Source: a virus
Virus record (IMG/VR): IMGVR_UViG_3300031576_000002
Coordinates: 1-64,000 of that record
Reading direction: 5' to 3' (one strand)
Length of the DNA: 64,000 nucleotides
The position numbers and the translations under genes were made by a program. Below are positions 1 to 64,000 of the stretch, in pieces. The notes beneath the pieces are model-generated. The model ran no database searches. It saw only the letters and a list, made by a program, of their open reading frames with translations, and was not told the origin of the DNA. How positions within the stretch are numbered: the first letter of the stretch is position 1; the number at the start of each line of letters is the position of its first letter.

Positions 1-340
1 CGGTGGGGCTCACCCGCGCCGCAAATCGAGCGGTGCCCACGATCTCTGCCGTCTTCTGACGGTGCAGCCACACTTCAACGACAGGCGGCGGAGCTTGTGC
101 CGGGTTACCTGTCATGGACAGCCCCAGGCGCACCGCCATCGTGTCGAATACTCCGAGGAAGGTCTCGTAGCACATACGGCAGAAGCGCCCTGCCGTCGCC
201 GTGCCAAAAGGAGCCAGCGTGGGCTGCGGACCTCGCAGGCAACGGCTACACCGCGAGGATGTCTCGTAGGCCCACTCGGCGCCCATTACAACTGGGCTTT
301 GGTGATGGGGAGGACGCAGCGGCGTCCCCGGCACCCGCAT
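1..340 (-). CDS. Zinc-ribbon protein, 3' end beyond window
   Basis: Open frame from an ATG at 340 that runs off the left edge of the window, so the C-terminus is missing. It starts 5 bases after the stop of the gene at 346-957 and continues the same operon. About 113 residues are visible, with two CxxC-type pairs (CSRC near residue 30 and CRMC near residue 55) that would bind one zinc ion, followed by a mixed hydrophobic segment. I do not recognise the family. Small zinc ribbons are common elsewhere in this window. The reading frame is certain; the function is unknown. Confidence 0.65.
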   Translation of the reverse strand, partial: MRVPGTPLRPPHHQSPVVMGAEWAYETSSRCSRCLRGPQPTLAPFGTATAGRFCRMCYETFLGVFDTMAVRLGLSMTGNPAQAPPPVVEVWLHRQKTAEIVGTARFAARVSPT

Positions 341-345
341 CGGCT

Positions 346-957
346 TCAAGACACCGCCGGAAACAGTTTGAAGACCGACTCTTCCGTGTAGGAGACAGAT
401 CCGTCATGTGCAATGACTTCGGATCGAAATATCCGACCGTCTGCACGAACTACTTGGAATTCGTAATCACCGAAAGGGAAGATCCCGTCGAACGCTTTCC
501 CGTCTTGAGCCACGGGCAGCGCCGACGTAATCACTTCGCCACAACGGTAGATCTGTACCATCGTACCCACACCATTCAAAACGGTTTCCATCTCTCCGTC
601 TTGCAGGCGACCTGTCAGCCGTCCAATGGGCATGGCAACACACAAGTCCGTCTCCTCTCCTACATCGAACCGGACTTCGGTAGTTGCCGCGTACCAGCCT
701 TTCTTCAGAATGTGAATCTGGTAGTTACCCACCGGCGTAAAGCAGGGAACGACCTTGCGCCCCTCTTCCGTAACAGCAAAGTATCCGTCTCGCTGGTACT
801 CGCCCTTCTCGTCCGTCATCACGGTTCCGATCGGGCCAAACATGTCGTGAACGAACGTCATCTCCGCTCGATCAACAGGTCGCAAGAACTGATCCCGCAG
901 CGTACCCCGCAGAGAAAAGAGTTTCAGTTCCGCCGTCTTTGCGATTTCGATTTGCAT
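346..957 (-). CDS. Two-domain beta-sandwich protein, probably structural
   Basis: 203 aa. The start is the ATG at 957 rather than an upstream one, because the previous gene ends at 972. Two repeated units are visible (about residues 15-95 and 110-190). Each has a G-x-L/V-x-G opening, a D-G/D-E-K-G-E-Y type turn and an F-x-x-G-x-Y-x-x motif, the pattern of prealbumin- or carboxypeptidase-regulatory-like beta sandwiches. Such domains decorate capsids and tails of phages. No enzyme motif is seen. It lies in a run of five small genes with 1-15 base spacings. The structural role is inferred. Confidence 0.6.
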   Translation of the reverse strand: MQIEIAKTAELKLFSLRGTLRDQFLRPVDRAEMTFVHDMFGPIGTVMTDEKGEYQRDGYFAVTEEGRKVVPCFTPVGNYQIHILKKGWYAATTEVRFDVGEETDLCVAMPIGRLTGRLQDGEMETVLNGVGTMVQIYRCGEVITSALPVAQDGKAFDGIFPFGDYEFQVVRADGRIFRSEVIAHDGSVSYTEESVFKLFPAVS

Positions 958-971
958 TTCCGCCCCGTCCT

Positions 972-1277
972 TTATGGGTTCTCGCTCACACGAAACCACG
1001 CTTTCCTGCGTTCGACTCGATCCCCTGGCACTGCCAGTTCCAGCACACGGTCAGGATTGTCTGCGACGTTCTGCCGTAGAAATCTTGGATCCCGCTTATC
1101 AATACGAATCCGAAAGTAGTTCGTTCCCGGAAACTGGCCCTGGAATGTTGCATGCGTCAGATCAAAGACCTGCGTGCCTAGATCGTCGAGAATCGCTACG
1201 ATCCGCACGGGAGCGCCAATGGGAAGACCCAGCGCTCTTCCGCGCAGTCTCCCACCCGACCAGGTTTCGGAGGCCAT
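972..1277 (-). CDS. Unknown protein, basic and beta-rich
   Basis: 101 aa starting with ATG, its first base shared with the end of the upstream stop. Composition alternates hydrophobic and basic residues, with no zinc motif, membrane segment or signal peptide. Position between the beta-sandwich protein (346-957) and the larger unknown protein (1277-1873) suggests a co-transcribed structural set. Family not recognised. Confidence 0.6.
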   Translation of the reverse strand: MASETWSGGRLRGRALGLPIGAPVRIVAILDDLGTQVFDLTHATFQGQFPGTNYFRIRIDKRDPRFLRQNVADNPDRVLELAVPGDRVERRKAWFRVSENP

Positions 1278-1873
1278 TATACCTGCACCCGCACTTCAAA
1301 TGTTTGATCTTTAAAGCTCGGAAGTAATCTCTGATTCAAACGCATGTACGTTTCGACCAAGGTTTCCAGACTTCCCGTGACACGGACTGCGTGCGAGACG
1401 TAGGCGTCCTGCAAAGTCTGCGTGGGTATCACGGGGAGGTCTGCTTCATGCCCTGTAACCTCGATCATTCCAATCGGTACGTCTTCATGTCGAAACGTGT
1501 AGGCTCGCTTCGTCTCGGCTTCCGCCCTGCCCTCGAACCGATTCAAGTGCGCGCGCAGTGCGTTCAGCATCACGCCAAGAAACCAGCAGCCGACCAGGCT
1601 CCAGTTCTCTGCCGGGCCGTCCTTCTCCAGCTCCGTCAAGATTTCTTCGGGCGCCAGAAAGTATCCGACTAGAGTTGCGCGCACTCTCACATCCGGCGCC
1701 CCCGTACAAAGGCGCAGAACGTGCAGCCAGCACCAGGGAGTTCCGGTAGAGGGATCCCAGAAAGCGGACTCCAGCCTCGGCGCCCAAGGAAGGCCAGTCC
1801 GCTCCGGAAGGACAATGCCTTCGGGCGGAGGCGGAAGCTCCAGCATCTTTTGTAGCTCTGCGCTCTCAATCAT
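1277..1873 (-). CDS. Unknown protein in small-gene operon
   Basis: 198 aa. I chose the ATG at 1873 because it overlaps the stop codon of the upstream gene by one base. The N-terminus is acidic and proline-rich (residues 5-20), the middle has a W-rich segment, and the C-terminus resembles a beta-rich domain (pattern V-R-V-T-G-S-L-E-T-L). A tail or baseplate role would fit the context, but I see no diagnostic motif. Confidence 0.6.
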   Translation of the reverse strand: MIESAELQKMLELPPPPEGIVLPERTGLPWAPRLESAFWDPSTGTPWCWLHVLRLCTGAPDVRVRATLVGYFLAPEEILTELEKDGPAENWSLVGCWFLGVMLNALRAHLNRFEGRAEAETKRAYTFRHEDVPIGMIEVTGHEADLPVIPTQTLQDAYVSHAVRVTGSLETLVETYMRLNQRLLPSFKDQTFEVRVQV

Positions 1874-2097
1874 CAGGGATCTAGCCTCGCGTGGCAGTCT
1901 ACACAAATCGCGCCCGACAGGCCACAGCAGGTCCGACTCTCAATCTTCTCCGCATGGCTACAGAATTGCCGGATCTTCATCATCTCTGTCTGGTAATGCC
2001 CAAATGCAATCTTGTAGGACAGCGTTCGGCGCTCTGCTGCAAATGCGTCACGCGCCTTCTTTACGAATCCTTGGACTTCTTGGCGGCTTGCAGCCAT
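1873..2097 (-). CDS. Small cysteine-containing protein
   Basis: 74 aa, helical in the first 40 residues, then a C-terminal C-x(n)-H...CC...C-x-x-C-H pattern that could bind zinc or, less likely, haem (CVDCH is a CxxCH motif, but there is no signal peptide, so covalent haem attachment is unlikely). Its 3' end overlaps the next gene by one base and its 5' end overlaps the upstream gene by 37 bases. Confidence 0.55.
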   Translation of the reverse strand: MAASRQEVQGFVKKARDAFAAERRTLSYKIAFGHYQTEMMKIRQFCSHAEKIESRTCCGLSGAICVDCHARLDP

Positions 2098-2519
2098 TCG
2101 CGCTCTCGCTCTCGGGCTTCAGCAACGGGTACAAGTGCGATCTTATCCCGTCGAAACGGTTGCCCTTTTACGGATCGGTGCTGCGTCAACCGATAGGGAG
2201 ATCCGAGAGGGCCGGGGTAGCGCAGTCGTGCGACCGCCTCCACTACTGGACCAAAGTCCAGATAGGCTTTCAGTGATTCCTCCAGCCGCCTCTCCGAGAG
2301 GAGCTGCTTCCAGTCCGTCACGAACAGGTGCAGCGAAAATAGAAAAGCCCTCAAAGCCTGGACGCCGTCTTGAGTGCTGTAGGTATCCGTGAACGCAACA
2401 CGCTGCTCGACGCCCGCTTCTCCTGTAAAGCGTACATCCGCCAGGAGAGCGACCTCCGCGTTCGAGCGGTAGTCGGGGCGCACCCACAACACGTCATATT
2501 TTTGGGGGGTCAGCAGCAA
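2061..2519 (-). CDS. Unknown protein, TTG start proposed
   Basis: About 152 aa. The open frame extends further upstream, but a TTG at 2519 preceded by GAGG nine bases earlier fits better: it keeps the overlap with the upstream gene (ending at 2494) to 26 bases and removes an arginine- and serine-rich shadow segment. The centre contains a typical alpha/beta pattern and the C-terminus is strongly charged (E-R-E-R-E-W followed by K-K-S-K). Family not recognised. Confidence 0.5.
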   Translation of the reverse strand: MLLTPQKYDVLWVRPDYRSNAEVALLADVRFTGEAGVEQRVAFTDTYSTQDGVQALRAFLFSLHLFVTDWKQLLSERRLEESLKAYLDFGPVVEAVARLRYPGPLGSPYRLTQHRSVKGQPFRRDKIALVPVAEAREREREWLQAAKKSKDS

Positions 2520-2736
2520 CGCCGGTGCCCTCCAAACGCTGCGCGAGCGCTTCGTAGATTTTCGGATCCGCTCCGGGCAGTTCACCCAGCGCGCGCAAGA
2601 TTCCGGCGTGTGCACGTAGGACGGCCGCTGCGCTTTCCTCCGGCCCCATTCCGTACTCTTGCCTCAGCGCCCAGAAGCTCGCCATCGTCACGGATGCCGC
2701 CTTGTTGATTAGCTCTCGCCTCATCGCTCCACCCAT
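2494..2736 (-). CDS. Small helical protein downstream of TnpB insertion
   Basis: About 80 aa, all-helical with repeated alanine and leucine. The start is taken as the ATG at 2736, with another in-frame ATG at 2724. The open frame extends into the TnpB gene, but that part overlaps the insertion and is not expected to belong to this gene. A TnpB element separates it from its probable former upstream neighbour at 3951-4250, and may have altered its leader. Confidence 0.5.
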   Translation of the reverse strand: MGGAMRRELINKAASVTMASFWALRQEYGMGPEESAAAVLRAHAGILRALGELPGADPKIYEALAQRLEGTGVAADPPKI

Positions 2737-3950
2737 GCGTGACCGCTTAAGCCGCCACCTGAGCAGCACTTAAGCCATCCTCTCGCTTCACAGAGGACCT
2801 TACAAGCGTATCCTCTCCACGAAGGGACAGCAGAGCCCTGTCTAAGACATTCTTAGCAGCGTTGACATCTCTATCAAGAACCAGGTTGCAGTAAGGACAA
2901 CTGTGACTTCTTTCTCTCAAACTCTTCTTCACAGTCATTCCACATCCACTGCACTCTTGGCTGGTTCCTCTGGGATCTACTTTCACCACTATCCTACCAG
3001 CTTCTTCCGCTTTGTAGGACAGCATGTGAAGCAACATCCCCATTCCGACATCCTTGAAGCTACGTCTGAATCCACGGTTGAGCCCTTGACTCATCCCTTT
3101 CAGGTTCAGGTCTTCAACCGCAATCAGATCATAGTTCTGTACCAACTGCTTAGACACTCCGTCAAGAATGTATTTGCGGGTTCTTGTTACTTTCTGCCAA
3201 GCCTTAGCCAATACCTTGACTGCTTTTCTTCTACGGTTAGAGCCTTTCTTTCTTCTGGAAACCGTTCTCTGAGCATGCTTGAGCTTCTTCTCATTCCTGG
3301 CATAAACCCGTTGCCTCTCGATAAGGACTCCATCTGATGTAGCAACCAGAGCTTGCATGCCTAGATCAATGCCTATGACTTTGCCAGTCTTGGGGAGAGG
3401 TTCTGGAAGCGGTAGCTCACAGGATAAGACTGCGTACCAACCGTCAGCCTCTCTTTTGACTGTGACCTCTTTGACCTTAGCGTCTGGTGGAAGCTCTCGA
3501 TAAGGACTCCAACGGAAATGCCCCAGTTTGGATAGGTGAAGTCTCGGCCTATCAAACTTGAATCCAGTGCGGTTGTAGGTAAAGGAGTCGTACCGATCTC
3601 TGCTCTTGAATCTTGGAAAACCTGGCTTCTCTCCGCGCTTGACCCTTCTGAAGAAAGCCTTGTACGCTTTGTCCAGTTTCTGAAGGACTTGCTCAAGAAC
3701 TCTTGAATAGATTGTGTCATAGCCTTCTACCTGCTTGGAAACATGCTTAAGCTCCAGGCACTGATCGTAGTAGCTGAGAGTCCGCTTATGCTGCTTCCAC
3801 CCTAGGATTCGCTGTTCCAAGGCACAGTTGTAGAGGAAGCGGCATTGATCCAAGAGCCTCTGGAGGTTGATCTCCTGGGCTTTGGTCGGTTGAATCCGGA
3901 ACTTGTAGGAACGGCGCATAACTGCGGTATATCATAAATGGCTTAAGACG
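2737..3950 (-). mobile_element. TnpB-only insertion (IS605/IS607-type) between two small genes
   Basis: The space between the stop of the 3951-4250 gene and the start at 2736 is filled by a single tnpB gene with short flanks and no transposase gene (no tnpA tyrosine HUH or serine recombinase). CTTAAG-containing hexamers occur close to both ends (about 2745, 2770 and 3942). Exact ends and target site cannot be fixed from one copy. Elements of this kind move when a TnpA is supplied elsewhere, and their 3' end normally encodes the guide omega-RNA. Confidence 0.6.
2747..3919 (-). CDS. tnpB: TnpB RNA-guided nuclease
   Basis: 390 aa, the normal size for TnpB. An N-terminal helix-turn-helix-like domain opens with a lysine/arginine-rich stretch typical of the family. 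The RuvC triad appears intact: D in IGIDLG (about residue 185), E in AVEDLNLKG (about 268) and D in LDRDVNAAKN (about 350). A four-cysteine zinc ribbon (CSGC...CPYC) lies between the second and third acids. TnpB proteins cut DNA next to a transposon-associated motif, guided by an RNA from the element's right end, and favour element retention. Nothing suggests a pseudogene. Confidence 0.92.
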   Translation of the reverse strand: MRRSYKFRIQPTKAQEINLQRLLDQCRFLYNCALEQRILGWKQHKRTLSYYDQCLELKHVSKQVEGYDTIYSRVLEQVLQKLDKAYKAFFRRVKRGEKPGFPRFKSRDRYDSFTYNRTGFKFDRPRLHLSKLGHFRWSPYRELPPDAKVKEVTVKREADGWYAVLSCELPLPEPLPKTGKVIGIDLGMQALVATSDGVLIERQRVYARNEKKLKHAQRTVSRRKKGSNRRRKAVKVLAKAWQKVTRTRKYILDGVSKQLVQNYDLIAVEDLNLKGMSQGLNRGFRRSFKDVGMGMLLHMLSYKAEEAGRIVVKVDPRGTSQECSGCGMTVKKSLRERSHSCPYCNLVLDRDVNAAKNVLDRALLSLRGEDTLVRSSVKREDGLSAAQVAA

Positions 3951-4250
3951 TCACACATGCCGCTCCACCGGGAAGCGCCGGTCGATCTCTTCTGTCAACA
4001 GGCGCAGGCAAAGCACTTTCAGATTGTTTACAGCGATCGGAATGTCTCGATCGTGCGTCAGAAGGTAGAGCAGATAGCTCGTCTTAGATCGACGAATCGA
4101 CTCGATGAATTGCAGACCGAACTCTCTTGCTTTCTCGCGAGTCGTGCCCGGCGGGTAGACCGGCTCCGCTGCGAGAACTCGGTCTAGCTCTTGAATCGAG
4201 CGCTCAGACCAGCGCTCCTCTTCCGACTTCTCCGCTTCATTTCCCGTCAT
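3951..4250 (-). CDS. Small charged helical protein
   Basis: 99 aa from the ATG at 4250, which has a good ribosome binding site (GAGGAAA) and overlaps the upstream gene by 14 bases. The N-terminal third is rich in Glu, Ser and Arg; the rest is alpha-helical with conserved-looking leucines. A TnpB element directly follows its stop codon. Function unknown. Confidence 0.6.
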   Translation of the reverse strand: MTGNEAEKSEEERWSERSIQELDRVLAAEPVYPPGTTREKAREFGLQFIESIRRSKTSYLLYLLTHDRDIPIAVNNLKVLCLRLLTEEIDRRFPVERHV

Positions 4251-4584
4251 TGCTCTTTTCCTCGGGCTGCCGGAGTACATGGTTCGCAAGTCGTAGCAAA
4301 GGAGTCGGATCCCCTTCCAGCTTCAGATAGCGTGTCGCTCGATCCGGCCGTAGCTCCCCCTTCTCGACAGCCTCCAGCCACCCCTCCGGAATAGTCACCG
4401 TCAGCACTGGATCGTGGCTCGGAGGTTTGTCAAAGCGCAGCAATGGCACTTCTGCTAGATCGAGCGCGGCTGTCTCGGACCCGCATCGAAACAGCAAGGT
4501 CGCAGGCGCTGCCGCGACCCAGCCGTACGTCTCCACAAGGTCGCTCCAGAGGCGATTGAAGACGGTACGAAACGCCGCGGTCAC
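4237..4584 (-). CDS. Unknown protein, GTG start
   Basis: 115 aa. The GTG at 4584 overlaps the upstream TGA as GTGA, so translational coupling is likely. It is a mixed alpha/beta sequence without cysteines in pairs, membrane segments or recognisable motifs. Co-transcribed with the small genes at 4581-5578. Confidence 0.6.
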   Translation of the reverse strand: MTAAFRTVFNRLWSDLVETYGWVAAAPATLLFRCGSETAALDLAEVPLLRFDKPPSHDPVLTVTIPEGWLEAVEKGELRPDRATRYLKLEGDPTPLLRLANHVLRQPEEKSNDGK

Positions 4585-4838
4585 GGGAACAGCGCTAGAG
4601 CCGCGTCCACAGCAACTTTGGCCGCCTGTGCAGCAGTAGTCGCTGTCATAATCTGCGTGAGCACGCCTGTCGGCAGCATCGTGGGCTGGAGGCCCTGAGC
4701 TGCCGTCTGGAGGCGTTGCAGGTCTACAAGCACGCCTGAATCCGCCGTAGAGTCTTGGAGCGCCTCCTGGACTTCCTGGAGGCGCTCCTTGATCTGAAGC
4801 GTAAAGTTGAGACTTTCCTGGCCATCCGTTTCAGCCAT
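4581..4838 (-). CDS. Small coiled-coil protein
   Basis: 85 aa. Residues 12-55 form a predicted coiled coil (heptads of L, V, I with Q and E), followed by an alanine/threonine-rich helix. Proteins like this often oligomerise as scaffolding or tail-fibre trimerisation elements, but that is inference. It starts 7 bases after the stop of the upstream gene. Confidence 0.6.
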   Translation of the reverse strand: MAETDGQESLNFTLQIKERLQEVQEALQDSTADSGVLVDLQRLQTAAQGLQPTMLPTGVLTQIMTATTAAQAAKVAVDAALALFP

Positions 4839-4844
4839 GACAGC

Positions 4845-5036
4845 TCACCACTCACACGCCTGCTCAGCCTCTTCGAGCAGGAAGAGGACTTGGGAGCGAT
4901 CGTACTCGGTCGCCAGGATGCGTAGCAGAACCTTCTGCACTTCCTTGATCTGGCCGATGTTTACTTCCTTGAGCTTGCCTTCGGTCTCGGAAATCCGCTT
5001 CGCCAACACGTTCTGGTTGATCTTCGTGAAAGCCAT
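4845..5036 (-). CDS. Small helical protein
   Basis: 63 aa, preceded by a strong ribosome binding site (AAGGAGGAG). Charged amphipathic helix throughout. A TATAGT box lies about 25 bases upstream of the start (plus-strand 5061), with a poor -35 (TGAGAT, 17 bases away), so a weak internal promoter is possible. Family not recognised. Confidence 0.6.
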   Translation of the reverse strand: MAFTKINQNVLAKRISETEGKLKEVNIGQIKEVQKVLLRILATEYDRSQVLFLLEEAEQACEW

Positions 5037-5059
5037 TGGGTGCTCCTCCTTACTCCCTA

Positions 5060-5578
5060 CTATACACCGGCGCGCGAGCGCATCTCAGCAATGGCTTCGT
5101 GCGCCACCTTGATAAAGTCCTCGTCGCCCCGGCCTCGCGTCTCGTACAACGCCTCCGCGTACGCGACCTGCTTCCCAAAGGGTAGATTCGACGCGGCCAG
5201 CGTTGCGACCAGCCGCTTTCGCAACTGCGCCACTCGTGCAGTCGGCTTCACCGTAATCGTGGTACCGGGCTTGGACTGAGGCTCCACCGTAAGCGTACCA
5301 TCCGGGTTGGTCTTCTTGACCGTCCCCTTCTCTTTCGGGCCGGTCGGAGTCGTTGCAATCTCAACCGGCTTGCCCGCCAGTTCATCGGCTCTGCGTTCGT
5401 GTCCGCACATGCACTCATGCTCATCGGCATCGACATGGTGCTTGCACCGATGCTCTCCGGCACGGCAGAAGATGAACTCCGCTGAGGACGAGGTGTAGGG
5501 ATCTACAGCGGGGCAGGCATCTCGCTGCACGAACACGGTCTGCCCCTTGTCAAGAATGCGCGCCTGGATAGTTTGCAC
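5060..5578 (-). CDS. Cys/His-rich N-terminus plus KOW/SH3-like segment
   Basis: 172 aa from a GTG with a very strong ribosome binding site (AGGAGGAGG). Residues 20-65 hold a cluster of Cys and His (C-x(n)-C...HRCKHH...HECMCGHE), suggesting a zinc-bound fold. Residues 70-110 read as a small beta barrel (G-T-V-K-K-T-N-P-D-G-T-L-T-V). The C-terminus is helical and ends in E-A-I-A-E-M. Possibly a capsid-associated or regulatory protein; no firm family. Confidence 0.6.
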   Translation of the reverse strand: MQTIQARILDKGQTVFVQRDACPAVDPYTSSSAEFIFCRAGEHRCKHHVDADEHECMCGHERRADELAGKPVEIATTPTGPKEKGTVKKTNPDGTLTVEPQSKPGTTITVKPTARVAQLRKRLVATLAASNLPFGKQVAYAEALYETRGRGDEDFIKVAHEAIAEMRSRAGV

Positions 5579-5591
5579 GGCTTCCTCCTCC

Positions 5592-6299
5592 TTACAATCC
5601 GGCTTCTGCCAGATCCCGCAGTGAGCGGAAATCGTCGAGCAGGTACGGAAGGTGTTCCTCTACGAGAGCTTCGACTCGATTCACATCCACCACGCCTGCC
5701 CGGATCAATGCTCGCACATCGGACTCGTCTGAATCAAATCCGCGCATCGCATCCAGCTTGAACAAGATCAGATACTCCGGTGAGACGACCCGGACCCCTC
5801 CACCTGGAAACTCCATCCTGGCTGCGTTTGAGATCGCCTCTTGCTGGTACGCTTTCAGCGCAAGCATGACATCAAGGTCCACGCCCGACGGACTCGCGTA
5901 CTTGATGAACTGATCTCCGCCAAGATCAACCAAACCGTCTGTCTCAAACCCAAGGTCGAGAATCCTTCGAGAAGCTTCGGAGTAGTCATCGCCGCGCAAG
6001 ATAACATCAATGTCGTCGGTAGTTCGCTGCTGCACGTAAGCGCGTACCCCGAGGCCTCCGATTACCGCGAACTCCACGCCGTCCAGTGCGCGCACGATAC
6101 GGGCAAAGGTGCTATCGAGCGGCTTGCTCTCCTGCGCTGAAAGGCTGCGAAGCGCGAGCGCTAAGGTGCTCCGCCCCGGACGATTCGCCAGGTTGAAAGC
6201 CAGACTCTCCAGAGTGCGCACCAATTCCTCGTCGTGCCGCATTTCTCGCAGCACAGCAGCAGCCTTTACCAGCCTAGCGCGAAGTCGTTCGCGATCCAT
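5592..6299 (-). CDS. Nucleotidyltransferase-fold protein (AbiEii/DUF6036-like)
   Basis: 235 aa. The core GG-x(n)-T-D-D-I-D-V-I-L (residues about 75-100) is the glycine motif followed by the DxD metal ligands of the DNA polymerase-beta-like nucleotidyltransferases. A third carboxylate is likely in GVDLDVML (about 135). Family members transfer NMPs to RNA or protein; several are toxins such as AbiEii/MenT. There is no adjacent antitoxin of the AbiEi type. Two further proteins of similar design lie at 6924-7574 and 25559-26284. Fold confident, substrate unknown. Confidence 0.75.
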   Translation of the reverse strand: MDRERLRARLVKAAAVLREMRHDEELVRTLESLAFNLANRPGRSTLALALRSLSAQESKPLDSTFARIVRALDGVEFAVIGGLGVRAYVQQRTTDDIDVILRGDDYSEASRRILDLGFETDGLVDLGGDQFIKYASPSGVDLDVMLALKAYQQEAISNAARMEFPGGGVRVVSPEYLILFKLDAMRGFDSDESDVRALIRAGVVDVNRVEALVEEHLPYLLDDFRSLRDLAEAGL

Positions 6300-6300
6300 C

Positions 6301-6813
6301 TCAGCCGTTGCTTTCCAGTGCGGCGCACGGCTGCCGTGTCGTCAATCGTGGCGACAAGCAGCAGAGGCCACAGCCCGTACCGACACATTCCCCCCGCCAG
6401 GTATCGATCGGCAACAGCGGGATCTGACCGTCCGCATCTACTAATACAGTTCGCCCTGAGAGTTCGTCAGTCGCCACTTGGTAGCCTTGCTCTTGCACCA
6501 GACTGTCTACCTGACCCTGATCTATATAATACCCGCAGAGCGTACCTACGATCGCGCGCCACCTCCCGTCAGGGGATAGCACGATCGGCCACGCGATCCT
6601 CTGGCCGTCTGACGCGATGAATCCCGCCGGAAACGGCTCTCGGTTCTGCCCTCTGTACCAGGGACCGCAATGGTCCTCGGCCCAGCGCGCTTCGAGATCC
6701 GTGTGGATCGAGCACTTAAATCCGTTGGGATGGAACGCTCGAAGCCAGCGCTCCGTGCGCTCCAACATGTTCGCCTCGGCGGCGGTACGTTCACAGAAGC
6801 AGCGTGCGATCAT
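6301..6813 (-). CDS. Cysteine-cluster protein
   Basis: 170 aa from the ATG at 6813, which has AGGTGAG upstream; the longer open frame crosses a terminator hairpin at 6829-6861 and is unlikely to be used. The central part is tryptophan- and glycine-rich. The C-terminus has CVGTGCGLCC, a tight cysteine cluster that could hold zinc or an iron-sulphur cluster. Ends one base before the nucleotidyltransferase gene at 5592-6299 begins. Not recognised. Confidence 0.55.
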   Translation of the reverse strand: MIARCFCERTAAEANMLERTERWLRAFHPNGFKCSIHTDLEARWAEDHCGPWYRGQNREPFPAGFIASDGQRIAWPIVLSPDGRWRAIVGTLCGYYIDQGQVDSLVQEQGYQVATDELSGRTVLVDADGQIPLLPIDTWRGECVGTGCGLCCLSPRLTTRQPCAALESNG

Positions 6814-6828
6814 TTTCTCACCTGGCGC

Positions 6829-6861
6829 AAAAAAGCCGGAGTCCGCGAGGACTCCGGCTGG
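6829..6861 (-). terminator. Rho-independent terminator
   Basis: Read on the minus strand this is an 11-bp GC-rich stem (AGCCGGAGTCC with its complement), a TCGC loop and a run of six T. It lies 63 bases after the stop of the nucleotidyltransferase gene at 6924 and just before the next start at 6813. It should end most transcripts from the 14 kb promoter region. Confidence 0.88.
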
Positions 6862-6923
6862 AACTACCAGCGCAGCGAGCAACTGGCCGGGCAAAACCAT
6901 CGTACCTTCCGCCGGATCCTGTG

Positions 6924-7574
6924 TCAATCGCTCTCGGGCCACAAAGGTCTTCCCGCGTATCTCTCTAGCATCGAAATGGCGCGCTGAAGAGCCCCTACCT
7001 GCTGAATCTTCTCTGCGTAGCTCGCAGCCTTCCTGCGTGCGCGTAGGCGCTCTTTCGGGCTATCTGCGGGCACCGTGCTTCCCTGCCGCTGAAACTGCTG
7101 ATACCTCTCTACCAGCTTGTGCCGACTCAATATATCTGCAAGCAGATTCTTGTCGTGAGACTCCTCCAAGAGGAGGATCAGCTTGGCCCGATCCTTGGGG
7201 CGAAAGACTTTCAGGTAGATCGCGATTAGATACTCGATACGGAGTACCTTGGTCGGCACGCCGTAAGACGCGGAGACGGAGTTCTTCAGAGCCTCTTCTG
7301 TCATAGCGTCGTGAACCGGGATGAACTGCACGGGAACTCCAACAACGACTATGTTCCCATCTCGGTCAAAACTAGCAAACCCGAGATCCTGCAAGCGCTG
7401 GTAGATATGCCCGAGAATGTTTATCCCGCTCCCAGACACTTTGCAGTATACGTCCAGGTCGTAAGTCAGGACTGCTTCGGCATAGTAAATGGCTGCCATC
7501 CCGCCCGCAATGGCGTAATCTTGCACCAGCCCTTCCGCCACAAGACGGTTCAGAATCTCAACGGTCTTTTGCAC
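6924..7574 (-). CDS. Nucleotidyltransferase-fold protein (AbiEii-like)
   Basis: 216 aa from a GTG at 7574, chosen for its GAGAGG ribosome binding site; the upstream gene ends at 7577. AIAGG (about residue 22) and TYDLDVY (about 38) match the glycine loop and DxD metal ligands of minimal nucleotidyltransferases, and the IEYLIAIYLKVFRPKDRAKL segment is the helical C-lobe typical of AbiEii/DUF6036 proteins that handle RNA or nucleic acid. Located directly upstream of a strong terminator. Confidence 0.75.
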   Translation of the reverse strand: MQKTVEILNRLVAEGLVQDYAIAGGMAAIYYAEAVLTYDLDVYCKVSGSGINILGHIYQRLQDLGFASFDRDGNIVVVGVPVQFIPVHDAMTEEALKNSVSASYGVPTKVLRIEYLIAIYLKVFRPKDRAKLILLLEESHDKNLLADILSRHKLVERYQQFQRQGSTVPADSPKERLRARRKAASYAEKIQQVGALQRAISMLERYAGRPLWPESD

Positions 7575-7576
7575 TT

Positions 7577-7966
7577 TTAACCTCTCGGAAATTCGAGAGC
7601 ATTCCACACTTCATCAGGCAAGAATGTACAACGCTTCTTGCAAATCTCTTCCGCCAGCTCAGGCGGAGACACGATTCTCCGAATCGCTTCTTCCCGCAAC
7701 ACGACCCAGCCGCCGGTACGGTACGGGTTAGCCTGATTCCTCGATCGCTTCTCGTCCACCGAAATACAAATCACGCCCTGCGCCATCCACTCCTTGCACT
7801 TCTCGCAAGGCTCGCGGTTGACGCAAGTCCGCCGCGGTGCCTCTTCGTCGCCTTGAATCCGGCCGAAAAGGATGAGGGTTCCCTTGTCCTCGCCACAAAT
7901 GAAGCAAGTTTCGAGCGAGGGGTTAAGTCCATGCTTCGGTGAAACCAGAATGCTGTCCTTGTTCAT
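7577..7966 (-). CDS. Zinc-binding protein with two CxxC pairs
   Basis: 129 aa, ATG with GGAAGGA ribosome binding site, overlapping the upstream stop. CFIC (residue 21), C at 48 and CEKC (about 54) form a zinc-ribbon-like set; the C-terminal half carries VVLREEAIRRI and CKKRC. It resembles the many small, phage-specific zinc proteins that modify host processes, but I cannot assign a family. Confidence 0.6.
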   Translation of the reverse strand: MNKDSILVSPKHGLNPSLETCFICGEDKGTLILFGRIQGDEEAPRRTCVNREPCEKCKEWMAQGVICISVDEKRSRNQANPYRTGGWVVLREEAIRRIVSPPELAEEICKKRCTFLPDEVWNALEFPRG

Positions 7967-9762
7967 CGCGCATCCTTCCTGCTAACCACAGCACGGGCCA
8001 GCGCGGCCGAAAGCCTGCTCTCCATCTGATAGTGTTCGAGCGTTCCATCAGCGGTGTCGAAGATCAGGTGGGCCAACTCGTGCGCGAGCGAATTCAGGTT
8101 GTGGAGCACGAACTTCCGCAGGGTTACAGCACTCAGAGCCCCACGGGTATTCGCGGGCCACATCGCCGCGCGAGCAAACACGATAGTCCCTGTCTCCCTC
8201 ACCGCAGCCGCCAGCACGGGCACGTTCCGTTTGATCGTCTTCTCCCCCAGACGGGCCGTGAGTACCTTCCGGATCTTCCCCGAAGCGAGCTGGATCTTCC
8301 GGCCGAAGATCGGCTGGCAGACCTCGTCCCACGCAGGCTGGAGCTTGGTCAACGGCCGGGCGTCAATCTTGTCCTCGAACTGCACCACTTGCTCCCACTG
8401 ATTGATATGGGGGCACTTCTCGCGAACGATCCGGGTACGGACGGGATCGCTCACGATGTAGAGCGGGATGTGGTAGTAGCGGCACAGTCCCACCAACCGC
8501 TTGTGCTGCTCGACTGCCCACGCCTGCGTCCAGAACCCCGGCTGGAGGCCCTTCTCGGGCCGCTGGACGGACCGCCCAGGCGTTCCTTCGACGGGGCTAG
8601 CCGCCGGCACTGCCTGCCCCGCAGAAGCCTCCCTGAGCAGGTTCAGCGCGTTCTGGACCACGCCCACGCTCACGGCCCCGGTCGAGCCAGTCTGGCCACT
8701 GTCCGCCTGCCCTTCGCCCGCTCCCGTACTGCGAAACGCTGCCGCAAGCAGCCGGGGATCGACTCCGGCGAGCAGCGTAGCCGTCTGCGCCGCCTCCCGG
8801 ACAATCTTGAGATCGTCCTCGTACTCGATCCGATCGTCCTCGACCGACGCCTCATCGTCCGAACCTTCGAGACACTTCCACTCCAACGCCTCCTCCACCA
8901 CTTTCGGATCGACATAGGGCGCAAGCGCGTAACCCAGCCGTGCCAGATCGTTCTCGGAGAGTGCAGCCACGCAAGCGTTCGCCGCTTGAGTGACCTCCTT
9001 ACGGATCCGCTTGAGCGTGTCCTCCCACTTCTGATTGGGGATCACGTCCTTGCGGTCGGGTGCCCGCAGGGTGATTCCCTTGCTGACTTCGATCACGCCC
9101 CGCAGATGGGGCAGCGCTTCGATGGTGCGGACAATCCGACCACGGTGGAGCAGAACCGGGTGGGTATCCGACTGCTCGACGAAGGTGATAGATCCCGAGA
9201 AGTTCACGCCCGAGACCCGGTACTGCTCAACTTCTTCCGGCCTCACCTTGGGCAGTACGGCCTCGTTCAGCAGGACCTCTACGTTCGGGACGTAGAGCGC
9301 TTCCTTGCGGATTGCCTCCCGGATGGCGTCGGTATCGACGCCGACGGTAAGGCGAATCTCGACCTCGAAGCCCTTCGGCCGGTTCCCGGTTTGGACTTCG
9401 ACGTCCAAGACACCAGTCTCGATCGTGCGGTCCACGTCCCAGGTCGCGCTCCAGCCCTGCGACTGGACGTCGATGCGGGACGCCACCGGCAAGATTGAGA
9501 AGAAGCCCTCGCCAAAAGGGTTCTCGATTGCCGCAGTCTCGGCATCCCAGCCCGAACGGCTGAGGGTGAAGACCTCGGACGGGTCGGAGCATCCGACCCC
9601 GTCATCCTCGACCAACAGGTAGTCGCCTTCGAGCCAGAACGAAATGCGGGACGCCTTGGCCCGCTGGGCGTTCTGGATCAGCTCCGCCACGAAAGTCGTG
9701 GCATGGTAGCCGGCACTCCGCAGCTTGCGAAGGTGCCCGGCGAGATCAATGCCGATTTGCAT
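7963..9762 (-). CDS. GHKL ATPase fused to zinc-metallopeptidase-like domain
   Basis: 599 aa, ATG with GGAGG. The N-terminal 250 residues carry a GHKL (Hsp90/MutL/gyrase B) ATPase: N-box ELIQNAQ (27-33), D-D-G-V-G (53-57) and G-E-G-F-F (84-88). A low-complexity linker rich in Gly, Ala and Ser (about 350-400) joins a C-terminal part ending in L-A-H-E-L-A-H-L-I-F-D (about 560), an HExxH zinc-peptidase signature, with a further acidic/His pair (L-E-H-Y) 12 residues on. MutL- or Hsp90-type ATPases are not normally joined to zincins; an anti-host or chaperone-protease role is inference. Confidence 0.75.
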   Translation of the reverse strand: MQIGIDLAGHLRKLRSAGYHATTFVAELIQNAQRAKASRISFWLEGDYLLVEDDGVGCSDPSEVFTLSRSGWDAETAAIENPFGEGFFSILPVASRIDVQSQGWSATWDVDRTIETGVLDVEVQTGNRPKGFEVEIRLTVGVDTDAIREAIRKEALYVPNVEVLLNEAVLPKVRPEEVEQYRVSGVNFSGSITFVEQSDTHPVLLHRGRIVRTIEALPHLRGVIEVSKGITLRAPDRKDVIPNQKWEDTLKRIRKEVTQAANACVAALSENDLARLGYALAPYVDPKVVEEALEWKCLEGSDDEASVEDDRIEYEDDLKIVREAAQTATLLAGVDPRLLAAAFRSTGAGEGQADSGQTGSTGAVSVGVVQNALNLLREASAGQAVPAASPVEGTPGRSVQRPEKGLQPGFWTQAWAVEQHKRLVGLCRYYHIPLYIVSDPVRTRIVREKCPHINQWEQVVQFEDKIDARPLTKLQPAWDEVCQPIFGRKIQLASGKIRKVLTARLGEKTIKRNVPVLAAAVRETGTIVFARAAMWPANTRGALSAVTLRKFVLHNLNSLAHELAHLIFDTADGTLEHYQMESRLSAALARAVVSRKDAR

Positions 9763-9991
9763 TTAGCCTCCTCTGATTCTGAAAAATTGCCAGCCGATCC
9801 TGCGGCGGCAGACCTTCGTACTTGCGCACGCAAGAGGGACGAGCACACAGGTAGAATCCTGGTCCGTCGCCACCTCCACAAACTTCCCCATCAGTGCAAT
9901 AGCTATCGCCCGTAGGACGGCCGCAGCCGTCGCATCTCGGCCCGTTCCGGTACCGACCGGTACGACTGTTCCGCTCTTCCCAGCGCGCCAT
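9746..9991 (-). CDS. Small zinc-ribbon protein, probable leaderless mRNA
   Basis: 81 aa from the ATG at 9991. Two cysteine pairs, CDGC and CxxC-type pairs around C-T-D-G-E-V-C and C-A-R-P-S-C, suggest one or two zinc sites. A TTGACA/TAGACT promoter places the likely transcription start within about two bases of the ATG, and no ribosome binding site is present. Overlaps the start of the GHKL protein by 17 bases. Confidence 0.65.
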   Translation of the reverse strand: MARWEERNSRTGRYRNGPRCDGCGRPTGDSYCTDGEVCGGGDGPGFYLCARPSCVRKYEGLPPQDRLAIFQNQRRLNANRH

Positions 9992-9998
9992 GGTTAGT

Positions 9999-10027
9999 AG
10001 TCTAATGAGACTGCATCCAAGTGTCAA
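9999..10027 (-). promoter_or_regulatory. Sigma70-type promoter with AGTCT-N4-AGACT operator
   Basis: On the minus strand: TTGACA (10022-10027), 17 bases, TAGACT (9999-10004). The dyad AGTCT-AATG-AGACT (plus strand 9999-10012) covers the -10 box. The same arrangement recurs at 14168 and 56383. The +1 would lie at 9991-9993, at or next to the start codon of the following gene. Confidence 0.8.
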
Positions 10028-10389
10028 GAGGGCAAACTAAGAATCCTGTCGCAGCCGTCACACCAGATTTCGTACCTACTGCCTGCCCGCGCCTTCCAGC
10101 CCTCTCCTTCCGTCTCCCCGTAGAGCGGCGCAATCGAGCGCAGGCCGCACAGCGTTCTCTGCGGTCGCCGCTCGTTCACGAGATGGCGCGCCCACATGTA
10201 GCCTTCCGCCTGCCGGATCAGGTAGCGCGCCGGCTGCTCGGGCAGGTCCACGACTCCGCACGTCGGGCACGGATACTGCGGGTCGGGCGGAAGGGATCCG
10301 ATAAAGCGAGTGCTACAGGCCAGGCAACGGAATGCCAGGAGTGGCAGGCCGCCTTCTCCAGTAACGCTCAGATCAGTCTCGCCGCGCAT
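10024..10389 (-). CDS. Double zinc-ribbon protein
   Basis: 121 aa with an excellent ribosome binding site (AGGAGGGGAGAAG). Two zinc knuckles near the ends: C-L-A-C and C-P-T-C in the first 45 residues, C-D-G-C near the C-terminus. The middle contains aromatic residues that could bind nucleic acid. Its 3' end covers the -35 box of the next promoter. Confidence 0.6.
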   Translation of the reverse strand: MRGETDLSVTGEGGLPLLAFRCLACSTRFIGSLPPDPQYPCPTCGVVDLPEQPARYLIRQAEGYMWARHLVNERRPQRTLCGLRSIAPLYGETEGEGWKARAGSRYEIWCDGCDRILSLPS

Positions 10390-10400
10390 CTTCTCCCCTC

Positions 10401-10955
10401 CTAGCTACCACGCTGCTGAATAAACGCCCCGACTGCTTTGGCAACTGCAATGCTCTGTCTTGCCTTGAAGCTTACAGAATGCTCCCAAAGTGTGTTGTAC
10501 GCACCATCCCAGAAGGGGCTCAGATCCCGCACGACTTGCAAGTTTGCCCGCAGATAAGCGATCTCCTCCTCAATCTCGGCAATCCTATGCCGAGCGTTGG
10601 CTATTTCTTCTGCGAGGCTTCGCTCGGCCTGGGCGTACTGTGAGAACTTTTTCAGAAAAAAGCAGATCGCCTCAGCCGCCTCTGCCTCCTCGGGGTCCGC
10701 TTCTGCCGCTGCGGCTCGATACTCGGCACAGCGCGCACACAGGTCCCGGTGGAAATCTCCTACACTCTTTCTGTACTCGATTCCAGTCTCCGTTCGCCTC
10801 GCGTAGGCTTGCGTATATTTCCAAGACCTTACCCGTACCCACCCGGTCGAGCACGGTTCGCTCGACGAAGCCCGCCCAGACAGACGGCGGTACCGCACAC
10901 TTGTAGACTCTTCCAATGCTTTGAGCTTCTTATCTGTAATCGTCGTGTTTGCCAT
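10401..10955 (-). CDS. Coiled-coil protein with CxxC
   Basis: 184 aa from the ATG at 10955 (ribosome binding site GAGGAGAGGG). A central CARC pair (about residue 75) is followed by an alanine/glutamate-rich helix and a coiled coil (residues 110-150, R-H-R-I-A-E-I-E-E-E-I type heptads). Ends with TAG directly in front of the next gene's ribosome binding site. Function unknown. Confidence 0.6.
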   Translation of the reverse strand: MANTTITDKKLKALEESTSVRYRRLSGRASSSEPCSTGWVRVRSWKYTQAYARRTETGIEYRKSVGDFHRDLCARCAEYRAAAAEADPEEAEAAEAICFFLKKFSQYAQAERSLAEEIANARHRIAEIEEEIAYLRANLQVVRDLSPFWDGAYNTLWEHSVSFKARQSIAVAKAVGAFIQQRGS

Positions 10956-11136
10956 TAACACCCTCTCCTCTTTTTGTGCGCTCCTTCTGCACACGACCGT
11001 AAGCTGCTTCCGCTTGCTCCCGAGTCGTCTCGATCCCTTCTCGCGCCTGCGTAGAAATAATACAGCGGACCATCAGCTCCCGCCACTTCACGGAGTCTGC
11101 CAGAATTTCCTTGATCGAGAGACGTCTCATGCTCAC
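10930..11136 (-). CDS. Small helical protein, GTG start
   Basis: 68 aa starting at a GTG with AAGGGGGG five bases upstream; it overlaps the upstream stop as GTGA, which marks the upstream frame (11133-11432) as translated. Basic C-terminus. Overlaps the next gene by 26 bases. Function unknown. Confidence 0.55.
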   Translation of the reverse strand: MSMRRLSIKEILADSVKWRELMVRCIISTQAREGIETTREQAEAAYGRVQKERTKRGEGVNGKHDDYR

Positions 11137-11432
11137 TGTTTCCCCCCTTGCGCCACCTTCACTTTCAGGCGGCGCTTTGCGTCTTTCAAGGTGGCCCCGT
11201 ACACCACTCCTTTACTCCAAGCGCCAATCCACTTATTCGTACCGCGCAAGATCAGGACCTCTCGCGGCGATCTATGCACTTCCCCCACGAACTCTGTACG
11301 CCAGGTGCCATCCGACAGTCGTCGGTCGTAGGCGTAGTGGTACCGTCCTTCAGAGCAGCGGAACCACTACAAGACAGTAGCATCCTGTTTAACTGCGTAG
11401 CCCTGGGCATTCACGATTCTTCTAGCCCGCAC
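11133..11432 (-). pseudogene. Small gene interrupted by an in-frame TAG
   Basis: A GTG at 11432 with a perfect ribosome binding site (AAAGGAG, 6 bases upstream) opens a 100-codon frame that meets TAG at 11367-11369 (codon 22) and then stays open to a TGA at 11133 that overlaps the next gene as GTGA. The part after TAG reads like a real protein (Y-H-Y-A-Y-D-R-R-L-S-D-G-T-W and a basic C-terminus) and contains no other start with a ribosome binding site. TAG ends other genes here normally, so this is a nonsense mutation, amber suppression or a sequencing error. Confidence 0.5.
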
Positions 11433-11840
11433 GATCTTCTCCTTTCTAGCGCAAGCGCTCACGCACACTCGCTTGCAACTGCGCACCGGCAAAGCGCGGA
11501 CATAGCGGGAGGTGCCCTGATGGACAAAGTTGGAGTAGTCACCGTTGAGGGCGACAAAGGCCGCCTCCGAGCCGCGCGATTCCGATGTCCAGGCCAGGAT
11601 TAGTTTTGGGGCAACTCTGGCAATCTTCTTGGCCTCCGCAAGCGTCGGAAGGCGCCAGTCAGTGTGACCACCTTCCCTGCAACCCGTGGCATAGTCCACA
11701 GCTTGCTGCCAGGTCAGATAGCGGCTTGCCCTAAGCGCCACCTGCAATGTACCGCCTCCCGTCTTCGCACCTCGCTGCTTCGTAGAGGACGTAGCGGCCT
11801 TCTCCTTCTTCCTGAGCGTATTCAAATCAATCTTTTTCAT
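11367..11840 (-). CDS. Lectin-like (DUF1566/Lcl C-terminal) protein with DGR-type variable region
   Basis: 157 aa by the open frame. After a basic N-terminus, residues 40-120 form a DUF1566/C-type-lectin-like domain: W-Q-Q-A-V-D-Y, D-W-R-L-P-T-L-A-E-A, W-T-S-E-S-R-G-S-E-A-A, ending R-A-L-P-V-R. The last 30 residues of that domain align without gaps to the protein at 31002-32807 and differ mainly at NNY codons. Such domains are display scaffolds in diversity-generating retroelements and serve ligand binding. There is no stop between the lectin end and the next cistron's GTG (11432), so about 36 residues of extension are read in frame. Confidence 0.75.
   Translation of the reverse strand: MKKIDLNTLRKKEKAATSSTKQRGAKTGGGTLQVALRASRYLTWQQAVDYATGCREGGHTDWRLPTLAEAKKIARVAPKLILAWTSESRGSEAAFVALNGDYSNFVHQGTSRYVRALPVRSCKRVCVSACARKEKIVRARRIVNAQGYAVKQDATVL
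11481..11591 (-). repeat. Variable region VR1 of a DGR-like pair
   Basis: 111 bases homologous, without indels, to VR2 at 31776-31886. The flanks match over long stretches (the C-terminal flank coding for A-L-P-V-R and the N-terminal flank coding for S-R-G-S-E-A-A). Between them 12 codons differ by amino-acid replacements at positions 1 or 2, all in NNY codons, as expected if both descend from an AAY-rich template by adenine mutagenesis. Confidence 0.65.
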
Positions 11841-11961
11841 CGCTCTCCTCCGTCACTCCCTCGCCGCAGCACGGCGAAGCGGGTTCGAGTTGAATATCGT
11901 TGCCGCAGTAGCCGTGAACCTCGTAGCGTCCAATGCCGCCGTCTATTACTTCTCTTGTCAA
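11827..11961 (-). CDS. Tiny cysteine-containing protein, TTG start
   Basis: 44 aa starting at TTG 11961, which overlaps the helicase stop as TTGA and follows a GAGG. It contains Y-C-G-N-D and P-C-C-G-E, three cysteines that might coordinate zinc, and ends overlapping the lectin-like gene by 14 bases. The tight overlaps support translation; otherwise uncharacterised. Confidence 0.45.
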   Translation of the reverse strand: MTREVIDGGIGRYEVHGYCGNDIQLEPASPCCGEGVTEESDEKD

Positions 11962-14144
11962 ACCACTGCCTCTAAGGCACAGAAACGAGAATTTCCCAGA
12001 ATGGTCAAGCGCTTCTTGGCTCGCGTCACTGCGATAAAGATCAGGTTCTTCTCCTGCTTGCGTTCCCACTCTTTCTTAGCCTTGGGGTGAGGCAACAGAC
12101 TGGGCTCCAGGATGTACACGCTATCAGCCTCAAGCCCCTTCCCGCGGTGGATACTGCTACAAATCACGCCCACGGCATCGTCCGAAAACACCTGCCCGAT
12201 CTTGTCTTCGAGATCGGCTAGTGTCATCGCACCATCCGACAACGCGATCAGGGTGTCCACCTTGTCGTCCAGAGCGTCGGTCGGGCGATCCAGCGCTTCC
12301 AGCTTGGCCGCCTCGCGCGTGTGATACTCGTTCAGCCGCGTCAAGAAGTCCACGATAGAGGTGCCGCCCAGCTTGCGAATCAGGGCGATCAGGCCAGCGC
12401 CAATATCCCTCCCCATAATCGTCGCCTTCTTACCCTGACGAATGAGGCCGAACGCGACCGAGACCAGGGGGGCATTGCACCGGCAGAGAACCATGTCCCC
12501 TGCTGCCAGCAGGTTCAGGGCCGCCTCAACTTTCGGCTCAATCCGCACCTCCCCTTCGGGAGCCGCCGCGCTGGCCTCGATCTCCGGTACAAACTGCCGG
12601 GCCAGGCGAACCACAGCTTGCGGGCACCGATACGAAATGCTAAGCGGCAGTACCTCTGCCTTCAGCTCGTTGATGAGCCGGTCCACCGCTTCCGCATCCG
12701 CTCCGCGGAACGAGTAGCATGCTTGATTCGCGTCGCCCACCGCAATGATGCGCCCATTCGGAGTCAGACTGCGCTGCAAGAGGCGGATCTGCGCCAAGTT
12801 GAGGTCTTGGCATTCGTCCACAAAGATCGTGTCATACTGCGCCACGGCCAGCTCCAGTGTCACCGGCAGCCATATCTGGTCGTCAAAATCCAGCTTCGTC
12901 GCCGTCTCAAAGTCCTTGCAGCGGTTGAGCACATCGGCCGCGATTACGATTGCCGCGTCTGCATCGCCATTCACGTCCAGTCCGTAGCGATCGATCAAAG
13001 AAATCGCTGCATCCCGCTCACGGAGGTCCGTCAAGGTCGCCTTTGCCAGAGATACCAGACGCTCCACAGAACGGGACAGCTCCTTGATCGCTTCCAAGCG
13101 CAGGTCAAGACCCCGCTCGCTCACAAGGATCTGCTTGATGAAGTCACGAATACGTCCGTTCGCGGTGTACTCGACCCGCTTCCCACCCAACGCCTTGTTG
13201 ACCGCGCCCCACCCCAGACTATTCAACGTCGAGATGTGGGCCGCCGAATCCGGGAGCCGCTTCTTGATCTCATTGGCAATCGACTTGTTAAAGGCGCAGA
13301 ATGCCACCCGTCCCTTCGCCAGCGGGAGAGCGCGCACCACGGTGGAGGTCTTGCCACTGCCGGCGGTGGCACGAATGACGACATTGCCGTGTCCATGCTC
13401 GACCGCTGCGAATACCCGCGCCTGATAGAGGCTCGGAGTGTACCCAGGCTTGCTGTACCGGGCCACCAGCTCCTCGTCCGTCAGAATGACCGGAGCCTCT
13501 TCCACCGGCTTAGCCTCGACCGAGGCCGGCGCGTTGACCTCCTCCTCGCGCACCTTCTCGATCCGGAGGCCGCCCTTGCCGGCCGCCTCGATCGCCTTGG
13601 GGTCGGTGGAGGGCGCCTTCTCGGTTGCGCGGCCCTTGCAGCCCGTGGCCTTCCACGCGGCGCAGGCGCGGAAGGTGCGCTCCGCGCCGGTCGCCTTGTC
13701 CTTGTACGCCTTGACGTAGATCGAGGCGCCACAGGTCGAGCAGGTACCGACCTCGTCCCGGATCCACTCGCGCAGGATGTTGCACTTGTCGCGCAAGCGG
13801 TCGAACAGCGCCGCCTTGGCCTGCGCCTCGTCGAGGCCGGCCGCAGCCGTCCGGTAGACACGGGGCTGCTTCTCGCGGAGGGGGACATCGTGGCGGGCGT
13901 CCACCACCACGATGCGGATGGCGTCCTCGCCGCAGTCGCGGCTAATGCCGGTACGAGCGTCGAGCGAGGAGTAGACCTTGACCTTGGCGGTCAGGATCTG
14001 CCGCTCGTAGACCAGCTCGTCACCCTGCTTGGGCGCGAGCACGAGCTTGGAGAAGGCCGCCTCGAACTCAGCCTTGGAGAAGGCAACGTAGGCCGCAGCC
14101 GGAGCATCCGGGGCGTCCTTCTTGGTAGCGCTCTTCTTCGCCAT
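11958..14144 (-). CDS. UvrD/Rep-like superfamily 1 DNA helicase with zinc-finger N-terminus
   Basis: 728 aa from the ATG at 14144 (AAAGGAG). The N-terminal 250 residues are phage-specific and include a four-cysteine element (C-S-T-C and C-A-A-W...GC, about residues 140-170). Helicase motifs follow: Walker A A-T-A-G-S-G-K-T (about 258), DEAD-like V-D-E-C-Q-D (about 440), Q-motif region, S-Y-R-C-P (motif IV), H-R-G-K-G-L-E-A-D (motif V) and V-A-V-T-R-A-K (motif VI, near the C-terminus). ATP-driven 3'-5' unwinding in repair or replication is expected. Led by its own promoter at 14168. Confidence 0.92.
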   Translation of the reverse strand: MAKKSATKKDAPDAPAAAYVAFSKAEFEAAFSKLVLAPKQGDELVYERQILTAKVKVYSSLDARTGISRDCGEDAIRIVVVDARHDVPLREKQPRVYRTAAAGLDEAQAKAALFDRLRDKCNILREWIRDEVGTCSTCGASIYVKAYKDKATGAERTFRACAAWKATGCKGRATEKAPSTDPKAIEAAGKGGLRIEKVREEEVNAPASVEAKPVEEAPVILTDEELVARYSKPGYTPSLYQARVFAAVEHGHGNVVIRATAGSGKTSTVVRALPLAKGRVAFCAFNKSIANEIKKRLPDSAAHISTLNSLGWGAVNKALGGKRVEYTANGRIRDFIKQILVSERGLDLRLEAIKELSRSVERLVSLAKATLTDLRERDAAISLIDRYGLDVNGDADAAIVIAADVLNRCKDFETATKLDFDDQIWLPVTLELAVAQYDTIFVDECQDLNLAQIRLLQRSLTPNGRIIAVGDANQACYSFRGADAEAVDRLINELKAEVLPLSISYRCPQAVVRLARQFVPEIEASAAAPEGEVRIEPKVEAALNLLAAGDMVLCRCNAPLVSVAFGLIRQGKKATIMGRDIGAGLIALIRKLGGTSIVDFLTRLNEYHTREAAKLEALDRPTDALDDKVDTLIALSDGAMTLADLEDKIGQVFSDDAVGVICSSIHRGKGLEADSVYILEPSLLPHPKAKKEWERKQEKNLIFIAVTRAKKRLTILGNSRFCALEAVV

Positions 14145-14167
14145 AATAGATTCTCCTTTCACTTAGT

Positions 14168-14196
14168 AATCTAATAAGACTGCACCCACCTGTCAA
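14168..14196 (-). promoter_or_regulatory. Promoter with AGTCT-type operator before the helicase
   Basis: TTGACA (14191-14196), 17-base spacer, TAGATT (14168-14173), minus strand. The dyad AATCT-AATA-AGACT overlaps the -10 box with one mismatch in one arm. The leader to the ATG at 14144 is about 20 bases and contains AAAGGAG. Confidence 0.8.
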
Positions 14197-14233
14197 GAGG
14201 CCCCCGCACTATTTTTCCGGCCCTGCCAAAATG

Positions 14234-14398
14234 TTAATAAATTCGGCCGACTAGGAAGGCCGCCAGCACAAGTAAGAATCCGGCAGTGATACCTGCTGCG
14301 ATCTGGATTCTACGATTCCGACGGCGACGCTCGACCGCCCGGACTACCGCCTGCTCTTCGGCGGCTAGATAGAACGCTACCCAGACAGGATCCATCAT
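14234..14398 (-). CDS. Small single-pass membrane protein
   Basis: 54 aa. An acidic/basic N-terminal half with a run of arginines (about 25-30) is followed by one hydrophobic helix (residues 32-50, I-A-A-G-I-T-A-G-F-L-L-V-L-A-A-F-L-V type). The start overlaps the upstream stop as ATGA. A small holin, an antiholin or a membrane anchor are all possible. Confidence 0.55.
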   Translation of the reverse strand: MMDPVWVAFYLAAEEQAVVRAVERRRRNRRIQIAAGITAGFLLVLAAFLVGRIY

Positions 14399-14544
14399 CC
14401 GACTTTCCAATCCACTCCCTGCTCTACTGCTCCAAAAAAAATCTCACAGGACAAGCCGCCTGTCCAGGGCCACGCAAAAAACAGAGGAAGCGCTTGTACC
14501 CACTTCACTACTTCCAGTACCCAGTAGTAGTCCCCCATCAGCAT
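14395..14544 (-). CDS. Small hydrophobic protein
   Basis: 49 aa, ATG start, last base pair coupled to the next gene through ATGA. Rich in Trp, Leu, Val and Phe (W-V-L-E-V-V-K-W-V, L-P-L-F-F-A-W-P-W), which suggests membrane association. The start codon lacks a clear ribosome binding site; the tight overlap is the main evidence. Confidence 0.4.
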   Translation of the reverse strand: MLMGDYYWVLEVVKWVQALPLFFAWPWTGGLSCEIFFGAVEQGVDWKVG

Positions 14545-14610
14545 CCCAGGAGACCTTACATGCTCTCGCAGATTTCTGTAAAAATCCTCTTCAAGATTAT
14601 CTGTCTCAGA

Positions 14611-14727
14611 TCATACATAGCAGGCTTCTAAAATCTCAGTACACGATTCCTGCCGGTCCTCTATACGCCAGCCCTTCTCGATACTCTCCAGAAAACTTCT
14701 CTTCGTGGTGGGCTCAAAGCTGCCCAT
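14611..14727 (-). CDS. Tiny soluble protein
   Basis: 38 aa, starting 4 bases after the stop of the membrane protein at 14731, with GGAG about 10 bases upstream. Charged helix with two cysteines near the C-terminus. Weakly supported; kept because of position and ribosome binding site. The 66 bases between 14545 and 14610 hold nothing I can identify. Confidence 0.35.
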   Translation of the reverse strand: MGSFEPTTKRSFLESIEKGWRIEDRQESCTEILEACYV

Positions 14728-14730
14728 ACC

Positions 14731-15054
14731 TCAAATCTCCAGCCGCAAGTAGCGCAGCCACTCCTCAATCACGTAAGCAGTTGCGACCGCGCCGAACCCG
14801 AATGCGATTGGCTCAACTAACGGTTGCAGCGTCCAGCTCCAAGGCATCCACGCCAGCCGAAGCGCGGCGGCAATCCAAAAGCTCAGGCACAGCTTGCACG
14901 ACCAGGGCTTCCGCTCCCAGATGATCGGAAGCTGGCCTAGCAGCCGCACCAACGGCGGCGGCTGATCGGTCGTCTTGGCCGTCAGGAACGGAAGGTACTG
15001 CTCCGTAAAGAGATGCGCTGCGCCGTAAGCCGACAGCAAAAATACAAGTTCCAC
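14731..15054 (-). CDS. Membrane protein with CxxC (DUF1360-like)
   Basis: 107 aa, three hydrophobic segments (residues 1-20, 58-75, 80-98) with a C-K-L-C-x-S-F-W motif just before the second, a pattern seen in phage and Firmicutes membrane proteins of the DUF1360 type. Separated from the upstream gene by 2 bases. Might act in lysis or in membrane modification; not established. Confidence 0.55.
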   Translation of the reverse strand: MELVFLLSAYGAAHLFTEQYLPFLTAKTTDQPPPLVRLLGQLPIIWERKPWSCKLCLSFWIAAALRLAWMPWSWTLQPLVEPIAFGFGAVATAYVIEEWLRYLRLEI

Positions 15055-15056
15055 GG

Positions 15057-15659
15057 TTACGCCATCCGTTTGTCTTGCTGCGAGTTGACTTCTGCACCTT
15101 CTGTAAACCGTCGAATTATATTCGCCTCCATCTCAGGACTCCAGTCATGCAATGTCCGATTTCCAACCCCTGCGCCATTCGGCCATTCCAGATGTCCGTG
15201 CGTCAGCTTCACCCGCTCAAAATACTGCGGATCTCTCAACTGCCCGTAGACAGAGCCAATCATTATTGGCCGGAAATCAATCGTCTTCTCTGTCCCGTCG
15301 TCGAACATCATCTGGATCACTCCATGTCGTACAATGCGGTAATCCAGAATTTGATAGAATCTTGGTGCAGCAGCTTTCTTACGCGAACGCTTCTCGTACG
15401 GAGCAATCCTGTTTGGATGCTGTCCTACCGAGAGAAGTTCCCAATTTGCAAGTAGCTCACTCGCATGCTCTCTCGCCCATAACTGCACTTCCTTCTCCGC
15501 CTTGATAGCATCTTCTGTCAGCCTGAACGCCGAGGGAATCTCGTACACTGCGCTGGTTCCGTCTGTAAGCTCTGCGTGAAAGTGCGGTAAATGGTGAGGT
15601 TCATCAAACTCCGCATTCACGTAAACCCGGACATTCTTCCAACGTGATACTTCCGCCAT
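15057..15659 (-). CDS. Fused DUF4160-DUF2442 protein
   Basis: 200 aa from the ATG at 15659. Residues 8-75 match DUF4160: a basic start, H-H-L-P-H-F-H-A-E (22-30), then the E-x-x-x-A-x-x-W helix. Residues 115-180 match DUF2442: G-V-I-Q-M-M-F-D-D-G-T, L-R-D-P-x-x-F-x-x-V and L-E-W-P-N-G. In bacteria these two families are normally separate adjacent genes of a putative toxin-antitoxin pair; here they are one protein with a short linker. A defence or anti-defence role is possible. Confidence 0.75.
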   Translation of the reverse strand: MAEVSRWKNVRVYVNAEFDEPHHLPHFHAELTDGTSAVYEIPSAFRLTEDAIKAEKEVQLWAREHASELLANWELLSVGQHPNRIAPYEKRSRKKAAAPRFYQILDYRIVRHGVIQMMFDDGTEKTIDFRPIMIGSVYGQLRDPQYFERVKLTHGHLEWPNGAGVGNRTLHDWSPEMEANIIRRFTEGAEVNSQQDKRMA

Positions 15660-15700
15660 CGCTGCTCGTCTAAGCTGCCGGGTAACTTTCTGGAGCCGTT

Positions 15701-16549
15701 TCAAGATGCACCCACTCTCCGAAAAAGATTCCAATGCTCCTGCGCAAATCGTTCCCATGTCAGATGTTTGACCAATCGCCCCTCTTCATCACTGTCGCGC
15801 AATCTGTCGAGGTACAATGACTGCACGACCTCTACCAAACTGGTCAACGATCCACGATTGTAATGAATCGCGGGATAGCTCACGGCGTAGCCAATCGGCG
15901 GAATGATCGTCTGCACTCCGCATGCAAGCGCTTCGAGCAGCGGTACGGGACCACCCTCGATGTCGGACGTGCAAAGCAGGTAGTCGAGCCCGGCGTAGAA
16001 CGCAGGCAGTTTCTCGATCTGGAACGGTTCGGCCGAAAGCCCCCAGCCTTCCCCCATGATCCGCAAGACCACATGCTCTCGCACCCAGGGGTCGAACGCA
16101 AAGCGATGAAGAAGGTCGCGTCCCTTGCGCGTATCGAGGTTGTTTGTGGGCATATCATAGGTGCGGCCTACGACTCCAAGCACGAGGCGAGGCTTGTAGA
16201 TTGGGTCAACTCCAAGCTCGATTACGGTGATCTTCTCTTCTGGAATCCCGAAACGAAGAAGATCTTGCTTGGTGTACTCGGACATCGCCACGCAGAAGTC
16301 AACCCGCTTGGCTACGTCAATGAAGATCGGGCCGAGGACTTTCGCGGAGTAGTGACAGAAGAAAGCCCCGGACTTTTTTGCGCGCCCTGGGATCCTATCA
16401 AAATAGCCGTAGTTAATCGAAAATCTGATCTCTGCGTCCAGCCAGTAGTTCTCGTTCCAGCGCACTTCGTCTGGCGCTGCGTCCCGGATAACGCGGGCGC
16501 ACTTCGGCAGAATCCAGTTGCCGGGCTCGGAACAGAGATTAACTTGCAT
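15701..16549 (-). CDS. Glycosyltransferase (GT-B fold, GT4-like)
   Basis: 282 aa from the ATG at 16549. C-terminal Rossmann domain shows the GT4 pattern: V-G-R-T near residue 140, then the helix preceding E-G-G-P-V-P-L-L-E-A-L-A-C-G (about 200-215), which binds the nucleotide sugar. Shorter than typical GT4 enzymes. Overlaps the HNH gene by 11 bases. With the GTs at 17309 and 18067 it forms a glycosylation cassette, probably for virion protein or DNA base glycosylation; acceptor unknown. Confidence 0.75.
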   Translation of the reverse strand: MQVNLCSEPGNWILPKCARVIRDAAPDEVRWNENYWLDAEIRFSINYGYFDRIPGRAKKSGAFFCHYSAKVLGPIFIDVAKRVDFCVAMSEYTKQDLLRFGIPEEKITVIELGVDPIYKPRLVLGVVGRTYDMPTNNLDTRKGRDLLHRFAFDPWVREHVVLRIMGEGWGLSAEPFQIEKLPAFYAGLDYLLCTSDIEGGPVPLLEALACGVQTIIPPIGYAVSYPAIHYNRGSLTSLVEVVQSLYLDRLRDSDEEGRLVKHLTWERFAQEHWNLFRRVGAS

Positions 16550-17312
16550 TCTGACCGGCCTTCTTAGCACGATAGCGTCTTCCGTACGCCTTCACCCTCT
16601 CCGCAAACGCAGCATCATTTTTTATCCTATTCCGTATTCTCAGGTTTCGGCACGCTTTACATATCCGGCTAGTACGAAACTTGCCTCTATTGAGTAGTAG
16701 ATTGTCTCCATCTAACCTGTGCAATCCTTTTACGCAGACATTCAGACGACTGGATACCTGGCTTGGATGATTACCACGCCTTAAATTCTCTTGAGGAGTG
16801 ACAGGCTCTAAATGCGCAGGATTCACACAAGAGGTGTTTTTACACAGATGGTCCAGGTGCAACTCGGGCGGAATAGGCGTAAGAGCAATATGTTCGTACG
16901 CCCAGCGGTGGGCTCTTACAGAAGTCCCTTTATAGTAGAATACGCCATAACCGTCTAAATCCTTCCCGGTCTTCCACTCAAAGCAGCCGCTCGCAGTTAC
17001 GGTAACGCACCTGTTAAATCTCTCCAACGCCTTCACTTCATAGCGAGAAGCATAAGGTTCCAAATGAAGTGGCCCAACACAGCGCATATTACCGCAGATA
17101 GGTAGCAACCGGGCACTCCAGGGCAAAGGACCAATCATCCGCTTGTAGATCCAGTGAGACGCAGACTCTTGACGAGGCTTGCCGCCAGAAAAAAAGTGTC
17201 TATGACTCGACTGCCATATAAGGCACCAAGAAGAATTATCAGGTTCTACCTTAGCCAAAAATCTACTAAAAGGGTCTCCCCCGCTCCCCGCAGGTCTGCC
17301 TAATTTTTTCAT
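16539..17312 (-). CDS. HNH homing endonuclease-like protein with duplicated HNH core
   Basis: 257 aa from the ATG at 17312. Second half holds a full HNH_3-type core: L-H-L-D-H-L-C-K-N-T-x-C-V-N-P-x-H-L-E-P followed by Q-E-N (about 160-185). A degenerate copy lies earlier (I-C-G-N-M-R-C-V-G-P-L-H-L-E-P, about 80-95). The cysteine pairs suit a zinc-stabilised fold, and the C-terminus has another C-x-x-C. It sits between glycosyltransferase genes, overlapping both, typical of free-standing phage homing endonucleases. AT-richer than its neighbours, which suggests later acquisition. Confidence 0.8.
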   Translation of the reverse strand: MKKLGRPAGSGGDPFSRFLAKVEPDNSSWCLIWQSSHRHFFSGGKPRQESASHWIYKRMIGPLPWSARLLPICGNMRCVGPLHLEPYASRYEVKALERFNRCVTVTASGCFEWKTGKDLDGYGVFYYKGTSVRAHRWAYEHIALTPIPPELHLDHLCKNTSCVNPAHLEPVTPQENLRRGNHPSQVSSRLNVCVKGLHRLDGDNLLLNRGKFRTSRICKACRNLRIRNRIKNDAAFAERVKAYGRRYRAKKAGQNAS

Positions 17313-18094
17313 CTCTTTCCTGCCTCTCGTGCAGCTACCAACTTTTCTATCAACTCCCCGTGCCGCAGCTTGATCCACATCGAATTCTCATAGTAAAAAC
17401 TGTGCGTAGGCTTCCCATAACTACGACTACGCCAGTGCCAAATAGGATGTTCTCGCTGACAGACCACTCGCCAGCCCCGCTCTTGAACTTGCAGACACGC
17501 CTCACAGTCTTCCCAAGAATGCGGAAAAAATAGTTGGAAGCCGCCAATCTCCTCCCACAGACTACGAGGCATGAATAACCCACACCCAGTCACGCCCTCC
17601 ACATAAGCGCTCACCTGATACTCCGGCCGGTCATCCTCGAACTCGGCGATATGGTGCCAGCTTCCATCTGCCCGGTACTCCGTACCCACATGGCCCAACT
17701 TGCCCGTATCGGGAAACAGATGCTTCACCCCTATTATACCGGCGCGCTCAAAACGACTGAAGCAAGCTAGGGTTGCGCCTAGCCACTCAGGGTCTCGAAA
17801 CTCCAGATCCGTGTTCATGTGCGCGACGTAGGGCGTCGTCGCCATTGCGAACACACGATTGACTAGAACCGCGGACATTCCCGTTCTAGCAAAGCGCTCG
17901 TACTCGATCGGATAACTGACCTTCTTGCGAACGGCCTCGACCAGATCGTAGATAGGCTCGGTCGAGCCATCATCCACGATGACAGCGACAAAGTCGCGAT
18001 ACGTCGTCTGGTCGAGCGTTTCCAGCGCCACGCGCAGGAGCGCCGCCTGATTGTAAGTCGGGAAGACTAGAGTGACTGCGGCGGAGTAAACCAT
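17309..18094 (-). CDS. Glycosyltransferase family 2
   Basis: 261 aa from the ATG at 18094. V-F-P-T-Y-N-Q (about 12-18), V-D-D-G-S-T (about 48), and H-M-N-T-D-L-E-F (DxD-like metal and sugar-nucleotide site, about 110) are diagnostic for GT2, with W-E-D-C-E as the likely catalytic acid segment (about 205). Inverting transfer from a nucleotide sugar is expected. Overlaps the GT4-like gene upstream by 28 bases. Confidence 0.88.
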   Translation of the reverse strand: MVYSAAVTLVFPTYNQAALLRVALETLDQTTYRDFVAVIVDDGSTEPIYDLVEAVRKKVSYPIEYERFARTGMSAVLVNRVFAMATTPYVAHMNTDLEFRDPEWLGATLACFSRFERAGIIGVKHLFPDTGKLGHVGTEYRADGSWHHIAEFEDDRPEYQVSAYVEGVTGCGLFMPRSLWEEIGGFQLFFPHSWEDCEACLQVQERGWRVVCQREHPIWHWRSRSYGKPTHSFYYENSMWIKLRHGELIEKLVAAREAGKR

Positions 18095-19203
18095 GTCTTG
18101 TGCGCCAGCTCGTCGTACATTTTTGAGAGGGCTTCTGCGGCTCGCGCCCAATCAAAGTTATCTTGCACGTACTTCTGCGACTCGTCAGTCAGTGGCGCTT
18201 CGACCGCATTCGAGATCGCGTCTGCGATCGAGGAGATCGAACTGGGCTCGCAGAGGAATGCACCTGGAAATTCCTCGAAGTAGGTCTGACTCGTCAGCAC
18301 AATCTTACAGCCCGCCAGCGCGGCTTCCAGGGCTACGTTAGGCATCGGGTCGAACGTAGACGCCAGCACCAGAATCCGGCTCTGCCTGTACAGGTCCGCC
18401 AGCTTCGCCCGGCTCAGGTTGCCGGCGTAGTTGAAGCGGTACTTTCGGCACTGCGACCAGTAGGCGGCATCCAGCACTGGACCCGCTAGAGTAGGAACGA
18501 TGCCATGACGTTCGCAGGCTTGCAGCACCAGCTCCTGATTCTTCCGGGGACTGATGCTGCCCGCGATCAGTACCTCGACGGGCCTGTCAGCGTCCAAGTC
18601 GCCCTGGAAGCTGGAATCGACGCCTTTCGTGAGGATTCGGAACTGCACTGCGCCGTCCAGCCCCGGGTACTCCGCCGTCAGAACTTGCCGCTCTCGGGCG
18701 GAGTAGACGAGAAGCGCGGTGGCTCTTTCCAGTACCGCCCTGACTTTGGAAGGCTCTGGGATTCGATGGATGAAGCGGGGGAAGTAGATTGGGGTGACGA
18801 GATAAGGGCGATCTCTCCGCCAGATTTCTACCGCCGCGCTCAGCGTCCAGGGCCATGCTGCATTGTAGAGATGGTAGATCGGAAACGTCGCCGCGCTACT
18901 AACCTCGGAAGCACACGGCGCTTGGATTCCTATTTTGTCGAGCGCGGTGCGGAACCCGTCCATCTCGACAAAGTCGCCGCCATCCCACGAGGATCGGTCT
19001 CGATTGACGAAGAGAACTTGGGCACCCGTTACCGTTTTGGCTGCAAGGTCTTTCCGCGAGAAGGGTTCCAACAGCATGCGGGAGCGGGAACGTGAAAACG
19101 CATGCGCAGCCCCACGTCGCGCCTCCTCCATGCGAAGCGCATGGATCTGGGCTCTACGAGTAGGAGGGGGTGCGAACGGCAGCTTGCCAACAGTGCGCGC
19201 CAT
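18067..19203 (-). CDS. Glycosyltransferase family 4
   Basis: 378 aa. A basic, disordered N-terminus (about 45 residues) precedes a GT-B fold. Characteristic segments: V-L-I-A-G-S-I-S-P-R-K-N-Q (about 210, the nucleotide-sugar loop with R and K), F-D-P-M-P-N-V-A-L-E-A-A-L-A-G (about 300, EX7E-type motif). An alternative GTG start lies one codon upstream. Transferred sugar and acceptor unknown; grouped with two other transferases. Confidence 0.82.
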   Translation of the reverse strand: MARTVGKLPFAPPPTRRAQIHALRMEEARRGAAHAFSRSRSRMLLEPFSRKDLAAKTVTGAQVLFVNRDRSSWDGGDFVEMDGFRTALDKIGIQAPCASEVSSAATFPIYHLYNAAWPWTLSAAVEIWRRDRPYLVTPIYFPRFIHRIPEPSKVRAVLERATALLVYSARERQVLTAEYPGLDGAVQFRILTKGVDSSFQGDLDADRPVEVLIAGSISPRKNQELVLQACERHGIVPTLAGPVLDAAYWSQCRKYRFNYAGNLSRAKLADLYRQSRILVLASTFDPMPNVALEAALAGCKIVLTSQTYFEEFPGAFLCEPSSISSIADAISNAVEAPLTDESQKYVQDNFDWARAAEALSKMYDELAHKTWFTPPQSL

Positions 19204-19262
19204 CACTGCCCGCGCTCGGCAAGTTCTCTAGGGGGCACTGCTGCGATAACAACCATAGCAGT

Positions 19263-20423
19263 TCAGCCTCCCTTTTCCGCTAACTCATTAAGTCTGCCTA
19301 CAGGCGTAGGCAGCCCGCCAATAAGGGCATAGACACGTAATGCAGCACTGAACGCGGCCCCAGTGTAGACACCCCTGTGAATTGTTACACCTTTGCGGCC
19401 CATCATTTCAGCCAATGCCGCGATACCGTACTCAACATCCTGGGCTTTCACCTTGGAAAGAACATCTGCGGAGCCCACTGCCAGAGCAGCGCCCAGCTTG
19501 GCCTTCGAGAGATCGAAGCCCTCAGCCAGCATGCCACGCTCCATGTTTTTTCGGATCGCTTCCGACAACTTGGTCGCGGAAGGATCCTTCACGTCCATGG
19601 CGCCAAACATGACCGTACCGCTACCAAGCACAGTACCCAGGTCACGGCGATCGAACGCCATGTCCGCAGGCGTAGCTGCCAAAACCGTGAACGCTTGCAG
19701 CATCGACAGCACGGCCAGATTCGGCTTCTCCCACTTCATCGTCAAAGAAAGGTTCGGCCAAATCTTCGGTATCCGGTTGTTGTCCACGACAATGAGCGGC
19801 GTCAGCTCGCCGCGATCGACCTTATCGAAGAGTGTCGTCAGAACCCTGTGCGCGTTGCGGCAAACGCCGGGCTGCTCCGTCGTCTGTGGAATCGTCACGA
19901 TTGCGCCGATTCTCGGATAAGCCGGATCAGGCCGCTCCAAGGTCTCGGTGTAGCGCTTGACCGTGTCGAAGATGTTCTGCCGGCCTTCCTTTTCAATCAT
20001 CGCGCCAGAGCCACTGCCGCCACCAGAACCGCTCGCGCAGAGTACGACCTCCACGTTTGCGCCGAGGCTGGTATGCAGCAGGTCGAAGATCGCGTCGCGC
20101 GCTTCATGGATCAAGTCGAGGCCAACATCGGGATTCTTTCCTGCGCCTCCGGTGTCTCCCGCAAGCAGCTTGCGCTCTGCGGGAAGAGCCTTGAGCTGTT
20201 CGAGGTCGCCGGGCGCGGTATTGATCGCGCAGACACGTCGCCAGCCAAGTCGCCAAGCGGTCTCCGCTAGACGGCCGCCTGCCTGGCCGATTCCTACGAA
20301 TCCAATTCGCACCGCGGACTGGAACGTATCCTCGTGCGGATCGACAACGGTTTCGATCTCCGGCAGCTCGAAACTCGCCAGCGCGTCAAGTCCCGTCTTT
20401 GGCTCAGTCATCCCGTCCCCCAT
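19263..20423 (-). CDS. FtsZ/TubZ-like tubulin-family GTPase
   Basis: 386 aa. Residues 38-50 (I-G-F-V-G-I-G-Q-A-G-G) form the first nucleotide loop and residues 131-141 match the tubulin/FtsZ signature (G-S-G-G-G-S-G-S-G-A). P-L-I-V-V-D-N-N (about 210-217) matches the FtsZ core, and A-D-M-A-F-D-R-R-D-L (about 253-262) sits where the T7 loop supplies the catalytic acid. GTP-dependent filaments are expected, for DNA partition or positioning as in phage PhuZ and TubZ. The start may instead be the ATG at 20411. It ends 56 bases before the glycosyltransferase gene. Confidence 0.85.
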   Translation of the reverse strand: MGDGMTEPKTGLDALASFELPEIETVVDPHEDTFQSAVRIGFVGIGQAGGRLAETAWRLGWRRVCAINTAPGDLEQLKALPAERKLLAGDTGGAGKNPDVGLDLIHEARDAIFDLLHTSLGANVEVVLCASGSGGGSGSGAMIEKEGRQNIFDTVKRYTETLERPDPAYPRIGAIVTIPQTTEQPGVCRNAHRVLTTLFDKVDRGELTPLIVVDNNRIPKIWPNLSLTMKWEKPNLAVLSMLQAFTVLAATPADMAFDRRDLGTVLGSGTVMFGAMDVKDPSATKLSEAIRKNMERGMLAEGFDLSKAKLGAALAVGSADVLSKVKAQDVEYGIAALAEMMGRKGVTIHRGVYTGAAFSAALRVYALIGGLPTPVGRLNELAEKGG

Positions 20424-20424
20424 T

Positions 20425-21108
20425 TCAGGCTTCCGCGCCTTCTTCCATTTTGCGGTACGTGTAGTAGTAATCGCGCAGCTCTCTCCCTGAAAGATTTTTA
20501 ACCTTTTGTACTATCTCCGTCTTAGCCCGTTCAGGGTGCTGCTGCACAACCATACGAGTCAGGTGTTCCCGCAAGTTCTCTTCCTCGGAAGGCCCCCAGG
20601 TACGAGGCCATGCCCCGTACCTACGAAGATAGCGTACGAGAGCAGATCCCTTCAACAGGTAGGTAGGATGTTCTACACCTTCAGAGAAGTAATCTCCAGG
20701 CTCTGCCTGGGGGTACTCTTCCCGCTGATGTTCATAGCGTTCTGTCCCCTCTTCCGCATACTGCCAGCCTGGCACATCAGCTTCTCCGCCCTCCCCCGAC
20801 ATAACCGCCAACAACCCGTAAGCTCGAATCTGAGAATCGGTCACGGCATGCAGATCAGTCCCTAGACCATTCGCAATGCACGAGACCATCGCTGTCAGGG
20901 ATCTATCGACATCTCTCTTCTCGGCCGCAAAAACAAGTTCCGGCAGTTCTATTCCTGCCTCCTCGTACTCCTCGTAGGCGCCGCTTGCGTTCGGCCCTAC
21001 GCCGGGCAAAAGGCCAAACGCGCGAATGCTTTCCTCATGAAACGTACAAGTACCGTGCACCAAAGTCTTAGACGCCAAAAGACTTAGGGCACGCTGAATA
21101 GATTGCAA
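20425..21108 (-). CDS. ADP-ribosyltransferase-like protein, tentative
   Basis: 227 aa. L-V-H-G-T-C (about 17-22) followed by a helix and I-R-A-F-G-L-L-P resembles the His-Gly-Thr strand of the ADP-ribosyltransferase fold (compare KptA and phage MuF-type toxins: H-G-T-S...I...G-L). V-F-A-A then lies where an F/Y-x-A strand is expected, and the third acidic site is not evident. It directly follows the portal gene (3 bases), where phages often have an internal head protein with such domains. Tentative. Confidence 0.4.
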   Translation of the reverse strand: MQSIQRALSLLASKTLVHGTCTFHEESIRAFGLLPGVGPNASGAYEEYEEAGIELPELVFAAEKRDVDRSLTAMVSCIANGLGTDLHAVTDSQIRAYGLLAVMSGEGGEADVPGWQYAEEGTERYEHQREEYPQAEPGDYFSEGVEHPTYLLKGSALVRYLRRYGAWPRTWGPSEEENLREHLTRMVVQQHPERAKTEIVQKVKNLSGRELRDYYYTYRKMEEGAEA

Positions 21109-21111
21109 GTC

Positions 21112-24100
21112 TTACTCCTCGCGACCACCCAGCAAGTCCTTCGACCCTATCGAGCCTTCCTCGGTTCCATGCAGCGACTTCTCAAGCTGTGCCTCGGCAT
21201 CTGCAAGAGCCGCCGCCTCTTCCGTAGCATCGGCGTCCGTGAGCACACCTTCAAGTGTCAGCACTTTCCGAATCGTAGCAATTTCCTCGTCGGTTCGCCC
21301 AAGGCTGACCAGCTCGGCGTCAATGTCGTCCCACTGCATCGACAGAATCTCGCCGCCCTCTGGAGCGCTTTTGAGCTGCGCCTTCTTCCCGAATTTCTTC
21401 CACTCAGGATGAGAGGTATCTCCCTCACGCAGGAGTTCCACAAGAGGTTCCACGTCTTCGTAGTGAACGCCGCAGAACTTGCCTTCTTTATCCCAGATCC
21501 TTGAAGAGATGTGATCGGACGCAACTGGAAAGCGGTAGGGATCGTGACCGTTGCCGCTCGACTTCTTGGAAGTCTTACGACTGGCCGTAGGCATTGGCGG
21601 AGCCCCCGGCAAGCCCTTCGGCCCTTCCTCGCCTTCCGCGAAGAGGTCGGGGTGCTTGTCCATGATCTCTTTCTTGTACTCCTTCTCCTCGACGATCTGG
21701 CGGCGTTCTGCGTCCAGATCGAGTCCTGCTCCGGTTGCCATCGTGCGTTCCGAAATGATTCCACGTTCCATGAGGTCCCGCCAGGTAGAGAGCAGCGCAT
21801 TGTCCTGCGTCGGCTCCAAGCGCTTGCGCCACCAAATGCGGGGAACGATGAGCTGGCTTTCCTTCTTCTGAATGCGAACGCGATGACTGAGTTCCGCCGG
21901 TGTTCGCCGGTAGAACTCGTTCATTTTCGCTATTGCGACGAAGATTTTGGGATTGATCCAGCGCCGCTCGAACATACGGCGGAAGGTTTGGAGGCGCTCA
22001 ACCATAGTCTGTAGACCTGCGACAGCACTGGCGTAGCTGGCCTCACCGAGGAGGAAAGATTTTGAAATGCCGAGACCTAAGAATTTAACGCGCTCGATGA
22101 AGTCCCATTCGCGACTGGCTGAGTTGTGGGATGAGATAAAATTCGCCAAATACAGGTGATTGCCGTCCGTTTCAAGATTATAGACATTCCCTTTGTAAGG
22201 TCTGGAAGACACATCCTTGACAGAATACTGTACCCAGTCCCCTACAACTTGATTCCCAGCACTTCTCTTAAAAGTCCCTGTATACTTTTTACCATTCAAG
22301 AGTCCGTAAAGTTTTCTAGCGCTCGCCTGCGTAAGCGTAATTGTGTGACGCTTAGGAGCGTTTACATGATTATTTCTACGATGGTACGCCTCTTCCCGGA
22401 TGCCTAAGCTAGGAGCGAACCCCGTAATCTGTAGCAGTCTTACCAACTGTGAAGCTAGCCAAGGCGAAGTAGTAGAGGCCATAAGAGAAAGACTTTCCCA
22501 CTTCATTACGTATTTGCGCGTCCAGCCATCTCCAAGAAAATAGCCTTTCAAAAGTTCAAGCTGGAGGTCTTCCTCCCAGCAAAAAATACTTCTATGCAGC
22601 CACTTCTCTTGTGAGTATTTATCGGCGTATTTAATCAAAAGCTCTGTCATCTTACGAGCGGGCTCTTTCGGGTAGCAGCCCCGGACGTGAACTCCGTTAC
22701 CATAGGCTTTGTAAACTGCGGGCTTTACTCCAAACTCTTTCCGCATAATGTCCATAATGTCTTTTATGATTGTCGTGTCGCTCTTATCCAGGGCAATAGA
22801 AATCCCAGCATCACGGTTCCTATTGACGGATACCGCACATCCATCTGCAAGATAGTATCCGATCAGACGAGCTACATCGGGCGATACAGGTCTAGTCTTT
22901 TTCCCTTTTATATGTCTCGGCGCGACGAGCAGGTCGCCCGCGCGGATTTCAGACGCGGGCGCCTCAGTCGGTACCGCACACGAAGAATATCGAAATTTTG
23001 AAAAAAATTTACCGCAATAGCCATTATGCTTTCTAGGCTTTGCCTTCTTACAAGGCTCCCCATTTTTATAGCAGGGCGGCCTTTTAATGACGAGCAGCCT
23101 GTGTTCAGCGGTCACGCAAACAGGCTCCGGCAAACCTTGTACGCACAGTGTTACCATAGTACCCTTGTATTTTAAGGGTTTCACATTCAACGCCTTTACC
23201 GGCGTACCAGAGCCTCCTTGTAGAATCGTATCAGGCTCCACAAATTCTATAGGGCACTGTGTTCCGTCCTCCAGCGTGATAAGCGTTCCAGCCGGATGAC
23301 ACAAAAGGCGATCACTTACACCAACAAGCTCCACACTCAATCCGTAATTATAAACGATTGCCGCGAATGGATCCGTCTCGGCAATCGCCAACATGTTAAG
23401 AAACGACTCTTCGTCGGACTTAGACGGTAAAAATCCCGTAGCGGGGTCTCCGAGTTTGAAGATTCTAAGAGGGGCGGCATTACGCTGCGCGACTGCCAGA
23501 TAGGCATTGATTAGGAAATCGCTGACCATCTGAATCTGGTATAGCCTTGACAACATGCTCGTGCCCAGATGGGTATACGGTGAAATCTTTCGAGCAATAT
23601 ATGTGGCATTCAAAGGATCCAGAGGTATTGGAATTCCTGCAATCGCGTAATGAATGATCTTGGGCGGCAATTTTGCCCTCGCCCTCACAAGCCTCGGATC
23701 TTGACTGGTCGCCAATGCTCGCAATTCTGGAGTCGGCTTCAAGTCAATAACAGGCTCGAAACCGGGTACTGGTACAGGAGTTACTGCAAGGTAGTCAGGA
23801 TTGTAAACCAGCAGGTTAGACCAATAATTCTTACGAGTGTCATAGATAAGATGAGGCACAACTTTTCCAGTAATCAGATACTCTCTTGCCAATTCCGGAA
23901 GCCAGCTTAAAAGATTGAGATCCGACATCATACTCTCATAAATCTCTTTGACTCGCGGATCATCTTCGAGCCCGAGAAGATCAAATTCCGAGAACGGAAG
24001 CTCGCTCCAGACGTCCAAGGCCGCCCCCACCGCAGGATCGCTGCGGTACATGTGCCGCCAAATTGCATTGGCCTGCACTTCACTACGGGGGTAGTAGAAC

Positions 24101-24396
24101 TTGTCTGGCGTCGAGTAGCGTGGATCGTAATAGATCGGCGTACTGATCTGCGCCGTAGACCTTCCCCCCGCGACCGTGCCCGACGTAAAGCCTGCATTCG
24201 TCGCAGACGCAGAACTCCCAAATCCTCCGAACGGGTCGGACTGCTGCGCGGTTCGGTGGAACCCGCGCCGGGTGTAGACCGCACCTGTTGCTCTAGGCTC
24301 GGAGGAGAATCCGCCTCGTGCCGACGTCTCATTGAAGAGACGCGACATGAAGTCACCTGACGCTTGATCGCGGTATTTTTTACCGTCGTTCGCCAT
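21112..24396 (-). CDS. Portal protein with in-frame LAGLIDADG intein
   Basis: 1094 aa from the ATG at 24396. Host protein is about 700 aa after splicing. The N-extein (residues 1-365) shows a portal-like core (Y-Y-P-R-S-E-V-Q-A-N-A-I-W-R-H-M-Y, V-P-H-L-I-Y-D-T-R); the C-extein continues with E-R-V-K-F-L-G-L-G-I-S-K-S-F-L-L-G-E and ends in a charged coiled tail. Portal rings are the capsid vertex through which DNA is packaged. The terminase is 10 kb upstream in transcription, separated by accessory genes. Confidence 0.85.
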   Translation of the reverse strand: MANDGKKYRDQASGDFMSRLFNETSARGGFSSEPRATGAVYTRRGFHRTAQQSDPFGGFGSSASATNAGFTSGTVAGGRSTAQISTPIYYDPRYSTPDKFYYPRSEVQANAIWRHMYRSDPAVGAALDVWSELPFSEFDLLGLEDDPRVKEIYESMMSDLNLLSWLPELAREYLITGKVVPHLIYDTRKNYWSNLLVYNPDYLAVTPVPVPGFEPVIDLKPTPELRALATSQDPRLVRARAKLPPKIIHYAIAGIPIPLDPLNATYIARKISPYTHLGTSMLSRLYQIQMVSDFLINAYLAVAQRNAAPLRIFKLGDPATGFLPSKSDEESFLNMLAIAETDPFAAIVYNYGLSVELVGVSDRLLCHPAGTLITLEDGTQCPIEFVEPDTILQGGSGTPVKALNVKPLKYKGTMVTLCVQGLPEPVCVTAEHRLLVIKRPPCYKNGEPCKKAKPRKHNGYCGKFFSKFRYSSCAVPTEAPASEIRAGDLLVAPRHIKGKKTRPVSPDVARLIGYYLADGCAVSVNRNRDAGISIALDKSDTTIIKDIMDIMRKEFGVKPAVYKAYGNGVHVRGCYPKEPARKMTELLIKYADKYSQEKWLHRSIFCWEEDLQLELLKGYFLGDGWTRKYVMKWESLSLMASTTSPWLASQLVRLLQITGFAPSLGIREEAYHRRNNHVNAPKRHTITLTQASARKLYGLLNGKKYTGTFKRSAGNQVVGDWVQYSVKDVSSRPYKGNVYNLETDGNHLYLANFISSHNSASREWDFIERVKFLGLGISKSFLLGEASYASAVAGLQTMVERLQTFRRMFERRWINPKIFVAIAKMNEFYRRTPAELSHRVRIQKKESQLIVPRIWWRKRLEPTQDNALLSTWRDLMERGIISERTMATGAGLDLDAERRQIVEEKEYKKEIMDKHPDLFAEGEEGPKGLPGAPPMPTASRKTSKKSSGNGHDPYRFPVASDHISSRIWDKEGKFCGVHYEDVEPLVELLREGDTSHPEWKKFGKKAQLKSAPEGGEILSMQWDDIDAELVSLGRTDEEIATIRKVLTLEGVLTDADATEEAAALADAEAQLEKSLHGTEEGSIGSKDLLGGREE
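22123..23301 (-). other. Intein with LAGLIDADG homing endonuclease inside the portal
   Basis: 393 aa. Starts with Cys (C-H-P-A-G-T-L-I), block B has T-A-E-H, and the C-terminus is S-S-H-N followed by Ser as +1 nucleophile. Two LAGLIDADG-like motifs: L-I-G-Y-Y-L-A-D-G and L-K-G-Y-F-L-G-D-G. The DNA is clearly AT-richer than both exteins, a sign of recent arrival. Removal restores a continuous portal sequence between S-D-R-L-L and S-A-S-R-E-W. All splicing residues appear present. Confidence 0.93.
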
Positions 24397-24422
24397 TGTA
24401 TTTAACCGCCCCACATCCCACA

Positions 24423-24821
24423 CTACCTAAAAATAGCCCAATCCTTAGACTCCTCAGCATCCGGAAAGTAAGCGATCCAGGCAGGTACAGGTATTCTCAG
24501 CAGGTACCCCACTTGTAGGCGATGATTGCCTTCAATCCCGTGAGGTCCGATAACAACAGGGCGCCGGAAGCCTACTTTTCTCACACTTTTCAGAAGACCT
24601 TCTAGTCTTTTCAGAGGCTCCGCTTGAAAAAAATCTCTCACCATATCTCCAGCCACGAACGGGTCTACCTGATCGCGCCGCCACACGATTATATCTTCTT
24701 CACTTACATCCAAAGTCGCTAATGCTTCATCTCTCACATTCGCTGGGAGTTCGGAAGTCTTCAAGTCAGCAGAGCTTCTCAGTGTACTTGCCACTTTTAG
24801 CAGACTATTCATTAGATTCAC
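24423..24821 (-). CDS. ParB/Srx-fold domain protein
   Basis: 132 aa, GTG start overlapping the upstream stop as GTGA (ATG available three codons later). The pattern R-R-P-V-V-I-G-P-H-G-I-E-G-N-H-R-L-Q-V-G (about 85-105) matches the ParB/sulfiredoxin core that binds CTP or ATP. The usual R of G-x-x-R is replaced by G-N-H-R. Located just upstream of the portal gene. Could act as a partition, nuclease or head-completion protein. Confidence 0.6.
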   Translation of the reverse strand: MNLMNSLLKVASTLRSSADLKTSELPANVRDEALATLDVSEEDIIVWRRDQVDPFVAGDMVRDFFQAEPLKRLEGLLKSVRKVGFRRPVVIGPHGIEGNHRLQVGYLLRIPVPAWIAYFPDAEESKDWAIFR

Positions 24822-25129
24822 CGGAGAGCTTCAATCGCTGTCTTCAGTTTACCGAGCGAAGTCTCAATCTCATTCAAATTGGGCTGCATCAGTCGAATAG
24901 CCTGCACGATTTCACTTTCCATCCGGTCCAGCACTTCAGCCGGCGGGGCTCCGGGTGGCTTCTCCCTCCGCATTCGTTGCGTCTTTTCGAGTGCTTCCTT
25001 GAGCGCTCCTAGCGCTCTGGACACAGCAGTCGTCAAGCCGCTTGCTGTGGGCGAGGAGGAATACTGCAATCCACTGGATAGCAAATCGGGCGGAAGGAGT
25101 GATCCAGGTCTCAAGCTGTTGTCCGTCAC
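24818..25129 (-). CDS. Coiled-coil protein, GTG start
   Basis: 103 aa from GTG with AGGA six bases upstream. Helical from residue 30; a basic stretch (Q-R-M-R-R-E-K-P) lies in the middle, and the last 40 residues form a coiled coil. It overlaps the next upstream gene by 194 bases in another frame. The overlap with a different reading frame makes one of the two uncertain, but this one has better codon structure at its 3' end. Confidence 0.5.
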   Translation of the reverse strand: MTDNSLRPGSLLPPDLLSSGLQYSSSPTASGLTTAVSRALGALKEALEKTQRMRREKPPGAPPAEVLDRMESEIVQAIRLMQPNLNEIETSLGKLKTAIEALR

Positions 25130-25556
25130 GGTTCATCCTCAGCATGCACCTATCGGACTTCTTCTCAAAGTACAGCGTAAGGTCAGCGTCAAGAAATCGT
25201 GTAACGGCCCCTTGCCCGCCAAAAGCTTCTGGAAGCGGTACCGGCTTTGGCCTCGGCACGAACACGGGTCGGAGCATCTTGTTCCATACCAGCGCGATCT
25301 TGAAGAGTCTATCACGGCAGCCGGGATACGTGCGATCTTTCGTGTTGTAGAGCGCACTCGGCCCGAACTGCGGTATGGCTCCGTCAAGGATCGAGAGCAA
25401 GATCGCGGGACGGTACCGCCGCATCCTGAGAAGCCGCTGGATCTTTTTCGGGAGGGTGCGTACCGGCGTATCCGATACAGGTAGCCCGTCCCTGCGCTGA
25501 ATGTGAATCCGGGAACGGGAGTAGTTCAGCGCGTGATCGTGATAGATCAGTTGCAC
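24936..25556 (-). CDS. Unknown basic protein, overlaps next gene
   Basis: 206 aa. The first 135 residues look like a true protein (alternating charged and hydrophobic residues; segment V-F-V-P-R-P-K-P-V-P), but the last 60 residues fall inside the 24818-25129 frame and are low in hydrophobic content. No recognised family. A frameshift that truncates its C-terminus is an alternative explanation. Confidence 0.5.
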   Translation of the reverse strand: MQLIYHDHALNYSRSRIHIQRRDGLPVSDTPVRTLPKKIQRLLRMRRYRPAILLSILDGAIPQFGPSALYNTKDRTYPGCRDRLFKIALVWNKMLRPVFVPRPKPVPLPEAFGGQGAVTRFLDADLTLYFEKKSDRCMLRMNRDGQQLETWITPSARFAIQWIAVFLLAHSKRLDDCCVQSARSAQGSTRKDATNAEGEATRSPAG

Positions 25557-25558
25557 TT

Positions 25559-26284
25559 TTACGTGTCGCCGTACTTGTCAGGTTCAGTCTCTAGCTTCTT
25601 GCAAGCTTCTTGGAGGAGCTGGAGAAACTTTTCAGTCAGCGCAGATCCATCTGGGTGTAGACTGATTACATGCAAGATATGCTTTTGCTCAGGCCCTTCT
25701 TCCATGACTTTCGGATTTCTGAGAATCGTTTTCCATACATCAACGTCATCCTGCGGCTCCCCTCTCAGCATCTTTGTAAGAATGGCAAAAGCTAGCGAAG
25801 GGCCTACTACCTGGACGCCGTGTGAAGTCGCTGGAATAGTTTCGCCTTCGTTCAGTGCGATCTCTAACGCCTCGGGTTTGTGCGTCACAAACTGGATCTT
25901 GACGCCACTTTCCCCATGCTTGAGTGTAATCCGATTCGGACGGAACGTACCCCCTGCTTCACGAATCTCGACTTCCCGAAATCTGTAACGGCTTGCGGCA
26001 TCTATTACTTTCGGCAAGGAGTGCGCGAAGATCATAAAATCGAGGTTTTCGGTCGCACGCACGTAGCCGTGAATTCCTAGCGCGGTCGCTCCGATCAGTA
26101 CGTAGGACACGCCCAGGTCGTCCAACATCCTGACTGCGTCACGCAGGGTAGCCCCAAAGTCGCCTGTACCCGCAGCACCTCGGTAGAGCAGCGCATCCCG
26201 CGCAAAACCTGTGCTCCACGCAAGCGTCCGATCCAAAGAGGGACGCCCATCAAGAAGGGCTGCGACTTCTTGCAGGGCCTGCAT
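25559..26284 (-). CDS. Nucleotidyltransferase-fold protein (AbiEii/DUF6036-like)
   Basis: 241 aa. V-L-I-G-A-T-A-L (about 62-69) is the glycine/alanine loop and R-A-T-E-N-L-D-F-M-I (about 75-84) corresponds to the D-x-D motif, but the first aspartate is replaced by asparagine, so catalysis may be impaired. A second acid lies in G-V-K-I-Q-F-V. The C-terminal lobe is helical (F-A-I-L-T-K-M-L-R). Third of three such proteins; here beside head genes. Confidence 0.65.
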   Translation of the reverse strand: MQALQEVAALLDGRPSLDRTLAWSTGFARDALLYRGAAGTGDFGATLRDAVRMLDDLGVSYVLIGATALGIHGYVRATENLDFMIFAHSLPKVIDAASRYRFREVEIREAGGTFRPNRITLKHGESGVKIQFVTHKPEALEIALNEGETIPATSHGVQVVGPSLAFAILTKMLRGEPQDDVDVWKTILRNPKVMEEGPEQKHILHVISLHPDGSALTEKFLQLLQEACKKLETEPDKYGDT

Positions 26285-26290
26285 AGGAGG

Positions 26291-27076
26291 TCAGAGCTCG
26301 AAGCCTTGCGCCAGGATCTCACGGGTGGCTGCAAGGATCCGGTGGAAGCCTTTGATCTGCCGCCCAACGTCTTTTCGCTCGGAATCAGACGCGGCGGATA
26401 GCGACCAGCGGAATCCGGTCAGTCCGTTCTCGACTAGGCTGGCGATCTTCTGCGCCTCTTCCGCAACTTTCGCAGCGGCAACGATCAGGTCCTCGTCCTT
26501 CTCCGGCGCCTCGTCTCCAAGCACAAGCGAGATTTCCGACAGCGCCTCGACTGCTTCCGTATCTTCTGCCTGAGCCTGCGCCGTGCGCCGGACCCAGTCC
26601 AGATTGATCGGCGAGTTGAGATTGTGGAACGCCCTTCCCACGGCTTCATCTGCCTGAGTGTGCGTCAGGCCGTACTCGTGCTGGAGGCTGAGAGCGGTCT
26701 CGCCGATAGGACCGAGCGTGGTCATACGCTCGCCTTCCTCCGCCCGGGTATCGACCAGGGTGAAAATCTTGTAGGTCGAGTCGTAGTAGAGAAGCTGGCC
26801 GTACTGCTCGGGACTCGGCTCTCCCTGCGCCTTTTTGTGCAGAGAAGCTCCGACATCTACGGACTTCTTTTCAGGCTTCATGAACTCTTTGACGCACTCC
26901 CACCCGCACAACTCGGCGCCCATGGTCGGATTGTAGACCCAGCCTGGTTGCTTACCCGGACCAGGTGCCTTGTAACCGCATTGCTCGCAAGTCGTACCTG
27001 GACTAACGCTCTGTTCCCGCCAACCGCCAGGCTGGTGCTGAGCTTCCTTCGTGCTTTCAGTGGCTGACGGCAACAT
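26291..27076 (-). CDS. Zinc-finger and helical protein
   Basis: 261 aa from the ATG at 27076, 20 bases inside the upstream gene. C-E-Q-C (about 30) and C-G-W-E-C (about 57) near the N-terminus form a zinc finger; the middle includes T-F-L-like beta strands, and residues 150-250 are a long alanine/glutamate-rich helix bundle. Likely a phage-specific structural or DNA-associated protein; no match recognised. Confidence 0.55.
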   Translation of the reverse strand: MLPSATESTKEAQHQPGGWREQSVSPGTTCEQCGYKAPGPGKQPGWVYNPTMGAELCGWECVKEFMKPEKKSVDVGASLHKKAQGEPSPEQYGQLLYYDSTYKIFTLVDTRAEEGERMTTLGPIGETALSLQHEYGLTHTQADEAVGRAFHNLNSPINLDWVRRTAQAQAEDTEAVEALSEISLVLGDEAPEKDEDLIVAAAKVAEEAQKIASLVENGLTGFRWSLSAASDSERKDVGRQIKGFHRILAATREILAQGFEL

Positions 27077-27269
27077 GGCTGGCCTCCTCGTCAATCAATC
27101 GCAGCGCAGCTTTCACTTTCCCAAGATCCATCTCGAACGTCGTGTCCCCGATCTTGAACCATACAGGAGCAAAGTGCTCGGGAATGTTCGAGGGCGGACG
27201 AATGATTTCAACTTCGACCTGCCTCGCTTCTTTCGACTCTGGCTCGAAGTATTTTGCACGAACTCTCAT
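27057..27269 (-). CDS. Small beta-rich protein
   Basis: 70 aa. Alternating beta pattern (V-R-A-K-Y-F, V-E-V-E-I-I-R, V-W-F-K-I-G) then a helix. Its start shares a base with the end of the upstream gene at 27269. Compact and acidic; function unknown. Confidence 0.55.
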   Translation of the reverse strand: MRVRAKYFEPESKEARQVEVEIIRPPSNIPEHFAPVWFKIGDTTFEMDLGKVKAALRLIDEEASHVAVSH

Positions 27270-28756
27270 TAGACCTCCACCGCTGGCGTCTCGAACAGCT
27301 TGATGAGTTCCGCCATCTTCTTCTGGACGGCGTTCACGGTGGGATCAAGCCCTTCAAGGCGCCCCACGGCTTCGGCTAGATCCGACATGGGATCCCTGAA
27401 GAGTCGCTTGAGCTTGCCCACAACGTTGCCGATCTCCTCGATCAAGCGGCTGATGGGATTACTAGCCTGTGCCAGTCGGCGCATTGCAGGTCGCTGCATC
27501 TCCAACGACGGCGCGGGAGCTTCCTCGGGCACTCCCTGCTCCTGCTCACGTCGCTGGGTCTGCTTGACTTCCTTCGCGAGTCCGGGCGACCAGGGAAAGA
27601 TCGCCAGCAGCCGGTACAGGATGCGGCGCACGGGGCTGACAATCTTCTCCCGAACACGGTCCACCGCTGCCTCAATCTTGGCGTACTCACGGCTTTGCTC
27701 GCCGTAGATGTCCTTGAGTTCGTCGAGCACGGCCGCCAGCGTCTCCAGCCGGATCACGTCTTCGTCGGAGACATCGACCCGTTTCCCTTTCTTCATTGCA
27801 ATGATCCACTGTTCGTACTTGAAGTTCAGCTTCTCCGCAAGCTGAGAAGTACGGAAAATCTTGGTACTGTGCGCCGCCAGATGCGTTCCACCTGCCTCGG
27901 AAAAGTTGCTCGCGGATTCGGCCAGAGGAAGGAGATCGCTCAGCGCAGCATCCAACTTGGCGCCCAGCTCTTGCAGCTCCCGCTGGATCTCCTCGTGCTT
28001 CCGCCAGGTCTGCGACTTGTGCATCGCTTCCTGCGCCTTCTTCACGAGTTCCTTGCTCTCGGCCGCGAGCCCTTCCATGGAAGCCTTGACCTTGAGCGCA
28101 TTGTCGGTAAGCTTGGCGAGCTTCTTGTTGATCTGCTCCAGCTCAGTGAACTCCCGCTGAATGTCGATCTCGGGCGTCTTCTTCTTGAGACTGAGGTACT
28201 TATCCTCTTCCTCCTCTTCCACCGGCTGCGCCTGACACAAAATCGCGGCTACCCGTTCGATACGGGCCAGGGCTCGCGTCAGCAGCGTGAACTTGGGATC
28301 CAGGGACGCTGTCTTGATCCTCCCCTGCGTCCCGATCTCCCACTCGACCCAGACTGTAGAATCGGGACCTGGTGCGATCACTTCTCCGACGACACGCTTG
28401 CCTGCGGCCTCGGATCTCACGAGATCGCCTACCTCGAAATCGCGCGCGGTAGAGAGGCTGGCAACGTGCTCCCGCATGCCTTCCATGGCGGCTTTGACAG
28501 CGAAGGGGCGGTAGATCGTAGAAAGATCCTCGTGAATATCTTCGAGCGATCTTCCCAGCATCCACAACGCCACAGCGCGACTCTGGGCGTCTTCCTCTTT
28601 CTTCTTGGGCTGCGCAAGTCTTACTTCTGCGGCCTTGACCATAAGCCGCTCGCCCGTCGAGATAGAGGTCACGTATGCGACATCACCCGTGCGTCCTTCG
28701 TAGGTACCGATGTCGTCGCGCAACTCGACAGTCGCGCCAATGGGAATGTTACTCAT
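27269..28756 (-). CDS. Large coiled-coil protein with SH3-like N-terminus
   Basis: 495 aa from the ATG at 28756. Residues 1-50 and 115-160 resemble KOW/SH3 beta barrels (G-A-T-V-E-L-R-D-D-I, V-G-D-L-V-R-S-E). Residues 205-300 form a long coiled coil rich in E, K and L, and the C-terminal 130 residues have further helical repeats (P-V-R-R-I-L-Y-R-L-L-A-I-F-P-W). Long coiled coils of this kind occur in phage scaffold and tail proteins. Function not established. Confidence 0.6.
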   Translation of the reverse strand: MSNIPIGATVELRDDIGTYEGRTGDVAYVTSISTGERLMVKAAEVRLAQPKKKEEDAQSRAVALWMLGRSLEDIHEDLSTIYRPFAVKAAMEGMREHVASLSTARDFEVGDLVRSEAAGKRVVGEVIAPGPDSTVWVEWEIGTQGRIKTASLDPKFTLLTRALARIERVAAILCQAQPVEEEEEDKYLSLKKKTPEIDIQREFTELEQINKKLAKLTDNALKVKASMEGLAAESKELVKKAQEAMHKSQTWRKHEEIQRELQELGAKLDAALSDLLPLAESASNFSEAGGTHLAAHSTKIFRTSQLAEKLNFKYEQWIIAMKKGKRVDVSDEDVIRLETLAAVLDELKDIYGEQSREYAKIEAAVDRVREKIVSPVRRILYRLLAIFPWSPGLAKEVKQTQRREQEQGVPEEAPAPSLEMQRPAMRRLAQASNPISRLIEEIGNVVGKLKRLFRDPMSDLAEAVGRLEGLDPTVNAVQKKMAELIKLFETPAVEV

Positions 28757-29531
28757 CGAGAAGATCCTCCGCGCCGATATGCGTACCGACATGTTCCCAG
28801 GCCCACAAATCCTCGGAAGGAATCTGGTGGGTCTCTTGCGTTCTCAGGTCGAGACTACAAACGCTGTCTTCCGTTGCTGCGATCACCTTGACCAGCGTGC
28901 GACCGTCCATACTGCGCAGCATGTCCCCTGCCGCAACAGACGCAGACATCGGGCGGGGATCGAACTCTTCTCCGAGGTCTTGGTAGTTCTGGCCCTCTTC
29001 CCACTGCGTTCGGAGTGGCTGCTCATCAAGCAGCAAGCTCGTCACTTCCGCACTTTTGCAGTGGGGGCAAGACAGATCCACGCTCTCGGTCGCTTGCATG
29101 CCAAAAAGAGTACCACACGCCGAGCAGCGAAAGCGAGAAGCGGCTGCCTCTTCCACCAGGTAGATCTTGTCCTGACTCTCTGCCACCTTCCGGTAGAGGC
29201 CCTTGGGAAGATCGCTACCCGTTGCACGCTGGTAGCGGATTCTTGCTTCGGGGTAGGACCAGCCATCTTCGACAAGGGCTTGCAAGATCACGGGATCGCC
29301 CGCAAGCATTTCACGGCCTCGGTGCTTGTTCATTTGTTCGCCTCTCCCTCGCGGATTCCAGGGACTCACAGGTGTCACGCCAAGGGTGGTGTCGCTGCGG
29401 TAGTCTACACCCTCTTCCCGGTAACGGTCGGCAGACCAACTGTAGTCCCGCGTCGTAGCGCCGGGATCCAGCCGGTCCCAGTCTCGCACACCCGTCGGCT
29501 GCTCCTTCTTCTTGATCCGTCGTCGGGGCAT
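28749..29531 (-). CDS. Zinc-ribbon protein with disordered N-terminus
   Basis: 260 aa. Basic, proline- and arginine-rich N-terminus (residues 1-70), then C-S-A-C-x(n)-C-P-H-C zinc ribbon (about 140-165), and a C-terminal SH3-like or beta segment. Its stop overlaps the next start and its start shares a base with the nucleotidyltransferase stop. Unrecognised. Confidence 0.55.
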   Translation of the reverse strand: MPRRRIKKKEQPTGVRDWDRLDPGATTRDYSWSADRYREEGVDYRSDTTLGVTPVSPWNPRGRGEQMNKHRGREMLAGDPVILQALVEDGWSYPEARIRYQRATGSDLPKGLYRKVAESQDKIYLVEEAAASRFRCSACGTLFGMQATESVDLSCPHCKSAEVTSLLLDEQPLRTQWEEGQNYQDLGEEFDPRPMSASVAAGDMLRSMDGRTLVKVIAATEDSVCSLDLRTQETHQIPSEDLWAWEHVGTHIGAEDLLDE

Positions 29532-30463
29532 CAGTCCTCGTCCTCTTCTTCGATGGTATCGCGCAGATCATCGACATTTTCATCCGTGATTTCTACGTCT
29601 TTGAACTCAGAGTACAAACGCTTGAGAAGCGTCACGTACTGCCAGCGTTCCAGCAGCTTGGACACGATATTGGCCGGAGCCAGGTTAGCACTTTCACCAG
29701 GTCCTACCGGACAATCTTCGCCCGGACACTTGTCCAAGTAGGTCGAAAAGACTTCGGCACGTTCCCTGTCGAACGTATCGTAGCTCGCAAGCACGGTCTC
29801 TACGTCATCATCCAGTTCCTGTATCTTACCGTCGATCCGTCGCATGACCGCAGCGCGCACGTCAAGAGGTACTTTGCGCAATGCTGCACGCAAAAAGTCG
29901 AGGTCGCGCAAATCGCGCTCGGTCTCGCCCAGTTCCAGATCGAGCTTTCGCGCCCAGCTCACGGCACGCGCGTAGACGTCCTCCTCAAGCTGCTCAGGAT
30001 CTTCAATGAGCGGGGCTGGGTCGTAGTCGAACCAAACTTCTTTCATCACGTCGTAGACGTTATCGAGAACGCCAATCCGCTTCGGCCATTCTTCTCGGGT
30101 CGCAATGAAAAAGTTCACAGGATGCTCGGCCACTTGGTAGCGGCCATTCAAGTCAGGCAGGATTTTTTTGATCTCGTCTCGCCTTCCTTCGTCTACGTCC
30201 AGGACAACGCCGATGTCGAGATCCGCCGCCGGTGCCCAGTTCTTTGACGTGATCGAGCCGGAAAGGAACACGCCTTCAAGAGCGTCTTCACTGAGCCCCG
30301 ACTCATCTAGTAGGTCGGACAGTCCATCACCGATTGCCTGGCGGGTCTCCTCACGGAGTCGAGGCGGATCCTCGGAAAGATCCCAGACAGTCTCGTCGAG
30401 CTGATCCAGTGGATAATCCAGCGGACCTGCCAGCAGAGCAATGGCGTTTTGAAGAAAGCTCAT
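29531..30463 (-). CDS. Nucleotidyltransferase-like domain protein (pol-beta fold)
   Basis: 310 aa. F-L-S-G-S-I-T (about 66) followed by P-A-A-D-L-D-I-G-V-V-L (about 78-88) is the G-S-x(n)-D-x-D motif of pol-beta-type nucleotidyltransferases. An additional acid could come from V-N-F-F-I (about 118). Unlike the other three, this one has a long C-terminal helical and acidic tail ending in E-E-E-D-E-D. Substrate unknown; could modify RNA or protein. Confidence 0.7.
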   Translation of the reverse strand: MSFLQNAIALLAGPLDYPLDQLDETVWDLSEDPPRLREETRQAIGDGLSDLLDESGLSEDALEGVFLSGSITSKNWAPAADLDIGVVLDVDEGRRDEIKKILPDLNGRYQVAEHPVNFFIATREEWPKRIGVLDNVYDVMKEVWFDYDPAPLIEDPEQLEEDVYARAVSWARKLDLELGETERDLRDLDFLRAALRKVPLDVRAAVMRRIDGKIQELDDDVETVLASYDTFDRERAEVFSTYLDKCPGEDCPVGPGESANLAPANIVSKLLERWQYVTLLKRLYSEFKDVEITDENVDDLRDTIEEEDED

Positions 30464-31005
30464 GCACGCTCTCGTAGGCTGATCTCGATTCGCACGGCTC
30501 TCGATTCAGGCGTGACTCTTACTTCGACCCTGGAGGTATCAAGCGCTGCATCAAGCACTAACCGGGCTCTCCACCGTCTTGCCTCTCGATCATCGTCCCG
30601 CATCTGAAAGGTTTCATCTGGCTTCGGTATTCTACGTTTCCGCTTTCGTAGCCCCAGATCCAGTTCAGTCTGCTCGGTCGTACTTCGCGGACGTTCTGCA
30701 CGGTACAGGATTTCTTCTGCCAGTGGAGAAGCAGCTTTCAAAAAAGTCTGCCGTATGTACGGAAGCTGTCTCTCTGTCCACGCTGCGGATTCTACAGGTT
30801 TGCCTGAAGGGATGATGACTACGATACGGGCTCGGTCTCGTGGATGAAGTGTACCTTTCGGGTTCAGAAACTCTTTTGCCGCGTGTGCTACGGCAGCGCC
30901 TACTAACTGAAGATTTCTGAATTCTACTTTCGACAGTCCTTTATCATCCAGCGGAAGTTCCTGCTGACCCTTCAAGATACAGACCACGCGCCGAAGATGG
31001 ATCAT
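30460..31005 (-). CDS. Unknown protein, beta-rich C-terminus
   Basis: 181 aa, overlapping the next gene by four bases (ATGA-type). A conserved-looking segment R-A-R-I-V-V-I-I-P-S-G-K-P (about 60) and a basic linker K-R-K-R-R-I-P-K-P (about 123) stand out. Possibly binds nucleic acid through the basic linker. No family assigned. Confidence 0.55.
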   Translation of the reverse strand: MIHLRRVVCILKGQQELPLDDKGLSKVEFRNLQLVGAAVAHAAKEFLNPKGTLHPRDRARIVVIIPSGKPVESAAWTERQLPYIRQTFLKAASPLAEEILYRAERPRSTTEQTELDLGLRKRKRRIPKPDETFQMRDDDREARRWRARLVLDAALDTSRVEVRVTPESRAVRIEISLRERA

Positions 31006-31718
31006 CGTTCGCGCCGAAAGACGCGGTGAAACTCGCCCGGCGGCTGTTGGTGGAGCTGCACTTGATCGGCTTCATCCACGCCGTAGGGTGGCAGGCGACC
31101 CTGGTTCCAGCGGCGAATCTTGGGGCGTGCTTTGAGGCTCGGCATGATCGGGCCTAGACCACGGGCACGGTCCATGCGCTCCATCTCTTCCAGGTCGCCT
31201 ACCGTTAGAAAGCGACGCCGCTTGTGCGGAACGATCAGCGTTTGGTCCCGGTCTCTTTTCGCATACCCCCCACCCATGCCGGGGTAGTGATAGAGTTCGG
31301 GATCGACGTATTCGTCCGGCTCCAGAGATGTCCAGCGCGGTTGGTACTCCGCCGCCTCGTGAACAGTAACGCGATCCCCGACACCAATACGGCTTGTCCG
31401 GCAGAATCCGCCCGCAGTCTCCAGCACTCCCCCCACACTCGCACAATGGTAGAGGTCATGATCGCCTGGCTGGACGTTGTGGACGATGCGAGCTACCTGG
31501 TAGCCACTACCGGCGTGACGCAGGAACACCATGTCAATCGGGAACGGGACCGTGGACATGTGAAAGGTAACGGACGCGGGAACGTGGTAGGGAAAGAGCA
31601 TGGCTTGGTCACGCTCCAAGCTAGAGTGCTTTGAAAGTCCAATACGCTTTTCGCTATCGGAATCGGCAACGTGTGCCCGGAGCTGGACTTTCCCTAGCCT
31701 TAAAATTACTTCTCGCAT
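31002..31718 (-). CDS. DUF192 protein, internal cistron
   Basis: 238 aa if initiated at the internal ATG 31718, which has a strong ribosome binding site (AAGGGG, 7 bases upstream). Residues 10-115 match DUF192: R-I-G-L-S (the R-x-x-G-L motif), A-M-L-F-P-Y, F-H-M-S-T-V-P-F-P-I-D-M-V-F-L, and V-x-x-V-Q-P-G near residue 85. The C-terminal 110 residues are basic and unique. DUF192 proteins in bacteria are secreted or periplasmic with unclear role. Translation as a separate protein is suggested by the internal start. Confidence 0.65.
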   Translation of the reverse strand: MREVILRLGKVQLRAHVADSDSEKRIGLSKHSSLERDQAMLFPYHVPASVTFHMSTVPFPIDMVFLRHAGSGYQVARIVHNVQPGDHDLYHCASVGGVLETAGGFCRTSRIGVGDRVTVHEAAEYQPRWTSLEPDEYVDPELYHYPGMGGGYAKRDRDQTLIVPHKRRRFLTVGDLEEMERMDRARGLGPIMPSLKARPKIRRWNQGRLPPYGVDEADQVQLHQQPPGEFHRVFRRER

Positions 31719-32807
31719 TGCGGTTCCCCTTTTCTCCTTCTTACCCTCTAGCCCATCTTCACCGAACTTGCGAAGGCGCACCGGCAAAGCGCGGGAGAAG
31801 TGGGAGTAGCCCTGGGCGCCGAAGTTGGAGTTGCCATTGAAGAGGTAGACGTAAGCCGCCTCCGAGCCGCGCGATTCGGAGGTCCAAATCCATACGGGCT
31901 CTTTGTACAAGCCCGTCTCGTAAATCCTCTTCGCCTCTTCTGCCGTAGGAAGTCTCCAATCTGTGAATCCTCCCTCTCGATAGTTTCTGGCGTAGGTTGT
32001 GGCATCCTTCCAGTTGATGTCTTTTCCGTTGTGACCTTCGGCAACTTGAAGATTACCCAGCGGCTTGAGCCGCTTCTCTAGCTCTTCTGGATGACTGAAA
32101 AGCCACGCCTTTTCAAATTCTTCCGCCTTTACCTTTCCTAGCCCGATCTCATCCAAGATTGGAGCTATTTCTTTCGACACTCTCAGGTTTATTCTTTTAC
32201 CATCTACATCTTTCAACTGCCCACTTTCAGGATGAGCTAAGACGTAAGGCTCGCCACCCTTGAAAATCATATACAACGGTCCCTGCTCACTGTACTCCTT
32301 TGCTCTCTCTGGGTATCTAACACACCATCCTTGTGCGTCGTAGTCCTCGCATATACGCATGATTGCGGCTGGAGTCGTGGTCTTAACTACGGCGTAGGCT
32401 CCATCATCGTATATCTTCTGCTGTCCTTCCTTCTCCTCAATCTGCTTCTTATGTTCTTTGGACTCCTGACCTTTTGACTCTCGAATAACTTGGGCTAGAT
32501 CAGAAAAGGAACGGTACTGATTGATGTCTTTTGGACTTGTGAATCTCGGACTACTCTTTAGCTTGTCAAAGGTTATGAGAATGTCGTGAATCTTCTCAGA
32601 GTCCTCTGGAATTATAATGTCTTGCTTTTTGAGAAGTCGTAGGATCCACCCCAGATACTTCTTCTCGGTAGTAGGATCGGCTTCGGCAGCATCTCGTATC
32701 TTGGCTTCCTCGAACTGAGGAAACAGTTGGAGAAGCTTGGAAAGCCTTTCCTCCAAGCCTCCTCCCAGCAGCCAAACCGCAGAATGGAGCGTACCTGCCC
32801 TATTCAC
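31002..32807 (-). CDS. Lectin-like DGR-type variable protein continuous with DUF192
   Basis: 601 aa by open frame. Residues 1-130 are helical; residues 130-200 contain an A-Y-A-V-V-K-T-T-T-P...G-W-C-V-R segment known from phage head or internal proteins; residues 250-350 are a DUF1566/C-type-lectin-like domain ending R-A-L-P-V-R with the variable region VR2. There is no stop before the DUF192 part (from residue 364, ATG 31718), so a full-length fusion can be made. The same read-through architecture occurs at 11367-11840. Confidence 0.7.
   Translation of the reverse strand: MNRAGTLHSAVWLLGGGLEERLSKLLQLFPQFEEAKIRDAAEADPTTEKKYLGWILRLLKKQDIIIPEDSEKIHDILITFDKLKSSPRFTSPKDINQYRSFSDLAQVIRESKGQESKEHKKQIEEKEGQQKIYDDGAYAVVKTTTPAAIMRICEDYDAQGWCVRYPERAKEYSEQGPLYMIFKGGEPYVLAHPESGQLKDVDGKRINLRVSKEIAPILDEIGLGKVKAEEFEKAWLFSHPEELEKRLKPLGNLQVAEGHNGKDINWKDATTYARNYREGGFTDWRLPTAEEAKRIYETGLYKEPVWIWTSESRGSEAAYVYLFNGNSNFGAQGYSHFSRALPVRLRKFGEDGLEGKKEKRGTAMREVILRLGKVQLRAHVADSDSEKRIGLSKHSSLERDQAMLFPYHVPASVTFHMSTVPFPIDMVFLRHAGSGYQVARIVHNVQPGDHDLYHCASVGGVLETAGGFCRTSRIGVGDRVTVHEAAEYQPRWTSLEPDEYVDPELYHYPGMGGGYAKRDRDQTLIVPHKRRRFLTVGDLEEMERMDRARGLGPIMPSLKARPKIRRWNQGRLPPYGVDEADQVQLHQQPPGEFHRVFRRER
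31776..31886 (-). repeat. Variable region VR2 of a DGR-like pair
   Basis: Partner of VR1 (11481-11591). Identical at both flanks over about 18 bases on one side and over 20 on the other, but 12 NNY codons encode different residues: F/Y, A/Y, N/F, G/N, D/G, Y/N, V/G, H/A, T/Y, R/H, Y/F, V/S. The invariant codons (TCC, CTC, GTC, GGC, CGC) contain no adenine. Confidence 0.65.
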
Positions 32808-33133
32808 AGGATCACCGCGTTCTTGCCGTCAAAGTTTTCCCACGCGCAACCTATCGTGCTACACGACCACTTGATCGTATACCCCTCAATCCAGACTCGG
32901 AGAGTCTTCAGACAGTTGGGACAAAGAGGCTCCGGCCACTGGCCTTTTCTGTGCAACTCGTGCTGCGTATTGATAAGGACTTCATTCAAGAGTTGTAGGA
33001 TCGTAGTCACCAGGACAATGTTACCCGGATCCTTCCGAGCAAGGTCGAACAGGTTCGATAGCAGCGCAAGCGTATGGTCAAAGTTCAGCGCTCGCGGCTG
33101 CTGAATTCTCTCTTCCACGCCTACGACATTCAT
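32804..33133 (-). CDS. Zinc-binding protein
   Basis: 109 aa, overlapping its downstream neighbour by four bases. Cysteines in C-P-N-C and C-S-T-x-x-C pattern (residues 70-95) form a zinc ribbon; the N-terminal 55 residues are helical. Upstream of the lectin-like gene. Function unknown. Confidence 0.6.
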   Translation of the reverse strand: MNVVGVEERIQQPRALNFDHTLALLSNLFDLARKDPGNIVLVTTILQLLNEVLINTQHELHRKGQWPEPLCPNCLKTLRVWIEGYTIKWSCSTIGCAWENFDGKNAVIL

Positions 33134-33354
33134 TCGAGTCCTCGTGGAATCTCGCCCATCGCAAGGTAGTAAGCCTGCTCGATCTTGCCCTGAGCCGCTG
33201 GATTGGGATTTGGGGAACGCTGAAGTTTGCGAATGAGTTCCGTGTAGCGCGCTCGAAGCTCGTCTTTCGAGGCGCCCGGAGGAAGTCCTAGCAGCTTGTG
33301 AGCATCTGCCAGCTCCATCGCTAGCAGAGCAATGATTGCTTGGAGCCTATGCAC
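33130..33354 (-). CDS. Degenerate J-domain protein
   Basis: 74 aa, start ATG 33354. Residues 18-68 follow the DnaJ J-domain plan: A-H-K-L-L-G-L-P-P-G-A-S-K-D-E-L-R-A-R-Y-T-E-L, then A-A-Q-G-K-I-E-Q-A-Y. The catalytic H-P-D loop is absent (the position reads R-S-P-N-P-N-P), so it should not stimulate DnaK in the usual manner. Perhaps it binds a host Hsp70 without activating it. Stand-alone; adjacent genes encode a zinc protein and a Tat-signal protein. Confidence 0.75.
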   Translation of the reverse strand: MHRLQAIIALLAMELADAHKLLGLPPGASKDELRARYTELIRKLQRSPNPNPAAQGKIEQAYYLAMGEIPRGLE

Positions 33355-33364
33355 AAGCGCCTCC

Positions 33365-34045
33365 TCAAACTTCTACAATCAGGCTACTAACGTGGTGAGA
33401 CGGATAGCTATCCCCGGCAGGACCGGCAAGTCTGGCCCACGCCGCCATCGTGTAGCACGCATGCACGCTGTACACGCCCTGCGCGACACCATTCGCCGTC
33501 AAATACTTCTCGCTGGCTGGCGCTGGACGGTTCCAGCTTCCAATAACCAGTCGCGCTTTTTCACAGTTCATTCCTGACTTTTTAACTCTTACTGCAAACT
33601 TCACAAAGTCATCTGCGAGCAAATTACGAAAACCTTGCCACGCTACTTCTTGGCTCGACTTGGAATAGACTACGACACCTCTAGGTAGTGGATACACATA
33701 CTTTCGCGTATCATGTGGATAACGTGGATCACGCGGTAGGTCACGATACAAGTAGAAATACTCTCCGTCTGGAATTGGAACTACTTCTACCCTATCCCGA
33801 TAGCCTAGAATCTCCCGAGGCAGGGTTCCAACCGCGAGCGTAAAATCTACACAATCGGCACAACTCGTGTATGGAGAAGGGTGTCGCATCCAGCAGGGCT
33901 CTGCCGACACACCTACATAGGCCACCCCCCCCCGAGATAGCGGCCTAGCTGTTGGAGGTGCCTCTGCGAACACTTCCACGGAGGGTAGCGCAAGAACAGT
34001 CACGCCTGCCAGAACGCTCTTCCCGAAAGTACGGCGATCTATCAT
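33365..34045 (-). CDS. Secreted protein with Tat-type signal peptide
   Basis: 226 aa. Residues 1-28 contain I-D-R-R-T-F-G-K-S followed by a hydrophobic run and A-x-A-like cleavage site, a twin-arginine signal, rare in phages. The mature part has a C-A-D-C pair (about 62) and is rich in Pro, Tyr and Arg; no enzyme motif seen. A G9 tract (plus-strand C9, about 33925-33933) lies near codon 40, where slippage would switch the protein on and off. May act at the host envelope. Confidence 0.65.
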   Translation of the reverse strand: MIDRRTFGKSVLAGVTVLALPSVEVFAEAPPTARPLSRGGVAYVGVSAEPCWMRHPSPYTSCADCVDFTLAVGTLPREILGYRDRVEVVPIPDGEYFYLYRDLPRDPRYPHDTRKYVYPLPRGVVVYSKSSQEVAWQGFRNLLADDFVKFAVRVKKSGMNCEKARLVIGSWNRPAPASEKYLTANGVAQGVYSVHACYTMAAWARLAGPAGDSYPSHHVSSLIVEV

Positions 34046-34662
34046 TCAGCCCTCCAACCCGTCGCATCTTCGACTGGCGCGAGCGAGTAGCGATTGACAC
34101 GCACGCCCTCGATCATGTGCTGAATCCCGACCAGGTCGCGGTCCACTTCAACGACCTTTCCTCGGCAGCGCAATCTCTCATTGACCACGGTCTGCCCGAT
34201 CCGAAACTCTTGCCGGGCAAGCAGACTCTTGACCTCCTGCGAGACTTCTTCCTGATACTTGGTCCCAGGCTTTGTCTTGGGCTTGCGATTCTGCTTCTCC
34301 GCCCACACTGCTAGGTGCTCCCGTACTTCAGGCTCAACGCCATCGGTCAGGATGTCAAAGGCTTCCCGATCAATCCCACCTTCTCGCTCGTCCAAGAGTT
34401 CGAGAAGCTGGCGGCGCCTCATGTAGTCGCGCAGCGCTCGCCCCTTCACGGAGCCTTCTGCCAGCAACGGTTCTGGATAGCGCACTTTAACTCCTTGGGC
34501 CGCAAGACCCAGCGCAAAAGTCTGCTTCTCTTCTTCGCCCAGCTTGGATGCGAGCACTTCGTAGAGCCCGGACTCCAACTCTTTCCGATCGTTCGTAGCC
34601 GCAAGCGCATGCTCCAGCGCTTCGTCAATAGTAAGCGAAAGAACTTTGTCGAGGGCATCCAT
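34042..34662 (-). CDS. Unknown protein following the terminase gene
   Basis: 206 aa, starting 3 bases after the terminase stop and overlapping the next gene by four bases. Helical N-terminal two-thirds with K-P-K-T-K-P (about 128) and then a beta-barrel-like end (R-G-K-V-V-E-V-D-R-D-L-V-G-I). The genomic place suggests a packaging or head-completion factor, which is only inference. Confidence 0.5.
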   Translation of the reverse strand: MDALDKVLSLTIDEALEHALAATNDRKELESGLYEVLASKLGEEEKQTFALGLAAQGVKVRYPEPLLAEGSVKGRALRDYMRRRQLLELLDEREGGIDREAFDILTDGVEPEVREHLAVWAEKQNRKPKTKPGTKYQEEVSQEVKSLLARQEFRIGQTVVNERLRCRGKVVEVDRDLVGIQHMIEGVRVNRYSLAPVEDATGWRAE

Positions 34663-34664
34663 GT

Positions 34665-36680
34665 CTACAGACTCCTTCGGAATCGAATGACGCCGCCAAA
34701 CTTCTCCCTGGCTGGAAGTTGAGCGTACCGGGAAATGTGGACGCCTGCGTTAGCGACGATTTCGTTCCTACGGCGCCGCATGTCCTTGGCGTCCTCGAAA
34801 ATGTCTTGCGTCGCTAAACGGTGGACGCCGACAAAGCAGATTGCAAGGTCGCTGCTCCCGCCCCGGGGATGGTCCACCCGCTTCTCATTGGCACGCTCTA
34901 GCTGCCTCAGCTCGTAGTACGCCTTCGTCGCCGGTGCGTCTCGAAGCGCGGGGTCGTACTGAGGGCGTTCAGGCGCGGGCAGCTCGATCCGTCTTCCAAT
35001 TGCGTCGGCCGCAAAACGGTCGTAGTCATCTACATTGATGTTGTGCTCGTCTACTTTCAAGCCCGCTGCACGTAGCTGCTGGATCAAATAGACCGAGTTC
35101 CAGTGGTCGTAAGTTATTTGCGCAATGTTAATGTGCTTGCGCAGGTCCTGGAGAAACTTGAGCGTAGACGGAAAATGAACTTCCCTTACAGGCGCTACTA
35201 CACCGCGCGGTGGACGCAACGGGCGAAACTCAATGCACGCATCGTAGACCACGTGGTAGTGGGGAAGTTTCCCTTCTAGGTGCCCAATCACGATTCCGAA
35301 ACTGTCCGACCTATAACCAGGGTCGCAGTGGATCCAGCGCGGAATCACGCGATCCGTCCTGCACTTGTCAAGTACCATCCGAACATACGGATGATCGGCC
35401 TCCTCAAAAAATTCTTCCCTGCAAGTCAGCAGCGGTTTCCGCATTGTCGTGATTGCTTCCACAGCCCCTTCTGGAAGAAGGCGGGGACGAATCCCAAGTG
35501 GCTTCGCCATGAAGTCCCGCTCGGCACCTACAGGATCCGCTTCAAGAGCGGCGGCAAAGTCCTCCTGCGTAAACTCCGGATTCATCTCTGGCGTCGTGTA
35601 GTGACGGAAGAAAATTTTGAGACCTGGAAATTGACGGGCGTTACGCCCCAGGCGCATGATCTTATCTTCGTCGTGAATCGGCGAGGAGATCGAAAACATC
35701 ATCGGCTTACAGGGGGGAAGGACTCCGCGGCGCAGTAAGAACTTGTAACGCCCTTGCAACGTCTTGAGAGAGTGCGAAAGCACTCGGTAAACTTCGTCCG
35801 CACTGATCTTGGAGTCGCCCAGGCCGAAGCGGGCTAGCTCGTCAAGGTAGCAAGCAAGTCGGGTACTTCCCGCTAGCCCAGAAGAGTTGCTATTCCGGCT
35901 CACGCAGACAAATCCTTTTTCTATAAAGTCGATACGACTCTCGGCTTCATCGTCGAACAGGGCCTTACCTGTCTCCATTTCCCTTCGACGCAAGTCTGAA
36001 AGGTAGATTTGAAACCATGGACTACCGTAAAGAAATTGCTTGAAGTTGGCCCAAATCGTGTCTTTCGTCTGTAGTGCGGTACTCGCTACAAATGCAATCT
36101 CGATTGGAGGCCCTGACATCAAACCAAAGGCTTTTCGTACTGTAGAAGGAAGCCCTAGTAGACGGTGGACAAGATAAGATCCATCCCTGCCTGCGTAAAA
36201 GCTCTTACCCGCACGCATACCCGAGATAAGTACAAACTCCTCGTAGTCCGTTAAACGCTCCGCTCGTAGACAGTCCAAGCGGGTAATCCCGCACTCTAGG
36301 CATACGTCATTCTTGAAAATGATCTGCTTTGAAAAATCCTGCTGGTCTAACGGAATACGACGAATAGCTTCTACATCCTGGCAGTAGGGACACAGTAATT
36401 CGTAAAAATCGCGGAAAATTTCGTGGCTTCTCGGGTAGAGCGCTGGACCCGCGCTCAACTCTTCTCCCGTGTACAAAAACCCGGGAGTCTCGATCCAGTC
36501 GATGACGTTGGTAGCCTGCCTGGCAGCAGGCGACGCCGTGGGCGCGGTATTGGCATTGCTCGGATCGAGCCGAGCAATCTCGTCTAGGATCGGACTTGTC
36601 CGCCGCTCTAGCGAGTCAGACTTGCCCGTCTGCTGGCTTTTCGTCCTGCGGCGCGATTTTGACGGGCCACCGAGGCTCAA
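34665..36680 (-). CDS. terL: Terminase large subunit
   Basis: 671 aa. Start TTG 36680 has GGAAGGA seven bases upstream and overlaps the WYL gene by 65 bases. Disordered basic N-terminus, a zinc-ribbon-like C-P-Y-C...C-L-E-C insertion (about 95-130), then Walker A S-G-M-R-A-G-K-S (about 153-160), Walker B C-Y-L-D-E (about 275), and a RNase H-like nuclease with D in H-C-D-P-G-Y (about 448), D in T-Y-D-H-W (about 525) and D in G-S-S-D-L-A (about 608). It pumps and cuts DNA during capsid filling. Confidence 0.93.
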   Translation of the reverse strand: MSLGGPSKSRRRTKSQQTGKSDSLERRTSPILDEIARLDPSNANTAPTASPAARQATNVIDWIETPGFLYTGEELSAGPALYPRSHEIFRDFYELLCPYCQDVEAIRRIPLDQQDFSKQIIFKNDVCLECGITRLDCLRAERLTDYEEFVLISGMRAGKSFYAGRDGSYLVHRLLGLPSTVRKAFGLMSGPPIEIAFVASTALQTKDTIWANFKQFLYGSPWFQIYLSDLRRREMETGKALFDDEAESRIDFIEKGFVCVSRNSNSSGLAGSTRLACYLDELARFGLGDSKISADEVYRVLSHSLKTLQGRYKFLLRRGVLPPCKPMMFSISSPIHDEDKIMRLGRNARQFPGLKIFFRHYTTPEMNPEFTQEDFAAALEADPVGAERDFMAKPLGIRPRLLPEGAVEAITTMRKPLLTCREEFFEEADHPYVRMVLDKCRTDRVIPRWIHCDPGYRSDSFGIVIGHLEGKLPHYHVVYDACIEFRPLRPPRGVVAPVREVHFPSTLKFLQDLRKHINIAQITYDHWNSVYLIQQLRAAGLKVDEHNINVDDYDRFAADAIGRRIELPAPERPQYDPALRDAPATKAYYELRQLERANEKRVDHPRGGSSDLAICFVGVHRLATQDIFEDAKDMRRRRNEIVANAGVHISRYAQLPAREKFGGVIRFRRSL

Positions 36681-37068
36681 AGGAATTTCCTTCCTGAAGG
36701 GTCGTCAGTCGGTCCAGCTCGAACATCCGCGTCGCCTGCTTGTTCCGGCAGAAGGCATACAGGACGAGCTTACCACCCATCTCGCGCAATTCGTAGGGCT
36801 CGATCATGCGCGTGGACTCGTTCCCGCCTCGGTCCCGGTACTTGACTCGCAACGTCTTGCGGTTGACCGCTGCCGCCCGGATTGCGTCCAGGGTGACTTC
36901 CATCGAAGAAAGGCCCATCTCAGGACTGTCTCCTTCCAAGGGCTGATTGATGAAGAGTTGGGGGCGGAAAGGACTTACCGCCTTGGGCTTTGGAGCACGC
37001 TTCCCTTTGGGAGGGGACGGCTTAAACCCGGCTGGAACTGATCCTTGTGGAAGCCGATGGTACGCCAC
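36616..37068 (-). CDS. WYL-domain protein
   Basis: 150 aa, GTG start. The C-terminal 90 residues match the WYL domain: I-R-A-A-A-V-N-R-K-T-L-R-V-K-Y, I-E-P-Y-E-L, L-V-L-Y-A-F-C-R, R-x-F-x-L-D-R, a small SH3-like fold that binds nucleotides or ssDNA ends in regulators. There is no helix-turn-helix; the N-terminus is a basic, proline-rich tail. It sits directly upstream of the terminase and overlaps it. Confidence 0.85.
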   Translation of the reverse strand: MAYHRLPQGSVPAGFKPSPPKGKRAPKPKAVSPFRPQLFINQPLEGDSPEMGLSSMEVTLDAIRAAAVNRKTLRVKYRDRGGNESTRMIEPYELREMGGKLVLYAFCRNKQATRMFELDRLTTLQEGNSFEPRWPVKIAPQDEKPADGQV

Positions 37069-37070
37069 AC

Positions 37071-37847
37071 CTATGCGGCCTTCATTTTCGAGCCGAGGAT
37101 GCGATCGACCTCGATGTTGAGCGCGGTCAGATCGTCCGTATCCAGCCCGCTTGCAAGCGCGGCCAGGAACTTCACCTTGATCTTCGTCCGCAGGTTGGGC
37201 ATCCGTACCAGCACTTTGACGAGCGCCAGCATCTCTTCCTCGTCAAAGCCTTCGATCACATGTGAGACGAAGTCAACGCCCAGAATGCCTTGGCCTAGGC
37301 GAGAGGCCAGTAGATCAAGGAAACGGGCTATCTCTTCATTGCTGCGCGCTACCAGCGCCTCCACCATCTCGACTGCGACATCTCTGCCTGACGCCTTGCC
37401 CTCCCCGAAAGTGGGCTTCTCTTCCTCTTCAGGAGAGGCGCTGGACTCTTTCTTCGTGCCGTACTTCTCCAAGAACTGTGGCTTGGACAGCTTCTTCGCG
37501 TCGCTGAGGATGCGATCTTTGTTCTTGGGGTTGATGACCTTCCTGGCCTGATAGATCAACTCAGGGTTGACACCGTCGAGTTCTTCCTGGATCGCGCCGG
37601 ACTTAGTGACTGCGTGCCGCCACGCCTGCATCAGCTTCGTACAACGCGCGGGATCCATCCCCTCCCGCAACAGCCACTCTTTCAGGGTAGCGGCCCCCTC
37701 GATACAAAAGAGTTGCTCCTCTGCCGCCTTCCAGAGCCACTTGCCCAGCTTGAAGCCGTTCATGCCGATCTCGGCGTGAATAGCTCGGATCTCGTTCAGT
37801 ATCTTTTCAGCGTAGTCCTTCTTGACCGGCTTGTCGCTTGCGCTCAT
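37071..37847 (-). CDS. Helical protein, unknown
   Basis: 258 aa with GGGGAG eight bases upstream. Almost entirely helical: an N-terminal bundle (W-L-W-K-A-A-E-E-Q), a linker of Ser and Glu (about 135-150) and a C-terminal helical domain. TAG stop, then the WYL gene. It follows the TnpB element, whose insertion separates it from its original upstream neighbour. May bind nucleic acid or be a small-terminase analogue; not established. Confidence 0.55.
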   Translation of the reverse strand: MSASDKPVKKDYAEKILNEIRAIHAEIGMNGFKLGKWLWKAAEEQLFCIEGAATLKEWLLREGMDPARCTKLMQAWRHAVTKSGAIQEELDGVNPELIYQARKVINPKNKDRILSDAKKLSKPQFLEKYGTKKESSASPEEEEKPTFGEGKASGRDVAVEMVEALVARSNEEIARFLDLLASRLGQGILGVDFVSHVIEGFDEEEMLALVKVLVRMPNLRTKIKVKFLAALASGLDTDDLTALNIEVDRILGSKMKAA

Positions 37848-37908
37848 GTCGCTCCCCGTCCTCGTTGTTAAACCCGTCCCTGCCCATACTACTGGCTTTG
37901 CCTCAGAG

Positions 37909-39097
37909 TTCAGTAGGAGTTTAGCCGTGCTAAACCGCTACCCTTTCCTGAGTTGCAGCTTCCTCTCTACAAGCAAGATCCGCGTATGGTTGAAAGCCAG
38001 CAACCCTACCAAGATCACGAATGTTCTTGGCAGCGATGGTATCCGCAGGACCAGCATATCCGCAGCGGATACACTTGAACCAACCCCTTTCAGGACGGTT
38101 CTTCTTGTCAATACAGCCGCATTCAGTACAAGTTCTGGAAGTGTTCCTGGGATCGACCAAGACCACAGGAACTCCACATCTTCTTCCCTTGTACTGAATG
38201 AAGCTCCTCAACTGGTAGAAGCTCCAAGAGTGATGTTGACGCCGCTGAGCCTTTCTCACAGTTACTCTCTCCGTGATTCCAGTAAGGTCTTCCAAAGCAA
38301 CGGCACGGAGAGTGTCCTTGGCTTTCGTCACCACCTTCTTAGAGGTGCAGTGATTCACGTCTCTACCAAATCTGGACTCTTTACTTCTCCTCTTTCTGAG
38401 GAGCCTTTTTGCTGACTTGGTCCCTTTGGCTTGCAATTTTGCTCTTAGCTTGGAATGCCGATGTCTAAGCCCATTCACACGATCACCGGAGTAGGTGTCT
38501 CCGTCGGAATCGGCAAGGATATTCTTGACACCAAGATCGCAACCAAGAACATCTTGAGTCTGGATGAGAGGGGCCTCTGGAATGTCAAGAACTTGGTGGA
38601 TGTAGAAACGACCATCTCTGAATACCAAAGTTCCGTCTAGCTTACTGGAAAGATCGACTTGGAAAGGATTATGGAATCGGTAACGGCTTCCGTAGATGAG
38701 AATGGTTCCATCCCTCTTGCAGCTATGCCTGTGAACTGGAATCGCAGAATGTGGGCGGAACTTGACCTGTTTAAGGGCTCTCGGTCTGAAACTCTTGCCG
38801 TGCTTTTTCTTGAGCCTTTGGTTGGTAGACCTGAGCTTGGTTCTGGCTGTCTTGTAAGCAAAGGCAACTCTACGAGCTACTCTTTGTGCCTGGACTCCGG
38901 TAAGGTCGAAAAGTTCCTTGATCTCTCTATAGACCAAGTTGTTGAGAACAACCCACTGAAAAGTCTTTTCTTGGAGCGCAACCGCAGAGACATAGTTACA
39001 GGCTTGGTTGAAGACTTCCACCCTGGAGAGGAGTCCAGAAGTATCTGAAAGCGGGATCTGGAAGGTCAGGTGCATGGCACTAGATTAAACTACCTCA
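37909..39097 (-). mobile_element. TnpB-only element inserted into an imperfect hairpin
   Basis: The two halves of a hairpin surround this element: 18 identical bases at 37891-37908 and 17 at 39098-39114, also found together without interruption at 61537-61578 (7 bases between). The right end carries a 7-bp stem with a 3-base loop (GTTTAGC/GCTAAAC, 37919-37935), which overlaps the stop codon, as expected of IS200/IS605-type ends. No transposase gene is present. Confidence 0.75.
37930..39075 (-). CDS. tnpB: TnpB RNA-guided nuclease, second copy
   Basis: 381 aa. RuvC acids: D in G-C-D-L-G-V (about 178), E in A-L-E-D-L-T (about 262), D in P-A-D-T-I-A-A-K-N (about 346). Four-cysteine zinc ribbon C-T-E-C...C-I-R-C (about 314-337). 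Basic middle segment rich in R and K. Sequence is clearly distinct from the 2747-3919 TnpB. Complete by all markers. Confidence 0.92.
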   Translation of the reverse strand: MHLTFQIPLSDTSGLLSRVEVFNQACNYVSAVALQEKTFQWVVLNNLVYREIKELFDLTGVQAQRVARRVAFAYKTARTKLRSTNQRLKKKHGKSFRPRALKQVKFRPHSAIPVHRHSCKRDGTILIYGSRYRFHNPFQVDLSSKLDGTLVFRDGRFYIHQVLDIPEAPLIQTQDVLGCDLGVKNILADSDGDTYSGDRVNGLRHRHSKLRAKLQAKGTKSAKRLLRKRRSKESRFGRDVNHCTSKKVVTKAKDTLRAVALEDLTGITERVTVRKAQRRQHHSWSFYQLRSFIQYKGRRCGVPVVLVDPRNTSRTCTECGCIDKKNRPERGWFKCIRCGYAGPADTIAAKNIRDLGRVAGFQPYADLACREEAATQERVAV

Positions 39098-39137
39098 AAT
39101 TTTGAGGCAAGCCCTCATGTACTATACAACAGCAAAA

Positions 39138-39509
39138 TCAGGTTGCCGCGCCCTGGTTCAAGTGGAAGACGGCAGCACAGCGGAAAACGCTAGTAGAGCC
39201 ACTATCATTGGTGATCCGCGCGGCTACCCGGAACCCATTGGGGTGCAGCTTCGGCACGTTGGTATTCGCGGGAAAGACCCCCGGCACCTCGAACACTTTG
39301 ACATTCGGCGGGGGCGTCACCACTGTCGTCGAGATCACTTGATCGGCGTACAGGATCTCCACGGTAAAAGCAAGTCCTCCCATGGAGTGAATCGTGAAGG
39401 TAACGCCGTAGAACTCGGTGTCGCAAAGGACGGGTACTACATCGCTCTCAGCGGGTCCAAGCGTCAGCGTCTTGGGAATCGTGTTGGTCGTGGCACCGGC
39501 AAATGGCAT
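39138..39509 (-). CDS. Small beta-sandwich structural protein
   Basis: 123 aa, beta-rich throughout (V-T-F-T-I-H-S-M-G-G, V-E-I-L-Y, F-R-V-A-A-R-I-T-N-D-S-G-S-T), lacking catalytic motifs. Typical of phage head-decoration or tail proteins. It is followed in transcription by the TnpB element. No family assigned. Confidence 0.6.
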   Translation of the reverse strand: MPFAGATTNTIPKTLTLGPAESDVVPVLCDTEFYGVTFTIHSMGGLAFTVEILYADQVISTTVVTPPPNVKVFEVPGVFPANTNVPKLHPNGFRVAARITNDSGSTSVFRCAAVFHLNQGAAT

Positions 39510-39519
39510 AGCAACCTCC

Positions 39520-40338
39520 TCAACGGAAAAATTGCGAGTACACCGCGGCCAAGTGCTTGCAAAGCACTGAGCGGCCCTTCAGTTTGTAGCGAGTCCGTCT
39601 CCGCCTGCTGGGGTCCATAGGAGCATAGGTTCGCTGCGGCGCTGGTACTTGCTCCTTGTCGGCGGGCATGACCTTCATCTGCTGCGCTTTCCACCAAGCG
39701 CCCGAATACAAGAAATCAGGGCACCCGCAAAAAATTCTTACATCTGCCTGATGCAACTCCGGCGACGCCTTGGCGCGCACCTCGTCAAAGTCAATCGGAC
39801 GGGGGGTAGGCTTGGGTCTGCGCGGAGGTTTCGGTGGAGCCTTCTTGGGCGCAGGCTTGGGCGCTGTAGGCGCAGGAGCAGGCTTCGCAGGCGTCGGCTT
39901 GGACGGCGCTGGTTTTGGAGTCGGTGTCTTAGGCTTGAGCACTGGAGTAACAGGCTTGGACACACTCGGAACATCTGGAATCTTAGGAATCGTCTGCGAC
40001 ATCTTGAAGCGCTTGAGAAGATCTTCTTTCCGCTTAAGCTCATCGGGAGTCGTAGGCGCTGTAGGCTGCGCCTCTTCCATCTCAGACGGCTCCGGTCGCG
40101 GCCCTTGCAAGACAATCTTCTTCAGCGCGGGCCAGCTCACAATCTCGACAACTTGCTGCCAGGCGCCATGCTGGGAACCTGGACAAGTCGTATTCAGAAC
40201 TAGAACACCATCCTTGTCGTCAAAATCAATTAGATTGGCAAAGCACCCGCTCGATCTTCTTCGACGGCCTTCCGCTTGATCGTAGAGGCGGCGAAACGTC
40301 GCCGCTTCAATATGAAATTCAGAAGCTGTCAGTTCCAC
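39520..40338 (-). CDS. SWIM zinc-finger protein with Pro/Lys linker
   Basis: 272 aa. N-terminal 85 residues and C-terminal 80 residues form a split SWIM-type finger: I-F-C-G-C-P-D-F (about 203-210) and S-V-L-C-K-H-L-A-A-V (about 256-265), giving C-x-C...C-x-H. In between is a 100-residue linker of Pro, Lys, Ala and Thr repeats. SWIM fingers bind DNA or proteins. Reads like a head-associated protein; role unproven. Confidence 0.7.
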   Translation of the reverse strand: MELTASEFHIEAATFRRLYDQAEGRRRRSSGCFANLIDFDDKDGVLVLNTTCPGSQHGAWQQVVEIVSWPALKKIVLQGPRPEPSEMEEAQPTAPTTPDELKRKEDLLKRFKMSQTIPKIPDVPSVSKPVTPVLKPKTPTPKPAPSKPTPAKPAPAPTAPKPAPKKAPPKPPRRPKPTPRPIDFDEVRAKASPELHQADVRIFCGCPDFLYSGAWWKAQQMKVMPADKEQVPAPQRTYAPMDPSRRRRTRYKLKGRSVLCKHLAAVYSQFFR

Positions 40339-40341
40339 GGA

Positions 40342-41097
40342 TCACCAATTCGAAAGGAGAATCTGAATGCGTTCCTGAAACTGCTTGGCGCAAGCGTCAA
40401 ACCGCTGGTGGAAGTCCTTGCCGTGCTCTCTTACGAGTTCCACTGCGGCACTGCGTTCCTTCTCACCTGGAAGTTCCTGCTTGAGCGCCATGACCAGTTC
40501 TCGGATCGTCGTCGTGTAGAGCGCTGCCACCTCGCCCGTGTACGACTGAAAGATACCGTCAAGAAAAAGGTCCACCATCACCTTCGGATTCGCAATCTTG
40601 TGGATCGACTGCGCAAGATGATCGAGACGATCTACGGCAAGTAGGAAGGGCTCGACCTCGCCCTTCCGAAAGGGGGCGGGTTGCTTCTGCCGCTCGGCAA
40701 GATCTCGCGCGAGCCGCTCAAGGAGAGACCGAACCCCCTGCAAGCCTACATCCAGCTCTTGCGTCAATCCTGCGATCTTAGAATGGGTAAAGTAGCGTTC
40801 CGCGTTCTCGAACACTTCCTCGCTCGCGCTCGGCGTATGGTTGCGCTGAACACTCTGGAGCGCGTAGGCAACCCGTTGCTCTTCCGGTGCGTGACGGGAA
40901 AAGTGAATCGAAAAGTTACGGGGCGAGAATGGGCGAATGTCCAGGCCGCGAGTAGCGATAATTTCGTTGAGTGCGTTGCAGATGTCAAAGAGACTCGCTT
41001 CATCCTCAAAGCGCATACGTCCGGCAAGAGCTTTCAGCTCTTCCGGTAGATTACAGATTTTGCAGCGAGGCTCGTGCCGCAGACTTTGGTCAGACAC
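40342..41097 (-). CDS. Helical protein with CxxC N-terminus
   Basis: 251 aa. C-K-I-C (residues 12-15) with H in S-R-H (about 68) may bind zinc; the remainder is a helical bundle and coiled coil. The position several kilobases before the terminase gene and the N-terminal DNA-binding-like segment leave open a small-terminase role, but I see no direct motif. Confidence 0.55.
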   Translation of the reverse strand: MSDQSLRHEPRCKICNLPEELKALAGRMRFEDEASLFDICNALNEIIATRGLDIRPFSPRNFSIHFSRHAPEEQRVAYALQSVQRNHTPSASEEVFENAERYFTHSKIAGLTQELDVGLQGVRSLLERLARDLAERQKQPAPFRKGEVEPFLLAVDRLDHLAQSIHKIANPKVMVDLFLDGIFQSYTGEVAALYTTTIRELVMALKQELPGEKERSAAVELVREHGKDFHQRFDACAKQFQERIQILLSNW

Positions 41098-41117
41098 GGG
41101 GCGCTCCCCCGGCGCCC

Positions 41118-42329
41118 TCAGTAAAGGCGAGAACCGCCGTAAGCGGGCTCTCCGGGCAACATCAACGGAACCTTGCGCGTAGAGTCGTAAGGACCGCGGA
41201 CGTTGGTGTCCTGAAAGTTCATCATCGAGGGAATGCCATAGGGGCGGTAGTTGCGTGGCCTGGAAGCCAGCCGGTAGGAACCCGTGATCTTCGCTACCGT
41301 GTCACGATCGAGCGCGTGAACCTTTCCAGCCGACAGAAAGTACACAGGCTCCTGCACTTTCCCGTTCTCGACCGGCACGGGCACGATCCACTCCAGCACG
41401 GGACCAAGCTGAGTCGGAACTCGCACCTGCACACGGGCCTGAGCGCGCTTCACAGTTCCGTCCGCTGCGTGCTCGACCTTGGAGAAGCCGATGAACCGCA
41501 GCTTGGGCTGGTACACGAAATCAGCCCGTTGAAGTGCCGCATCAGCCGCCTGCATCACTCGTGAGCCAAGCTGGTGCATCGACACCTGGCTCTCGGTCAC
41601 GGAGTCGCGCTGCTGACTCTTCAAGCTGAAATTGAGCTTCTTGGTCGCCTCGACCAGCTTGGCCTTCTTGTTCTCCGGCTTGGCCTGGGCTGTCTTCATC
41701 AACTCGCCCGCAGGCTTCTCGCTGACTTCCCAGTGCGACCACGCCACCAAGAAGTTCTTGGAGTCAGGGAAATAGTCCACAATCTGCCCTGCCCTGCCCG
41801 TCTGACGATCGATCACCTTGTCCATCAGGTTGAAAGCCGCCGCGCCAAACTTGCGAAGCTTCCCGAGCAGTGCCTTCCGAACAGCCAGCGTCTGCTCGCC
41901 TGCCAGAATCTTACGCAGCTCGCCGCGTTCCGCAAGCTGGCGCAGGTGGTCAAACGTAGCAGCCGCCTTGTGAAGACCCTGCATCTTGGCGCGCGCCTGG
42001 AATTGCTCCAGGTCCCGCAGCGTGATCTGGCCTACCGGGTCGAGTTCCTGGCGGTTCCTGGCGGCCACCAGGAACCCGCGCAGCTCGGGCTGAGTCGGCA
42101 CCGCGTACTCCAGCAGCGCCCGGAGCATGGCTGTGCTCAGAACCTCGGGACTGGTAGATGCCTTCTTGGCTCGTCGCGCGTTCCTGGGGTCCAAAACCCT
42201 GCGATAGGGATTGGTTTTGGCCGATGCCTGCGCCTGCTGCCGCGCACGGAACTCGGGCGCAAACTGCTCGAAGTAGCCTCCCAGCGGGGAGGACTCGCGA
42301 AAAGACCGGCTCAGCACAGGCGTGTTCAC
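41118..42329 (-). CDS. Unknown protein, possibly structural
   Basis: 403 aa. An arginine-rich N-terminus (about residues 25-60), a helical middle and a beta-rich C-terminal 130 residues (V-R-V-P-T-Q-L-G-P-V-L-E-W-I-V-P-V). No signal peptide or enzyme motif. Expressed in the same operon as 42340-43182. Capsid or internal head protein is a guess. Confidence 0.5.
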   Translation of the reverse strand: MNTPVLSRSFRESSPLGGYFEQFAPEFRARQQAQASAKTNPYRRVLDPRNARRAKKASTSPEVLSTAMLRALLEYAVPTQPELRGFLVAARNRQELDPVGQITLRDLEQFQARAKMQGLHKAAATFDHLRQLAERGELRKILAGEQTLAVRKALLGKLRKFGAAAFNLMDKVIDRQTGRAGQIVDYFPDSKNFLVAWSHWEVSEKPAGELMKTAQAKPENKKAKLVEATKKLNFSLKSQQRDSVTESQVSMHQLGSRVMQAADAALQRADFVYQPKLRFIGFSKVEHAADGTVKRAQARVQVRVPTQLGPVLEWIVPVPVENGKVQEPVYFLSAGKVHALDRDTVAKITGSYRLASRPRNYRPYGIPSMMNFQDTNVRGPYDSTRKVPLMLPGEPAYGGSRLY

Positions 42330-42339
42330 GGGATCCCCC

Positions 42340-43182
42340 TTACTCCGCGCGCTTTCGGCCCTGCTCTTCCTTCACCAGAGCTTCCGCATAAGCGCGATCA
42401 CCGAACGCCTGCGTGTAGTAGTCCACGAGGTAGCTCTCTTCCTTCTCCTGAGAGTAGCCGCGCGGCTCCTCCGACTGATCGGGTGGGAACCCGGGATCCT
42501 TGCCGGGATGAACCGGAATCACCTGCGCGGTACGGAACACGAAACGGTGTCCGTCCAGGTCCACGATCGGGTTGCCGCGCCGGTCATAGCTCACCAGATG
42601 ACCGGTCCCCTCGGGAGTCCGTACCTTGGCGCCCACTTTCAGCCTGGCGGCCTCCTTGGGGCGGCTGTCCACGACCTCGACAGAGATCGGCTCGACACTC
42701 TCGGTCTCCTTGCGAACCAGCGCGTAGGCCCCGCTATCGTCCTTTTCCAGAGCCCAGATGCGATGGTCGTCGCCACCGGACTTGCGGAAGAGGCCCGTAC
42801 CGATGCGGACAAAACCAGGCGGAACGCTCGTCGAACTGCGCAGCGGAATCCGCTCTTCCTTGGTCTGGATCCCGACGCGAAGGCAGTTGTTCGCCGTACG
42901 TTCGATGTTGGCCCACACGATCTCCTTGGAGGGAAGCTCGTGTGCCAGGAACGCCGTCAAGTGGGCCGCAGGCGGAACGTCCAGCTCCGGCACAAACTTG
43001 ATGTCCACGTACTCCCCGCCGTCGTAGCGGTAGGGGGCGCTTCCGATCTTGAGATCGGTACGGTGGCCGCGCTTACGCATTCCAGCGGCCAAGCCGGCAA
43101 AGAAATTGTCGGCACCCACCGAGTAGCGATTCGCGGGATTCCCGAACTCCCGACTCAGATTGCGCGCTCGCATCGAAAACAT
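42340..43182 (-). CDS. Unknown protein with SH3-like domain
   Basis: 280 aa. G-A-D-N-F-F-A-G-L-A-A-G near residue 23 and V-G-A-K-V-R-T-P-E-G-T-G-H-L-V-S-Y (about 200-217) followed by G-N-P-I-V-D-L, the form of a small beta barrel. Acidic C-terminus. Ends 10 bases before the next start. Not recognised. Confidence 0.5.
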   Translation of the reverse strand: MFSMRARNLSREFGNPANRYSVGADNFFAGLAAGMRKRGHRTDLKIGSAPYRYDGGEYVDIKFVPELDVPPAAHLTAFLAHELPSKEIVWANIERTANNCLRVGIQTKEERIPLRSSTSVPPGFVRIGTGLFRKSGGDDHRIWALEKDDSGAYALVRKETESVEPISVEVVDSRPKEAARLKVGAKVRTPEGTGHLVSYDRRGNPIVDLDGHRFVFRTAQVIPVHPGKDPGFPPDQSEEPRGYSQEKEESYLVDYYTQAFGDRAYAEALVKEEQGRKRAE

Positions 43183-43184
43183 GT

Positions 43185-43289
43185 TTACCCCTCCCCCATG
43201 CGCTTCCGCAGAACCCCTCGAAGACCCTTAATCCAGATTAACATCTCAAGGTCGAGTGTCAGTGTTGCTACCACGTCCAGGCTCTTCAT
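43185..43289 (-). CDS. Tiny hydrophobic/basic protein
   Basis: 34 aa from ATG 43289, which overlaps the upstream stop as ATGA, the best evidence for translation. Hydrophobic first 20 residues, then basic (L-R-K-R). Could be a membrane-associated peptide. Confidence 0.4.
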   Translation of the reverse strand: MKSLDVVATLTLDLEMLIWIKGLRGVLRKRMGEG

Positions 43290-43747
43290 GAGGCCGTTGA
43301 CGACTGTGCGAACGTAGGACTGCTGCCAGACGCTTGCTTCGCACGCAAAGCCCTCTTGCGGCCCGTCGTACTCAGGTAGCGTTTCTTTCTTTGCCCCGCT
43401 GAGTGCTCCTGCATGAACGTCGAAAGATCCGTCTTGAAGTATCGCTTTATCATCGTATACAGGTACGGAATCGAAACTCCCAGCGCTGCGCACTGCGCTT
43501 GCAGTGTCCCGAACTGTTGAGAGGTCTCGACCAGAATGTCTTTGATGTCGCGTCGAACCCGTCCGCTGAATTTCCATTCGATCCACACTACTTTCGGCGG
43601 CTTCCAACGGTAGCACTCAAAACTGCACCAGAGCATGCCCTTCTTGACCCGACTGGGAAACAGATGCTTCGTGACAGGTCCCCCGCATGCAATGCAGGTA
43701 TATCTCCCTTTCGGGGTTGAAGCTCTCGTTGGCGCAGCTTGGTCCAC
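43286..43747 (-). CDS. Zinc-finger helix-turn-helix-like protein, GTG start
   Basis: 153 aa. C-I-A-C (about 18) and C-S-F-E-C (about 41) form a zinc finger. Residues 75-110 have a helix-turn-helix appearance (L-G-V-S-I-P-Y-L-Y-T-M-I-K-R-Y). Basic C-terminus. Homing-endonuclease-like or regulatory protein possible. The GTG at 43747 is the first usable start after a TAG. The 70 bases between 43748 and 43817 contain no gene. Confidence 0.55.
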   Translation of the reverse strand: MDQAAPTRASTPKGRYTCIACGGPVTKHLFPSRVKKGMLWCSFECYRWKPPKVVWIEWKFSGRVRRDIKDILVETSQQFGTLQAQCAALGVSIPYLYTMIKRYFKTDLSTFMQEHSAGQRKKRYLSTTGRKRALRAKQASGSSPTFAQSSTAS

Positions 43748-43817
43748 AGCCTCAAGGGTACGTGCCTAGTCCAACGCTACCTAAAGTGCTATTGCAACCG
43801 CAACGCCCACAGTCCCG

Positions 43818-44117
43818 TCAAAGCGGCGTTTTTCTGGCTGCACGACCTTCCACCCCAAAGTTGTCGGGATTCCTTAGAACATGGGTGCGGTACTTCGCCA
43901 TCGCATTCATCAGGTCGCGTTCTATCGTCGCCAGCGGGTACCCCAGCAGAGAAGCGATCTCGGCAGGGCTATGGTCGCGGTCGGGATCATTCCAGTCACA
44001 GTGCGTCGGAAGCTTTCGGTTGAAATGGTCACATCTTGAAAAAGTGCAGTCTCGGTCGCCTACTCCGACCCTCCAGCGCCAGCATGGAAACCGTCGCGTC
44101 AGGTCTTCCTTGCTCAC
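43818..44117 (-). CDS. Sigma-region-4-like HTH protein with zinc motif
   Basis: 99 aa from GTG 44117, overlapping the KH gene's stop as GTGA. A cysteine/histidine cluster in residues 12-45 (C-W-R-W...C-T-F-S-R-C-D-H) precedes H-S-P-A-E-I-A-S-L-L-G-Y-P-L-A-T-I-E-R-D-L, a helix-turn-helix like sigma region 4.2. Likely a transcription regulator, perhaps for late genes, though no regions 2 or 3 are present. Confidence 0.65.
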   Translation of the reverse strand: MSKEDLTRRFPCWRWRVGVGDRDCTFSRCDHFNRKLPTHCDWNDPDRDHSPAEIASLLGYPLATIERDLMNAMAKYRTHVLRNPDNFGVEGRAARKTPL

Positions 44118-44410
44118 CGAGAGAAGCCAGGCTCGACAGGAGCCCCGGGTAAGTCTATGAAAAACCGCGTCCAACAGCCTGCACGCGCAGCAGCCTTACT
44201 CCACAGAACGCGAATCGCTGCCAAAGTAGATCCGCCTTGTCCGATCACACGGCCGTAGTCCTTTTGATCCACCATGATCTCCAGGACCAGCGTGTGACCG
44301 CCTGCAATCTTGACCACGCTCACTTTTTCTGGAGCCTCGACAATGAGGCGAATACACGCCTCCAAGGTGAGGCGTAGCGATTCAGCAGGGTCGAAAGTAA
44401 CGGAATCCAT
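44114..44410 (-). CDS. KH-domain RNA-binding protein (KhpA-like)
   Basis: 98 aa from ATG 44410, one base overlap with the SbcC stop. The GRVIGQGG loop (53-60) followed by T-L-A-A-I-R is the type II KH GXXG RNA-binding motif, like bacterial KhpA. A C-terminal extension is basic and proline-rich. Probably binds phage or host RNA. Rare in phages. Confidence 0.85.
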   Translation of the reverse strand: MDSVTFDPAESLRLTLEACIRLIVEAPEKVSVVKIAGGHTLVLEIMVDQKDYGRVIGQGGSTLAAIRVLWSKAAARAGCWTRFFIDLPGAPVEPGFSR

Positions 44411-46419
44411 CAGGCAGCGGCGCGGCTCTGCCCGATAATGTCGCCCACCTCGACGGGATCTGTCAAGAGCTTCGTGATCCCGCCCTCCTTTCGCGCGATC
44501 CAGACCTGGTCGAACACGTCGAGCGGAATGGACTCTGGATCCGCATTGGTGGTCACGATCACAGTCTTGGACTCGTCTCGAATCGTTCGCAGCACTTCGA
44601 GGATCTGGGCGTGTCCCAGCGTATCTACATCGCGCAGGATTTCGTCGAACCCTACAAAGTTGAAAGACTTGGAAACTGTCTCGGCCAGTCTCCAGAGAGC
44701 AAAGAGCACCGCCACGGTCACTCGCTTGCGCTCCCCGCCCGACCACGCTGCGATAGGAAGCGCTCCCTTCACGGGATCTTCTACGGTCAGGTCGAGAACT
44801 TCCCCCTTGCCTTTGGTTTTGAAGCTGAAGGCGGCAGATACCTTGCCCTCGGTCAGAATCGCCAAGTAACGCGCTACTTCGGCGTTCAACGTGTCCAAAA
44901 GGGCTCGAATCTTGGCCGCACGAATCTGCGGAAATACATCTTTCTCCGCAACCCTGAAAACGTCCAGACGCGCCTGCGCCTCTTCCTGCTCTTTCTTCAG
45001 CGTCTCCAGTTGCGCCTGCGCCTGTGCATGGCGTTCCTCGATTTCGCCAATATGCTTCATCTTCTCCGTCAGGCGCCCTACTTCTGCCTCTGCCTGCCGC
45101 AGTACATCCTCTGCGATGGCAAGATCATTCTCTATTTTTCGACGACTTGTCTCCAGCTTCTTTAGATCCTCTTCCCCTACATCTTGCTCGACAGGATCGA
45201 TCTCTTCATCTTCTCCTCCCGGCCTGTACCCCGCAATCTCGTGCGTGAGCCGTTGATACTCCGCTATACGTTTCTTGATCTTCTCGGCCTTTTGCTGCTT
45301 GGTCTCGTACTTGACCAACTTCTCCGCAAGAGCTTCCTTTTGGCTTTCAAGACTCGTAACCAGCTCTTCCCTATCGTGCTCGTCTAGCGGGCGCAAGCAG
45401 GTAGGACACTTCGCACCCTCAACCGCCTGTAGGACTTCGACGCCTTCTGTGAGTTCCCCAAGCTTGCTCTCGGTCGTAGCGACCCGATTGCAAATCTGCC
45501 GGTAGCGATCCTCGAACGCTTGGGAATCCGTTAGATGATCGCCCAGCTTCCCTTCCAACTCTTCAAGTTGTGCCTGCTTCTTCGTGACTTCATCTCGGAC
45601 CCGCTGCTGCCGTTCGACCTGCCGCATCCGTTCATTCTTGCGGGCTAGTTCCTCTCTCCCTCTCGTAATACGGGTGTCCAAGCTCTTCCTTCGATTCTGC
45701 AAATCTGCGACTTGCACATCGACACGGTCTAGCTTCTCGCGCTCTGTCCGAAGCTGCATGACGATCAAGTCCGCATCGTCGAGCGCTTCCGCGCTTTCCA
45801 GAAGTGTCTCCGCCGTTTCGATCTGCCCTGCGATTCGTTCGACCGCCATCTCAGCCGAGCGGATATAGCCTCTAGCCGTCTCTTGACAGTCCCGCCAAAG
45901 ATCGAATCCAAACAGCTTCGAGAAAAATCCTTGTCGGGCCAGGTTGGTGCCAAATACGAACTCGTGAAGATCGTCCTGACCGATCAGGACAGCGCCGCGG
46001 AACACGTCGTAGGACACTCCAAGCAACTTCTCAATCTGCGACCCGACTGGACCCTTCTGCGTCAGATCCGCCCATTCATCGGCGCCGTCAAAAAGCCGGT
46101 AGGAGTTCTGATGAACGGGATGTCCCCTTGTGAGACGAACCCGGTAGGGGTGCCCTGCAACTTCAAAGTCGAGTTCGATCTTCGCGCCCTGCTCCTGCTG
46201 AACGGTATTGATGATCGCATCGTGCCCGATACCTCGGGACGTTTTCTCGTAGAGGGCGTAGCTAATCATATCTAGCAAACTGGATTTTCCTGATCCGTTA
46301 CTTCCCCCGAGATCATGATTTTGGCCTAGAAGTAGAACCAAACCCTGTCCGTCAAGATCCACTTCTACGGACCCCAGAGATAAAAAGTTCTCGGCACGAG
46401 CTTTCAAGAGCTTAATCAC
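44410..46419 (-). CDS. sbcC: SbcC/Rad50-type ATPase subunit
   Basis: 669 aa from GTG 46419 (GTGA overlap). Walker A G-G-S-N-G-S-G-K-S (38-46), long coiled coils on each side of a zinc hook C-P-T-C-L-R-P (about 336), ABC signature W-S-G-G-E-R-K-R (about 560) and Walker B F-V-G-F-D-E-I (about 590). Works with SbcD (46987) to process DNA ends and hairpins. Shorter than E. coli SbcC; two small genes separate it from sbcD. Confidence 0.92.
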   Translation of the reverse strand: MIKLLKARAENFLSLGSVEVDLDGQGLVLLLGQNHDLGGSNGSGKSSLLDMISYALYEKTSRGIGHDAIINTVQQEQGAKIELDFEVAGHPYRVRLTRGHPVHQNSYRLFDGADEWADLTQKGPVGSQIEKLLGVSYDVFRGAVLIGQDDLHEFVFGTNLARQGFFSKLFGFDLWRDCQETARGYIRSAEMAVERIAGQIETAETLLESAEALDDADLIVMQLRTEREKLDRVDVQVADLQNRRKSLDTRITRGREELARKNERMRQVERQQRVRDEVTKKQAQLEELEGKLGDHLTDSQAFEDRYRQICNRVATTESKLGELTEGVEVLQAVEGAKCPTCLRPLDEHDREELVTSLESQKEALAEKLVKYETKQQKAEKIKKRIAEYQRLTHEIAGYRPGGEDEEIDPVEQDVGEEDLKKLETSRRKIENDLAIAEDVLRQAEAEVGRLTEKMKHIGEIEERHAQAQAQLETLKKEQEEAQARLDVFRVAEKDVFPQIRAAKIRALLDTLNAEVARYLAILTEGKVSAAFSFKTKGKGEVLDLTVEDPVKGALPIAAWSGGERKRVTVAVLFALWRLAETVSKSFNFVGFDEILRDVDTLGHAQILEVLRTIRDESKTVIVTTNADPESIPLDVFDQVWIARKEGGITKLLTDPVEVGDIIGQSRAAA

Positions 46420-46700
46420 AGGTACTCCGTCCACTCGATGAGAGCGCGAATTTCCGCACGGGGGCACGGCCAAGTCTTTCGGCCGCCTTCATCCCGGTAG
46501 TGACGCCCATCGCTAAGGATTTTTGCAGGAAAATCAGGATCGTCGCAGTCGGTGCAAGATACAGCTTGCGCTGCTTCCTCTAACGCATTGACACGACTGA
46601 TCTCCACCGCATCTTCCACGACTTCGTTAATGTGATCGCACTCTGCGCAATGGGGAGTTCGGCGCGGATAGCATCCATTGCAGGTTAACTCTAAAGCCAC
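46416..46700 (-). CDS. Zinc-binding protein
   Basis: 94 aa. C-N-G-C and C-A-E-C near the N-terminus (residues 7-21), then C-T-D-C and a further C-P-R, suggesting two zinc sites. GTGA overlap with sbcC. Its position inside the sbcC-sbcD pair suggests co-expression, not necessarily a shared complex. Confidence 0.6.
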   Translation of the reverse strand: MALELTCNGCYPRRTPHCAECDHINEVVEDAVEISRVNALEEAAQAVSCTDCDDPDFPAKILSDGRHYRDEGGRKTWPCPRAEIRALIEWTEYL

Positions 46701-46990
46701 GGATTCATCACCGCCCGCAAAAGCCCTTCACTCTTCATCATTTCCAAAAGCGGCAAGGCTCTACATGAATCCGCGCCGTGAATGGCTCCACTAAATGGAT
46801 TTTTTCCCCGGCAGTCCCGGCATACCACCCAGCAGGCATCTTCCAGCGCCACCTGTCGCGCAGCTCCCGACTCCGCGTACCGGGCGTCGATGCTACTAGG
46901 CTTGAGCGCTTCTGCCCGCCAACACGGCTCGATTGTGTTCGAGTGGGTGTCCCTGCAAATCGGACACTCGTCATACTCAGAAAGGCTCAT
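46691..46990 (-). CDS. Zinc-ribbon protein between sbcD and sbcC
   Basis: 99 aa. C-P-I-C (residue 9) and C-R-D-C (about 58) give a zinc ribbon with H between. It overlaps sbcD at its start (4 bases) and the next gene by 10 bases. Related in design to 46416-46700, so the pair may come from a duplication. Confidence 0.6.
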   Translation of the reverse strand: MSLSEYDECPICRDTHSNTIEPCWRAEALKPSSIDARYAESGAARQVALEDACWVVCRDCRGKNPFSGAIHGADSCRALPLLEMMKSEGLLRAVMNPWL

Positions 46991-48093
46991 ATTGCCCTAG
47001 CTGTCTCTCGTATCAGCGCCAAACACTGCTCCTTCAAGTCGTCCACCGGCACCGACCAATCCTTGCGCGAGGCGAGAAACGCGATCAACTCTTCTTCCGG
47101 AGACTTGCCTAGCTGCGACAGCACCGCCCCTTGGATCTCTACTTTGCCAGGCTGTGAGCTTTCTACGAATCGCTTCTCAACCAGCAGCGTAACTTCCCGC
47201 TTGGCCGCGCTGGCCCGCAAGGCAGGAATATCCAGAGCCCGCAGTTCCGCCGGAGTGTCGCTGACCGTCAGCTTGAGGATAGTTCGCGGTACACAAGTTT
47301 GTACCGCACCCTTGACTTCGTCCGCTTGAACCGTCGCCGCCGCAAGACGGTACGGCTTCTCCAACAAGATCGGCCTTGTCTTCACGCCTTGCGACATGAT
47401 CGTAACTAAGATCCCGCCGCTATCCTCGTAGGCTTCCCCAAAGTCCTTCTGCACGAGACTGCCGGAGTAGTAAGCAGGAGTCTCGCACTTGATCCGCTGG
47501 CGCTTGTGAATGTCACCGGCCGCGACATAGTCCACGTCCAGCTTGTCGAGAATCCTTGGATCGAGTCCTTTGTCTGCGGGCATGCCTCTGTACGCAGCAC
47601 CTTGGAAGGTCTCGTGCAGCATGAGAATGATGGGCTTCTCGATCTTCTCCGGGTGAAAACCTGGCCAGTTTCGCGGCTGAAATCGCTCAGGTCCACCGTA
47701 GGGCGGGATCACAACCAGAACGAACGTCTCGAACTCCTCGACCGCTAGCGTATCGAAGACACGAAGGTGGTGGAACCTGCCCTCTACAATCTGGAGCGTC
47801 TTGAGGGTGTGGTAGCCATTCAGCTCCCGGTTCAGGTAGTCGTGGTTCCCCGGCATGACAAGCACTGGAATTTCCAACTTGTCTACTCGATCGAACCAGG
47901 CAAGCAGCGCGTCCTTCTCCTGCTGGTGCGGATGAGGGTGCTCGAAGATGTCGCCCGCTAGCAGGATCGCCTCGACGGTTTCCCGTCTCGCAACCTCGAC
48001 GATCTCATCGAGCGCGAGCATCTGCCGTTCGAGGCTTCCTGGCAGCTTGCGCTGCGCCCCGATCTGCAAATCAGCAATATGCACAAACCTCAT
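46987..48093 (-). CDS. sbcD: SbcD/Mre11-type nuclease subunit
   Basis: 368 aa. Metallophosphoesterase motifs: H-I-A-D-L-Q-I-G (residues 5-12), L-A-G-D-I-F-E (about 45), P-G-N-H-D-Y (about 80), L-H-E (about 155) and A-A-G-D-I-H-K (about 188). The C-terminal domain contacts the SbcC coiled coil. The second motif lacks the usual C-terminal H after D-L-H. Forms with sbcC an end-processing nuclease. Confidence 0.93.
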   Translation of the reverse strand: MRFVHIADLQIGAQRKLPGSLERQMLALDEIVEVARRETVEAILLAGDIFEHPHPHQQEKDALLAWFDRVDKLEIPVLVMPGNHDYLNRELNGYHTLKTLQIVEGRFHHLRVFDTLAVEEFETFVLVVIPPYGGPERFQPRNWPGFHPEKIEKPIILMLHETFQGAAYRGMPADKGLDPRILDKLDVDYVAAGDIHKRQRIKCETPAYYSGSLVQKDFGEAYEDSGGILVTIMSQGVKTRPILLEKPYRLAAATVQADEVKGAVQTCVPRTILKLTVSDTPAELRALDIPALRASAAKREVTLLVEKRFVESSQPGKVEIQGAVLSQLGKSPEEELIAFLASRKDWSVPVDDLKEQCLALIRETARAI

Positions 48094-48095
48094 AG

Positions 48096-48329
48096 CTACG
48101 CGACTCCAATTCTCAACAGCTCGCGAAATACGGGAGACACAAACTCCTCCCCCATCGTCTCGGGTTCAAGCCAAGACTCTCCTTTACGGCACGCAGCGAT
48201 TCTGTTCAAGACCGCGCGAATCTCTTTCGCCTGGGTAGGCTCTCCTAGCAATTCCAACTGCTTCGCCAAGTCCTCTATGTACTCGGCTGCCTGATCCCAA
48301 GTCTGAAGCTGAAAGTCCCGACCTGCCAT
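48096..48329 (-). CDS. Small helical protein
   Basis: 77 aa, ATG, ends 2 bases before sbcD. Helical, with L-L-G-E-P-T-Q-A near the middle. Follows the SSB gene and a strong hairpin at 48341. Unrecognised. Confidence 0.5.
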   Translation of the reverse strand: MAGRDFQLQTWDQAAEYIEDLAKQLELLGEPTQAKEIRAVLNRIAACRKGESWLEPETMGEEFVSPVFRELLRIGVA

Positions 48330-48340
48330 AAGGTTCCAAG

Positions 48341-48362
48341 CGGGGCCGGAAGACCGGCCCCG
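48341..48362 (-). terminator. GC-rich hairpin after the SSB gene
   Basis: Nine-bp perfect stem CGGGGCCGG/CCGGCCCCG with a 4-base loop, 15 bases after the stop at 48378 on the minus strand. The tail after the stem is CTTGG without a T run, so it may be an attenuator or mRNA end stabiliser instead of a strong terminator. Confidence 0.6.
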
Positions 48363-48377
48363 TTTGCCTCTGTACGC

Positions 48378-49007
48378 TCAGTCGTCGTCCAGTTCGACCG
48401 AATCCATATCGGAGAATTCCTCGTCGTCGTCATCCGCGGACTTCGCGGCTTTCTTCTTGGGCGCAGGCTCGTCTTCCTCCACCTTGCGCTTGGGAGGCTC
48501 GTCCTCCTCCACCCGCCTCTTCTTGACCGCGGGTTCCCTGTAGTCCACCGGCGCAGCTCGCTTCTTGGGGGCCGCCTCTTCCACCTTGCGCTTGGGGGCG
48601 GGCTCGCCGTCCTCGACCGGGCTCTTCTTCTTCTTGATCCGCCAAAGCTTGTCCACATTCGCCCAAGAGTTCCCCTTCGTGTCTTCGGTCACTTCCACAT
48701 TGATTCGCACGCGCGTTCCGATGTAGGCACGCAGATCGTCGTCGTCCAGCCCTTGGCCAAAGTCGATGTCCACGCTCAGCGCGTCCATGACCGCATCGAG
48801 CTTGCCCTTTCCCGTACCGGAGAACTTCGTGTTTGTAATCATGGACACGACGCAGCCATCGTACTCGCCGCCATCCTTGATCTCGAACATCCACCGGATG
48901 CTGGGGCCAAACTTCGGCTTCTCGACTTCCTTGATGTCCTTGAGCACGGCTTCGTACACGTCCGGCTCTGGAATCTTGATCTCTTCCTTGACCACTCTGA
49001 GTGCCAT
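48378..49007 (-). CDS. Single-stranded DNA-binding-like protein with charged repeats
   Basis: 209 aa. Residues 1-125 resemble an OB-fold phage SSB (V-Y-E-A-V-L-K-D-I-K, R-W-M-F-E-I-K-D-G, V-R-I-N-V-E-V-T). Residues 125-190 contain repeats of E-P-A-P-K-R-K-V-E-E type, and the end is very acidic (D-D-D-D-E-E-F-S-D-M-D), the classic SSB C-terminal tip used to recruit partners. Located between RecA and SbcD. Good ribosome binding site (AGGGGAGG). Confidence 0.7.
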   Translation of the reverse strand: MALRVVKEEIKIPEPDVYEAVLKDIKEVEKPKFGPSIRWMFEIKDGGEYDGCVVSMITNTKFSGTGKGKLDAVMDALSVDIDFGQGLDDDDLRAYIGTRVRINVEVTEDTKGNSWANVDKLWRIKKKKSPVEDGEPAPKRKVEEAAPKKRAAPVDYREPAVKKRRVEEDEPPKRKVEEDEPAPKKKAAKSADDDDEEFSDMDSVELDDD

Positions 49008-49054
49008 TTTGCTGCCTCCCCTTTTATCGACTCACGGTCGATTTGAGTTCTTAG

Positions 49055-49666
49055 CTACGCTCGCATCGAGCGCTTGATGTGAATTCCGCCGGTCTCGCCT
49101 CGCGAAATTTCTCCCAGGTCTGCCTGCATCTGAACCACGGTGATTTGACGGCTCACCGACTGAAACGCCTGGTCTAGGTTGTCCAGAATGAGCCCGACCT
49201 GCCGGTCGTACAAAGTTGCATGTGCAACTCCTTGCCGAACAAGGCGGCGCAATTTCCTGAGCGTACCTGGAACCAGTTGGTTCGCCGCCGCCAGCCTGAG
49301 TGTCTGGTTGGACTGGCTGTGAACCTCGGGACGGTTGAGCATTGCCATGTTGACGTGGTGCTCGACTTCCTCCCCTACATCAGACTCCAAGCTCTTCCAG
49401 AGATGGTGGGCCGCGACCGCCTCCGTCTTCGCTACCACGGTACGATCACGGTAGGATTGGATCCGCTCGATCTGATGACTCACTTCAGAGAGCGGAAGCG
49501 ACGACGGATCTTTCGACAGGTTCACGGTGTAGCCACGCAACTCTTGCATCGTCGCTATGTAGTCGGGCTGCGCCTGCACAAGCTTCTCGTACTTCCTGGC
49601 GAGCTTCTTCGCCTGGGCTACGCGCTCTTGACTTGGAACGCTTTCGTCACGATTCTCTGAATCCAT
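49055..49666 (-). CDS. Helical protein in recombination module
   Basis: 203 aa, charged helices throughout with coiled-coil potential around residues 20-60 and 150-180. No metal or nucleotide motif. Its place between RecA and SSB suggests a recombination mediator or loader, which remains inference. Confidence 0.5.
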   Translation of the reverse strand: MDSENRDESVPSQERVAQAKKLARKYEKLVQAQPDYIATMQELRGYTVNLSKDPSSLPLSEVSHQIERIQSYRDRTVVAKTEAVAAHHLWKSLESDVGEEVEHHVNMAMLNRPEVHSQSNQTLRLAAANQLVPGTLRKLRRLVRQGVAHATLYDRQVGLILDNLDQAFQSVSRQITVVQMQADLGEISRGETGGIHIKRSMRA

Positions 49667-49854
49667 GGATCTCGCTTCCCAGACGCACGTATGTCTTCGT
49701 CGATCAGATTTTCGATCTGCCTGTGCAGGTCCGCGCTGACTTGTTCAAGGTCTTCACCATCAGCGACAGTCGTTGTGATACTGGTGGAGAATTCGACGGA
49801 CTGGTAGTCAGCCGACACTCTCTTGACTACGCCCTTGCTCAGCTTCAACGGCAT
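49618..49854 (-). CDS. Small beta/alpha protein
   Basis: 78 aa. Two predicted strands (V-K-R-V-S-A-D-Y-Q-S-V-E-F-S) followed by helices; it overlaps recA by 47 bases and the downstream helical protein by 49. Resembles short phage recombination accessory proteins, but is unassigned. Confidence 0.5.
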   Translation of the reverse strand: MPLKLSKGVVKRVSADYQSVEFSTSITTTVADGEDLEQVSADLHRQIENLIDEDIRASGKRDPWIQRIVTKAFQVKSA

Positions 49855-51688
49855 GGGGTTTCTCGCGCAGGGCTCGCCGGACCTCTTTCAAAAACTCGGG
49901 ATCTTCGCTGAGCGCCTGCTTTAGCTTTTCGCGACCGATGTAGCTTCTCCCCAGCAGCGTGAGTTTTCTACGGTCGCCTTCTACTATACCGCGTGAGATT
50001 GCGGCGCGAAGAACGCCGGAAACCACGTCGATTCCAGTTTTGTAATTGAGGATGACCTCGGCCTCTCCGCCTGGAGGGGCAAACTTGTTTTTCACTACTT
50101 TGATCTTGACCGTGTGCGCGTCTGGAATTTTATCTCCGCCGGCACGACTTACCCGCACGCTGAGCGCCTTCCAGTGTTTCAGCGCTCTCCCGCCGGGCTG
50201 ATCTTCGGGACTGCCCCACATGACATTCACTTTGCTACGGAGCTGGTTGATGAATACCAACACGGTACTCGTCTTGTTAAGACGGGGAGCGATCTTCGCA
50301 AGTCCGTGCTGGACAAGGCGTGCTTGCAGGCCGGGAATCTCTTTGTCCTCGACATCTCCCGCAACGACCCGGGCAGGCGTCACGACTGCGATCGAGTCCA
50401 CCACGATCACGGCGTAGCGATCCTGGTCGATCAGCGCGTAGAGCAGATCGAAGAAGCGTTCGCCACTGGGAACGCCGTCTGAATTCTCGGGAAGGCCCTT
50501 GACCCGCACCAACCGCTTGCGCTGAATTCCAAGCGTCCGCATCCAAGTAGGAGGAGTTGCCTGCTCCAGATCGCAGTAGACACACGGTTTCTTCAAGTCC
50601 TTTTGAATAGAGCCAATCATGTGAAGCATGAGCGCCGACTTCCCTGAATTGTGAACAACGAAACCATTTGCTACATAATTGTTGAACGGGCTTGCCACCC
50701 TCAAGTCGTATGTTCGGCATTTGCCCGCTTTACGAATGACAGAAATGTGATCCTCTACTGCCACAAAACGTAGATTGTTGTGCCGTTCAAGTGCATGCTC
50801 CCTTCCATGCGCGCTGGGCGACATTACAACAAGATTTTCTAATGCGTCATTTTTACAGTCTTCGTCTAGGTGGTGTACGTGCTCTGCTTGAGATAAGAAC
50901 TTTAACCCTTCAAGCCGCCCGTCGTTAAGAAGCCGAACATACTCCTTAAACGATAGTCCGTTCAAAGCAGCTTCCACGACAGCCCTGGAACGCCTTAGCC
51001 TGCGGTAGGTGTAGCATTTGCCCGCTGTGCCAGGCACTCTCTTAGTAGGGGCGTTGGGATGGAACTTCACAAAAATGTCAATTCGACTAATAGCTGGAGT
51101 ACGCTCGCGCACACGGTACGGAGTACGATTGTGGATATAAACTGAGTCACCTACTACCAAATCGGCCAAAGCTGTATAGCACTCACCTGTCCAGAATTTG
51201 TGCTCAGGTGTAGCTTTTAGACGGTACCCCTTAAACGTCTCAACTTCTAGGCATTGCCGCACACCCGTCGAGATTACATCCACAACTCTATTTTGAAAAA
51301 TACGCCCCTCTTCGTTCACGCAAGAAGTAAAAAAGTATGAATCGACTATAGCAGAGCGCTTATACATCCCTAGTCCTGACATCGGAATCCCGTGAAAACG
51401 GTTGTACAGCCGCTCAACCGTCCCCCCTTTGCAGCTTTGACGCCGCCCTTCTGGGGTTCGCGTGCCATAGCGTATAAAAGTGCTAGCCTCCACGCAGGAT
51501 TCCGGACCCCAGGCTTCCACAATCTTGCCTTGGGGAAGGCCCCCAATTCCAGTAGCTACATCAAAATCCTCGATGCCAGTCGAGTAGACGCGGGTGTACT
51601 GATCGTCTGCCTCAAATCCTCGTCCGATGCAGGGACCGAATTTGGCCACCAGTCCGTCTAACTCGTTCTTTTTCTTTTCTTCTTTCAT
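49808..51688 (-). CDS. recA: RecA recombinase with in-frame HNH intein
   Basis: 626 aa, 343 after splicing, the normal RecA size. The intein (residues 65-347) divides the Walker A motif, G-P-E-S before it and S-G-K-S after it. C-extein shows Walker B V-I-V-V-D-S-I-A (about 430), L-R-S-K (L2 region) and the typical C-terminus. Strand exchange in phage recombination and repair. Unspliced protein cannot bind ATP. Confidence 0.95.
   Translation of the reverse strand: MKEEKKKNELDGLVAKFGPCIGRGFEADDQYTRVYSTGIEDFDVATGIGGLPQGKIVEAWGPESCVEASTFIRYGTRTPEGRRQSCKGGTVERLYNRFHGIPMSGLGMYKRSAIVDSYFFTSCVNEEGRIFQNRVVDVISTGVRQCLEVETFKGYRLKATPEHKFWTGECYTALADLVVGDSVYIHNRTPYRVRERTPAISRIDIFVKFHPNAPTKRVPGTAGKCYTYRRLRRSRAVVEAALNGLSFKEYVRLLNDGRLEGLKFLSQAEHVHHLDEDCKNDALENLVVMSPSAHGREHALERHNNLRFVAVEDHISVIRKAGKCRTYDLRVASPFNNYVANGFVVHNSGKSALMLHMIGSIQKDLKKPCVYCDLEQATPPTWMRTLGIQRKRLVRVKGLPENSDGVPSGERFFDLLYALIDQDRYAVIVVDSIAVVTPARVVAGDVEDKEIPGLQARLVQHGLAKIAPRLNKTSTVLVFINQLRSKVNVMWGSPEDQPGGRALKHWKALSVRVSRAGGDKIPDAHTVKIKVVKNKFAPPGGEAEVILNYKTGIDVVSGVLRAAISRGIVEGDRRKLTLLGRSYIGREKLKQALSEDPEFLKEVRRALREKPHAVEAEQGRSQESVG
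50648..51496 (-). other. Intein with HNH endonuclease inside RecA
   Basis: 283 aa. Begins with C-V-E-A-S-T-F-I and ends V-V-H-N before Ser. Block B has T-P-E-H. The endonuclease is HNH type (H-V-H-H-L-D-E-D-C-K-N, N-L-V-V-M-S) in contrast to the LAGLIDADG portal intein. Clearly AT-richer than the exteins. All splice residues conserved. Confidence 0.93.
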
Positions 51689-54450
51689 GCAGCCTCCACA
51701 AGCTTAGGAAATAGATCGGCGTGAGCTTCGAAAAACTTCTCCGGCTTCATCATCTCGCTCAGGCTGAACCCTACTTCCATCTCAACCGGCATGGAAATAT
51801 CGAACGTCGGGTGCAGCATTCCGCGTACCTTGCTGCAAACCTTCATCGCTTTCGGTAGATCCTGGACTGCGACTTCGGAGAGGATCGCGTCGTGAATGTG
51901 CAGGCAGATCCTCGCATCAAGTTTCGTCTTTTTGTATGCCCTGAGCAGGTTCACCGCACGAGTTGTGTTCTCATCGTGACAGGCACCCTGAATGGGGGAG
52001 TTGGAGGCTTCTCGATCTTGCTTCGTCACCCAGTCTACTTTCCGGCCTCGAATGCCCCGAATGACGCGGATACGTCCGTGAAGGGAGCGAACGAACCCGG
52101 TCGTCCTCGCAAAAGCACGGACGTTCGCTACGAACTGGTGCGCCTGCCGGTAACGACCCCAGAAGGCTTCCTGGATCTTCTTCGCCACTTCCAGTGGGAT
52201 CCCTACCTGCATGGCTAGAGTTTCTGGCCCCCCGCCATAGATCGTCTCGAACACGCCGGTCTTGGCTTTCTCCCGTAGATCGCCGCCTGTCTCTTTGTCT
52301 TTCTGGATTTCCTCTTCTGTCTTCTCAAATGCAACCGAGGCAACGTAGCGGTGAACATCGAACCCGGTGCGAATGTCTTCCTTCATTATCTCGTCATTGG
52401 CGTAGATTGCCAGCAGCCGAAACTCGGCTTGCGCGTAGTCCTCTTTGATGAAGGCATAGCCCGGCCTAGCCCTGAATATCGATTTGATCTCTTTGGCCCT
52501 TGGGCCACGATTGGGAATGTTCTGGAGATTGATGGGACGCTTCGAGGACCATCTTCCCGTCTCCGTGCCGATGACGAAGTATTCGGCGCGTAGCATTCCA
52601 TCCTTGCCGATATTTTTGAGAACGCTATTTTTGAGATACGAGATGTAAGAGAGGAGCTGGCGAGTACGCGACAGCTCGTTCACAACGGGATGATCGTATT
52701 TTTCCAAGACCTTCTTGCCGGTCGCTCGCGACCCTTTCTTCGTCATGTGTAGAACAGGAAGCTCCAGAATATCGAACAGCAGCGTGTGCATGTGCTTGGT
52801 GGAGCGGCAGTTGAACGTGACAGGCCGCAGCGGCTTTCGTGGCTGAAAGGGTTTCTTTCCCTGCGCCTCGCGCTGAGCCTCGGTCTTCGCGTCGCGCCTT
52901 TCCGTCTCGATCGTGCCAACTCTGCGAATTTCTTCTAGCTCGAAGAGCTTCGAATTTACCTGCGTGACTTCTTTCTGGTACTGGTCGATCAGATCGAGAA
53001 CTCGGTCTTTGTCGATGTAGACCCCGCCCTCCATCATGTGATCGGCGAGTTGAAGGACGGGCGCCATGATCTGAAAATAGAACTCTTCCAGGCCGAGACC
53101 TACGGGGCTGGGAACTCTGATGTCAAAGTTGCGGATCCGTCCGAGCAGGCTATCGACGACTCGCCACTCCGCGTCCGCATCGGCTGCGGCGTAGCGGTAC
53201 AGGGTTTCTTCGGGCAGCAGCGCATAGCTACTTCCTCGGATCAGCTTGGACTTTGCGCGATCGAGCGGCTCTTCGTAGTTTCCAAGCTCGGTCCAGTGGA
53301 AGCTGAGTTCCTTGAGGCCGTGCCCTCCCTCTTGGTCGATCAAGTGAGAGAGAACCATGCCGTCGATATGAAAGCCCTTGACTCTGATGCCGAGGTCGTG
53401 GCGAAGGATGCGGCAATCGAACAGGCGGGCATTGTGCCCGATCTTCTTGATCGTGGGGTCTTCCAGGAGTCTCTTGAGGGTGCCGTGCAAAACTGCTTCT
53501 TGCGCAGGAGTCCAAAACGGCTGCAAGGCTTGCCCAGGAGTCGCAACCTGGTGCCGCCAGGGAATCGTCGCGGCTTTGCCTTTGGCCCAGCAAAAGCTGA
53601 TGCAGAGAATCTTATCTTCGCGTGCAACGGGATAGCCACGCCGCAAGGCCGTATCTGGCGGCGAGGTTTCCAAGTCGAACGAGATCGTGTCGCAGCCTTC
53701 CAGGAGTTCGAGGAGATTCTTTGCGGCTTTGAATGTGTCCGCGATGCGATAGTCCGGTAGAGCACTGGGGACTTCGATGCCGGCGTAGCTTGCCATCATC
53801 CGAATCGCGTTCGTAAAGCTGATGGGATCCAGCCATTCCAGCGGATCCTGCTTCTCTCGCCTCAGGTAGGCAGCGGGGTGATATGCCGGAATCAGGTAGG
53901 GGCCTCCTCCCTGCCATTGGCGTTTTCGATCGGAAAGGAACACGTCTCCGACTACGTCCTGCATCACGACCTGCTTTTTGAATCCGAACATCCGCAGCAC
54001 TTCACGAGTTGCAGTTCCGCCGAGAAGGCCAATCACACGAGGACGGTAGCGAGCAATATCTTTCCAGAGGTAGTCGAGGCAGGGCTCGTAGATTGCTCGG
54101 TTAGGTACACGGTTGAGGGGAAGCTTGCAGCGAATCGTGTTGGCAACCCAGACCTGCTTGGCTAGACCGAGCTGGTCGAGGTGCTGATTCAGGAACTGTC
54201 CGGCTGGACCTACGAACGGGGTATCGAGCGCTACTTCGTAGTCGCCGGGAGCTTCTCCCACGAGCATGATGGGGTTGCGAGGATCGCCACGGTTTCCCAC
54301 GAGAGTACGGCGGACGACTTTTGGCTCTCCTCCATCCTCGGCACACTTTACGAGCGAGGTCTCCCACAGGGAGCACTTCGTACAGCGGACCTTCTCACCC
54401 GGCACAGCTTGAGCGAGAAGATCTTCGAGAAAGCCAACTTGGTCGTTCAC
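51685..54450 (-). CDS. Uracil-DNA glycosylase/DNA polymerase I fusion
   Basis: 921 aa, GTG start with GTGA overlap. Residues 15-225 are a family 4/5-like UDG: C-x-x-C (residue 22) plus a C that may hold an iron-sulphur cluster, G-E-A-P-G-D-Y (about 64) and H-P-A-A (about 190). Residues 240-450 are a 3'-5' exonuclease (F-D-L-E-T). The polymerase follows with motif A D-Y-A-Q-A-E-F (about 672), motif B K-T-G-V-F-E-T-I-Y-G (about 730) and motif C H-I-H-D-A (about 851). Replicative polymerase with built-in uracil repair. Confidence 0.95.
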   Translation of the reverse strand: MNDQVGFLEDLLAQAVPGEKVRCTKCSLWETSLVKCAEDGGEPKVVRRTLVGNRGDPRNPIMLVGEAPGDYEVALDTPFVGPAGQFLNQHLDQLGLAKQVWVANTIRCKLPLNRVPNRAIYEPCLDYLWKDIARYRPRVIGLLGGTATREVLRMFGFKKQVVMQDVVGDVFLSDRKRQWQGGGPYLIPAYHPAAYLRREKQDPLEWLDPISFTNAIRMMASYAGIEVPSALPDYRIADTFKAAKNLLELLEGCDTISFDLETSPPDTALRRGYPVAREDKILCISFCWAKGKAATIPWRHQVATPGQALQPFWTPAQEAVLHGTLKRLLEDPTIKKIGHNARLFDCRILRHDLGIRVKGFHIDGMVLSHLIDQEGGHGLKELSFHWTELGNYEEPLDRAKSKLIRGSSYALLPEETLYRYAAADADAEWRVVDSLLGRIRNFDIRVPSPVGLGLEEFYFQIMAPVLQLADHMMEGGVYIDKDRVLDLIDQYQKEVTQVNSKLFELEEIRRVGTIETERRDAKTEAQREAQGKKPFQPRKPLRPVTFNCRSTKHMHTLLFDILELPVLHMTKKGSRATGKKVLEKYDHPVVNELSRTRQLLSYISYLKNSVLKNIGKDGMLRAEYFVIGTETGRWSSKRPINLQNIPNRGPRAKEIKSIFRARPGYAFIKEDYAQAEFRLLAIYANDEIMKEDIRTGFDVHRYVASVAFEKTEEEIQKDKETGGDLREKAKTGVFETIYGGGPETLAMQVGIPLEVAKKIQEAFWGRYRQAHQFVANVRAFARTTGFVRSLHGRIRVIRGIRGRKVDWVTKQDREASNSPIQGACHDENTTRAVNLLRAYKKTKLDARICLHIHDAILSEVAVQDLPKAMKVCSKVRGMLHPTFDISMPVEMEVGFSLSEMMKPEKFFEAHADLFPKLVEAA

Positions 54451-54953
54451 GAGTCTTGATCGTCGCTTTTTTCGGCAGGAGCTACATGGAACATGTCGCC
54501 CTTCTCTACAATACCCCGAGTCCGGACGAGGTGTGAGAGAGCCAGCTTGAGACGGACATTCAGGATCTTGTGAGCAGACTCAGGAAGCTTCGCTCCAAAG
54601 ACTCCGAACAGGTCGGAGAAGCTCCGCGGCTTGCTTGAGATGGATTCGAGCACTGAAGTGCGGAACACCTCTGGATCTGAAAGATCATCTTTTGCGACTA
54701 CCGGCCTATCAACCTTTTCCGAAGGAGTCGAAACGACCTTGGACGTCTTGACTGGCTTAGGTAGTGAAGCCGCAGTCTCGTCCTTGATGAGAGGAATCAG
54801 AGGGTAGGTACCTGGCACGAGAACTTCGTTCTCCGTGTGTAGATTCAAGACGGCTGTCTTAGAACCTTCCTGTCGAAGCACCTTCAACTCTTTCCCATAC
54901 TTTGAGAGGTAGTAGCTACCTACCTGAGCATTTTTTGCAAGCACCTCCGCCAT
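54447..54953 (-). CDS. Unknown replication-module protein
   Basis: 168 aa from ATG 54953. Beta-rich first half (Y-Y-L-S-K-Y-G-K-E-L-K-V-L), lysine/valine linker (residues 68-90) and a helical, winged-helix-like C-terminus (S-F-S-D-L-F-G-V-F...L-K-L-A-L-S-H-L-V-R). May be a DNA-binding accessory of the polymerase. Led by the TATAAT promoter and dyad at 54987-55018; its mRNA leader would be about 50 bases. Confidence 0.5.
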   Translation of the reverse strand: MAEVLAKNAQVGSYYLSKYGKELKVLRQEGSKTAVLNLHTENEVLVPGTYPLIPLIKDETAASLPKPVKTSKVVSTPSEKVDRPVVAKDDLSDPEVFRTSVLESISSKPRSFSDLFGVFGAKLPESAHKILNVRLKLALSHLVRTRGIVEKGDMFHVAPAEKSDDQDS

Positions 54954-54986
54954 GTCCGATCCTCCAATAGCCAGGGTTATCTGACC

Positions 54987-55041
54987 TAGTTGTGGTACCA
55001 CAACTAGCTAGCATTATACTACCTATCTAACGGTTTTCTCA
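54987..55041 (-). promoter_or_regulatory. Promoter with TAGTTGTGGTACCACAACTA operator
   Basis: Minus strand: -35-like TGAGAA (55036-55041), 17 bases, TATAAT (55013-55018). Directly downstream is a perfect 20-bp palindrome (54987-55006) across the expected start of transcription, which fits a repressor site. A related dyad occurs at 61622. Confidence 0.75.
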
Positions 55042-55045
55042 TTGC

Positions 55046-55059
55046 AGTCTTATAAGACT
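55046..55059. promoter_or_regulatory. Isolated AGTCT-type operator
   Basis: Perfect 14-bp palindrome AGTCTTATAAGACT. The same AGTCT-N4-AGACT arms overlap four TTGACA promoters, but here no -35 sits at the right distance on either strand. It lies between the polymerase-operon promoter and the iteron array. Confidence 0.65.
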
Positions 55060-55399
55060 TCCGATATTTTCTTTGTACCTACCACTTTTCTTACACATCT
55101 CTGTAAGATCAAAAGCATTTAAGCTTATGGACACTGGTCAAGTGTCCCTCTTGGAGATCCTATTACGTGCCGTACAAGAAGGCAAGAGTAAGGCGGACTC
55201 GAAAAGAAGCTCGCAAAAAGAATCACCATCAACCAGGTCGAGTAAAGGGGGATCATTAAAGGGCCGAGCATATCTTAGCTCTAGCCGGAGATACTATGAC
55301 CTACTTGTTACGTAGTGGCGCGACGTTTAGATGGACGACTTTACGTGCCCCACTTGTTGACTCGACTTTTATTGTACCACGGAAGATCGACCACACACT

Positions 55400-55570
55400 T
55401 AAAGCTGCGTTGAAAAAAGGGCCAGAATCGGCAAGTTTTTGCATTAACAGACGTTTTTCAACTTAAACTCCCGTTGGAAAAACAGCCTGTTTCTGCGTAG
55501 GTCCACGTAAAACTGCCGTTGGATTCGTGAACTGTCGTTGCAGATTTGATAAACTGGCGTTGGAATTCTA
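55400..55570. repeat. Phased iteron array, putative replication origin or partition site
   Basis: At least five copies of a motif T-A-A-A-C-T-G-x-C-G-T-T-G-G-A (clear copies at about 55401, 55464, 55508, 55528 and 55550) and three degenerate ones occupy 21-22 base steps, two helical turns. No accepted gene overlaps. The region from about 55060 to 55400 is also non-coding and shows nothing else I can identify except a plus-strand frame that I rejected. It lies between the sigma-like factor operon and the polymerase operon. Confidence 0.65.
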
Positions 55571-55620
55571 TCAAGCCTTGTTGGACGAGCAAGCGCTCGC
55601 AAAGGCTCGACGAGATGCCC

Positions 55621-55657
55621 AAAAAAGAAGGGAGCCGCCTTTCAGTGGCTCCCTAAA
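55621..55657 (-). terminator. Rho-independent terminator after sigma-like gene
   Basis: Minus strand: GGGAGCC, 10-base loop, GGCTCCC, then TTCTTTTTT. It is 22 bases after the stop at 55679 and separates that operon from the iteron region. Confidence 0.85.
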
Positions 55658-55678
55658 ACTACTAATACAGATTGATAT

Positions 55679-56290
55679 TTACTGGCTGACCGAAGCGCGC
55701 ATCTTTGCGAATACCCGCTCCTCGAACCTCTGGCACGTCTCACTGTGGATTCCCAGGCGGCGGGCGATACGAAGGGTCGTACCATCCTCCTCGACCCACG
55801 CCTCCACAAAACTACGCTCGGTCGGTGTGAGCACTGCCAGCGCGTGCTGGACAAGCTCCCGCCGTTCTGCGCCTGCGAAGGCGGTAGCGGGCGTGCTCAG
55901 GTGCAGCGAGTGATGCTCGGGAGCAGGTCCAAAGTCGTGCGGGATTTCCCGCCCTGCGCCCCTTTTGAAAGACTTGTACCGGTTGCTCAGAATGTTCTTG
56001 GTCTTGAGCTTGAGCGCGGTGGCAGGCTCGAAGCCGTACGGTTGCGCGCCCTTCTTCTGGAACATCGCCCAGAGGCCCAGCAGGCACTCCTGGGAGAGAT
56101 CCTCCCAGTCTTCAGGACGACCGCTGCCGTGAGAGGACTTCCACGAAGCGGTCTTGGTGTACTTCTCGAAGCTCTTGAAGAGAGCTTCTGCCGCTACCTT
56201 CTTGACTCGTATACGACCCTTCTTCTTGATCGACGGAACGAACGCCTGCGCTGCGAGTGCCGAGATCCTCTCGGCGTGAGCTGCTGCCAT
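55679..56290 (-). CDS. Sigma70-family-like factor
   Basis: 203 aa, AAAGGGG ribosome binding site. Region 2-like helix D-W-E-D-L-S-Q-E-C-L-L-G-L-W (about 60-74) and region 4-like L-T-P-T-E-R-S-F-V-E-A-W...T-L-R-I-A-R-R-L-G-I-H-S-E-T-C (about 153-185) with helix-turn-helix. Basic N-terminus. Likely redirects host RNA polymerase to a class of phage promoters. Two operator-bearing promoters precede it. Confidence 0.8.
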   Translation of the reverse strand: MAAAHAERISALAAQAFVPSIKKKGRIRVKKVAAEALFKSFEKYTKTASWKSSHGSGRPEDWEDLSQECLLGLWAMFQKKGAQPYGFEPATALKLKTKNILSNRYKSFKRGAGREIPHDFGPAPEHHSLHLSTPATAFAGAERRELVQHALAVLTPTERSFVEAWVEEDGTTLRIARRLGIHSETCQRFEERVFAKMRASVSQ

Positions 56291-56318
56291 GCGATTCCCC
56301 TTTCAGCGGAAGGCCCGC

Positions 56319-56347
56319 ATAGTAGTCTTATCAGACTTGCTTGTCAA
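56319..56347 (-). promoter_or_regulatory. Proximal promoter of sigma-like gene
   Basis: TTGACA (56342-56347), 17 bases, TACTAT (56319-56324). The dyad AGTCTTATCAGACT (56324-56337) fills the spacer, in contrast to the other sites where it covers the -10 box. Confidence 0.8.
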
Positions 56348-56382
56348 GCCCCTGGCTCGACGAGCTGTTCGCCTTGGGGTAC

Positions 56383-56411
56383 AGTCTAATGAGACTGTAG
56401 TAGTCTGTCAA
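56383..56411 (-). promoter_or_regulatory. Distal promoter of sigma-like gene
   Basis: TTGACA (56406-56411), 17 bases, TAGACT (56383-56388), with AGTCTAATGAGACT over the -10 box as at 9999. Tandem with the promoter at 56319. Confidence 0.8.
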
Positions 56412-56427
56412 GTACTGAGCGCTGCGC

Positions 56428-56895
56428 CTACAGCCGCTCCAGCTCGCGCAGAAGCGCCTTCCGCCCCTGCTCCAGCAGCGCTACCGTCCGGTACGACGGA
56501 GCTGGAAGGCTAAGCCAGCGCTGGTCTAGACGGTCCCAGAGACGGTCTCTTTCCTGCACGGATAACGTCGATTTCCCGACCAGGAGGCTCAGGCGCTTCC
56601 AGAGGGCATCACAGTCCTTCCGGAGCGCCTGAGCCCGTAAGTAGGCCGCAGAACGCTCTATATCGAGGTCGGATACGGTATCCTCACCACCTTCAAGAAT
56701 GTCGATCAGGCGGGCTCTAGGACCGCCCCGCTGGCAGGAGAAGCAGTGCCACAGGCCCTCATCAGGCCGGAAGCTGAAGCTGGGATGCTCGTCCTTGTGG
56801 AAGGGGCAGCGGCCAAGCAGGTGGCCGTCCGACAGGTGGGAGACAACCTCGATCCCCAGCCGGGCCAGGAAGGCTTCTGCGCGCTCAGGATCCAT
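56428..56895 (-). CDS. DnaG-type primase zinc-binding domain protein
   Basis: 155 aa. C-P-F-H-K-D-E-H-P-S-F (about 31-41) and W-H-C-F-S-C-Q-R-G-G (about 52-61) match the CHC2 zinc finger of bacterial primases. No TOPRIM catalytic core follows; the remaining residues are helical. The start is inside the helicase gene by 11 bases. It may recognise priming sites for a separate catalytic protein or for host primase. Confidence 0.85.
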   Translation of the reverse strand: MDPERAEAFLARLGIEVVSHLSDGHLLGRCPFHKDEHPSFSFRPDEGLWHCFSCQRGGPRARLIDILEGGEDTVSDLDIERSAAYLRAQALRKDCDALWKRLSLLVGKSTLSVQERDRLWDRLDQRWLSLPAPSYRTVALLEQGRKALLRELERL

Positions 56896-58267
56896 GCTGC
56901 GACTTCTTCCCCTTCATTTTTATCTTCCAGTCGCCGACGTAGCTCCAAGCTGGAGCAAAGCAGACGTAGCTGAACACGAACCTGCGACCGAAGCGATCCT
57001 TCTCGATAATCATTTTGAGCTTGCTATGCAGCGCGTCTTCCTTGGACTGGCGAAGGTGGACGATGGTCTCGCAGTGGGGGGCGATGTAATGGCTGAGCCC
57101 GATCGAGTCTACGGTCTCGGCCGTATCCCCCTTCTTCTTATTTGCCTCTCTTGATTCCTGGACAGCGGTAATGGCAGGGATAGCGGTTCGTCGCGTGAAG
57201 TTGTGAAGCTCCTGAAAGAGTAGATCGTACTTCTCACTGCGGCCGTCCCTGAACTTTCGCACCGGCATCATGATCCCGGCGTAGTCGATCACGACCACGT
57301 CTGGAAACGCCCCCGTTCTCGTGCGGAAGATTTCGACTTCGCGGTAGAGGTCGGTTACCGTCGCCTGATCTGGTAGATCGACCATGTAGAAGGGCGGCTT
57401 GATCTTCTTCTGAGCTTTGAGTAACGCCTTGTACTTGTCCCTTTCCGCGTCGGAGAGCTTTGCATTCCGAATCAGGGCGGAATCGAGCATGCCTGCGCGG
57501 GCATCGTAGCAGTGCTTGAGTTCCGTGTGCGACATCTCCAGGCTCAGGTAGAGGACGGACTTGCCTTGCTGCGCGACATTGTACGCAATCGAGATCATCG
57601 TCCGGCTCTTTCCACCGGACGTACCTGAGTAGAGGCAGGTGAGGGATCCCGGAGCGATCCCGCCCGTGGACTGATCGAGAAACTCGATCCCGAACGGGAT
57701 GGCCCGAACTACGGCCTCGCCACGTGCTTTGGCGTTGTACTCGCGCCAGCGTTCGGACACATCGTCAGAGACAAACCCACGCCACTGAACATTGTCCTGC
57801 GCGCCACCTTCTTGCAGGAGGCGGGCTAGGATGTCGGAACGGAGCTTCTTGTAGTCTCTTCCGCTGCCAAGACCTTCCTGGATGGAGCGCCCAACGGTAA
57901 GAAGCTGCCGTCCTTCCCAGAGATCCGCCAAGCGATTGCGGTAGAAGTCGATATTGGCGGTGTCATGTTCGACTTTGGAGATCCGGCTATAGGCTGTGAG
58001 GAGCTTCGCTTTCTTATCCGCGTCGCGGGCGTGCTGATCGAGAAAGGTGTAGAATACTTCGGGCGCGGGATAGCCTTGATGCGCTTTCCGAAAAGCTCGA
58101 AAAGCTGCCAGCAAATCTTTGTGGCTAGTCCTTGTGAAAAGCTCGGGAGGTATGGATTCTACTTGCGGACCAGTCTCACGACTTATCAGGCAGGCAAGGA
58201 GGGCCGCTTCGGCCTCGACGTCGGCCAGGATGAGGAGAGGCTCCTCTTTTTTGACCTTCAGCGCCAT
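56885..58267 (-). CDS. dnaB: Replicative DNA helicase (DnaB/RecA-fold)
   Basis: 460 aa. N-terminal helical domain (A-A-L-L-A-C-L-I-S, residues 20-28) as in DnaB; C-terminal RecA-like motor with Walker A G-T-S-G-G-K-S-R (about 211-218, an unusual S-G-G in place of G-x-G-K), Walker B V-V-V-I-D-Y-A-G (about 325) and S-R-E-A-N-K (about 400). Unwinds the fork ahead of the polymerase. Adjacent to its likely loader and to the primase finger. Confidence 0.92.
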   Translation of the reverse strand: MALKVKKEEPLLILADVEAEAALLACLISRETGPQVESIPPELFTRTSHKDLLAAFRAFRKAHQGYPAPEVFYTFLDQHARDADKKAKLLTAYSRISKVEHDTANIDFYRNRLADLWEGRQLLTVGRSIQEGLGSGRDYKKLRSDILARLLQEGGAQDNVQWRGFVSDDVSERWREYNAKARGEAVVRAIPFGIEFLDQSTGGIAPGSLTCLYSGTSGGKSRTMISIAYNVAQQGKSVLYLSLEMSHTELKHCYDARAGMLDSALIRNAKLSDAERDKYKALLKAQKKIKPPFYMVDLPDQATVTDLYREVEIFRTRTGAFPDVVVIDYAGIMMPVRKFRDGRSEKYDLLFQELHNFTRRTAIPAITAVQESREANKKKGDTAETVDSIGLSHYIAPHCETIVHLRQSKEDALHSKLKMIIEKDRFGRRFVFSYVCFAPAWSYVGDWKIKMKGKKSQHGS

Positions 58268-59007
58268 CGCTCGTGCTCGCGGAAACTCTCGCCTTCCAAG
58301 GTGACGGGTACGAGGCTCCGGAGCCGATCGACGATATGGTCAGGGAATAGATCGCTGAGTGTCTGCACTCCTCTCGACTTTTCAGCGGGGGGGACTTCAA
58401 TGGGGCAGTTCGCGGTCGCGATCAAGGCACAGTCGTTGTCGTAGACCTCAGACATCAACTCCTGAATCGCCTCGTTCCGCATCTTGCCGGGAACGCTCTC
58501 GTCCATGAGCACCGCAACCTTGTCGATCTCTTCCAGAGCTAGCAGCCGGGAGCGCAGGATCCGCTCAACCCGATTGCGCTTCGCCATGTCGCGGAGCGAT
58601 TCGATCCGCAGGTTCACTAGGGCGGAGAGACGGATCACGTAGGCGCTGTAGTTCCGCTCGCAGGCTTCTCGAATCAGGAGCGCCGTGATGGCACTTTTGG
58701 CGACTCCTGGAGGCCCTTGGATGTAGAGGCCGCCTCCGGTGCGGATTCTCTGATCGAGCGTATCAACGAAGTCCTCGACCTTTGCAAGCTGCTTCTGATT
58801 GACGGCGCGGAACTCCCCGTGGAGGCTCTTCCAACCAAAGCCGCGGTAGCGCCGTTTGACATTGGCGCGGTCTAGTCGGTACTCCAGCACCGCCTTGGCC
58901 GCGCAGCTACACGACCTGAACTCTCCCGACTCTGGATCCAGAGTCACACCCATGCCGGAGCAGACCCGGCAGGGAATAGGAGATCTAGCGGGCTTACCCG
59001 TTTGCAC
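58258..59007 (-). CDS. DnaC-like helicase loader
   Basis: 249 aa, GTG start. N-terminal four-cysteine zinc site (C-R-V-C and C-S-C, about residues 14-34), Walker A G-P-P-G-V-A-K-S (about 98-105), Walker B-like L-L-A-L-E-E-I-D (about 152) and sensor T-A-N-C-P (about 210). AAA+ protein of the DnaC/DnaI/IstB family, expected to load the helicase. Overlaps the helicase start by 10 bases. Confidence 0.9.
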   Translation of the reverse strand: MQTGKPARSPIPCRVCSGMGVTLDPESGEFRSCSCAAKAVLEYRLDRANVKRRYRGFGWKSLHGEFRAVNQKQLAKVEDFVDTLDQRIRTGGGLYIQGPPGVAKSAITALLIREACERNYSAYVIRLSALVNLRIESLRDMAKRNRVERILRSRLLALEEIDKVAVLMDESVPGKMRNEAIQELMSEVYDNDCALIATANCPIEVPPAEKSRGVQTLSDLFPDHIVDRLRSLVPVTLEGESFREHERWR

Positions 59008-59030
59008 TGCGACTCTCGACTAGGGCGCGC

Positions 59031-59597
59031 TTAGTGGATCGGATGCGCAGCTTCATCCCTACGACGTACAATACCCCAGTCGATCGCAGCTTTTCGGGTG
59101 GGCGCCATCGACTTCGAGGGCATCCGGGTCGTGAGCTGGAACATCTTCTCACTTGTGATGTGCCCAAGCATGGGAACGAATCGAGCGCTGTAAAAACGCT
59201 CGAAGCAGGCGTCCACGAACTCCTTGTACTCAATGGGAGACCAGCGGTGCTGGTCTTGAAAGCATGCGATCCGCGCCGTAAGCGCCGGAACCTCTCGCCT
59301 GGAGACGGAAAGTGGACGGTTGTAGCAGCGGTAATACCGTTGGGTGAAATAGTGTAAAATGTCTTTCGACGTCCAAGCTGCGTATTCCTTTTCCGTCAGT
59401 TTTTTCGGTTCTTTCGCGCTCTTGAGGTTTTGGTTCTCTTCGAGTGCGGCTGCGTACCTATCCCGCAGGATTTGCAGTTTCTTGCACAGCTTTGCGTTCT
59501 TCCGCTGTAGCTCCCGGTAGGACTGTAAGACGTCGAGTTCGACGGGATCTCTTCGTGGGTCTGAGACGTTCTGCCGGCCCGATTTGCCCGCTGCCAT
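59031..59597 (-). CDS. Coiled-coil replication-module protein
   Basis: 188 aa, ribosome binding site GGAGGA. Residues 20-60 form a coiled coil (L-Q-R-K-N-A-K-L-C-K-K-L); the following domain (residues 70-170) is helical with aromatic positions such as Y-Y-R-C-Y. Its 5' end overlaps the helicase gene's 3' end by 140 bases in another frame. Could be an initiator or loader partner; not identified. A 20-codon frame at 58994-59056 between it and the loader is too short to judge. Confidence 0.55.
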   Translation of the reverse strand: MAAGKSGRQNVSDPRRDPVELDVLQSYRELQRKNAKLCKKLQILRDRYAAALEENQNLKSAKEPKKLTEKEYAAWTSKDILHYFTQRYYRCYNRPLSVSRREVPALTARIACFQDQHRWSPIEYKEFVDACFERFYSARFVPMLGHITSEKMFQLTTRMPSKSMAPTRKAAIDWGIVRRRDEAAHPIH

Positions 59598-61029
59598 AGA
59601 TCCTCCGACGGAATACGCGGAACGGAGGTTGCTCGCTGCGTAAAAACTTGACCGTCCGTTCTGCGTGATTTTTTAGGTGGACTACATCTGGCTGAAAAAA
59701 GACGGCGGTTGCCCGCTTCTTTCCCTCCGACACGGTCATCGACCGCAAACGCTGGAAGGCTTTGATCGCGGACTTCTTGACATCTGCTACGACAATCGCG
59801 TCGAGGGTGGGGAGATCCACGGCTTCGTCGATCAGCGTGGAGATGAGACAGACCCCGTCTTGCTCTTCGATGTGCCGCAAGCCGGCACGACGTTCGCCTG
59901 GAGAACTCTTGCCCGACACGAATAGGCTGCGCGGGATGGCGCGTTCGAGCTGCTGACCGTGTGGAACGTGTCCGACGATAACAGCGACTGTCTTCCCGCG
60001 GCGGCGTAGGTATTCTACGATGTGTGCAACAGTTCTGTGGTAGCGGTCGTTGTCCACCAGCGCGGTCTTGTAGACCTGCTGGTAGCCGCCCCGAGTATCA
60101 AGGTCTTCGGCAGGAAGCTGGAACACGGTCACGTCCAGAGGGAGTATGATACCCCGCTCGACCGCCTCCTCGTAGCTCATGTGGTAGAGGATCGGCCCCG
60201 TGACTGCTTCAATGCCGATGTCGGAAGCGTCTTCTCTCCACGGCGTTGCCGTGAGTCCGACCACATAAGCAGCTTTGTGGAACTCCTGCGCAAGTAGCTG
60301 AGCAATGTCGCTGCTGGTATGGTGCGCTTCGTCCCAAACTACAACTTTGGAGTCCCGGCAGATTCTTTGTACGGGCGCGTGCCTTAGAAGGGGCAGAATT
60401 CTTTCCTTCTTCATTCCTTTGGGGCAGTCCTTCCTCTTGACCTTCAGCCCGAATGCGGAGGCAAGAGACTGGAATGTAACAACTAGAATATCACCATCTA
60501 GGTCTGCCTTGCCGTCCGCGATGACGCCTACCTTGGCCCCTGGCAGCAATTTTCGGAATTTATTCGCAGCTTGGTGTGCAACCTCCGCCTGCCAGACAAT
60601 GTATAGAAATGGGCTCAGCGAAGTTCTACGAAACAGCTCTACTGCGAGAATAGTTTTTCCGCTCCTTGGAGGAGCCGATACAATTCCTCGCCGGTATCGC
60701 TGAACCTGCTCCAGAACATCGGGCTGAAAAGAGCGCAGGGGAAAGGCAGGACAGAACTCTTCTTCGGGGTACTCCGGCCGCAGGTCTTCGACGATCCGGT
60801 AGGGCTCCTCGATAGAGTCGAGGTACTGACATGCGCGCGGCAAGAGCCCGGTAAGGAACCTACCACCTTTGTGCAAAAAGCTCTTTCTGCCGTCCCATCC
60901 GTGGGCGTAGGCCCTCGTAAAAACGTAGCCCGGAATGGAGTAGCTCAGCGCGAACCGAAGCTCTTCGGTGAGCTTTTCACTGAGCCCGGCGACACGGGTA
61001 GTAGCGGAATCAACGTAGATCTGAAGCAT
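59458..61029 (-). CDS. UvsW-like superfamily 2 helicase
   Basis: 523 aa. Walker A A-P-P-R-S-G-K-T (about 118-125), D-E-A-H box (about 234-237), S-A/T-A-T-P-W (about 260) and motif VI-like Q-R-L-R-S (about 415). Similar in layout to T4 UvsW, which remodels forks and recombination intermediates. The last 45 residues (R/P-rich) overlap the next gene and may be under little constraint. Confidence 0.85.
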   Translation of the reverse strand: MLQIYVDSATTRVAGLSEKLTEELRFALSYSIPGYVFTRAYAHGWDGRKSFLHKGGRFLTGLLPRACQYLDSIEEPYRIVEDLRPEYPEEEFCPAFPLRSFQPDVLEQVQRYRRGIVSAPPRSGKTILAVELFRRTSLSPFLYIVWQAEVAHQAANKFRKLLPGAKVGVIADGKADLDGDILVVTFQSLASAFGLKVKRKDCPKGMKKERILPLLRHAPVQRICRDSKVVVWDEAHHTSSDIAQLLAQEFHKAAYVVGLTATPWREDASDIGIEAVTGPILYHMSYEEAVERGIILPLDVTVFQLPAEDLDTRGGYQQVYKTALVDNDRYHRTVAHIVEYLRRRGKTVAVIVGHVPHGQQLERAIPRSLFVSGKSSPGERRAGLRHIEEQDGVCLISTLIDEAVDLPTLDAIVVADVKKSAIKAFQRLRSMTVSEGKKRATAVFFQPDVVHLKNHAERTVKFLRSEQPPFRVFRRRIYGSGQIGPAERLRPTKRSRRTRRLTVLPGATAEERKAVQETANPAG

Positions 61030-61034
61030 GGGGG

Positions 61035-61535
61035 CTAGCCAGCAAAATTCAGGCGTATCTGTTCGGGCTTGACAGCGGCTAGAAAATCATCTAGCCGCAC
61101 AACTGCGACACGGGGCTTGCGGAGAATGAGGGTTGTTCCGCTGCGTCCTGATTTCCAGCCCAGAAGAATAAGATCGCTACGGCGCAGCATGACGAAGCTA
61201 CAGGTGAAGTTTCCCTTGAAGATGAGGAGCCCCAGAGAAGCCGGCGTCTTCTCCCGCTGCAACTGCTCCCAGAAGCGGAACAGCTTCGGCCCTCGGGTAT
61301 CGGATTCCAGAAGCAGCTTCCACGACCACGCCTTCGTGTTCTTACATTCCACGGTGATTGGGAAGGGGGCCGCTTCCGGTTTCACAACTCCTATGTCGCC
61401 GTGGCCGGTGTTGGAGAAGCGGGCGTGGCTGCCAGAGCCGCTAGTACGCCAGAGCGCATGGCGGTCTCCACACCACCATCCGCCTAGAAGGCGTGCGATT
61501 TCGCGCTCATACTGAGAGCCCTTGGCACTCGACAT
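61035..61535 (-). CDS. PD-(D/E)XK nuclease (Holliday-junction resolvase-like)
   Basis: 166 aa from ATG 61535; the longer frame would need a TTG inside a hairpin. E (residue 10), G-H-G-D-I-G (D47) and V-E-C-K-N (E63, K65) form the nuclease site. The tail is beta-rich. Phage resolvases of this group cut four-way junctions before packaging. The hairpin at 61540-61578 precedes the start, and GAGG is inside it, so folding could mask the ribosome binding site. Confidence 0.8.
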   Translation of the reverse strand: MSSAKGSQYEREIARLLGGWWCGDRHALWRTSGSGSHARFSNTGHGDIGVVKPEAAPFPITVECKNTKAWSWKLLLESDTRGPKLFRFWEQLQREKTPASLGLLIFKGNFTCSFVMLRRSDLILLGWKSGRSGTTLILRKPRVAVVRLDDFLAAVKPEQIRLNFAG

Positions 61536-61539
61536 GACT

Positions 61540-61578
61540 GGCTTTGCCTCAGAGAGTCTCGAATTTTGAGGCAAGCCC
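61540..61578. repeat. Hairpin identical to the TnpB target, unoccupied
   Basis: Inverted repeat with arms GGCTTTGCCTCA and TGAGGCAAGCC around a 16-base loop. The halves are identical to the two sides of the TnpB element at 37909-39097. The TnpB side of the pair has lost only the 7 central bases. Confidence 0.8.
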
Positions 61579-61614
61579 GACTATACGATACCGCTTGAGA
61601 TTAGGTAAGCTCAG

Positions 61615-61652
61615 CCTACCGAGTTGTGGCAGAACAACTAGGTAGGATTATA
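61615..61652 (-). promoter_or_regulatory. TATAAT promoter with dyad
   Basis: TATAAT at 61647-61652 (minus strand) without a visible -35. A large dyad CCTACC-AGTTGT...ACAACT-GGTAGG (61615-61646) lies over the start site and would also fold in the RNA. The inner arms match the operator at 54987. Confidence 0.65.
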
Positions 61653-61656
61653 CTAC

Positions 61657-62757
61657 CTATCTGGCAGCCGCCATCGGAACCCGGGTGCCGGGATGGCTGA
61701 GCGGCATGGACACCTGGCTCTTGGAAAGTGTGAAATAGCGCTTGGTCTCTTTCGGAGACCGTGCACACACTTCCTCGATTGCGGTTTTCCACAGTTTGTA
61801 GTTTTCGTGAATGTTATACTTTTGGACGACCTCTTCCCGCGCATTCGCGACAAGCTGCTCAGCAAAGGCAGGATCTCCAAGCAGCCTGCGAATCTGCGAA
61901 AGCCACTCTGAATCGTCCGCAATCAAGAGTCCAGTTCTCTCGTGCTCGATGGCTGCCGTGTAGGGTCCGACGGCAGAAGCGATCGTGGGCGTTCCCACCA
62001 AGCTCATCTCAAAAATCTTGATATTCGACTTTGACTGATTAAAGACATGGTCTGCCAAAGGAGCTAGGCCGATGTCAAAATCGCAAAGGGCTAGGGTCGT
62101 GTAATAGTCCACCCACTGAACCCAGTGAACCTGGTAGGCGCCTTTGAAGTCGGGAAACTGGAAGAGCTTGATCGCGGCCTCTCCCGAGTCTCGAAGCGTT
62201 TCTAGCGCGGGCTGTACTCGCGCAAAATCCATCTTGTGCGTACCGCTGCCTGTCCATCCTACGACAGGCTTGCGGTTGTTGCGAGGTCGCTGGGGAATCT
62301 GGTCGGGATCGAACGAGTTGGGTAGTACATAGACATGCTTGTTGTGCTGACCGTACACCTTGGCTAGATGCTCGGTCGATACGAAGATCGCGTCGCACTC
62401 TTCCAGGAAGTAGGTAAAGTTCTGCCGAATGTCGGGGTGAGTGAAAAGTTCGTGGCTTGGATTCCACTCCGGCAAACTGAAGAAGTCATCATCCGCTTCG
62501 TAGATCACGCGCGTCTTGGCGTTCTTGCGCCCAGTCAGGGCGTTGGCGAAGCTGCGGCCGTCTACCTGCCTTTGGAGGATGATGGCGCGACTTGCTTCGA
62601 TGTCCTCGGGCTTCATCTGGTACGTGATCTTGATTCGATACTGGTCGGGATGATGGGTTGCGATTGCGTTAAGGGGGAAGAAAAGCCGGTAGCCGTAGCA
62701 AGCTCCAAAATCGGCCTGATACGCCGTGATCCGAATGGGCTTAGCTTTTGTGTTCAT
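61657..62757 (-). CDS. Glycosyltransferase (GT4-like)
   Basis: 366 aa. C-terminal GT-B features: V-V-G-W-T-G-S-G-T-H (about 165-174), K-I-F-E-M-S-L-V-G-T-P (about 245) in the donor-binding E-x7-E region, and H-E-R-T-G-L-L (about 268). N-terminal domain begins with R-I-T-A-Y-Q-A-D-F-G-A. Lies beside structural genes, suggesting virion glycosylation. Ends with TAG. Confidence 0.8.
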   Translation of the reverse strand: MNTKAKPIRITAYQADFGACYGYRLFFPLNAIATHHPDQYRIKITYQMKPEDIEASRAIILQRQVDGRSFANALTGRKNAKTRVIYEADDDFFSLPEWNPSHELFTHPDIRQNFTYFLEECDAIFVSTEHLAKVYGQHNKHVYVLPNSFDPDQIPQRPRNNRKPVVGWTGSGTHKMDFARVQPALETLRDSGEAAIKLFQFPDFKGAYQVHWVQWVDYYTTLALCDFDIGLAPLADHVFNQSKSNIKIFEMSLVGTPTIASAVGPYTAAIEHERTGLLIADDSEWLSQIRRLLGDPAFAEQLVANAREEVVQKYNIHENYKLWKTAIEEVCARSPKETKRYFTLSKSQVSMPLSHPGTRVPMAAAR

Positions 62758-63143
62758 GTAGGCCCAGGCTTTCCGACTAGCAGGGGGATCGGCTCTTCGG
62801 GAAGGATGGGCAGCTCTTCCGGGAATAGAATGGGTGTAAGAACACGAATCTGTTCGACAGTTGTGATGACTTTTTTGCTAAAAAGAATGTCAACAAGAGT
62901 ACGGAACGCCCCTAGCAGACCAGCATCAGCATCTTCGAGGGCAGAGATTCGCCCTTCATGGTCAAGTAGAGTAGGATCGACGTAGGTCGATCGCCACTCT
63001 TCTAGTATAGCGACCCGTGTCTGAAGGTCAGCGACATCGGCTTGGAGTGCAGTAATCGCGTTCTCGGCCGTAGTCATGCGATCTCCAAGATCGTTGATCT
63101 GATCTTGAAGATCGTCGCAAGTAGTCTGGTCGCAAGCAGCCAT
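62754..63143 (-). CDS. Coiled-coil tail-fibre-like protein
   Basis: 129 aa. Residues 8-50 form a trimeric-type coiled coil with heptads (L-Q-D-Q-I-N-D-L, I-T-A-L-Q-A-D-V-A-D-L), then a second one at 60-75. C-terminus proline-rich. Common form of small phage fibre or chaperone proteins. Overlaps the glycosyltransferase start by four bases. Confidence 0.6.
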   Translation of the reverse strand: MAACDQTTCDDLQDQINDLGDRMTTAENAITALQADVADLQTRVAILEEWRSTYVDPTLLDHEGRISALEDADAGLLGAFRTLVDILFSKKVITTVEQIRVLTPILFPEELPILPEEPIPLLVGKPGPT

Positions 63144-63149
63144 AGACTT

Positions 63150-63998
63150 TTACTTCAGCAGGTTGAGCACTTCCTGTAGCATGTCCGCCGTCTCCATCGG
63201 AGACCGCTCTTCGTCGCAGCTTTGCGCCAGTTCGTTCAAGCGCTGCTCTGTCTTGGACTTGTCCCGGTGGAACTCCCGGGGGTAGACAAAGATGAGAACG
63301 GATTCTCCAGGAGAAGGAACCTGAGTTTGTGTCACTGTATACTCCCCAAAAACTTCCCCAAACGGGCCAAAACTTATAATAATTGGTATTGTAGCTACTA
63401 TCGTAGTTCCTGATTCTGTGTTTGTGAGGAACGTAGATAGCGGACGATCTGCAACAGTTGGGTCGCCAGGAGCCGTTCCCGCCATGAACTTGTTCTGGCT
63501 GATGGTAAAGCCGTTCAAACTCTCCGATTCAATGACAAAAAAGTAGTAAAGGTGGTGGGTATCAATGAAAAATGGAAGGCGCTGCGATCTCATGAACTCT
63601 ACTACATTTGAGACCGGATGCCCGATCGAGCCTCCCCCGTTAATTATAATCTCGTTAGAGAGGTGCGCGAGAAGTTCATCGGGTAGCAGAACCTCGGGAT
63701 TCGTCCTCAAGTCGATCGGTGTCACAGCCTGGTATGGATAGGTCTTGCTGTCTGGTGCTTCCGGATCTCGGGTAAAAGGCCGCAAGACCCGAAGCTCTTG
63801 CAGGTACAGAAGCAGTTCTCGATTAGGCACAAGAAGAAGCCAGACTGGAAAATCTTCTTCTAGTACCTCATTCTGAATACGCGGAATATCAGTCAGAGGC
63901 ACGGCTTCTGGAAAGCGCCGCTCAAAGATCGCGGTACGCTCTTTCCTGCCGTCAGGAATTGGCTTTTCAGGGTCATACCACAAATAGCGCCCCTGTTG
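63150..63998 (-). CDS. Structural protein, 5' end beyond window
   Basis: Open frame to the right edge, so the N-terminus is outside the window; a TTG at 63983 is an alternative start. Visible part about 282 aa: beta-rich with an N-terminal W-Y-D-P-E-K-P-I-P, a middle F-F-I-D-T-H-H-L-Y-Y-F-F and a C-terminal helical tail (R-L-N-E-L-A-Q-S). A head or tail protein is likely; no family named. Confidence 0.55.
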   Translation of the reverse strand, partial: QQGRYLWYDPEKPIPDGRKERTAIFERRFPEAVPLTDIPRIQNEVLEEDFPVWLLLVPNRELLLYLQELRVLRPFTRDPEAPDSKTYPYQAVTPIDLRTNPEVLLPDELLAHLSNEIIINGGGSIGHPVSNVVEFMRSQRLPFFIDTHHLYYFFVIESESLNGFTISQNKFMAGTAPGDPTVADRPLSTFLTNTESGTTIVATIPIIISFGPFGEVFGEYTVTQTQVPSPGESVLIFVYPREFHRDKSKTEQRLNELAQSCDEERSPMETADMLQEVLNLLK

Positions 63999-64000
63999 AT

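Follow-up and report, generated by a model that had tools for sequence, protein, structure and literature searches.

Three lectin-like genes of an apparently closed 205-kb phage genome contain variable regions (VRs) that, judging by their sequences, were almost certainly written by a diversity-generating retroelement (DGR), in which a reverse transcriptase (RT) scrambles adenines, although neither an RT nor a template is detectable anywhere in that genome. Probably, either the host or another mobile element provided the mutator, or the phage lost it recently. The usual description of a DGR is that of a cassette whose mutator and targets move together. The virus record (IMG/VR IMGVR_UViG_3300031576_000002) comprises 205,227 bp, of which the window, that is, the whole 64,000-nucleotide stretch that was analysed, represents bases 1–64000.

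The initial annotation of the window described two homologous 111-base regions, VR1 and VR2, and both were recovered at the same positions on the minus strand, in a gapless alignment with 86 of the 111 bases identical (E = 7e-20; Table 1). A search of the whole record with a third region, VR3, located outside the window, shows that the 111-mer occurs in exactly three copies. The flanks of the hypervariable core, already reported as identical in VR1 and VR2, are common to VR3 as well, so that 23 + 18 bases are the same in all three VRs although the surrounding genes differ. Despite the common 18-bp 3' flank, no hairpin better than those of shuffled sequences was found downstream of the VRs. A fourth, diverged DUF1566 match (genome 182474-182632) lies in the gene directly downstream of the VR3 gene. 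The ORF that harbors VR2 consists of an uncharacterised N-terminal part, the DUF1566/Lcl_C domain (residues 260-339) and DUF192, all in the same frame, and possibly represents either a fusion or a pair of adjoining genes with no intervening stop; an RBS-like AAAAGGGG and an ATG precede DUF192 immediately.

Table 1. Target genes, variable regions and terminal repeat of the phage (window coordinates unless marked as genome).
Feature	Position	Strand	Basis
VR1 target gene, 157 aa, DUF1566/Lcl_C (PF07603) at residues 38-115	11367..11840	-	ORF; Pfam Lcl_C E=1.6e-7, just under curated cut-off
VR1, 111 bases (37 codons)	11481..11591	-	blastn against VR2 and VR3, 77-79% identity, gapless
VR1 hypervariable core, VR codons 12-31	11499..11558	-	three-copy codon table
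VR1 invariant 5' flank, GAATCGCGCGGCTCGGAGGCGGC	11560..11582	-	identical in VR1-3
VR1 invariant 3' flank, CGCGCTTTGCCGGTGCGC, IMH-like position	11481..11498	-	identical in VR1-3
VR2 target ORF, 601 aa	31002..32807	-	Pfam Lcl_C 6e-8, DUF192 1e-19
VR2, 111 bases	31776..31886	-	84% identity to VR3, 77% to VR1
VR2 hypervariable core, codons 12-31	31794..31853	-	codon table of three copies
VR2 invariant 5' flank	31855..31877	-	same sequence as in VR1 and VR3
VR2 invariant 3' flank, IMH-like position	31776..31793	-	same sequence as in VR1 and VR3
VR3, 111 bases, outside the window	genome 182956-183066 (L007:4956-5066)	-	79% identity to VR1, 84% to VR2
Terminal direct repeat, left copy	1..227	+	second copy at the right end, genome 205001-205227, identity 226/227

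Comparison of the three copies by codon position provides the principal evidence on their origin. Of the 111 bases, 18 are not the same in VR2 and VR3, distributed 10/8/0 over the three codon positions; all the changes at positions 1 and 2 fall within NNY codons, and none of the 37 third positions differs. Because every third base is the same, VR2 and VR3 appear to have been copied recently from a common template, where “recently” is meant in comparison with the time since their genes diverged. Between VR1 and VR2, there are 25 differences (7/11/7). The 12 codons in which the initial annotation noticed replacements at positions 1 and 2 are indeed NNY in both copies, and with VR3 included, the set of variable codons grows to 13, every one of them NNY in all three copies. 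The silent changes were only partly as described: the five T/C third-base differences are there, but so are one A/C and one C/G difference (VR codons 2 and 3). VR1 thus has seven third-base differences from both VR2 and VR3, which implies that not all copies are being refreshed; VR1 is either older or was written from an earlier template. Outside the VRs, the picture is different: over the 51 codons that precede the VR, the VR1 and VR3 genes have 47 differences (11/12/24), so that the share of third-position differences is 0/18 for the VR2-VR3 pair versus 24/47 for this upstream region (Fisher p = 8e-5). The fourth DUF1566 copy differs from VR3 by 11/14/19, and the gene encoding it, which adjoins the VR3 gene, has not been refreshed. 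In the VRs, then, the codon position that normally changes fastest is static, whereas positions 1 and 2 of the 13 codons vary freely. A test of whether adenines that do not vary are underrepresented at positions 1 and 2 of the codons in the VR core gave no significant result (p = 0.15). The template that can be proposed for the phage is WTSESRGSEAAYVNLNNDNSNFNNQGNSNNNRALPVR, which is a reconstruction from the three VRs rather than an observed sequence.

Another line of support comes from related phage contigs with complete DGRs. A profile of the DUF1566 proteins matched 14 IMG/VR contigs, three of which encode an RT. The cis DGRs of these contigs (L018/L033, L024/L034 and L027/L032) are similar to the phage in the DUF1566 domain, the multi-VR design, the lack of third-position differences between VRs and the places of the template Asn codons, but they contain the RT and the template beside the targets, whereas both are absent from the phage record. 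In the RT-bearing L024 and L027, pairs of VRs differ by 8/6/0, 6/10/0, 6/9/0 and 6/7/0, and where a VR differs from its template, the template has A at 11/13 to 15/16 of the sites; the L018 contig is consistent with this pattern but less clear. The L024 template reads ...WNVNLNDGNSNRNNQDNHNH...; all its Asn codons (9/9) fall on codons that are variable in this phage (hypergeometric p = 0.004), and the CAG codon that does not vary in the phage VRs is CAG in this template as well. We infer the adenine origin of the variable codons without a template from the phage itself, and this agreement with L024 supports it. Two other IMG/VR phage contigs, L023 (372 kb) and L028 (88 kb), show 12-16 DUF1566-like matches, many of them partial, and no RVT_1 match, an expansion that is unexplained; these were considered as further orphan cases but dropped, given that the differences among their repeats are not similarly A-biased.

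The target domain is identifiable by both profile and structure comparisons. Four matches to DUF1566/Lcl_C (PF07603) were found in the record, with E-values from 9e-10 to 1e-7; two copies pass the curated Lcl_C cut-off in a six-frame search, whereas the whole-protein scans are just below it. The AlphaFold2 model of the VR3 protein (built with 12 relatives) has block pLDDT values of 82-96 over residues 11-100. Among PDB entries, the model is closest to the C-terminal domain of Lcl (8q4e, E = 2.4e-4), ahead of weaker matches to C-type lectins and intimin (E of 0.02-0.08); a profile search also yields 8q4e, at E = 4e-10. The model thus supports a C-type-lectin-like fold of the target domain, as in the Lcl domain. 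DUF1566 is among the most frequent Pfam domains of DGR targets (PMC4159848, PMC6642488). Taken together, VR3, the 10/8/0 signature shared with RT-bearing relatives, the template agreement and the fold uphold the DGR-type interpretation put forward in the initial annotation.

The genome is taken as closed because of the 227-bp terminal repeat and the open reading frame, 189 aa long, that spans the junction of the joined ends, so that the phage genome is apparently complete. The repeat is restricted to the two ends of the record and occurs nowhere else in it; its sole mismatch is at position 100 (C/T), and because of it the repeat would escape any test that requires the two ends to match exactly. 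No runs of N were found in the 205,227 bp. Several other features of the genome are worth recording. Three 1.2-kb repeats, about 87% identical, are located at window 2734-3973 and genome 146689-147873 and 160037-161273, and the copy within the window contains the gene for a TnpB/OrfB (IS605) protein that includes a Cas12f1-like TNB domain. A family A DNA polymerase carries a fused uracil-DNA glycosylase domain at its N terminus (window 51685-54450, minus strand), a short gene encodes ESMEE-type tandem repeats (genome 104312-104680, L003), and a run of about 12 C within a predicted gene (L007:3600-3800, genome ~181.7 kb) is a possible slippage site or assembly weakness.

The failure to find an RT or an adenine-rich copy, originally noted for the window, extends to the entire 205-kb record, in which the only third copy is VR3, not a template. 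RVT_1 produced no match in the record at E<=0.001 or at E<=10, with the control genomes positive; a DGR-RT profile made from two RTs detected all three control contigs but not the phage record (E up to 10); tblastn of RTs against the record returned only noise (at best, 21 residues at E = 0.046); and RT-like motif spacing was absent from every frame. Queries with the 111-mer or the proposed template matched only VR1-3, and no remnant of an RT or a template was detectable in the record. Likewise, PF05635 (Avd-like) gave no match in the record, but this model also misses two of the three RT-bearing control contigs. Thus, of the two observations that, according to the initial annotation, would together speak against a DGR, one was made, namely, that an apparently complete genome contains neither RT nor template, and the other was not, the substitutions being confined to adenine-derivable NNY codons. 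With the substitutions so confined, the VRs are still attributed to a DGR, and the principal result is that the mutator is missing.

A potential donor was sought in several databases. Searches of IMG/VR with the exact flank patterns gave chance matches or nothing, and the proposed AAY template pattern had no match there. Single-protein searches detected no relatives of the VR1 protein in IMG/VR or of the VR3 protein in INPHARED, and no VR DNA was found in plasmids (PLSDB) or phages. A scan of GTDB for the exact site WTSESRGSEAA found none, although a template starting inside this stretch would escape it. GTDB scanning otherwise yielded only two weak DUF1566 relatives, in a Flavobacteriia MAG and a Syntrophaceae MAG, and the VR is absent from both genomes. 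Within the phyla of these two MAGs, covered by 395 genomes of the phylum of L055 and 396 genomes of the phylum of L054, the search for a matching template returned 24-35-bp chance matches or none, with the 396-genome search run without a positive control. These negatives (IMG/VR, GTDB representatives, INPHARED, PLSDB and ~790 genomes from two phyla) are weak because the host is not identified and the third bases of the template may have drifted. Judged by the portal protein (37% identity), the nearest phage is Virus Rctr197k, which comes from a DAMO/AAA enrichment culture and lacks both DUF1566 and RT; three IMG/VR contigs with a related portal also lack an RT. The portal protein of the phage (21112-24423, minus strand) contains an intein-like insertion (LAGLIDADG_3 / Intein_splicing) that is absent from the Rctr197k portal, and a similar insertion is present in a RecA-like protein (49808-51688, minus strand).

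These observations are best explained by the following scenario. A DGR RT would have reverse-transcribed an adenine-rich template RNA, making errors at A, and part of the DUF1566 (C-type-lectin-like) domain in each of the three phage genes would have been replaced by the resulting cDNA. The RT and the template would be encoded elsewhere, be it in the host chromosome, in a resident prophage or in a co-infecting element with the same flanks, and would write, or would recently have written, the phage VRs in trans, such that the phage benefits from a mutator that is not its own. The target products might be ligand-binding proteins, with the binding surface being varied. Trans supply is mechanistically possible: when BPP-1 DGR components are provided from a donor plasmid, they act on targets carried by a phage or a separate plasmid (PMC3240598), and chromosomal reporters are edited by a DGR that resides on a plasmid (PMC12875486). 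That an RT and a template encoded elsewhere modify, or until recently modified, these three DGR targets in trans strikes us as an evenly balanced proposition, although it is the likeliest of the explanations considered; more tentatively, a large virus may have outsourced its DGR, with three targets bearing matching flanks diversified in trans by the RT and template of a host or co-resident element. Counting against trans supply are the failure to find a donor, the drift of VR1, the lack of a significant downstream hairpin and the fact that loss of a cis cassette would look the same.

Such a loss is the alternative that fares best, even if we consider it rather unlikely. The phage or its immediate ancestor would have possessed a complete cis DGR, or would have gained the VR genes by recombination from such a phage; the RT and template would have disappeared or failed to be transferred, with the VRs inherited as ordinary sequence from then on. 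Related phage contigs do hold DUF1566 targets with an RT and a template in cis, target genes without RT and TR in Treponema denticola isolates have been interpreted as remnants (PMC4891356), and both the drifted third positions of VR1 and the divergence of the fourth DUF1566 copy fit this course of events; however, the identity of all third positions in VR2 and VR3 requires that the loss was very recent, the frames are intact at three dispersed loci, and no vestige of the RT or the template can be discerned. It is unlikely, too, that the phage population does have an RT and a template, and that the assembly followed a variant without them or was falsely closed: the IMG/VR record was assembled from a metagenome and its end repeat has one mismatch, but this repeat is found only at the two ends and is otherwise identical, the frame remains open across the joined ends, and the record is free of N runs. 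Finally, an origin without any DGR, through diversifying selection on paralogues or DUF1566 gene conversion, is highly improbable: the genome does have DUF1566 paralogues, and gene conversion might homogenise the flanks, but selection alone does not spare third positions (0/18 for VR2-VR3, against 24/47 upstream and 19/44 between VR3 and the fourth copy), all 13 variable codons are NNY in each copy, and the variable sites coincide with the Asn codons of true DGR templates.

Targets separated from their mutator have been described in cellular organisms. The partial DGRs of the DUSEL4 nanoarchaea (Paul 2015, PMC4372165), which consist of a target gene, VR and cis elements only, resemble the phage in the adenine-directed VR change and the lack of an RT at the site, and their authors left open whether these are fossils or are diversified remotely; there, however, complete DGRs exist elsewhere in the cellular genomes, whereas the apparently closed virus genome has none. 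The T. denticola isolates (PMC4891356) similarly contain VR-containing target genes without the core DGR components, but these are cellular, with sister strains that encode a matching core, whereas no sister of the phage is known. The BPP-1 DGR (mtd, brt, avd) also varies a phage-encoded C-type-lectin-like target at adenine-derived codons but is a cis cassette with an IMH and a downstream hairpin (PMC3240598), in contrast to the phage described here, which has no cassette and no clear hairpin. In phages that do carry an RT cassette, distal second VRs are known (PMC12629997). In the open-access literature (subscription papers and preprints were outside the scope), we came across no description of a closed phage genome that has several DGR targets but lacks an RT. 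Hence orphan VRs were already known in cells, and what is new, within that literature, is the presence of several in an apparently closed phage genome.

The existence of three targets, two of them recently written, in a genome without a mutator makes it testable whether the DGR of one genome diversifies the proteins of another in nature. If this is the case, evolution of phage ligands could depend on which host or co-infecting element provides the enzyme, and targets of this kind would go unnoticed in surveys that use RT genes as the starting point.

Follow-up and report, generated by a model that had tools for sequence, protein, structure and literature searches.

The 64-kb window analyzed here, the first part of a 205,227-base virus record, encodes a 386-aa protein that has a predicted tubulin fold and belongs to a clade of large-phage tubulins which, judged by sequence comparison, is apparently both widespread and undescribed. 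Phage tubulins have been described as TubZ and PhuZ types (PMC7950403, PMC7824862); a 2025 survey treats tubulin as a distinguishing feature of Chimalliviridae, with a handful elsewhere (PMC11835377), and the marine jumbo-phage tubulins reported are those of the phiKZ-like cluster (PMC9123017). The clade was not found described in the literature searched, which left out most subscription papers and preprints. Two features set its members apart: the company the gene keeps, which in the largest subgroup is that of phage head genes, and the placement of the protein's tail, which in most of them is N-terminal rather than C-terminal.

The protein and its clade

The preliminary description of the window proposed a phage-encoded GTPase of the tubulin/FtsZ superfamily with both the signature loop and the T7 loop present, and this was correct. 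The Pfam Tubulin family, PF00091, matches the protein at 33.6 bits (E 6e-8), narrowly above its cut-off of 33, and matches no other ORF in the 205,227-base record; the two loops read GGGSGSG and FDRRD (Table 1). A PHROG search matched no family. The ORF translation starts at an ATG; a second ATG at 20411 (M5), preceded directly by GGGGGACGGG, is an equally plausible start. Structure prediction, the check that had been suggested, returned a confident tubulin fold (AF2, 18-sequence alignment: pLDDT 90.5, pTM 0.90). Foldseek places TubZ 2xka first among solved structures (E 4e-23, TM 0.75), with CetZ and FtsZ next, and of the 681 PDB chains found at E <= 0.001 the best 50 are all TubZ, CetZ or FtsZ. 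The core had also been thought nearer to FtsZ than to PhuZ. The T4 loop agrees with that, and so does a tblastn search of the record with phiKZ PhuZ, which gave nothing above noise; the comparison is incomplete, however, because profile and fold point at least equally to plasmid TubZ. A tblastn query with phiKZ chimallin (gp54) also drew a blank, although a distant chimallin could escape it. Among the viral models of BFVD the best match is A0A6J5RW92 ('FtsZ Cell division GTPase', from an uncultured Caudovirales phage), at TM 0.83 and 26% identity; PhuZ models reach TM ~0.54. At that level of similarity A0A6J5RW92 is probably a member of the clade, known as a database entry.

Table 1. Features at and around the tubulin locus (positions in the window)
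Feature	Position	Strand	Basis
Glycosyltransferase, group 1/4 type	15701..16570	-	phrog_2170 8e-10; PF13439 2e-7
Glycosyltransferase family 2	17309..18151	-	PF00535 5e-14
Glycosyltransferase group 1, 56 nt downstream of tubulin	18067..19206	-	PF13692 5e-10
Tubulin/FtsZ-superfamily GTPase, 386 aa	19263..20423	-	PF00091, AF2, Foldseek, tree
T7 catalytic loop FDRRD (D258, D261), residues 257-261	19641..19655	-	alignment
T4 signature loop GGGSGSG, residues 134-140	20004..20024	-	alignment
T3 loop GAGKNPDVG, residues 93-101	20121..20147	-	alignment
T1 loop GIGQAGG, residues 44-50	20274..20294	-	alignment
Acidic N-terminal tail, residues 1-37 (1 K/R, 9 D/E)	20313..20423	-	alignment; AF2 low-confidence region
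N-tail motif LPEIE (psi-P-x-psi-[PED]), residues 20-24	20352..20366	-	motif count + shuffles
227-aa protein between portal and tubulin, family not assigned	20425..21108	-	ORF call
Portal protein split by LAGLIDADG intein	21112..24423	-	phrog_16240 1.9e-80; PF14528, PF14890
Terminase large subunit	34665..36680	-	phrog_17415 3e-46

Scanning viral contigs with the window tubulin alone gave no match, a two-sequence alignment recovered phage G alone, and among the 50,697 deposited phage records of INPHARED the only match was gp138 of Bacillus phage G, at 23-24% identity. What opened up the clade was a degenerate DNA pattern, followed by alignments A4 and A6. The pattern yielded three contigs with close relatives (31-36% identity), and an alignment of these yielded more, among them contigs of 332,730, 301,683 and 223,260 bases and one contig of a Phycisphaerae MAG. 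Applied to IMG/VR, alignment A6 gave 353 candidate stretches, 328 of which were confirmed by tblastn; these 328 may include more distant TubZ-type proteins, of which the best 80, retained for analysis and 31-36% identical to the window protein, appear free. A second large set of TubZ-like genes, on viral contigs of 85-140 kb (L046, L077, L037, L072 and others like them), is related to a Bacillus pumilus plasmid gene (L021), and its carriers are probably plasmid-prophages of Bacillus.

Across the clade the catalytic apparatus is intact: 85 of the 86 loci surveyed retain the T4 glycines, the DN of T6 and both T7 aspartates, and the one exception is a shortened sequence. A 40-sequence tree unites the window, large-phage and Phycisphaerae proteins with support of 99/98, leaving FtsZ/CetZ, the TubZ groups, the phage G group and PhuZ outside; a 52-sequence tree with more members recovers the same clade (97/92). 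The phylogeny that had been proposed, with FtsZ, CetZ, TubZ and PhuZ included, places the protein in a separate clade that contains none of FtsZ, TubZ and PhuZ. In both trees PhuZ is a separate group (100/100) with the window protein outside it. AU tests gave p 0.23 and 0.12 for PhuZ as the sister of the clade, and p 0.07 and 0.16 for FtsZ in that position; the best trees show FtsZ separate.

Gene order and tails

The link to head genes dominates in the largest subgroup, and a link to glycosyltransferases recurs in several large phages, not in all. A member of one family of portal-sized ORFs (~658 aa) is found upstream, adjacent to the tubulin or nearly so, in 64 of the 86 loci, and it is itself preceded by the terminase large subunit (phrog_2, PF03237) in 44 of the 86. 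Most of the 64 loci make up one marine subclade, with five lineages at 60% identity, and so are not independent cases. Its size, and a position in which one would look for a portal, make the 658-aa ORF a candidate portal; it matches no family, and against the portal of the window hhalign gives E 0.028 and a probability of 2%. Downstream of the tubulin, where contigs are long enough, come a 508-aa protein that reads as protease- or scaffold-like and a cement protein (PF22758), as well as a capsid-like protein with a weak match (PF25209, E 0.002, below the cut-off). Two further arrangements place the tubulin one gene from the portal: portal - 227 aa - tubulin in the window phage, and tubulin - 261 aa - portal - protease - capsid in the contig L083, where the portal call was read from sequence. 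In several members, and in G002 besides, the surroundings of the tubulin showed no recognizable head gene.

In the window phage, 3 nt separate the portal from the 227-aa ORF, and 1 nt separates that ORF from the tubulin. The 227-aa protein has no Pfam family and no PDB match to TubR; by eye only, its N-terminal LVHGTCTFHEESIRAFGLLPG stretch recalls ADP-ribosyltransferase/KptA-like proteins. Elsewhere the record encodes a family A DNA polymerase (phrog_17), DnaB and UvsX, and a profile search of it found no tyrosine integrase and no ParA. The portal intein is in-frame, at about residues 372-770 of the ORF; an HNH endonuclease gene (16539-17378, minus strand) sits between glycosyltransferase genes; a UvsX-like recombinase ORF (49808-51688, minus strand) has an HNH domain at residues ~250-310, probably another intein or inserted endonuclease; and a transposase-type gene (phrog_506; 37930-39075, minus strand) lies within the structural region. 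L083 also has an HNH-like ORF (2441-3298), which there adjoins the tubulin.

The gene had been described as set among glycosyltransferases, which is true of its downstream side but not of its upstream side, where the portal is one gene away. Glycosyltransferase or sugar-nucleotide genes adjoin the tubulin in the window phage, L083, L084/L088, L085/L086 and L087, and all four glycosyltransferase matches of G003 lie within 9 kb of it. A functional partnership was nevertheless discounted: the tubulin of G003 and that of G004 sit at the margin of a glycosyltransferase cluster, in G002 the nearest match is ~18 kb off, and the window phage has other glycosyltransferase genes away from the tubulin locus. 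The adjacent ones probably serve separate late or host-surface functions.

Past its core the window protein continues for 5 residues, and the clade medians are 7-9 aa, with exceptions in L084/L085 and L087 (56-68 residues); FtsZ, PhuZ, phage G and most plasmid tubulins continue for 30-70. At the other end, phage members carry an N-terminal tail with a median of 48 aa and a net charge of about -8 to -12. The motif psi-P-x-psi-[PED], placed 18-27 residues ahead of the core, is present in 12 of the 18 non-redundant phage tails and in all seven long-tailed Phycisphaerae tails, against means of 1.2 and 0.2, respectively, in shuffled tails, none of 1000 shuffles scoring as high. A first form, [LIVMF]P.[LIVF][ED], was dropped as not significant (3 of 18, equaled in 156 of 2000 shuffles), and the widened one, with P, E or D in fifth position, was picked after the tails had been seen, which makes its P value too favorable. 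In the motif's favor is its fixed distance from the core.

Copies in Phycisphaerae

Some members of the clade are bacterial. The Phycisphaerae genes have housekeeping genes as neighbors—glycolysis, histidine and cysteine-tRNA genes, ruvC/ruvA, signal peptidases—and are therefore chromosomal. Their products are 31-34% identical to the window protein over ~380 residues and have the N-tail motif in common with it; they are unlike it in setting and in their long Lys/Ala/Thr-rich N-tails, which reach 307 aa with 107 K/R and 10 D/E and resemble histone H1 (examples are L125, L127, L131 and L141). In L141 a tandem pair immediately precedes ATP synthase genes, and its second copy has a degraded T4 loop. 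G009-G012 have, in the same Phycisphaerae genomes, a second locus (e.g. G010:C7:119568-120497) with shorter, diverged tubulin paralogues of 351-394 aa.

The Phycisphaerae proteins form a single group (100/99) that branches from among the phage proteins, and trees in which one branch separates off every phage protein are rejected (AU p 0.005 and 0.003). If the root lies outside the clade, this pattern would fit a transfer from phage to bacterium. A question raised in the literature is by what means Phycisphaerae divide in the absence of FtsZ, and whether some other protein is the driver (PMC6952346); the chromosomal copies bear on it, though the gene is present in only a small fraction of the class. 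PF00091 matches are present in 9 of the 21 genomes (MAGs) near the Phycisphaerae MAG; the eight best, when read, all proved to be in the large-phage tubulin clade, and no canonical FtsZ was seen among these eight. A class-wide division protein this is not: 12 of the 21 close relatives lack any PF00091 match, and the clade profile matches 8 of 198 genomes of the class.

Our joint reading, offered tentatively and with the odds against it, is that the clade constitutes a third, abundant kind of phage tubulin, housed in a head-assembly operon and with its partner-binding tail now N-terminal, and that FtsZ-less Phycisphaerae acquired a copy whose histone-H1-like tail would bind DNA, for chromosome segregation or division.

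Possible roles and known tubulins

In this superfamily the T7 loop acts solely in the next subunit, and tubulin-fold proteins with a complete T7 normally polymerize. Since the T7 loop is intact here, the protein can be expected to work as a GTP-driven filament. The head-gene surroundings suggest that it acts late in infection, neighborhood being no proof of joint function, and this late setting, together with the capsid trafficking known for PhuZ—a precedent cited in a review (PMC13282480)—makes the organizing of capsids, packaging machinery and DNA the most likely task. We give about an even chance to a late-expressed filament of this kind, with the N-tail as its docking site; the tubulin fold and the place in the clade are far more certain. 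The gene would be co-transcribed with late head genes. Its product would form head-to-tail polymers in which each subunit uses its T7 aspartates to set off GTP hydrolysis in the adjoining one, and the N-terminal tail would assume the partner-docking role that the C-terminal tails have in FtsZ and TubZ. In the course of lytic infection the dynamic filament might then gather procapsids, portal and packaging machinery and phage DNA, or it might hold the assembly site.

That the protein is instead a TubZ-type partition motor, segregating a plasmid-like prophage or a pseudolysogenic genome, seems unlikely, though several likenesses lean that way. The closest solved folds are those of plasmid TubZ (TubZ-Bt 2xka/3j4s; RepX 4ei7), the clade profile scores best against 4ei7 (E 8e-27), and the T1 loop is of the GQxGG type common to many plasmid relatives. 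Most TubZ-like relatives on Bacillota plasmids have a ~100-aa gene upstream, and in phage G (L002 7809-9236) gp138 comes directly after gp137, a weak match to TubR 4asn (E 0.002); phage G therefore probably has a tubRZ partition pair. The window locus is unlike this. There is no TubR-sized gene upstream and, between 17000 and 21300, no centromere-like repeat array but only two-copy families of 12-23 nt; the TubZ C-terminal tail is missing, integrase and ParA were not found, and the gene sits with structural genes. The protein is ~18% identical to solved TubZ, falls in a separate clade, and stays below the cut-off of the TubZ-like C-terminal family PF22453 (20.6 bits against 26).

It is a little harder still to credit that the protein is an FtsZ mimic, which would poison or redirect host division and so keep or enlarge the infected cell. 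FtsZ has the superfamily and the T3, T4 and T7 loops in common with it; TIGR00065 FtsZ is its best NCBIfam match, albeit far below the equivalog cut-off (60.9 against 295.2 bits); and the psi-P-x-psi of the N-tail resembles, by eye only, the C-terminal peptide of FtsZ (IPAF in E. coli). The resemblance is at the opposite end of the protein, however, and the C-terminal linker and conserved peptide themselves are missing, with 5 residues past the core where E. coli FtsZ has 59. Moreover, early genes rather than the portal would be the likely neighbors of an inhibitor, and the full conservation of the catalytic site across the clade suggests active cycling.

The head-gene neighborhood would also suit a GTPase that does not form filaments and acts as a head-assembly factor or virion component; we consider this improbable, a complete T7 loop being normally a sign of polymerization. 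A PhuZ-type spindle of a nucleus-forming phage is very improbable: the phage is large, and the AU tests tolerate PhuZ as a sister, but the strongly supported PhuZ group leaves the clade out, the T4 loop and tail layout differ, the phiKZ chimallin query finds nothing, and the DNA polymerase belongs to family A.

The FtsZ-like 1/2 (Tubulin_2) families are marked by PF13809 or by a long C-terminal extension (Makarova and Koonin, PMC2875224); the window protein does not match PF13809 up to E 1, and it ends after the core. Phage G gp138, labeled 'FtsZ-like' in INPHARED, groups with Bacillus plasmid and prophage tubulins and has, besides its TubR-like neighbor, a C-tail of 54 aa. PhuZ, like the window protein, is a tubulin of large phages, with GGASGS in phiKZ PhuZ where the window protein has GGGSGSG, and with a C-tail of 30-33 aa against 5. 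In its capsid trafficking PhuZ would nonetheless be the closest functional parallel, without the phage nucleus, and a clade so linked to head genes suggests that cytoskeletal organization of virion assembly is far commoner than thought, with no phage nucleus needed.

What the first reader, a model, noticed from the sequence alone, without database searches (positions are those of the whole stretch)
37909..61578. Occupied and unoccupied copies of the same TnpB target in one window
The hairpin at 61540-61578 has its two halves, 18 and 17 identical bases, at each end of the TnpB element at 37909-39097. It is rare to see an empty site preserved in the same genome. It gives nearly exact element ends and suggests the 7 central bases or their hairpin are recognised. 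The hairpin itself appears to be a phage regulatory element duplicated before insertion.
Basis: seen in the sequence. Interest (0 to 1): 0.6.

Follow-up and report, generated by a model that had tools for sequence, protein, structure and literature searches.

The report
Phage tnpB gene split a hairpin
In a giant phage genome, a small mobile element carrying the RNA-guided DNA cutter TnpB sits inside a hairpin sequence whose uninterrupted twin survives 22 kb away, which shows where the element's ends lie and suggests why its own nuclease would spare the twin.

Summary
The 18-nt and 17-nt arms flanking tnpB (37930-39075, minus strand) recur, 7 nt apart, only at 61537-61578 in the whole 205-kb phage record. 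Best reading: a tnpB-only IS200/IS605-like (IS1341-type) element of about 1184 bp inserted in the loop of a leader hairpin. Both hairpin copies lie just downstream of GTATAGT, an over-represented promoter-like box. The junction agrees with a hairpin across the tnpB stop codon, the usual right-end arrangement in relatives. Aligned relatives show other ends (TTCAC/GTCAC left, TTGAC right), and no target duplication surrounds the arms. Recognition of the 7 central bases or of the hairpin is not supported: flanks and intact loop differ by one substitution and a 2-4 nt indel, and four sampled sibling insertions show no palindrome (by eye). The intact copy matches the 16-nt guide in two of three plausible registers, but TTTGAG is not in register, so it is predicted to escape cutting (inferred). 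The rival, that the arms are element ends and 61.5 kb is a relic, is weaker but open. In passing: three other tnpB elements here, each 1226 bp, have ~22-bp inverted repeats and 10-bp direct repeats, unlike IS605.

The parts
37891..37908 (+). left arm of the interrupted hairpin (downstream flank on the tnpB strand; the inferred guide sequence of the ωRNA lies here)
   Evidence: exact copy of 61537-61554
37909..39093 (-). inferred tnpB-only element, about 1184 bp (right end uncertain within 37908-37910)
   Evidence: junction by comparison with the intact hairpin
37913..37941 (-). right-end hairpin GTAGCGGTTTAGC-ACG-GCTAAACTCCTAC spanning the tnpB stop codon; likely 3' end of the ωRNA scaffold
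   Evidence: folding; comparable position of the right-end hairpin in relatives
37930..39075 (-). tnpB, 381 aa, catalytic D180, E262, D345 and four zinc-finger cysteines kept
39094..39099 (-). candidate TAM TTTGAG directly 5' of the element (TTCGAG in the intact copy)
   Evidence: sequence comparison; inferred
39098..39114 (+). right arm of the interrupted hairpin
   Evidence: exact copy of 61562-61578
39121..39127 (-). GTATAGT promoter-like box, 6 nt before the hairpin
61537..61578 (-). uninterrupted hairpin copy
61580..61586 (-). GTATAGT promoter-like box, 1 nt before the intact hairpin
61035..61535 (-). PDDEXK_15 / RusA-like gene whose ATG follows the intact hairpin
37071..37847 (-). 258-aa gene of unknown family downstream of the interrupted hairpin

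Best explanation
A tnpB-only element of the IS200/IS605 (IS1341-type) kind inserted, without target duplication, into the loop of a promoter-proximal leader hairpin that this phage carries in two places. Shown: the shared arms and their uniqueness, the uninterrupted copy, an open TnpB frame with its catalytic residues, and a right-end hairpin that agrees with the junction. Inferred: insertion 3' of TTTGAG; mobilisation by a TnpA from elsewhere, since none was found in the record; an ωRNA whose guide is the downstream hairpin arm; and, in the normal cycle, cutting of element-free alleles so that repair copies the element in. The paralogous hairpin at 61.5 kb carries the guide sequence but no TTTGAG in register, because its loop has a 2-4 nt indel and a T-to-C change, so it is predicted to escape cutting.
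For: Exact arms at only two places in 205 kb. Joined flanks equal the intact hairpin apart from one substitution and a short indel, and fold to the same hairpin. Identity stops at the outer ends of the stem on both sides, as expected if the hairpin is the conserved unit. Both copies sit 1 or 6 nt after GTATAGT, seen 18 times on the minus strand against about 3 expected and often just before an ATG. The right-end hairpin across the stop codon ends 3-5 nt before the junction, and most aligned relatives have a hairpin at or near the stop codon just before their right end. Sibling pairs have ends unlike the arms. No direct repeats flank the arms (3/10 and 2/10 in register).
Against: The left end has no subterminal hairpin, unlike its relatives. 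No element-free allele of the 37.9-kb locus was found. The family's left motif is TTCAC/GTCAC or similar, not TTTGAG. Three other tnpB elements in this phage have inverted repeats at their ends, so arms as element ends cannot be dismissed. The 61.5-kb box has a weak -35 region (inspection).
Confidence: 0.66

Rival explanations
1. The arms are terminal inverted repeats of the tnpB element itself, and the hairpin at 61.5 kb is a terminal-only relic or miniature derivative of it (compare the core-deleted IS605-type elements of Haloquadratum), not an empty target.
For: Three other tnpB elements in the same phage have ~22-bp inverted repeats. The two ends of our element also share a weak similarity inside the arms (GTAGTTTAATC against GGAGTTTAGCC; by eye). 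Terminal-only IS605-type elements of about 52 bp are known (PMC3119063).
Against: Direct repeats are absent around both arm-bounded sites (3/10 and 2/10) while the other elements score 8-9/10. Relatives lack such ends. The right end would lie about 20 nt beyond the right-end hairpin, against 8-9 nt in relatives. Both hairpins follow a GTATAGT box at different spacing, which random or motif-directed insertion would not give.
Confidence: 0.2
2. The 61.5-kb hairpin is an excision scar: the element once sat there too and was precisely lost.
For: Its loop equals the two occupied-site flanks joined, nearly base for base.
Against: Precise IS605-type excision leaves a site identical to a never-occupied one, so sequence alone cannot separate the two; nothing requires a past insertion there.
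Confidence: 0.06
3. Element and hairpins are unrelated: the shared hairpin is a chance or convergent palindrome and tnpB merely lies between two short repeats.
For: The arms are short, and other palindromes occur in the genome.
Against: 17- and 18-nt exact matches in register on both sides of one gene.
Confidence: 0.01

Closest known systems
ISDra2 and its TnpB (IS200/IS605; Karvelis et al. 2021, PMC8612924)
   Same: TnpB with the same domains; insertion directly 3' of a short motif without target duplication; guide taken from the flank beyond the right end; an empty site is a potential target
   Different: No tnpA here, no left-end hairpin, candidate TAM TTTGAG in place of TTGAT; activity untested
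IS1341-type tnpB-only elements and PATEs (Haloquadratum, PMC3119063)
   Same: tnpB without tnpA; near-terminal palindromes; terminal-only forms known
   Different: Here the palindrome appears to belong to the target and is split by the element, one arm on each side
Insertion sequences that target REP palindromes (ISPpu9, ISPsy8, ISPa11 and others; PMC1525189)
   Same: Insertion into an extragenic palindrome that has other copies in the genome
   Different: Other IS elements; here only two hairpin copies and one insertion, so no preference can be shown

Membership tests
IS200/IS605 (IS1341-type, tnpB only) | TnpB with OrfB_IS605 and TNB domains and RuvC residues | tested here: met
IS200/IS605 (IS1341-type, tnpB only) | no terminal inverted repeats, no target duplication | tested here: inconclusive
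   no direct repeats around the arms; whether the arms are target or element ends is the main open point
IS200/IS605 (IS1341-type, tnpB only) | subterminal hairpin at the right end | tested here: met
   hairpin 37913-37941 across the stop codon
IS200/IS605 (IS1341-type, tnpB only) | subterminal hairpin at the left end | tested here: not met
   only 18 nt between the inferred end and the start codon; the palindrome there includes flank
IS200/IS605 (IS1341-type, tnpB only) | short conserved motif directly 5' of the element | tested here: inconclusive
   TTTGAG by inference from one insertion; relatives show TTCAC or GTCAC
IS605 proper (tnpA + tnpB) | Y1 transposase TnpA | tested here: not met
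   no PF01797 match in the record
IS607 | serine recombinase TnpA | tested here: not met
   no PF00239 match in the record
Active RNA-guided nuclease (TnpB with ωRNA) | guide-directed DNA cutting | not testable with these tools
   needs an assay
REP-targeting insertion sequence | repeated insertion into copies of the same palindrome | tested here: not met
   one insertion, one intact copy in the record; four sibling insertions without a visible palindrome

The most novel reading that the evidence does not exclude
The 61.5-kb hairpin is a natural self-target of the phage's own TnpB that carries a full 16-nt guide match and persists because its loop changes remove the in-register TAM: a natural record of selection against self-cutting in a duplicated regulatory hairpin.
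Probability: 0.2. Interest if true: 0.55.

Novelty: new member of a known kind. Interest (0 to 1): 0.36.

Why it matters
An interrupted and an intact copy of one target in a single genome give element ends, guide and target register without any related genome, so the pair can be tested directly as natural TnpB sites, one predicted to be cut and one not. It bears on how tnpB-only elements persist in phages that carry no transposase for them.

Tried and rejected
Searched IMG/VR with the terminase, the DNA polymerase, the 258-aa neighbour and the glycosyltransferase for phages with an empty 37.9-kb site: none found. Hairpin patterns in IMG/VR: none. Hairpin against phage records by blastn: one chance 18-nt match. 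Element DNA against plasmids: only remote tnpB coding matches. Rfam over the element: none. I first took the TATAAT repeats at 54,986 and 61,620 for promoters; they are two of five copies of a longer palindrome, so they are not used as promoter evidence. Rho-independent terminator: rejected, no T run follows the hairpin on either strand. Target duplication around the arms: not met. A right end at GGTTTAG, as MAFFT would place it: rejected because the strong hairpin extends across that point. Two 50-kb stretches of a Paenibacillus plasmid were fetched to compare ends of the side-finding elements and were not analysed further.

Full report
What is there. The window is the first 64 kb of a 205,227-bp virus record, a jumbo tailed phage by its terminase, polymerase, helicase, UvsX and SbcCD genes; its nearest terminase in the phage collection is 31% identical (Virus Rctr197k). 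The described repeats are exact: 18 nt at 37891-37908 and 61537-61554, 17 nt at 39098-39114 and 61562-61578. Over the whole record no other place carries both halves. At 61.5 kb the halves are 7 nt apart and form one hairpin; at 37.9 kb they are separated by tnpB on the minus strand.

The gene. The 381-aa product matches Cas12f1-like_TNB and OrfB_IS605 and keeps the RuvC residues D180, E262 and D345 and four zinc-finger cysteines. Aligned relatives are at most 48% identical. No Y1 or serine transposase was found in the record. The record holds five tnpB genes.

Where the element ends. On the tnpB strand the occupied site reads GGGCTTGCCTCAAAATTTGAG-[GTAGTTTAATCTAGTGCC-ATG ... CTCCTACTGA]-ACTCTGAGGCAAAGCCAGT and the intact site GGGCTTGCCTCAAAATTCGAG-ACTCTCTGAGGCAAAGCCAGT. 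The flanks account for the intact copy apart from one substitution and a 2-4 nt indel, depending on the right end chosen. Relatives give a partly independent check. Two pairs of related elements at different sites (L018/L026, L022/L028) define ends of TTCAC or GTCAC on the left and TTGAC on the right, and in most relatives a hairpin at or near the stop codon precedes the right end by 8-9 nt. Our element has a strong hairpin across the stop codon that ends 3-5 nt before the junction. Its left end is unusual: no hairpin of its own.

What the hairpin is. GTATAGT occurs 18 times on the minus strand against about 3 expected (maximum 9 in simulations), often a few nt before an ATG, so it looks like a -10 box of this phage. 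Both hairpin copies follow such a box, at 1 and 6 nt; the intact copy ends next to the ATG of a PDDEXK gene. I infer a 5'-leader hairpin carried in two operons. Beyond box and hairpin the flanks are not clearly similar.

Is the hairpin recognised? Nothing shows it. Only one insertion is known, and in the four sampled insertions of relatives the shared feature is a short 5' motif. I saw no palindrome across those junctions by eye; the joined flanks were not folded.

Is the intact copy a self-target? In ISDra2 the guide is the ~16 nt beyond the right end, and cutting needs the TAM directly 5' of the target (PMC8612924). For the three plausible right ends the intact copy matches the 16-nt guide with 1, 0 and 0 mismatches, but the bases directly 5' are not TTTGAG; read directly after its TTCGAG the match falls to 7, 1 and 5 of 16. 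Escape from cutting is thus predicted, provided TTTGAG is the TAM, which is itself inferred from this one insertion.

Main rival. The arms could be terminal inverted repeats and 61.5 kb a terminal-only relic. It gains weight because three other tnpB elements here do have inverted and direct repeats. It loses weight because neither arm-bounded site has direct repeats (3/10 and 2/10 against 8-9/10), relatives lack such ends, and the right end would lie too far beyond the right-end hairpin.

Verdict. Observation confirmed. The occupied/unoccupied reading is probable but rests on a paralogous site and one insertion; recognition of the loop is unsupported. It is a new member of a known kind that offers a useful natural test of guide and TAM register.

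Noticed in passing
tnpB at window 2747-3919 (-); C1:146702-147874 (-); C1:160088-161260 (+): Three paralogous tnpB-only elements, each exactly 1226 bp, with imperfect ~22-bp terminal inverted repeats (CATGYGTGA...CTTAAGCC) and imperfect 10-bp flanking direct repeats in exact register (9/10, 9/10, 8/10; 0-0.1% of 3000 random controls). Inverted repeats plus target duplication are not IS200/IS605-like; TIR- and TSD-bearing relatives are described for eukaryotic Fanzors (PMC10711439)..
   Followed up: partly
54986 and 61620 in the window; C1:126306, 156855, 201306: Five copies of a palindrome of about 60 bp (GATAGG...CTACCTAGTTGTG-CACAACTAGGTAG...CCTATC) dispersed in the record.
   Followed up: partly
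49808-51688 (-): UvsX-like ORF with an HNH-endonuclease-like segment at aa 249-310, perhaps an intein or homing insert.
   Followed up: no
minus strand, e.g. 5065, 39127, 49989, 61586 and C1:121195-197117: GTATAGT/GTATAAT boxes strongly biased to the minus strand, several preceded about 24 nt upstream by GTGnG(G/T)AA and followed within 10 nt by ATG: likely a phage promoter with short leaders.
   Followed up: partly
C1:157181-158386 (+): A fifth tnpB with canonical-looking ends (5' TTCAT, right end TTGAT), about 300 bp from one of the long palindromes.
   Followed up: no
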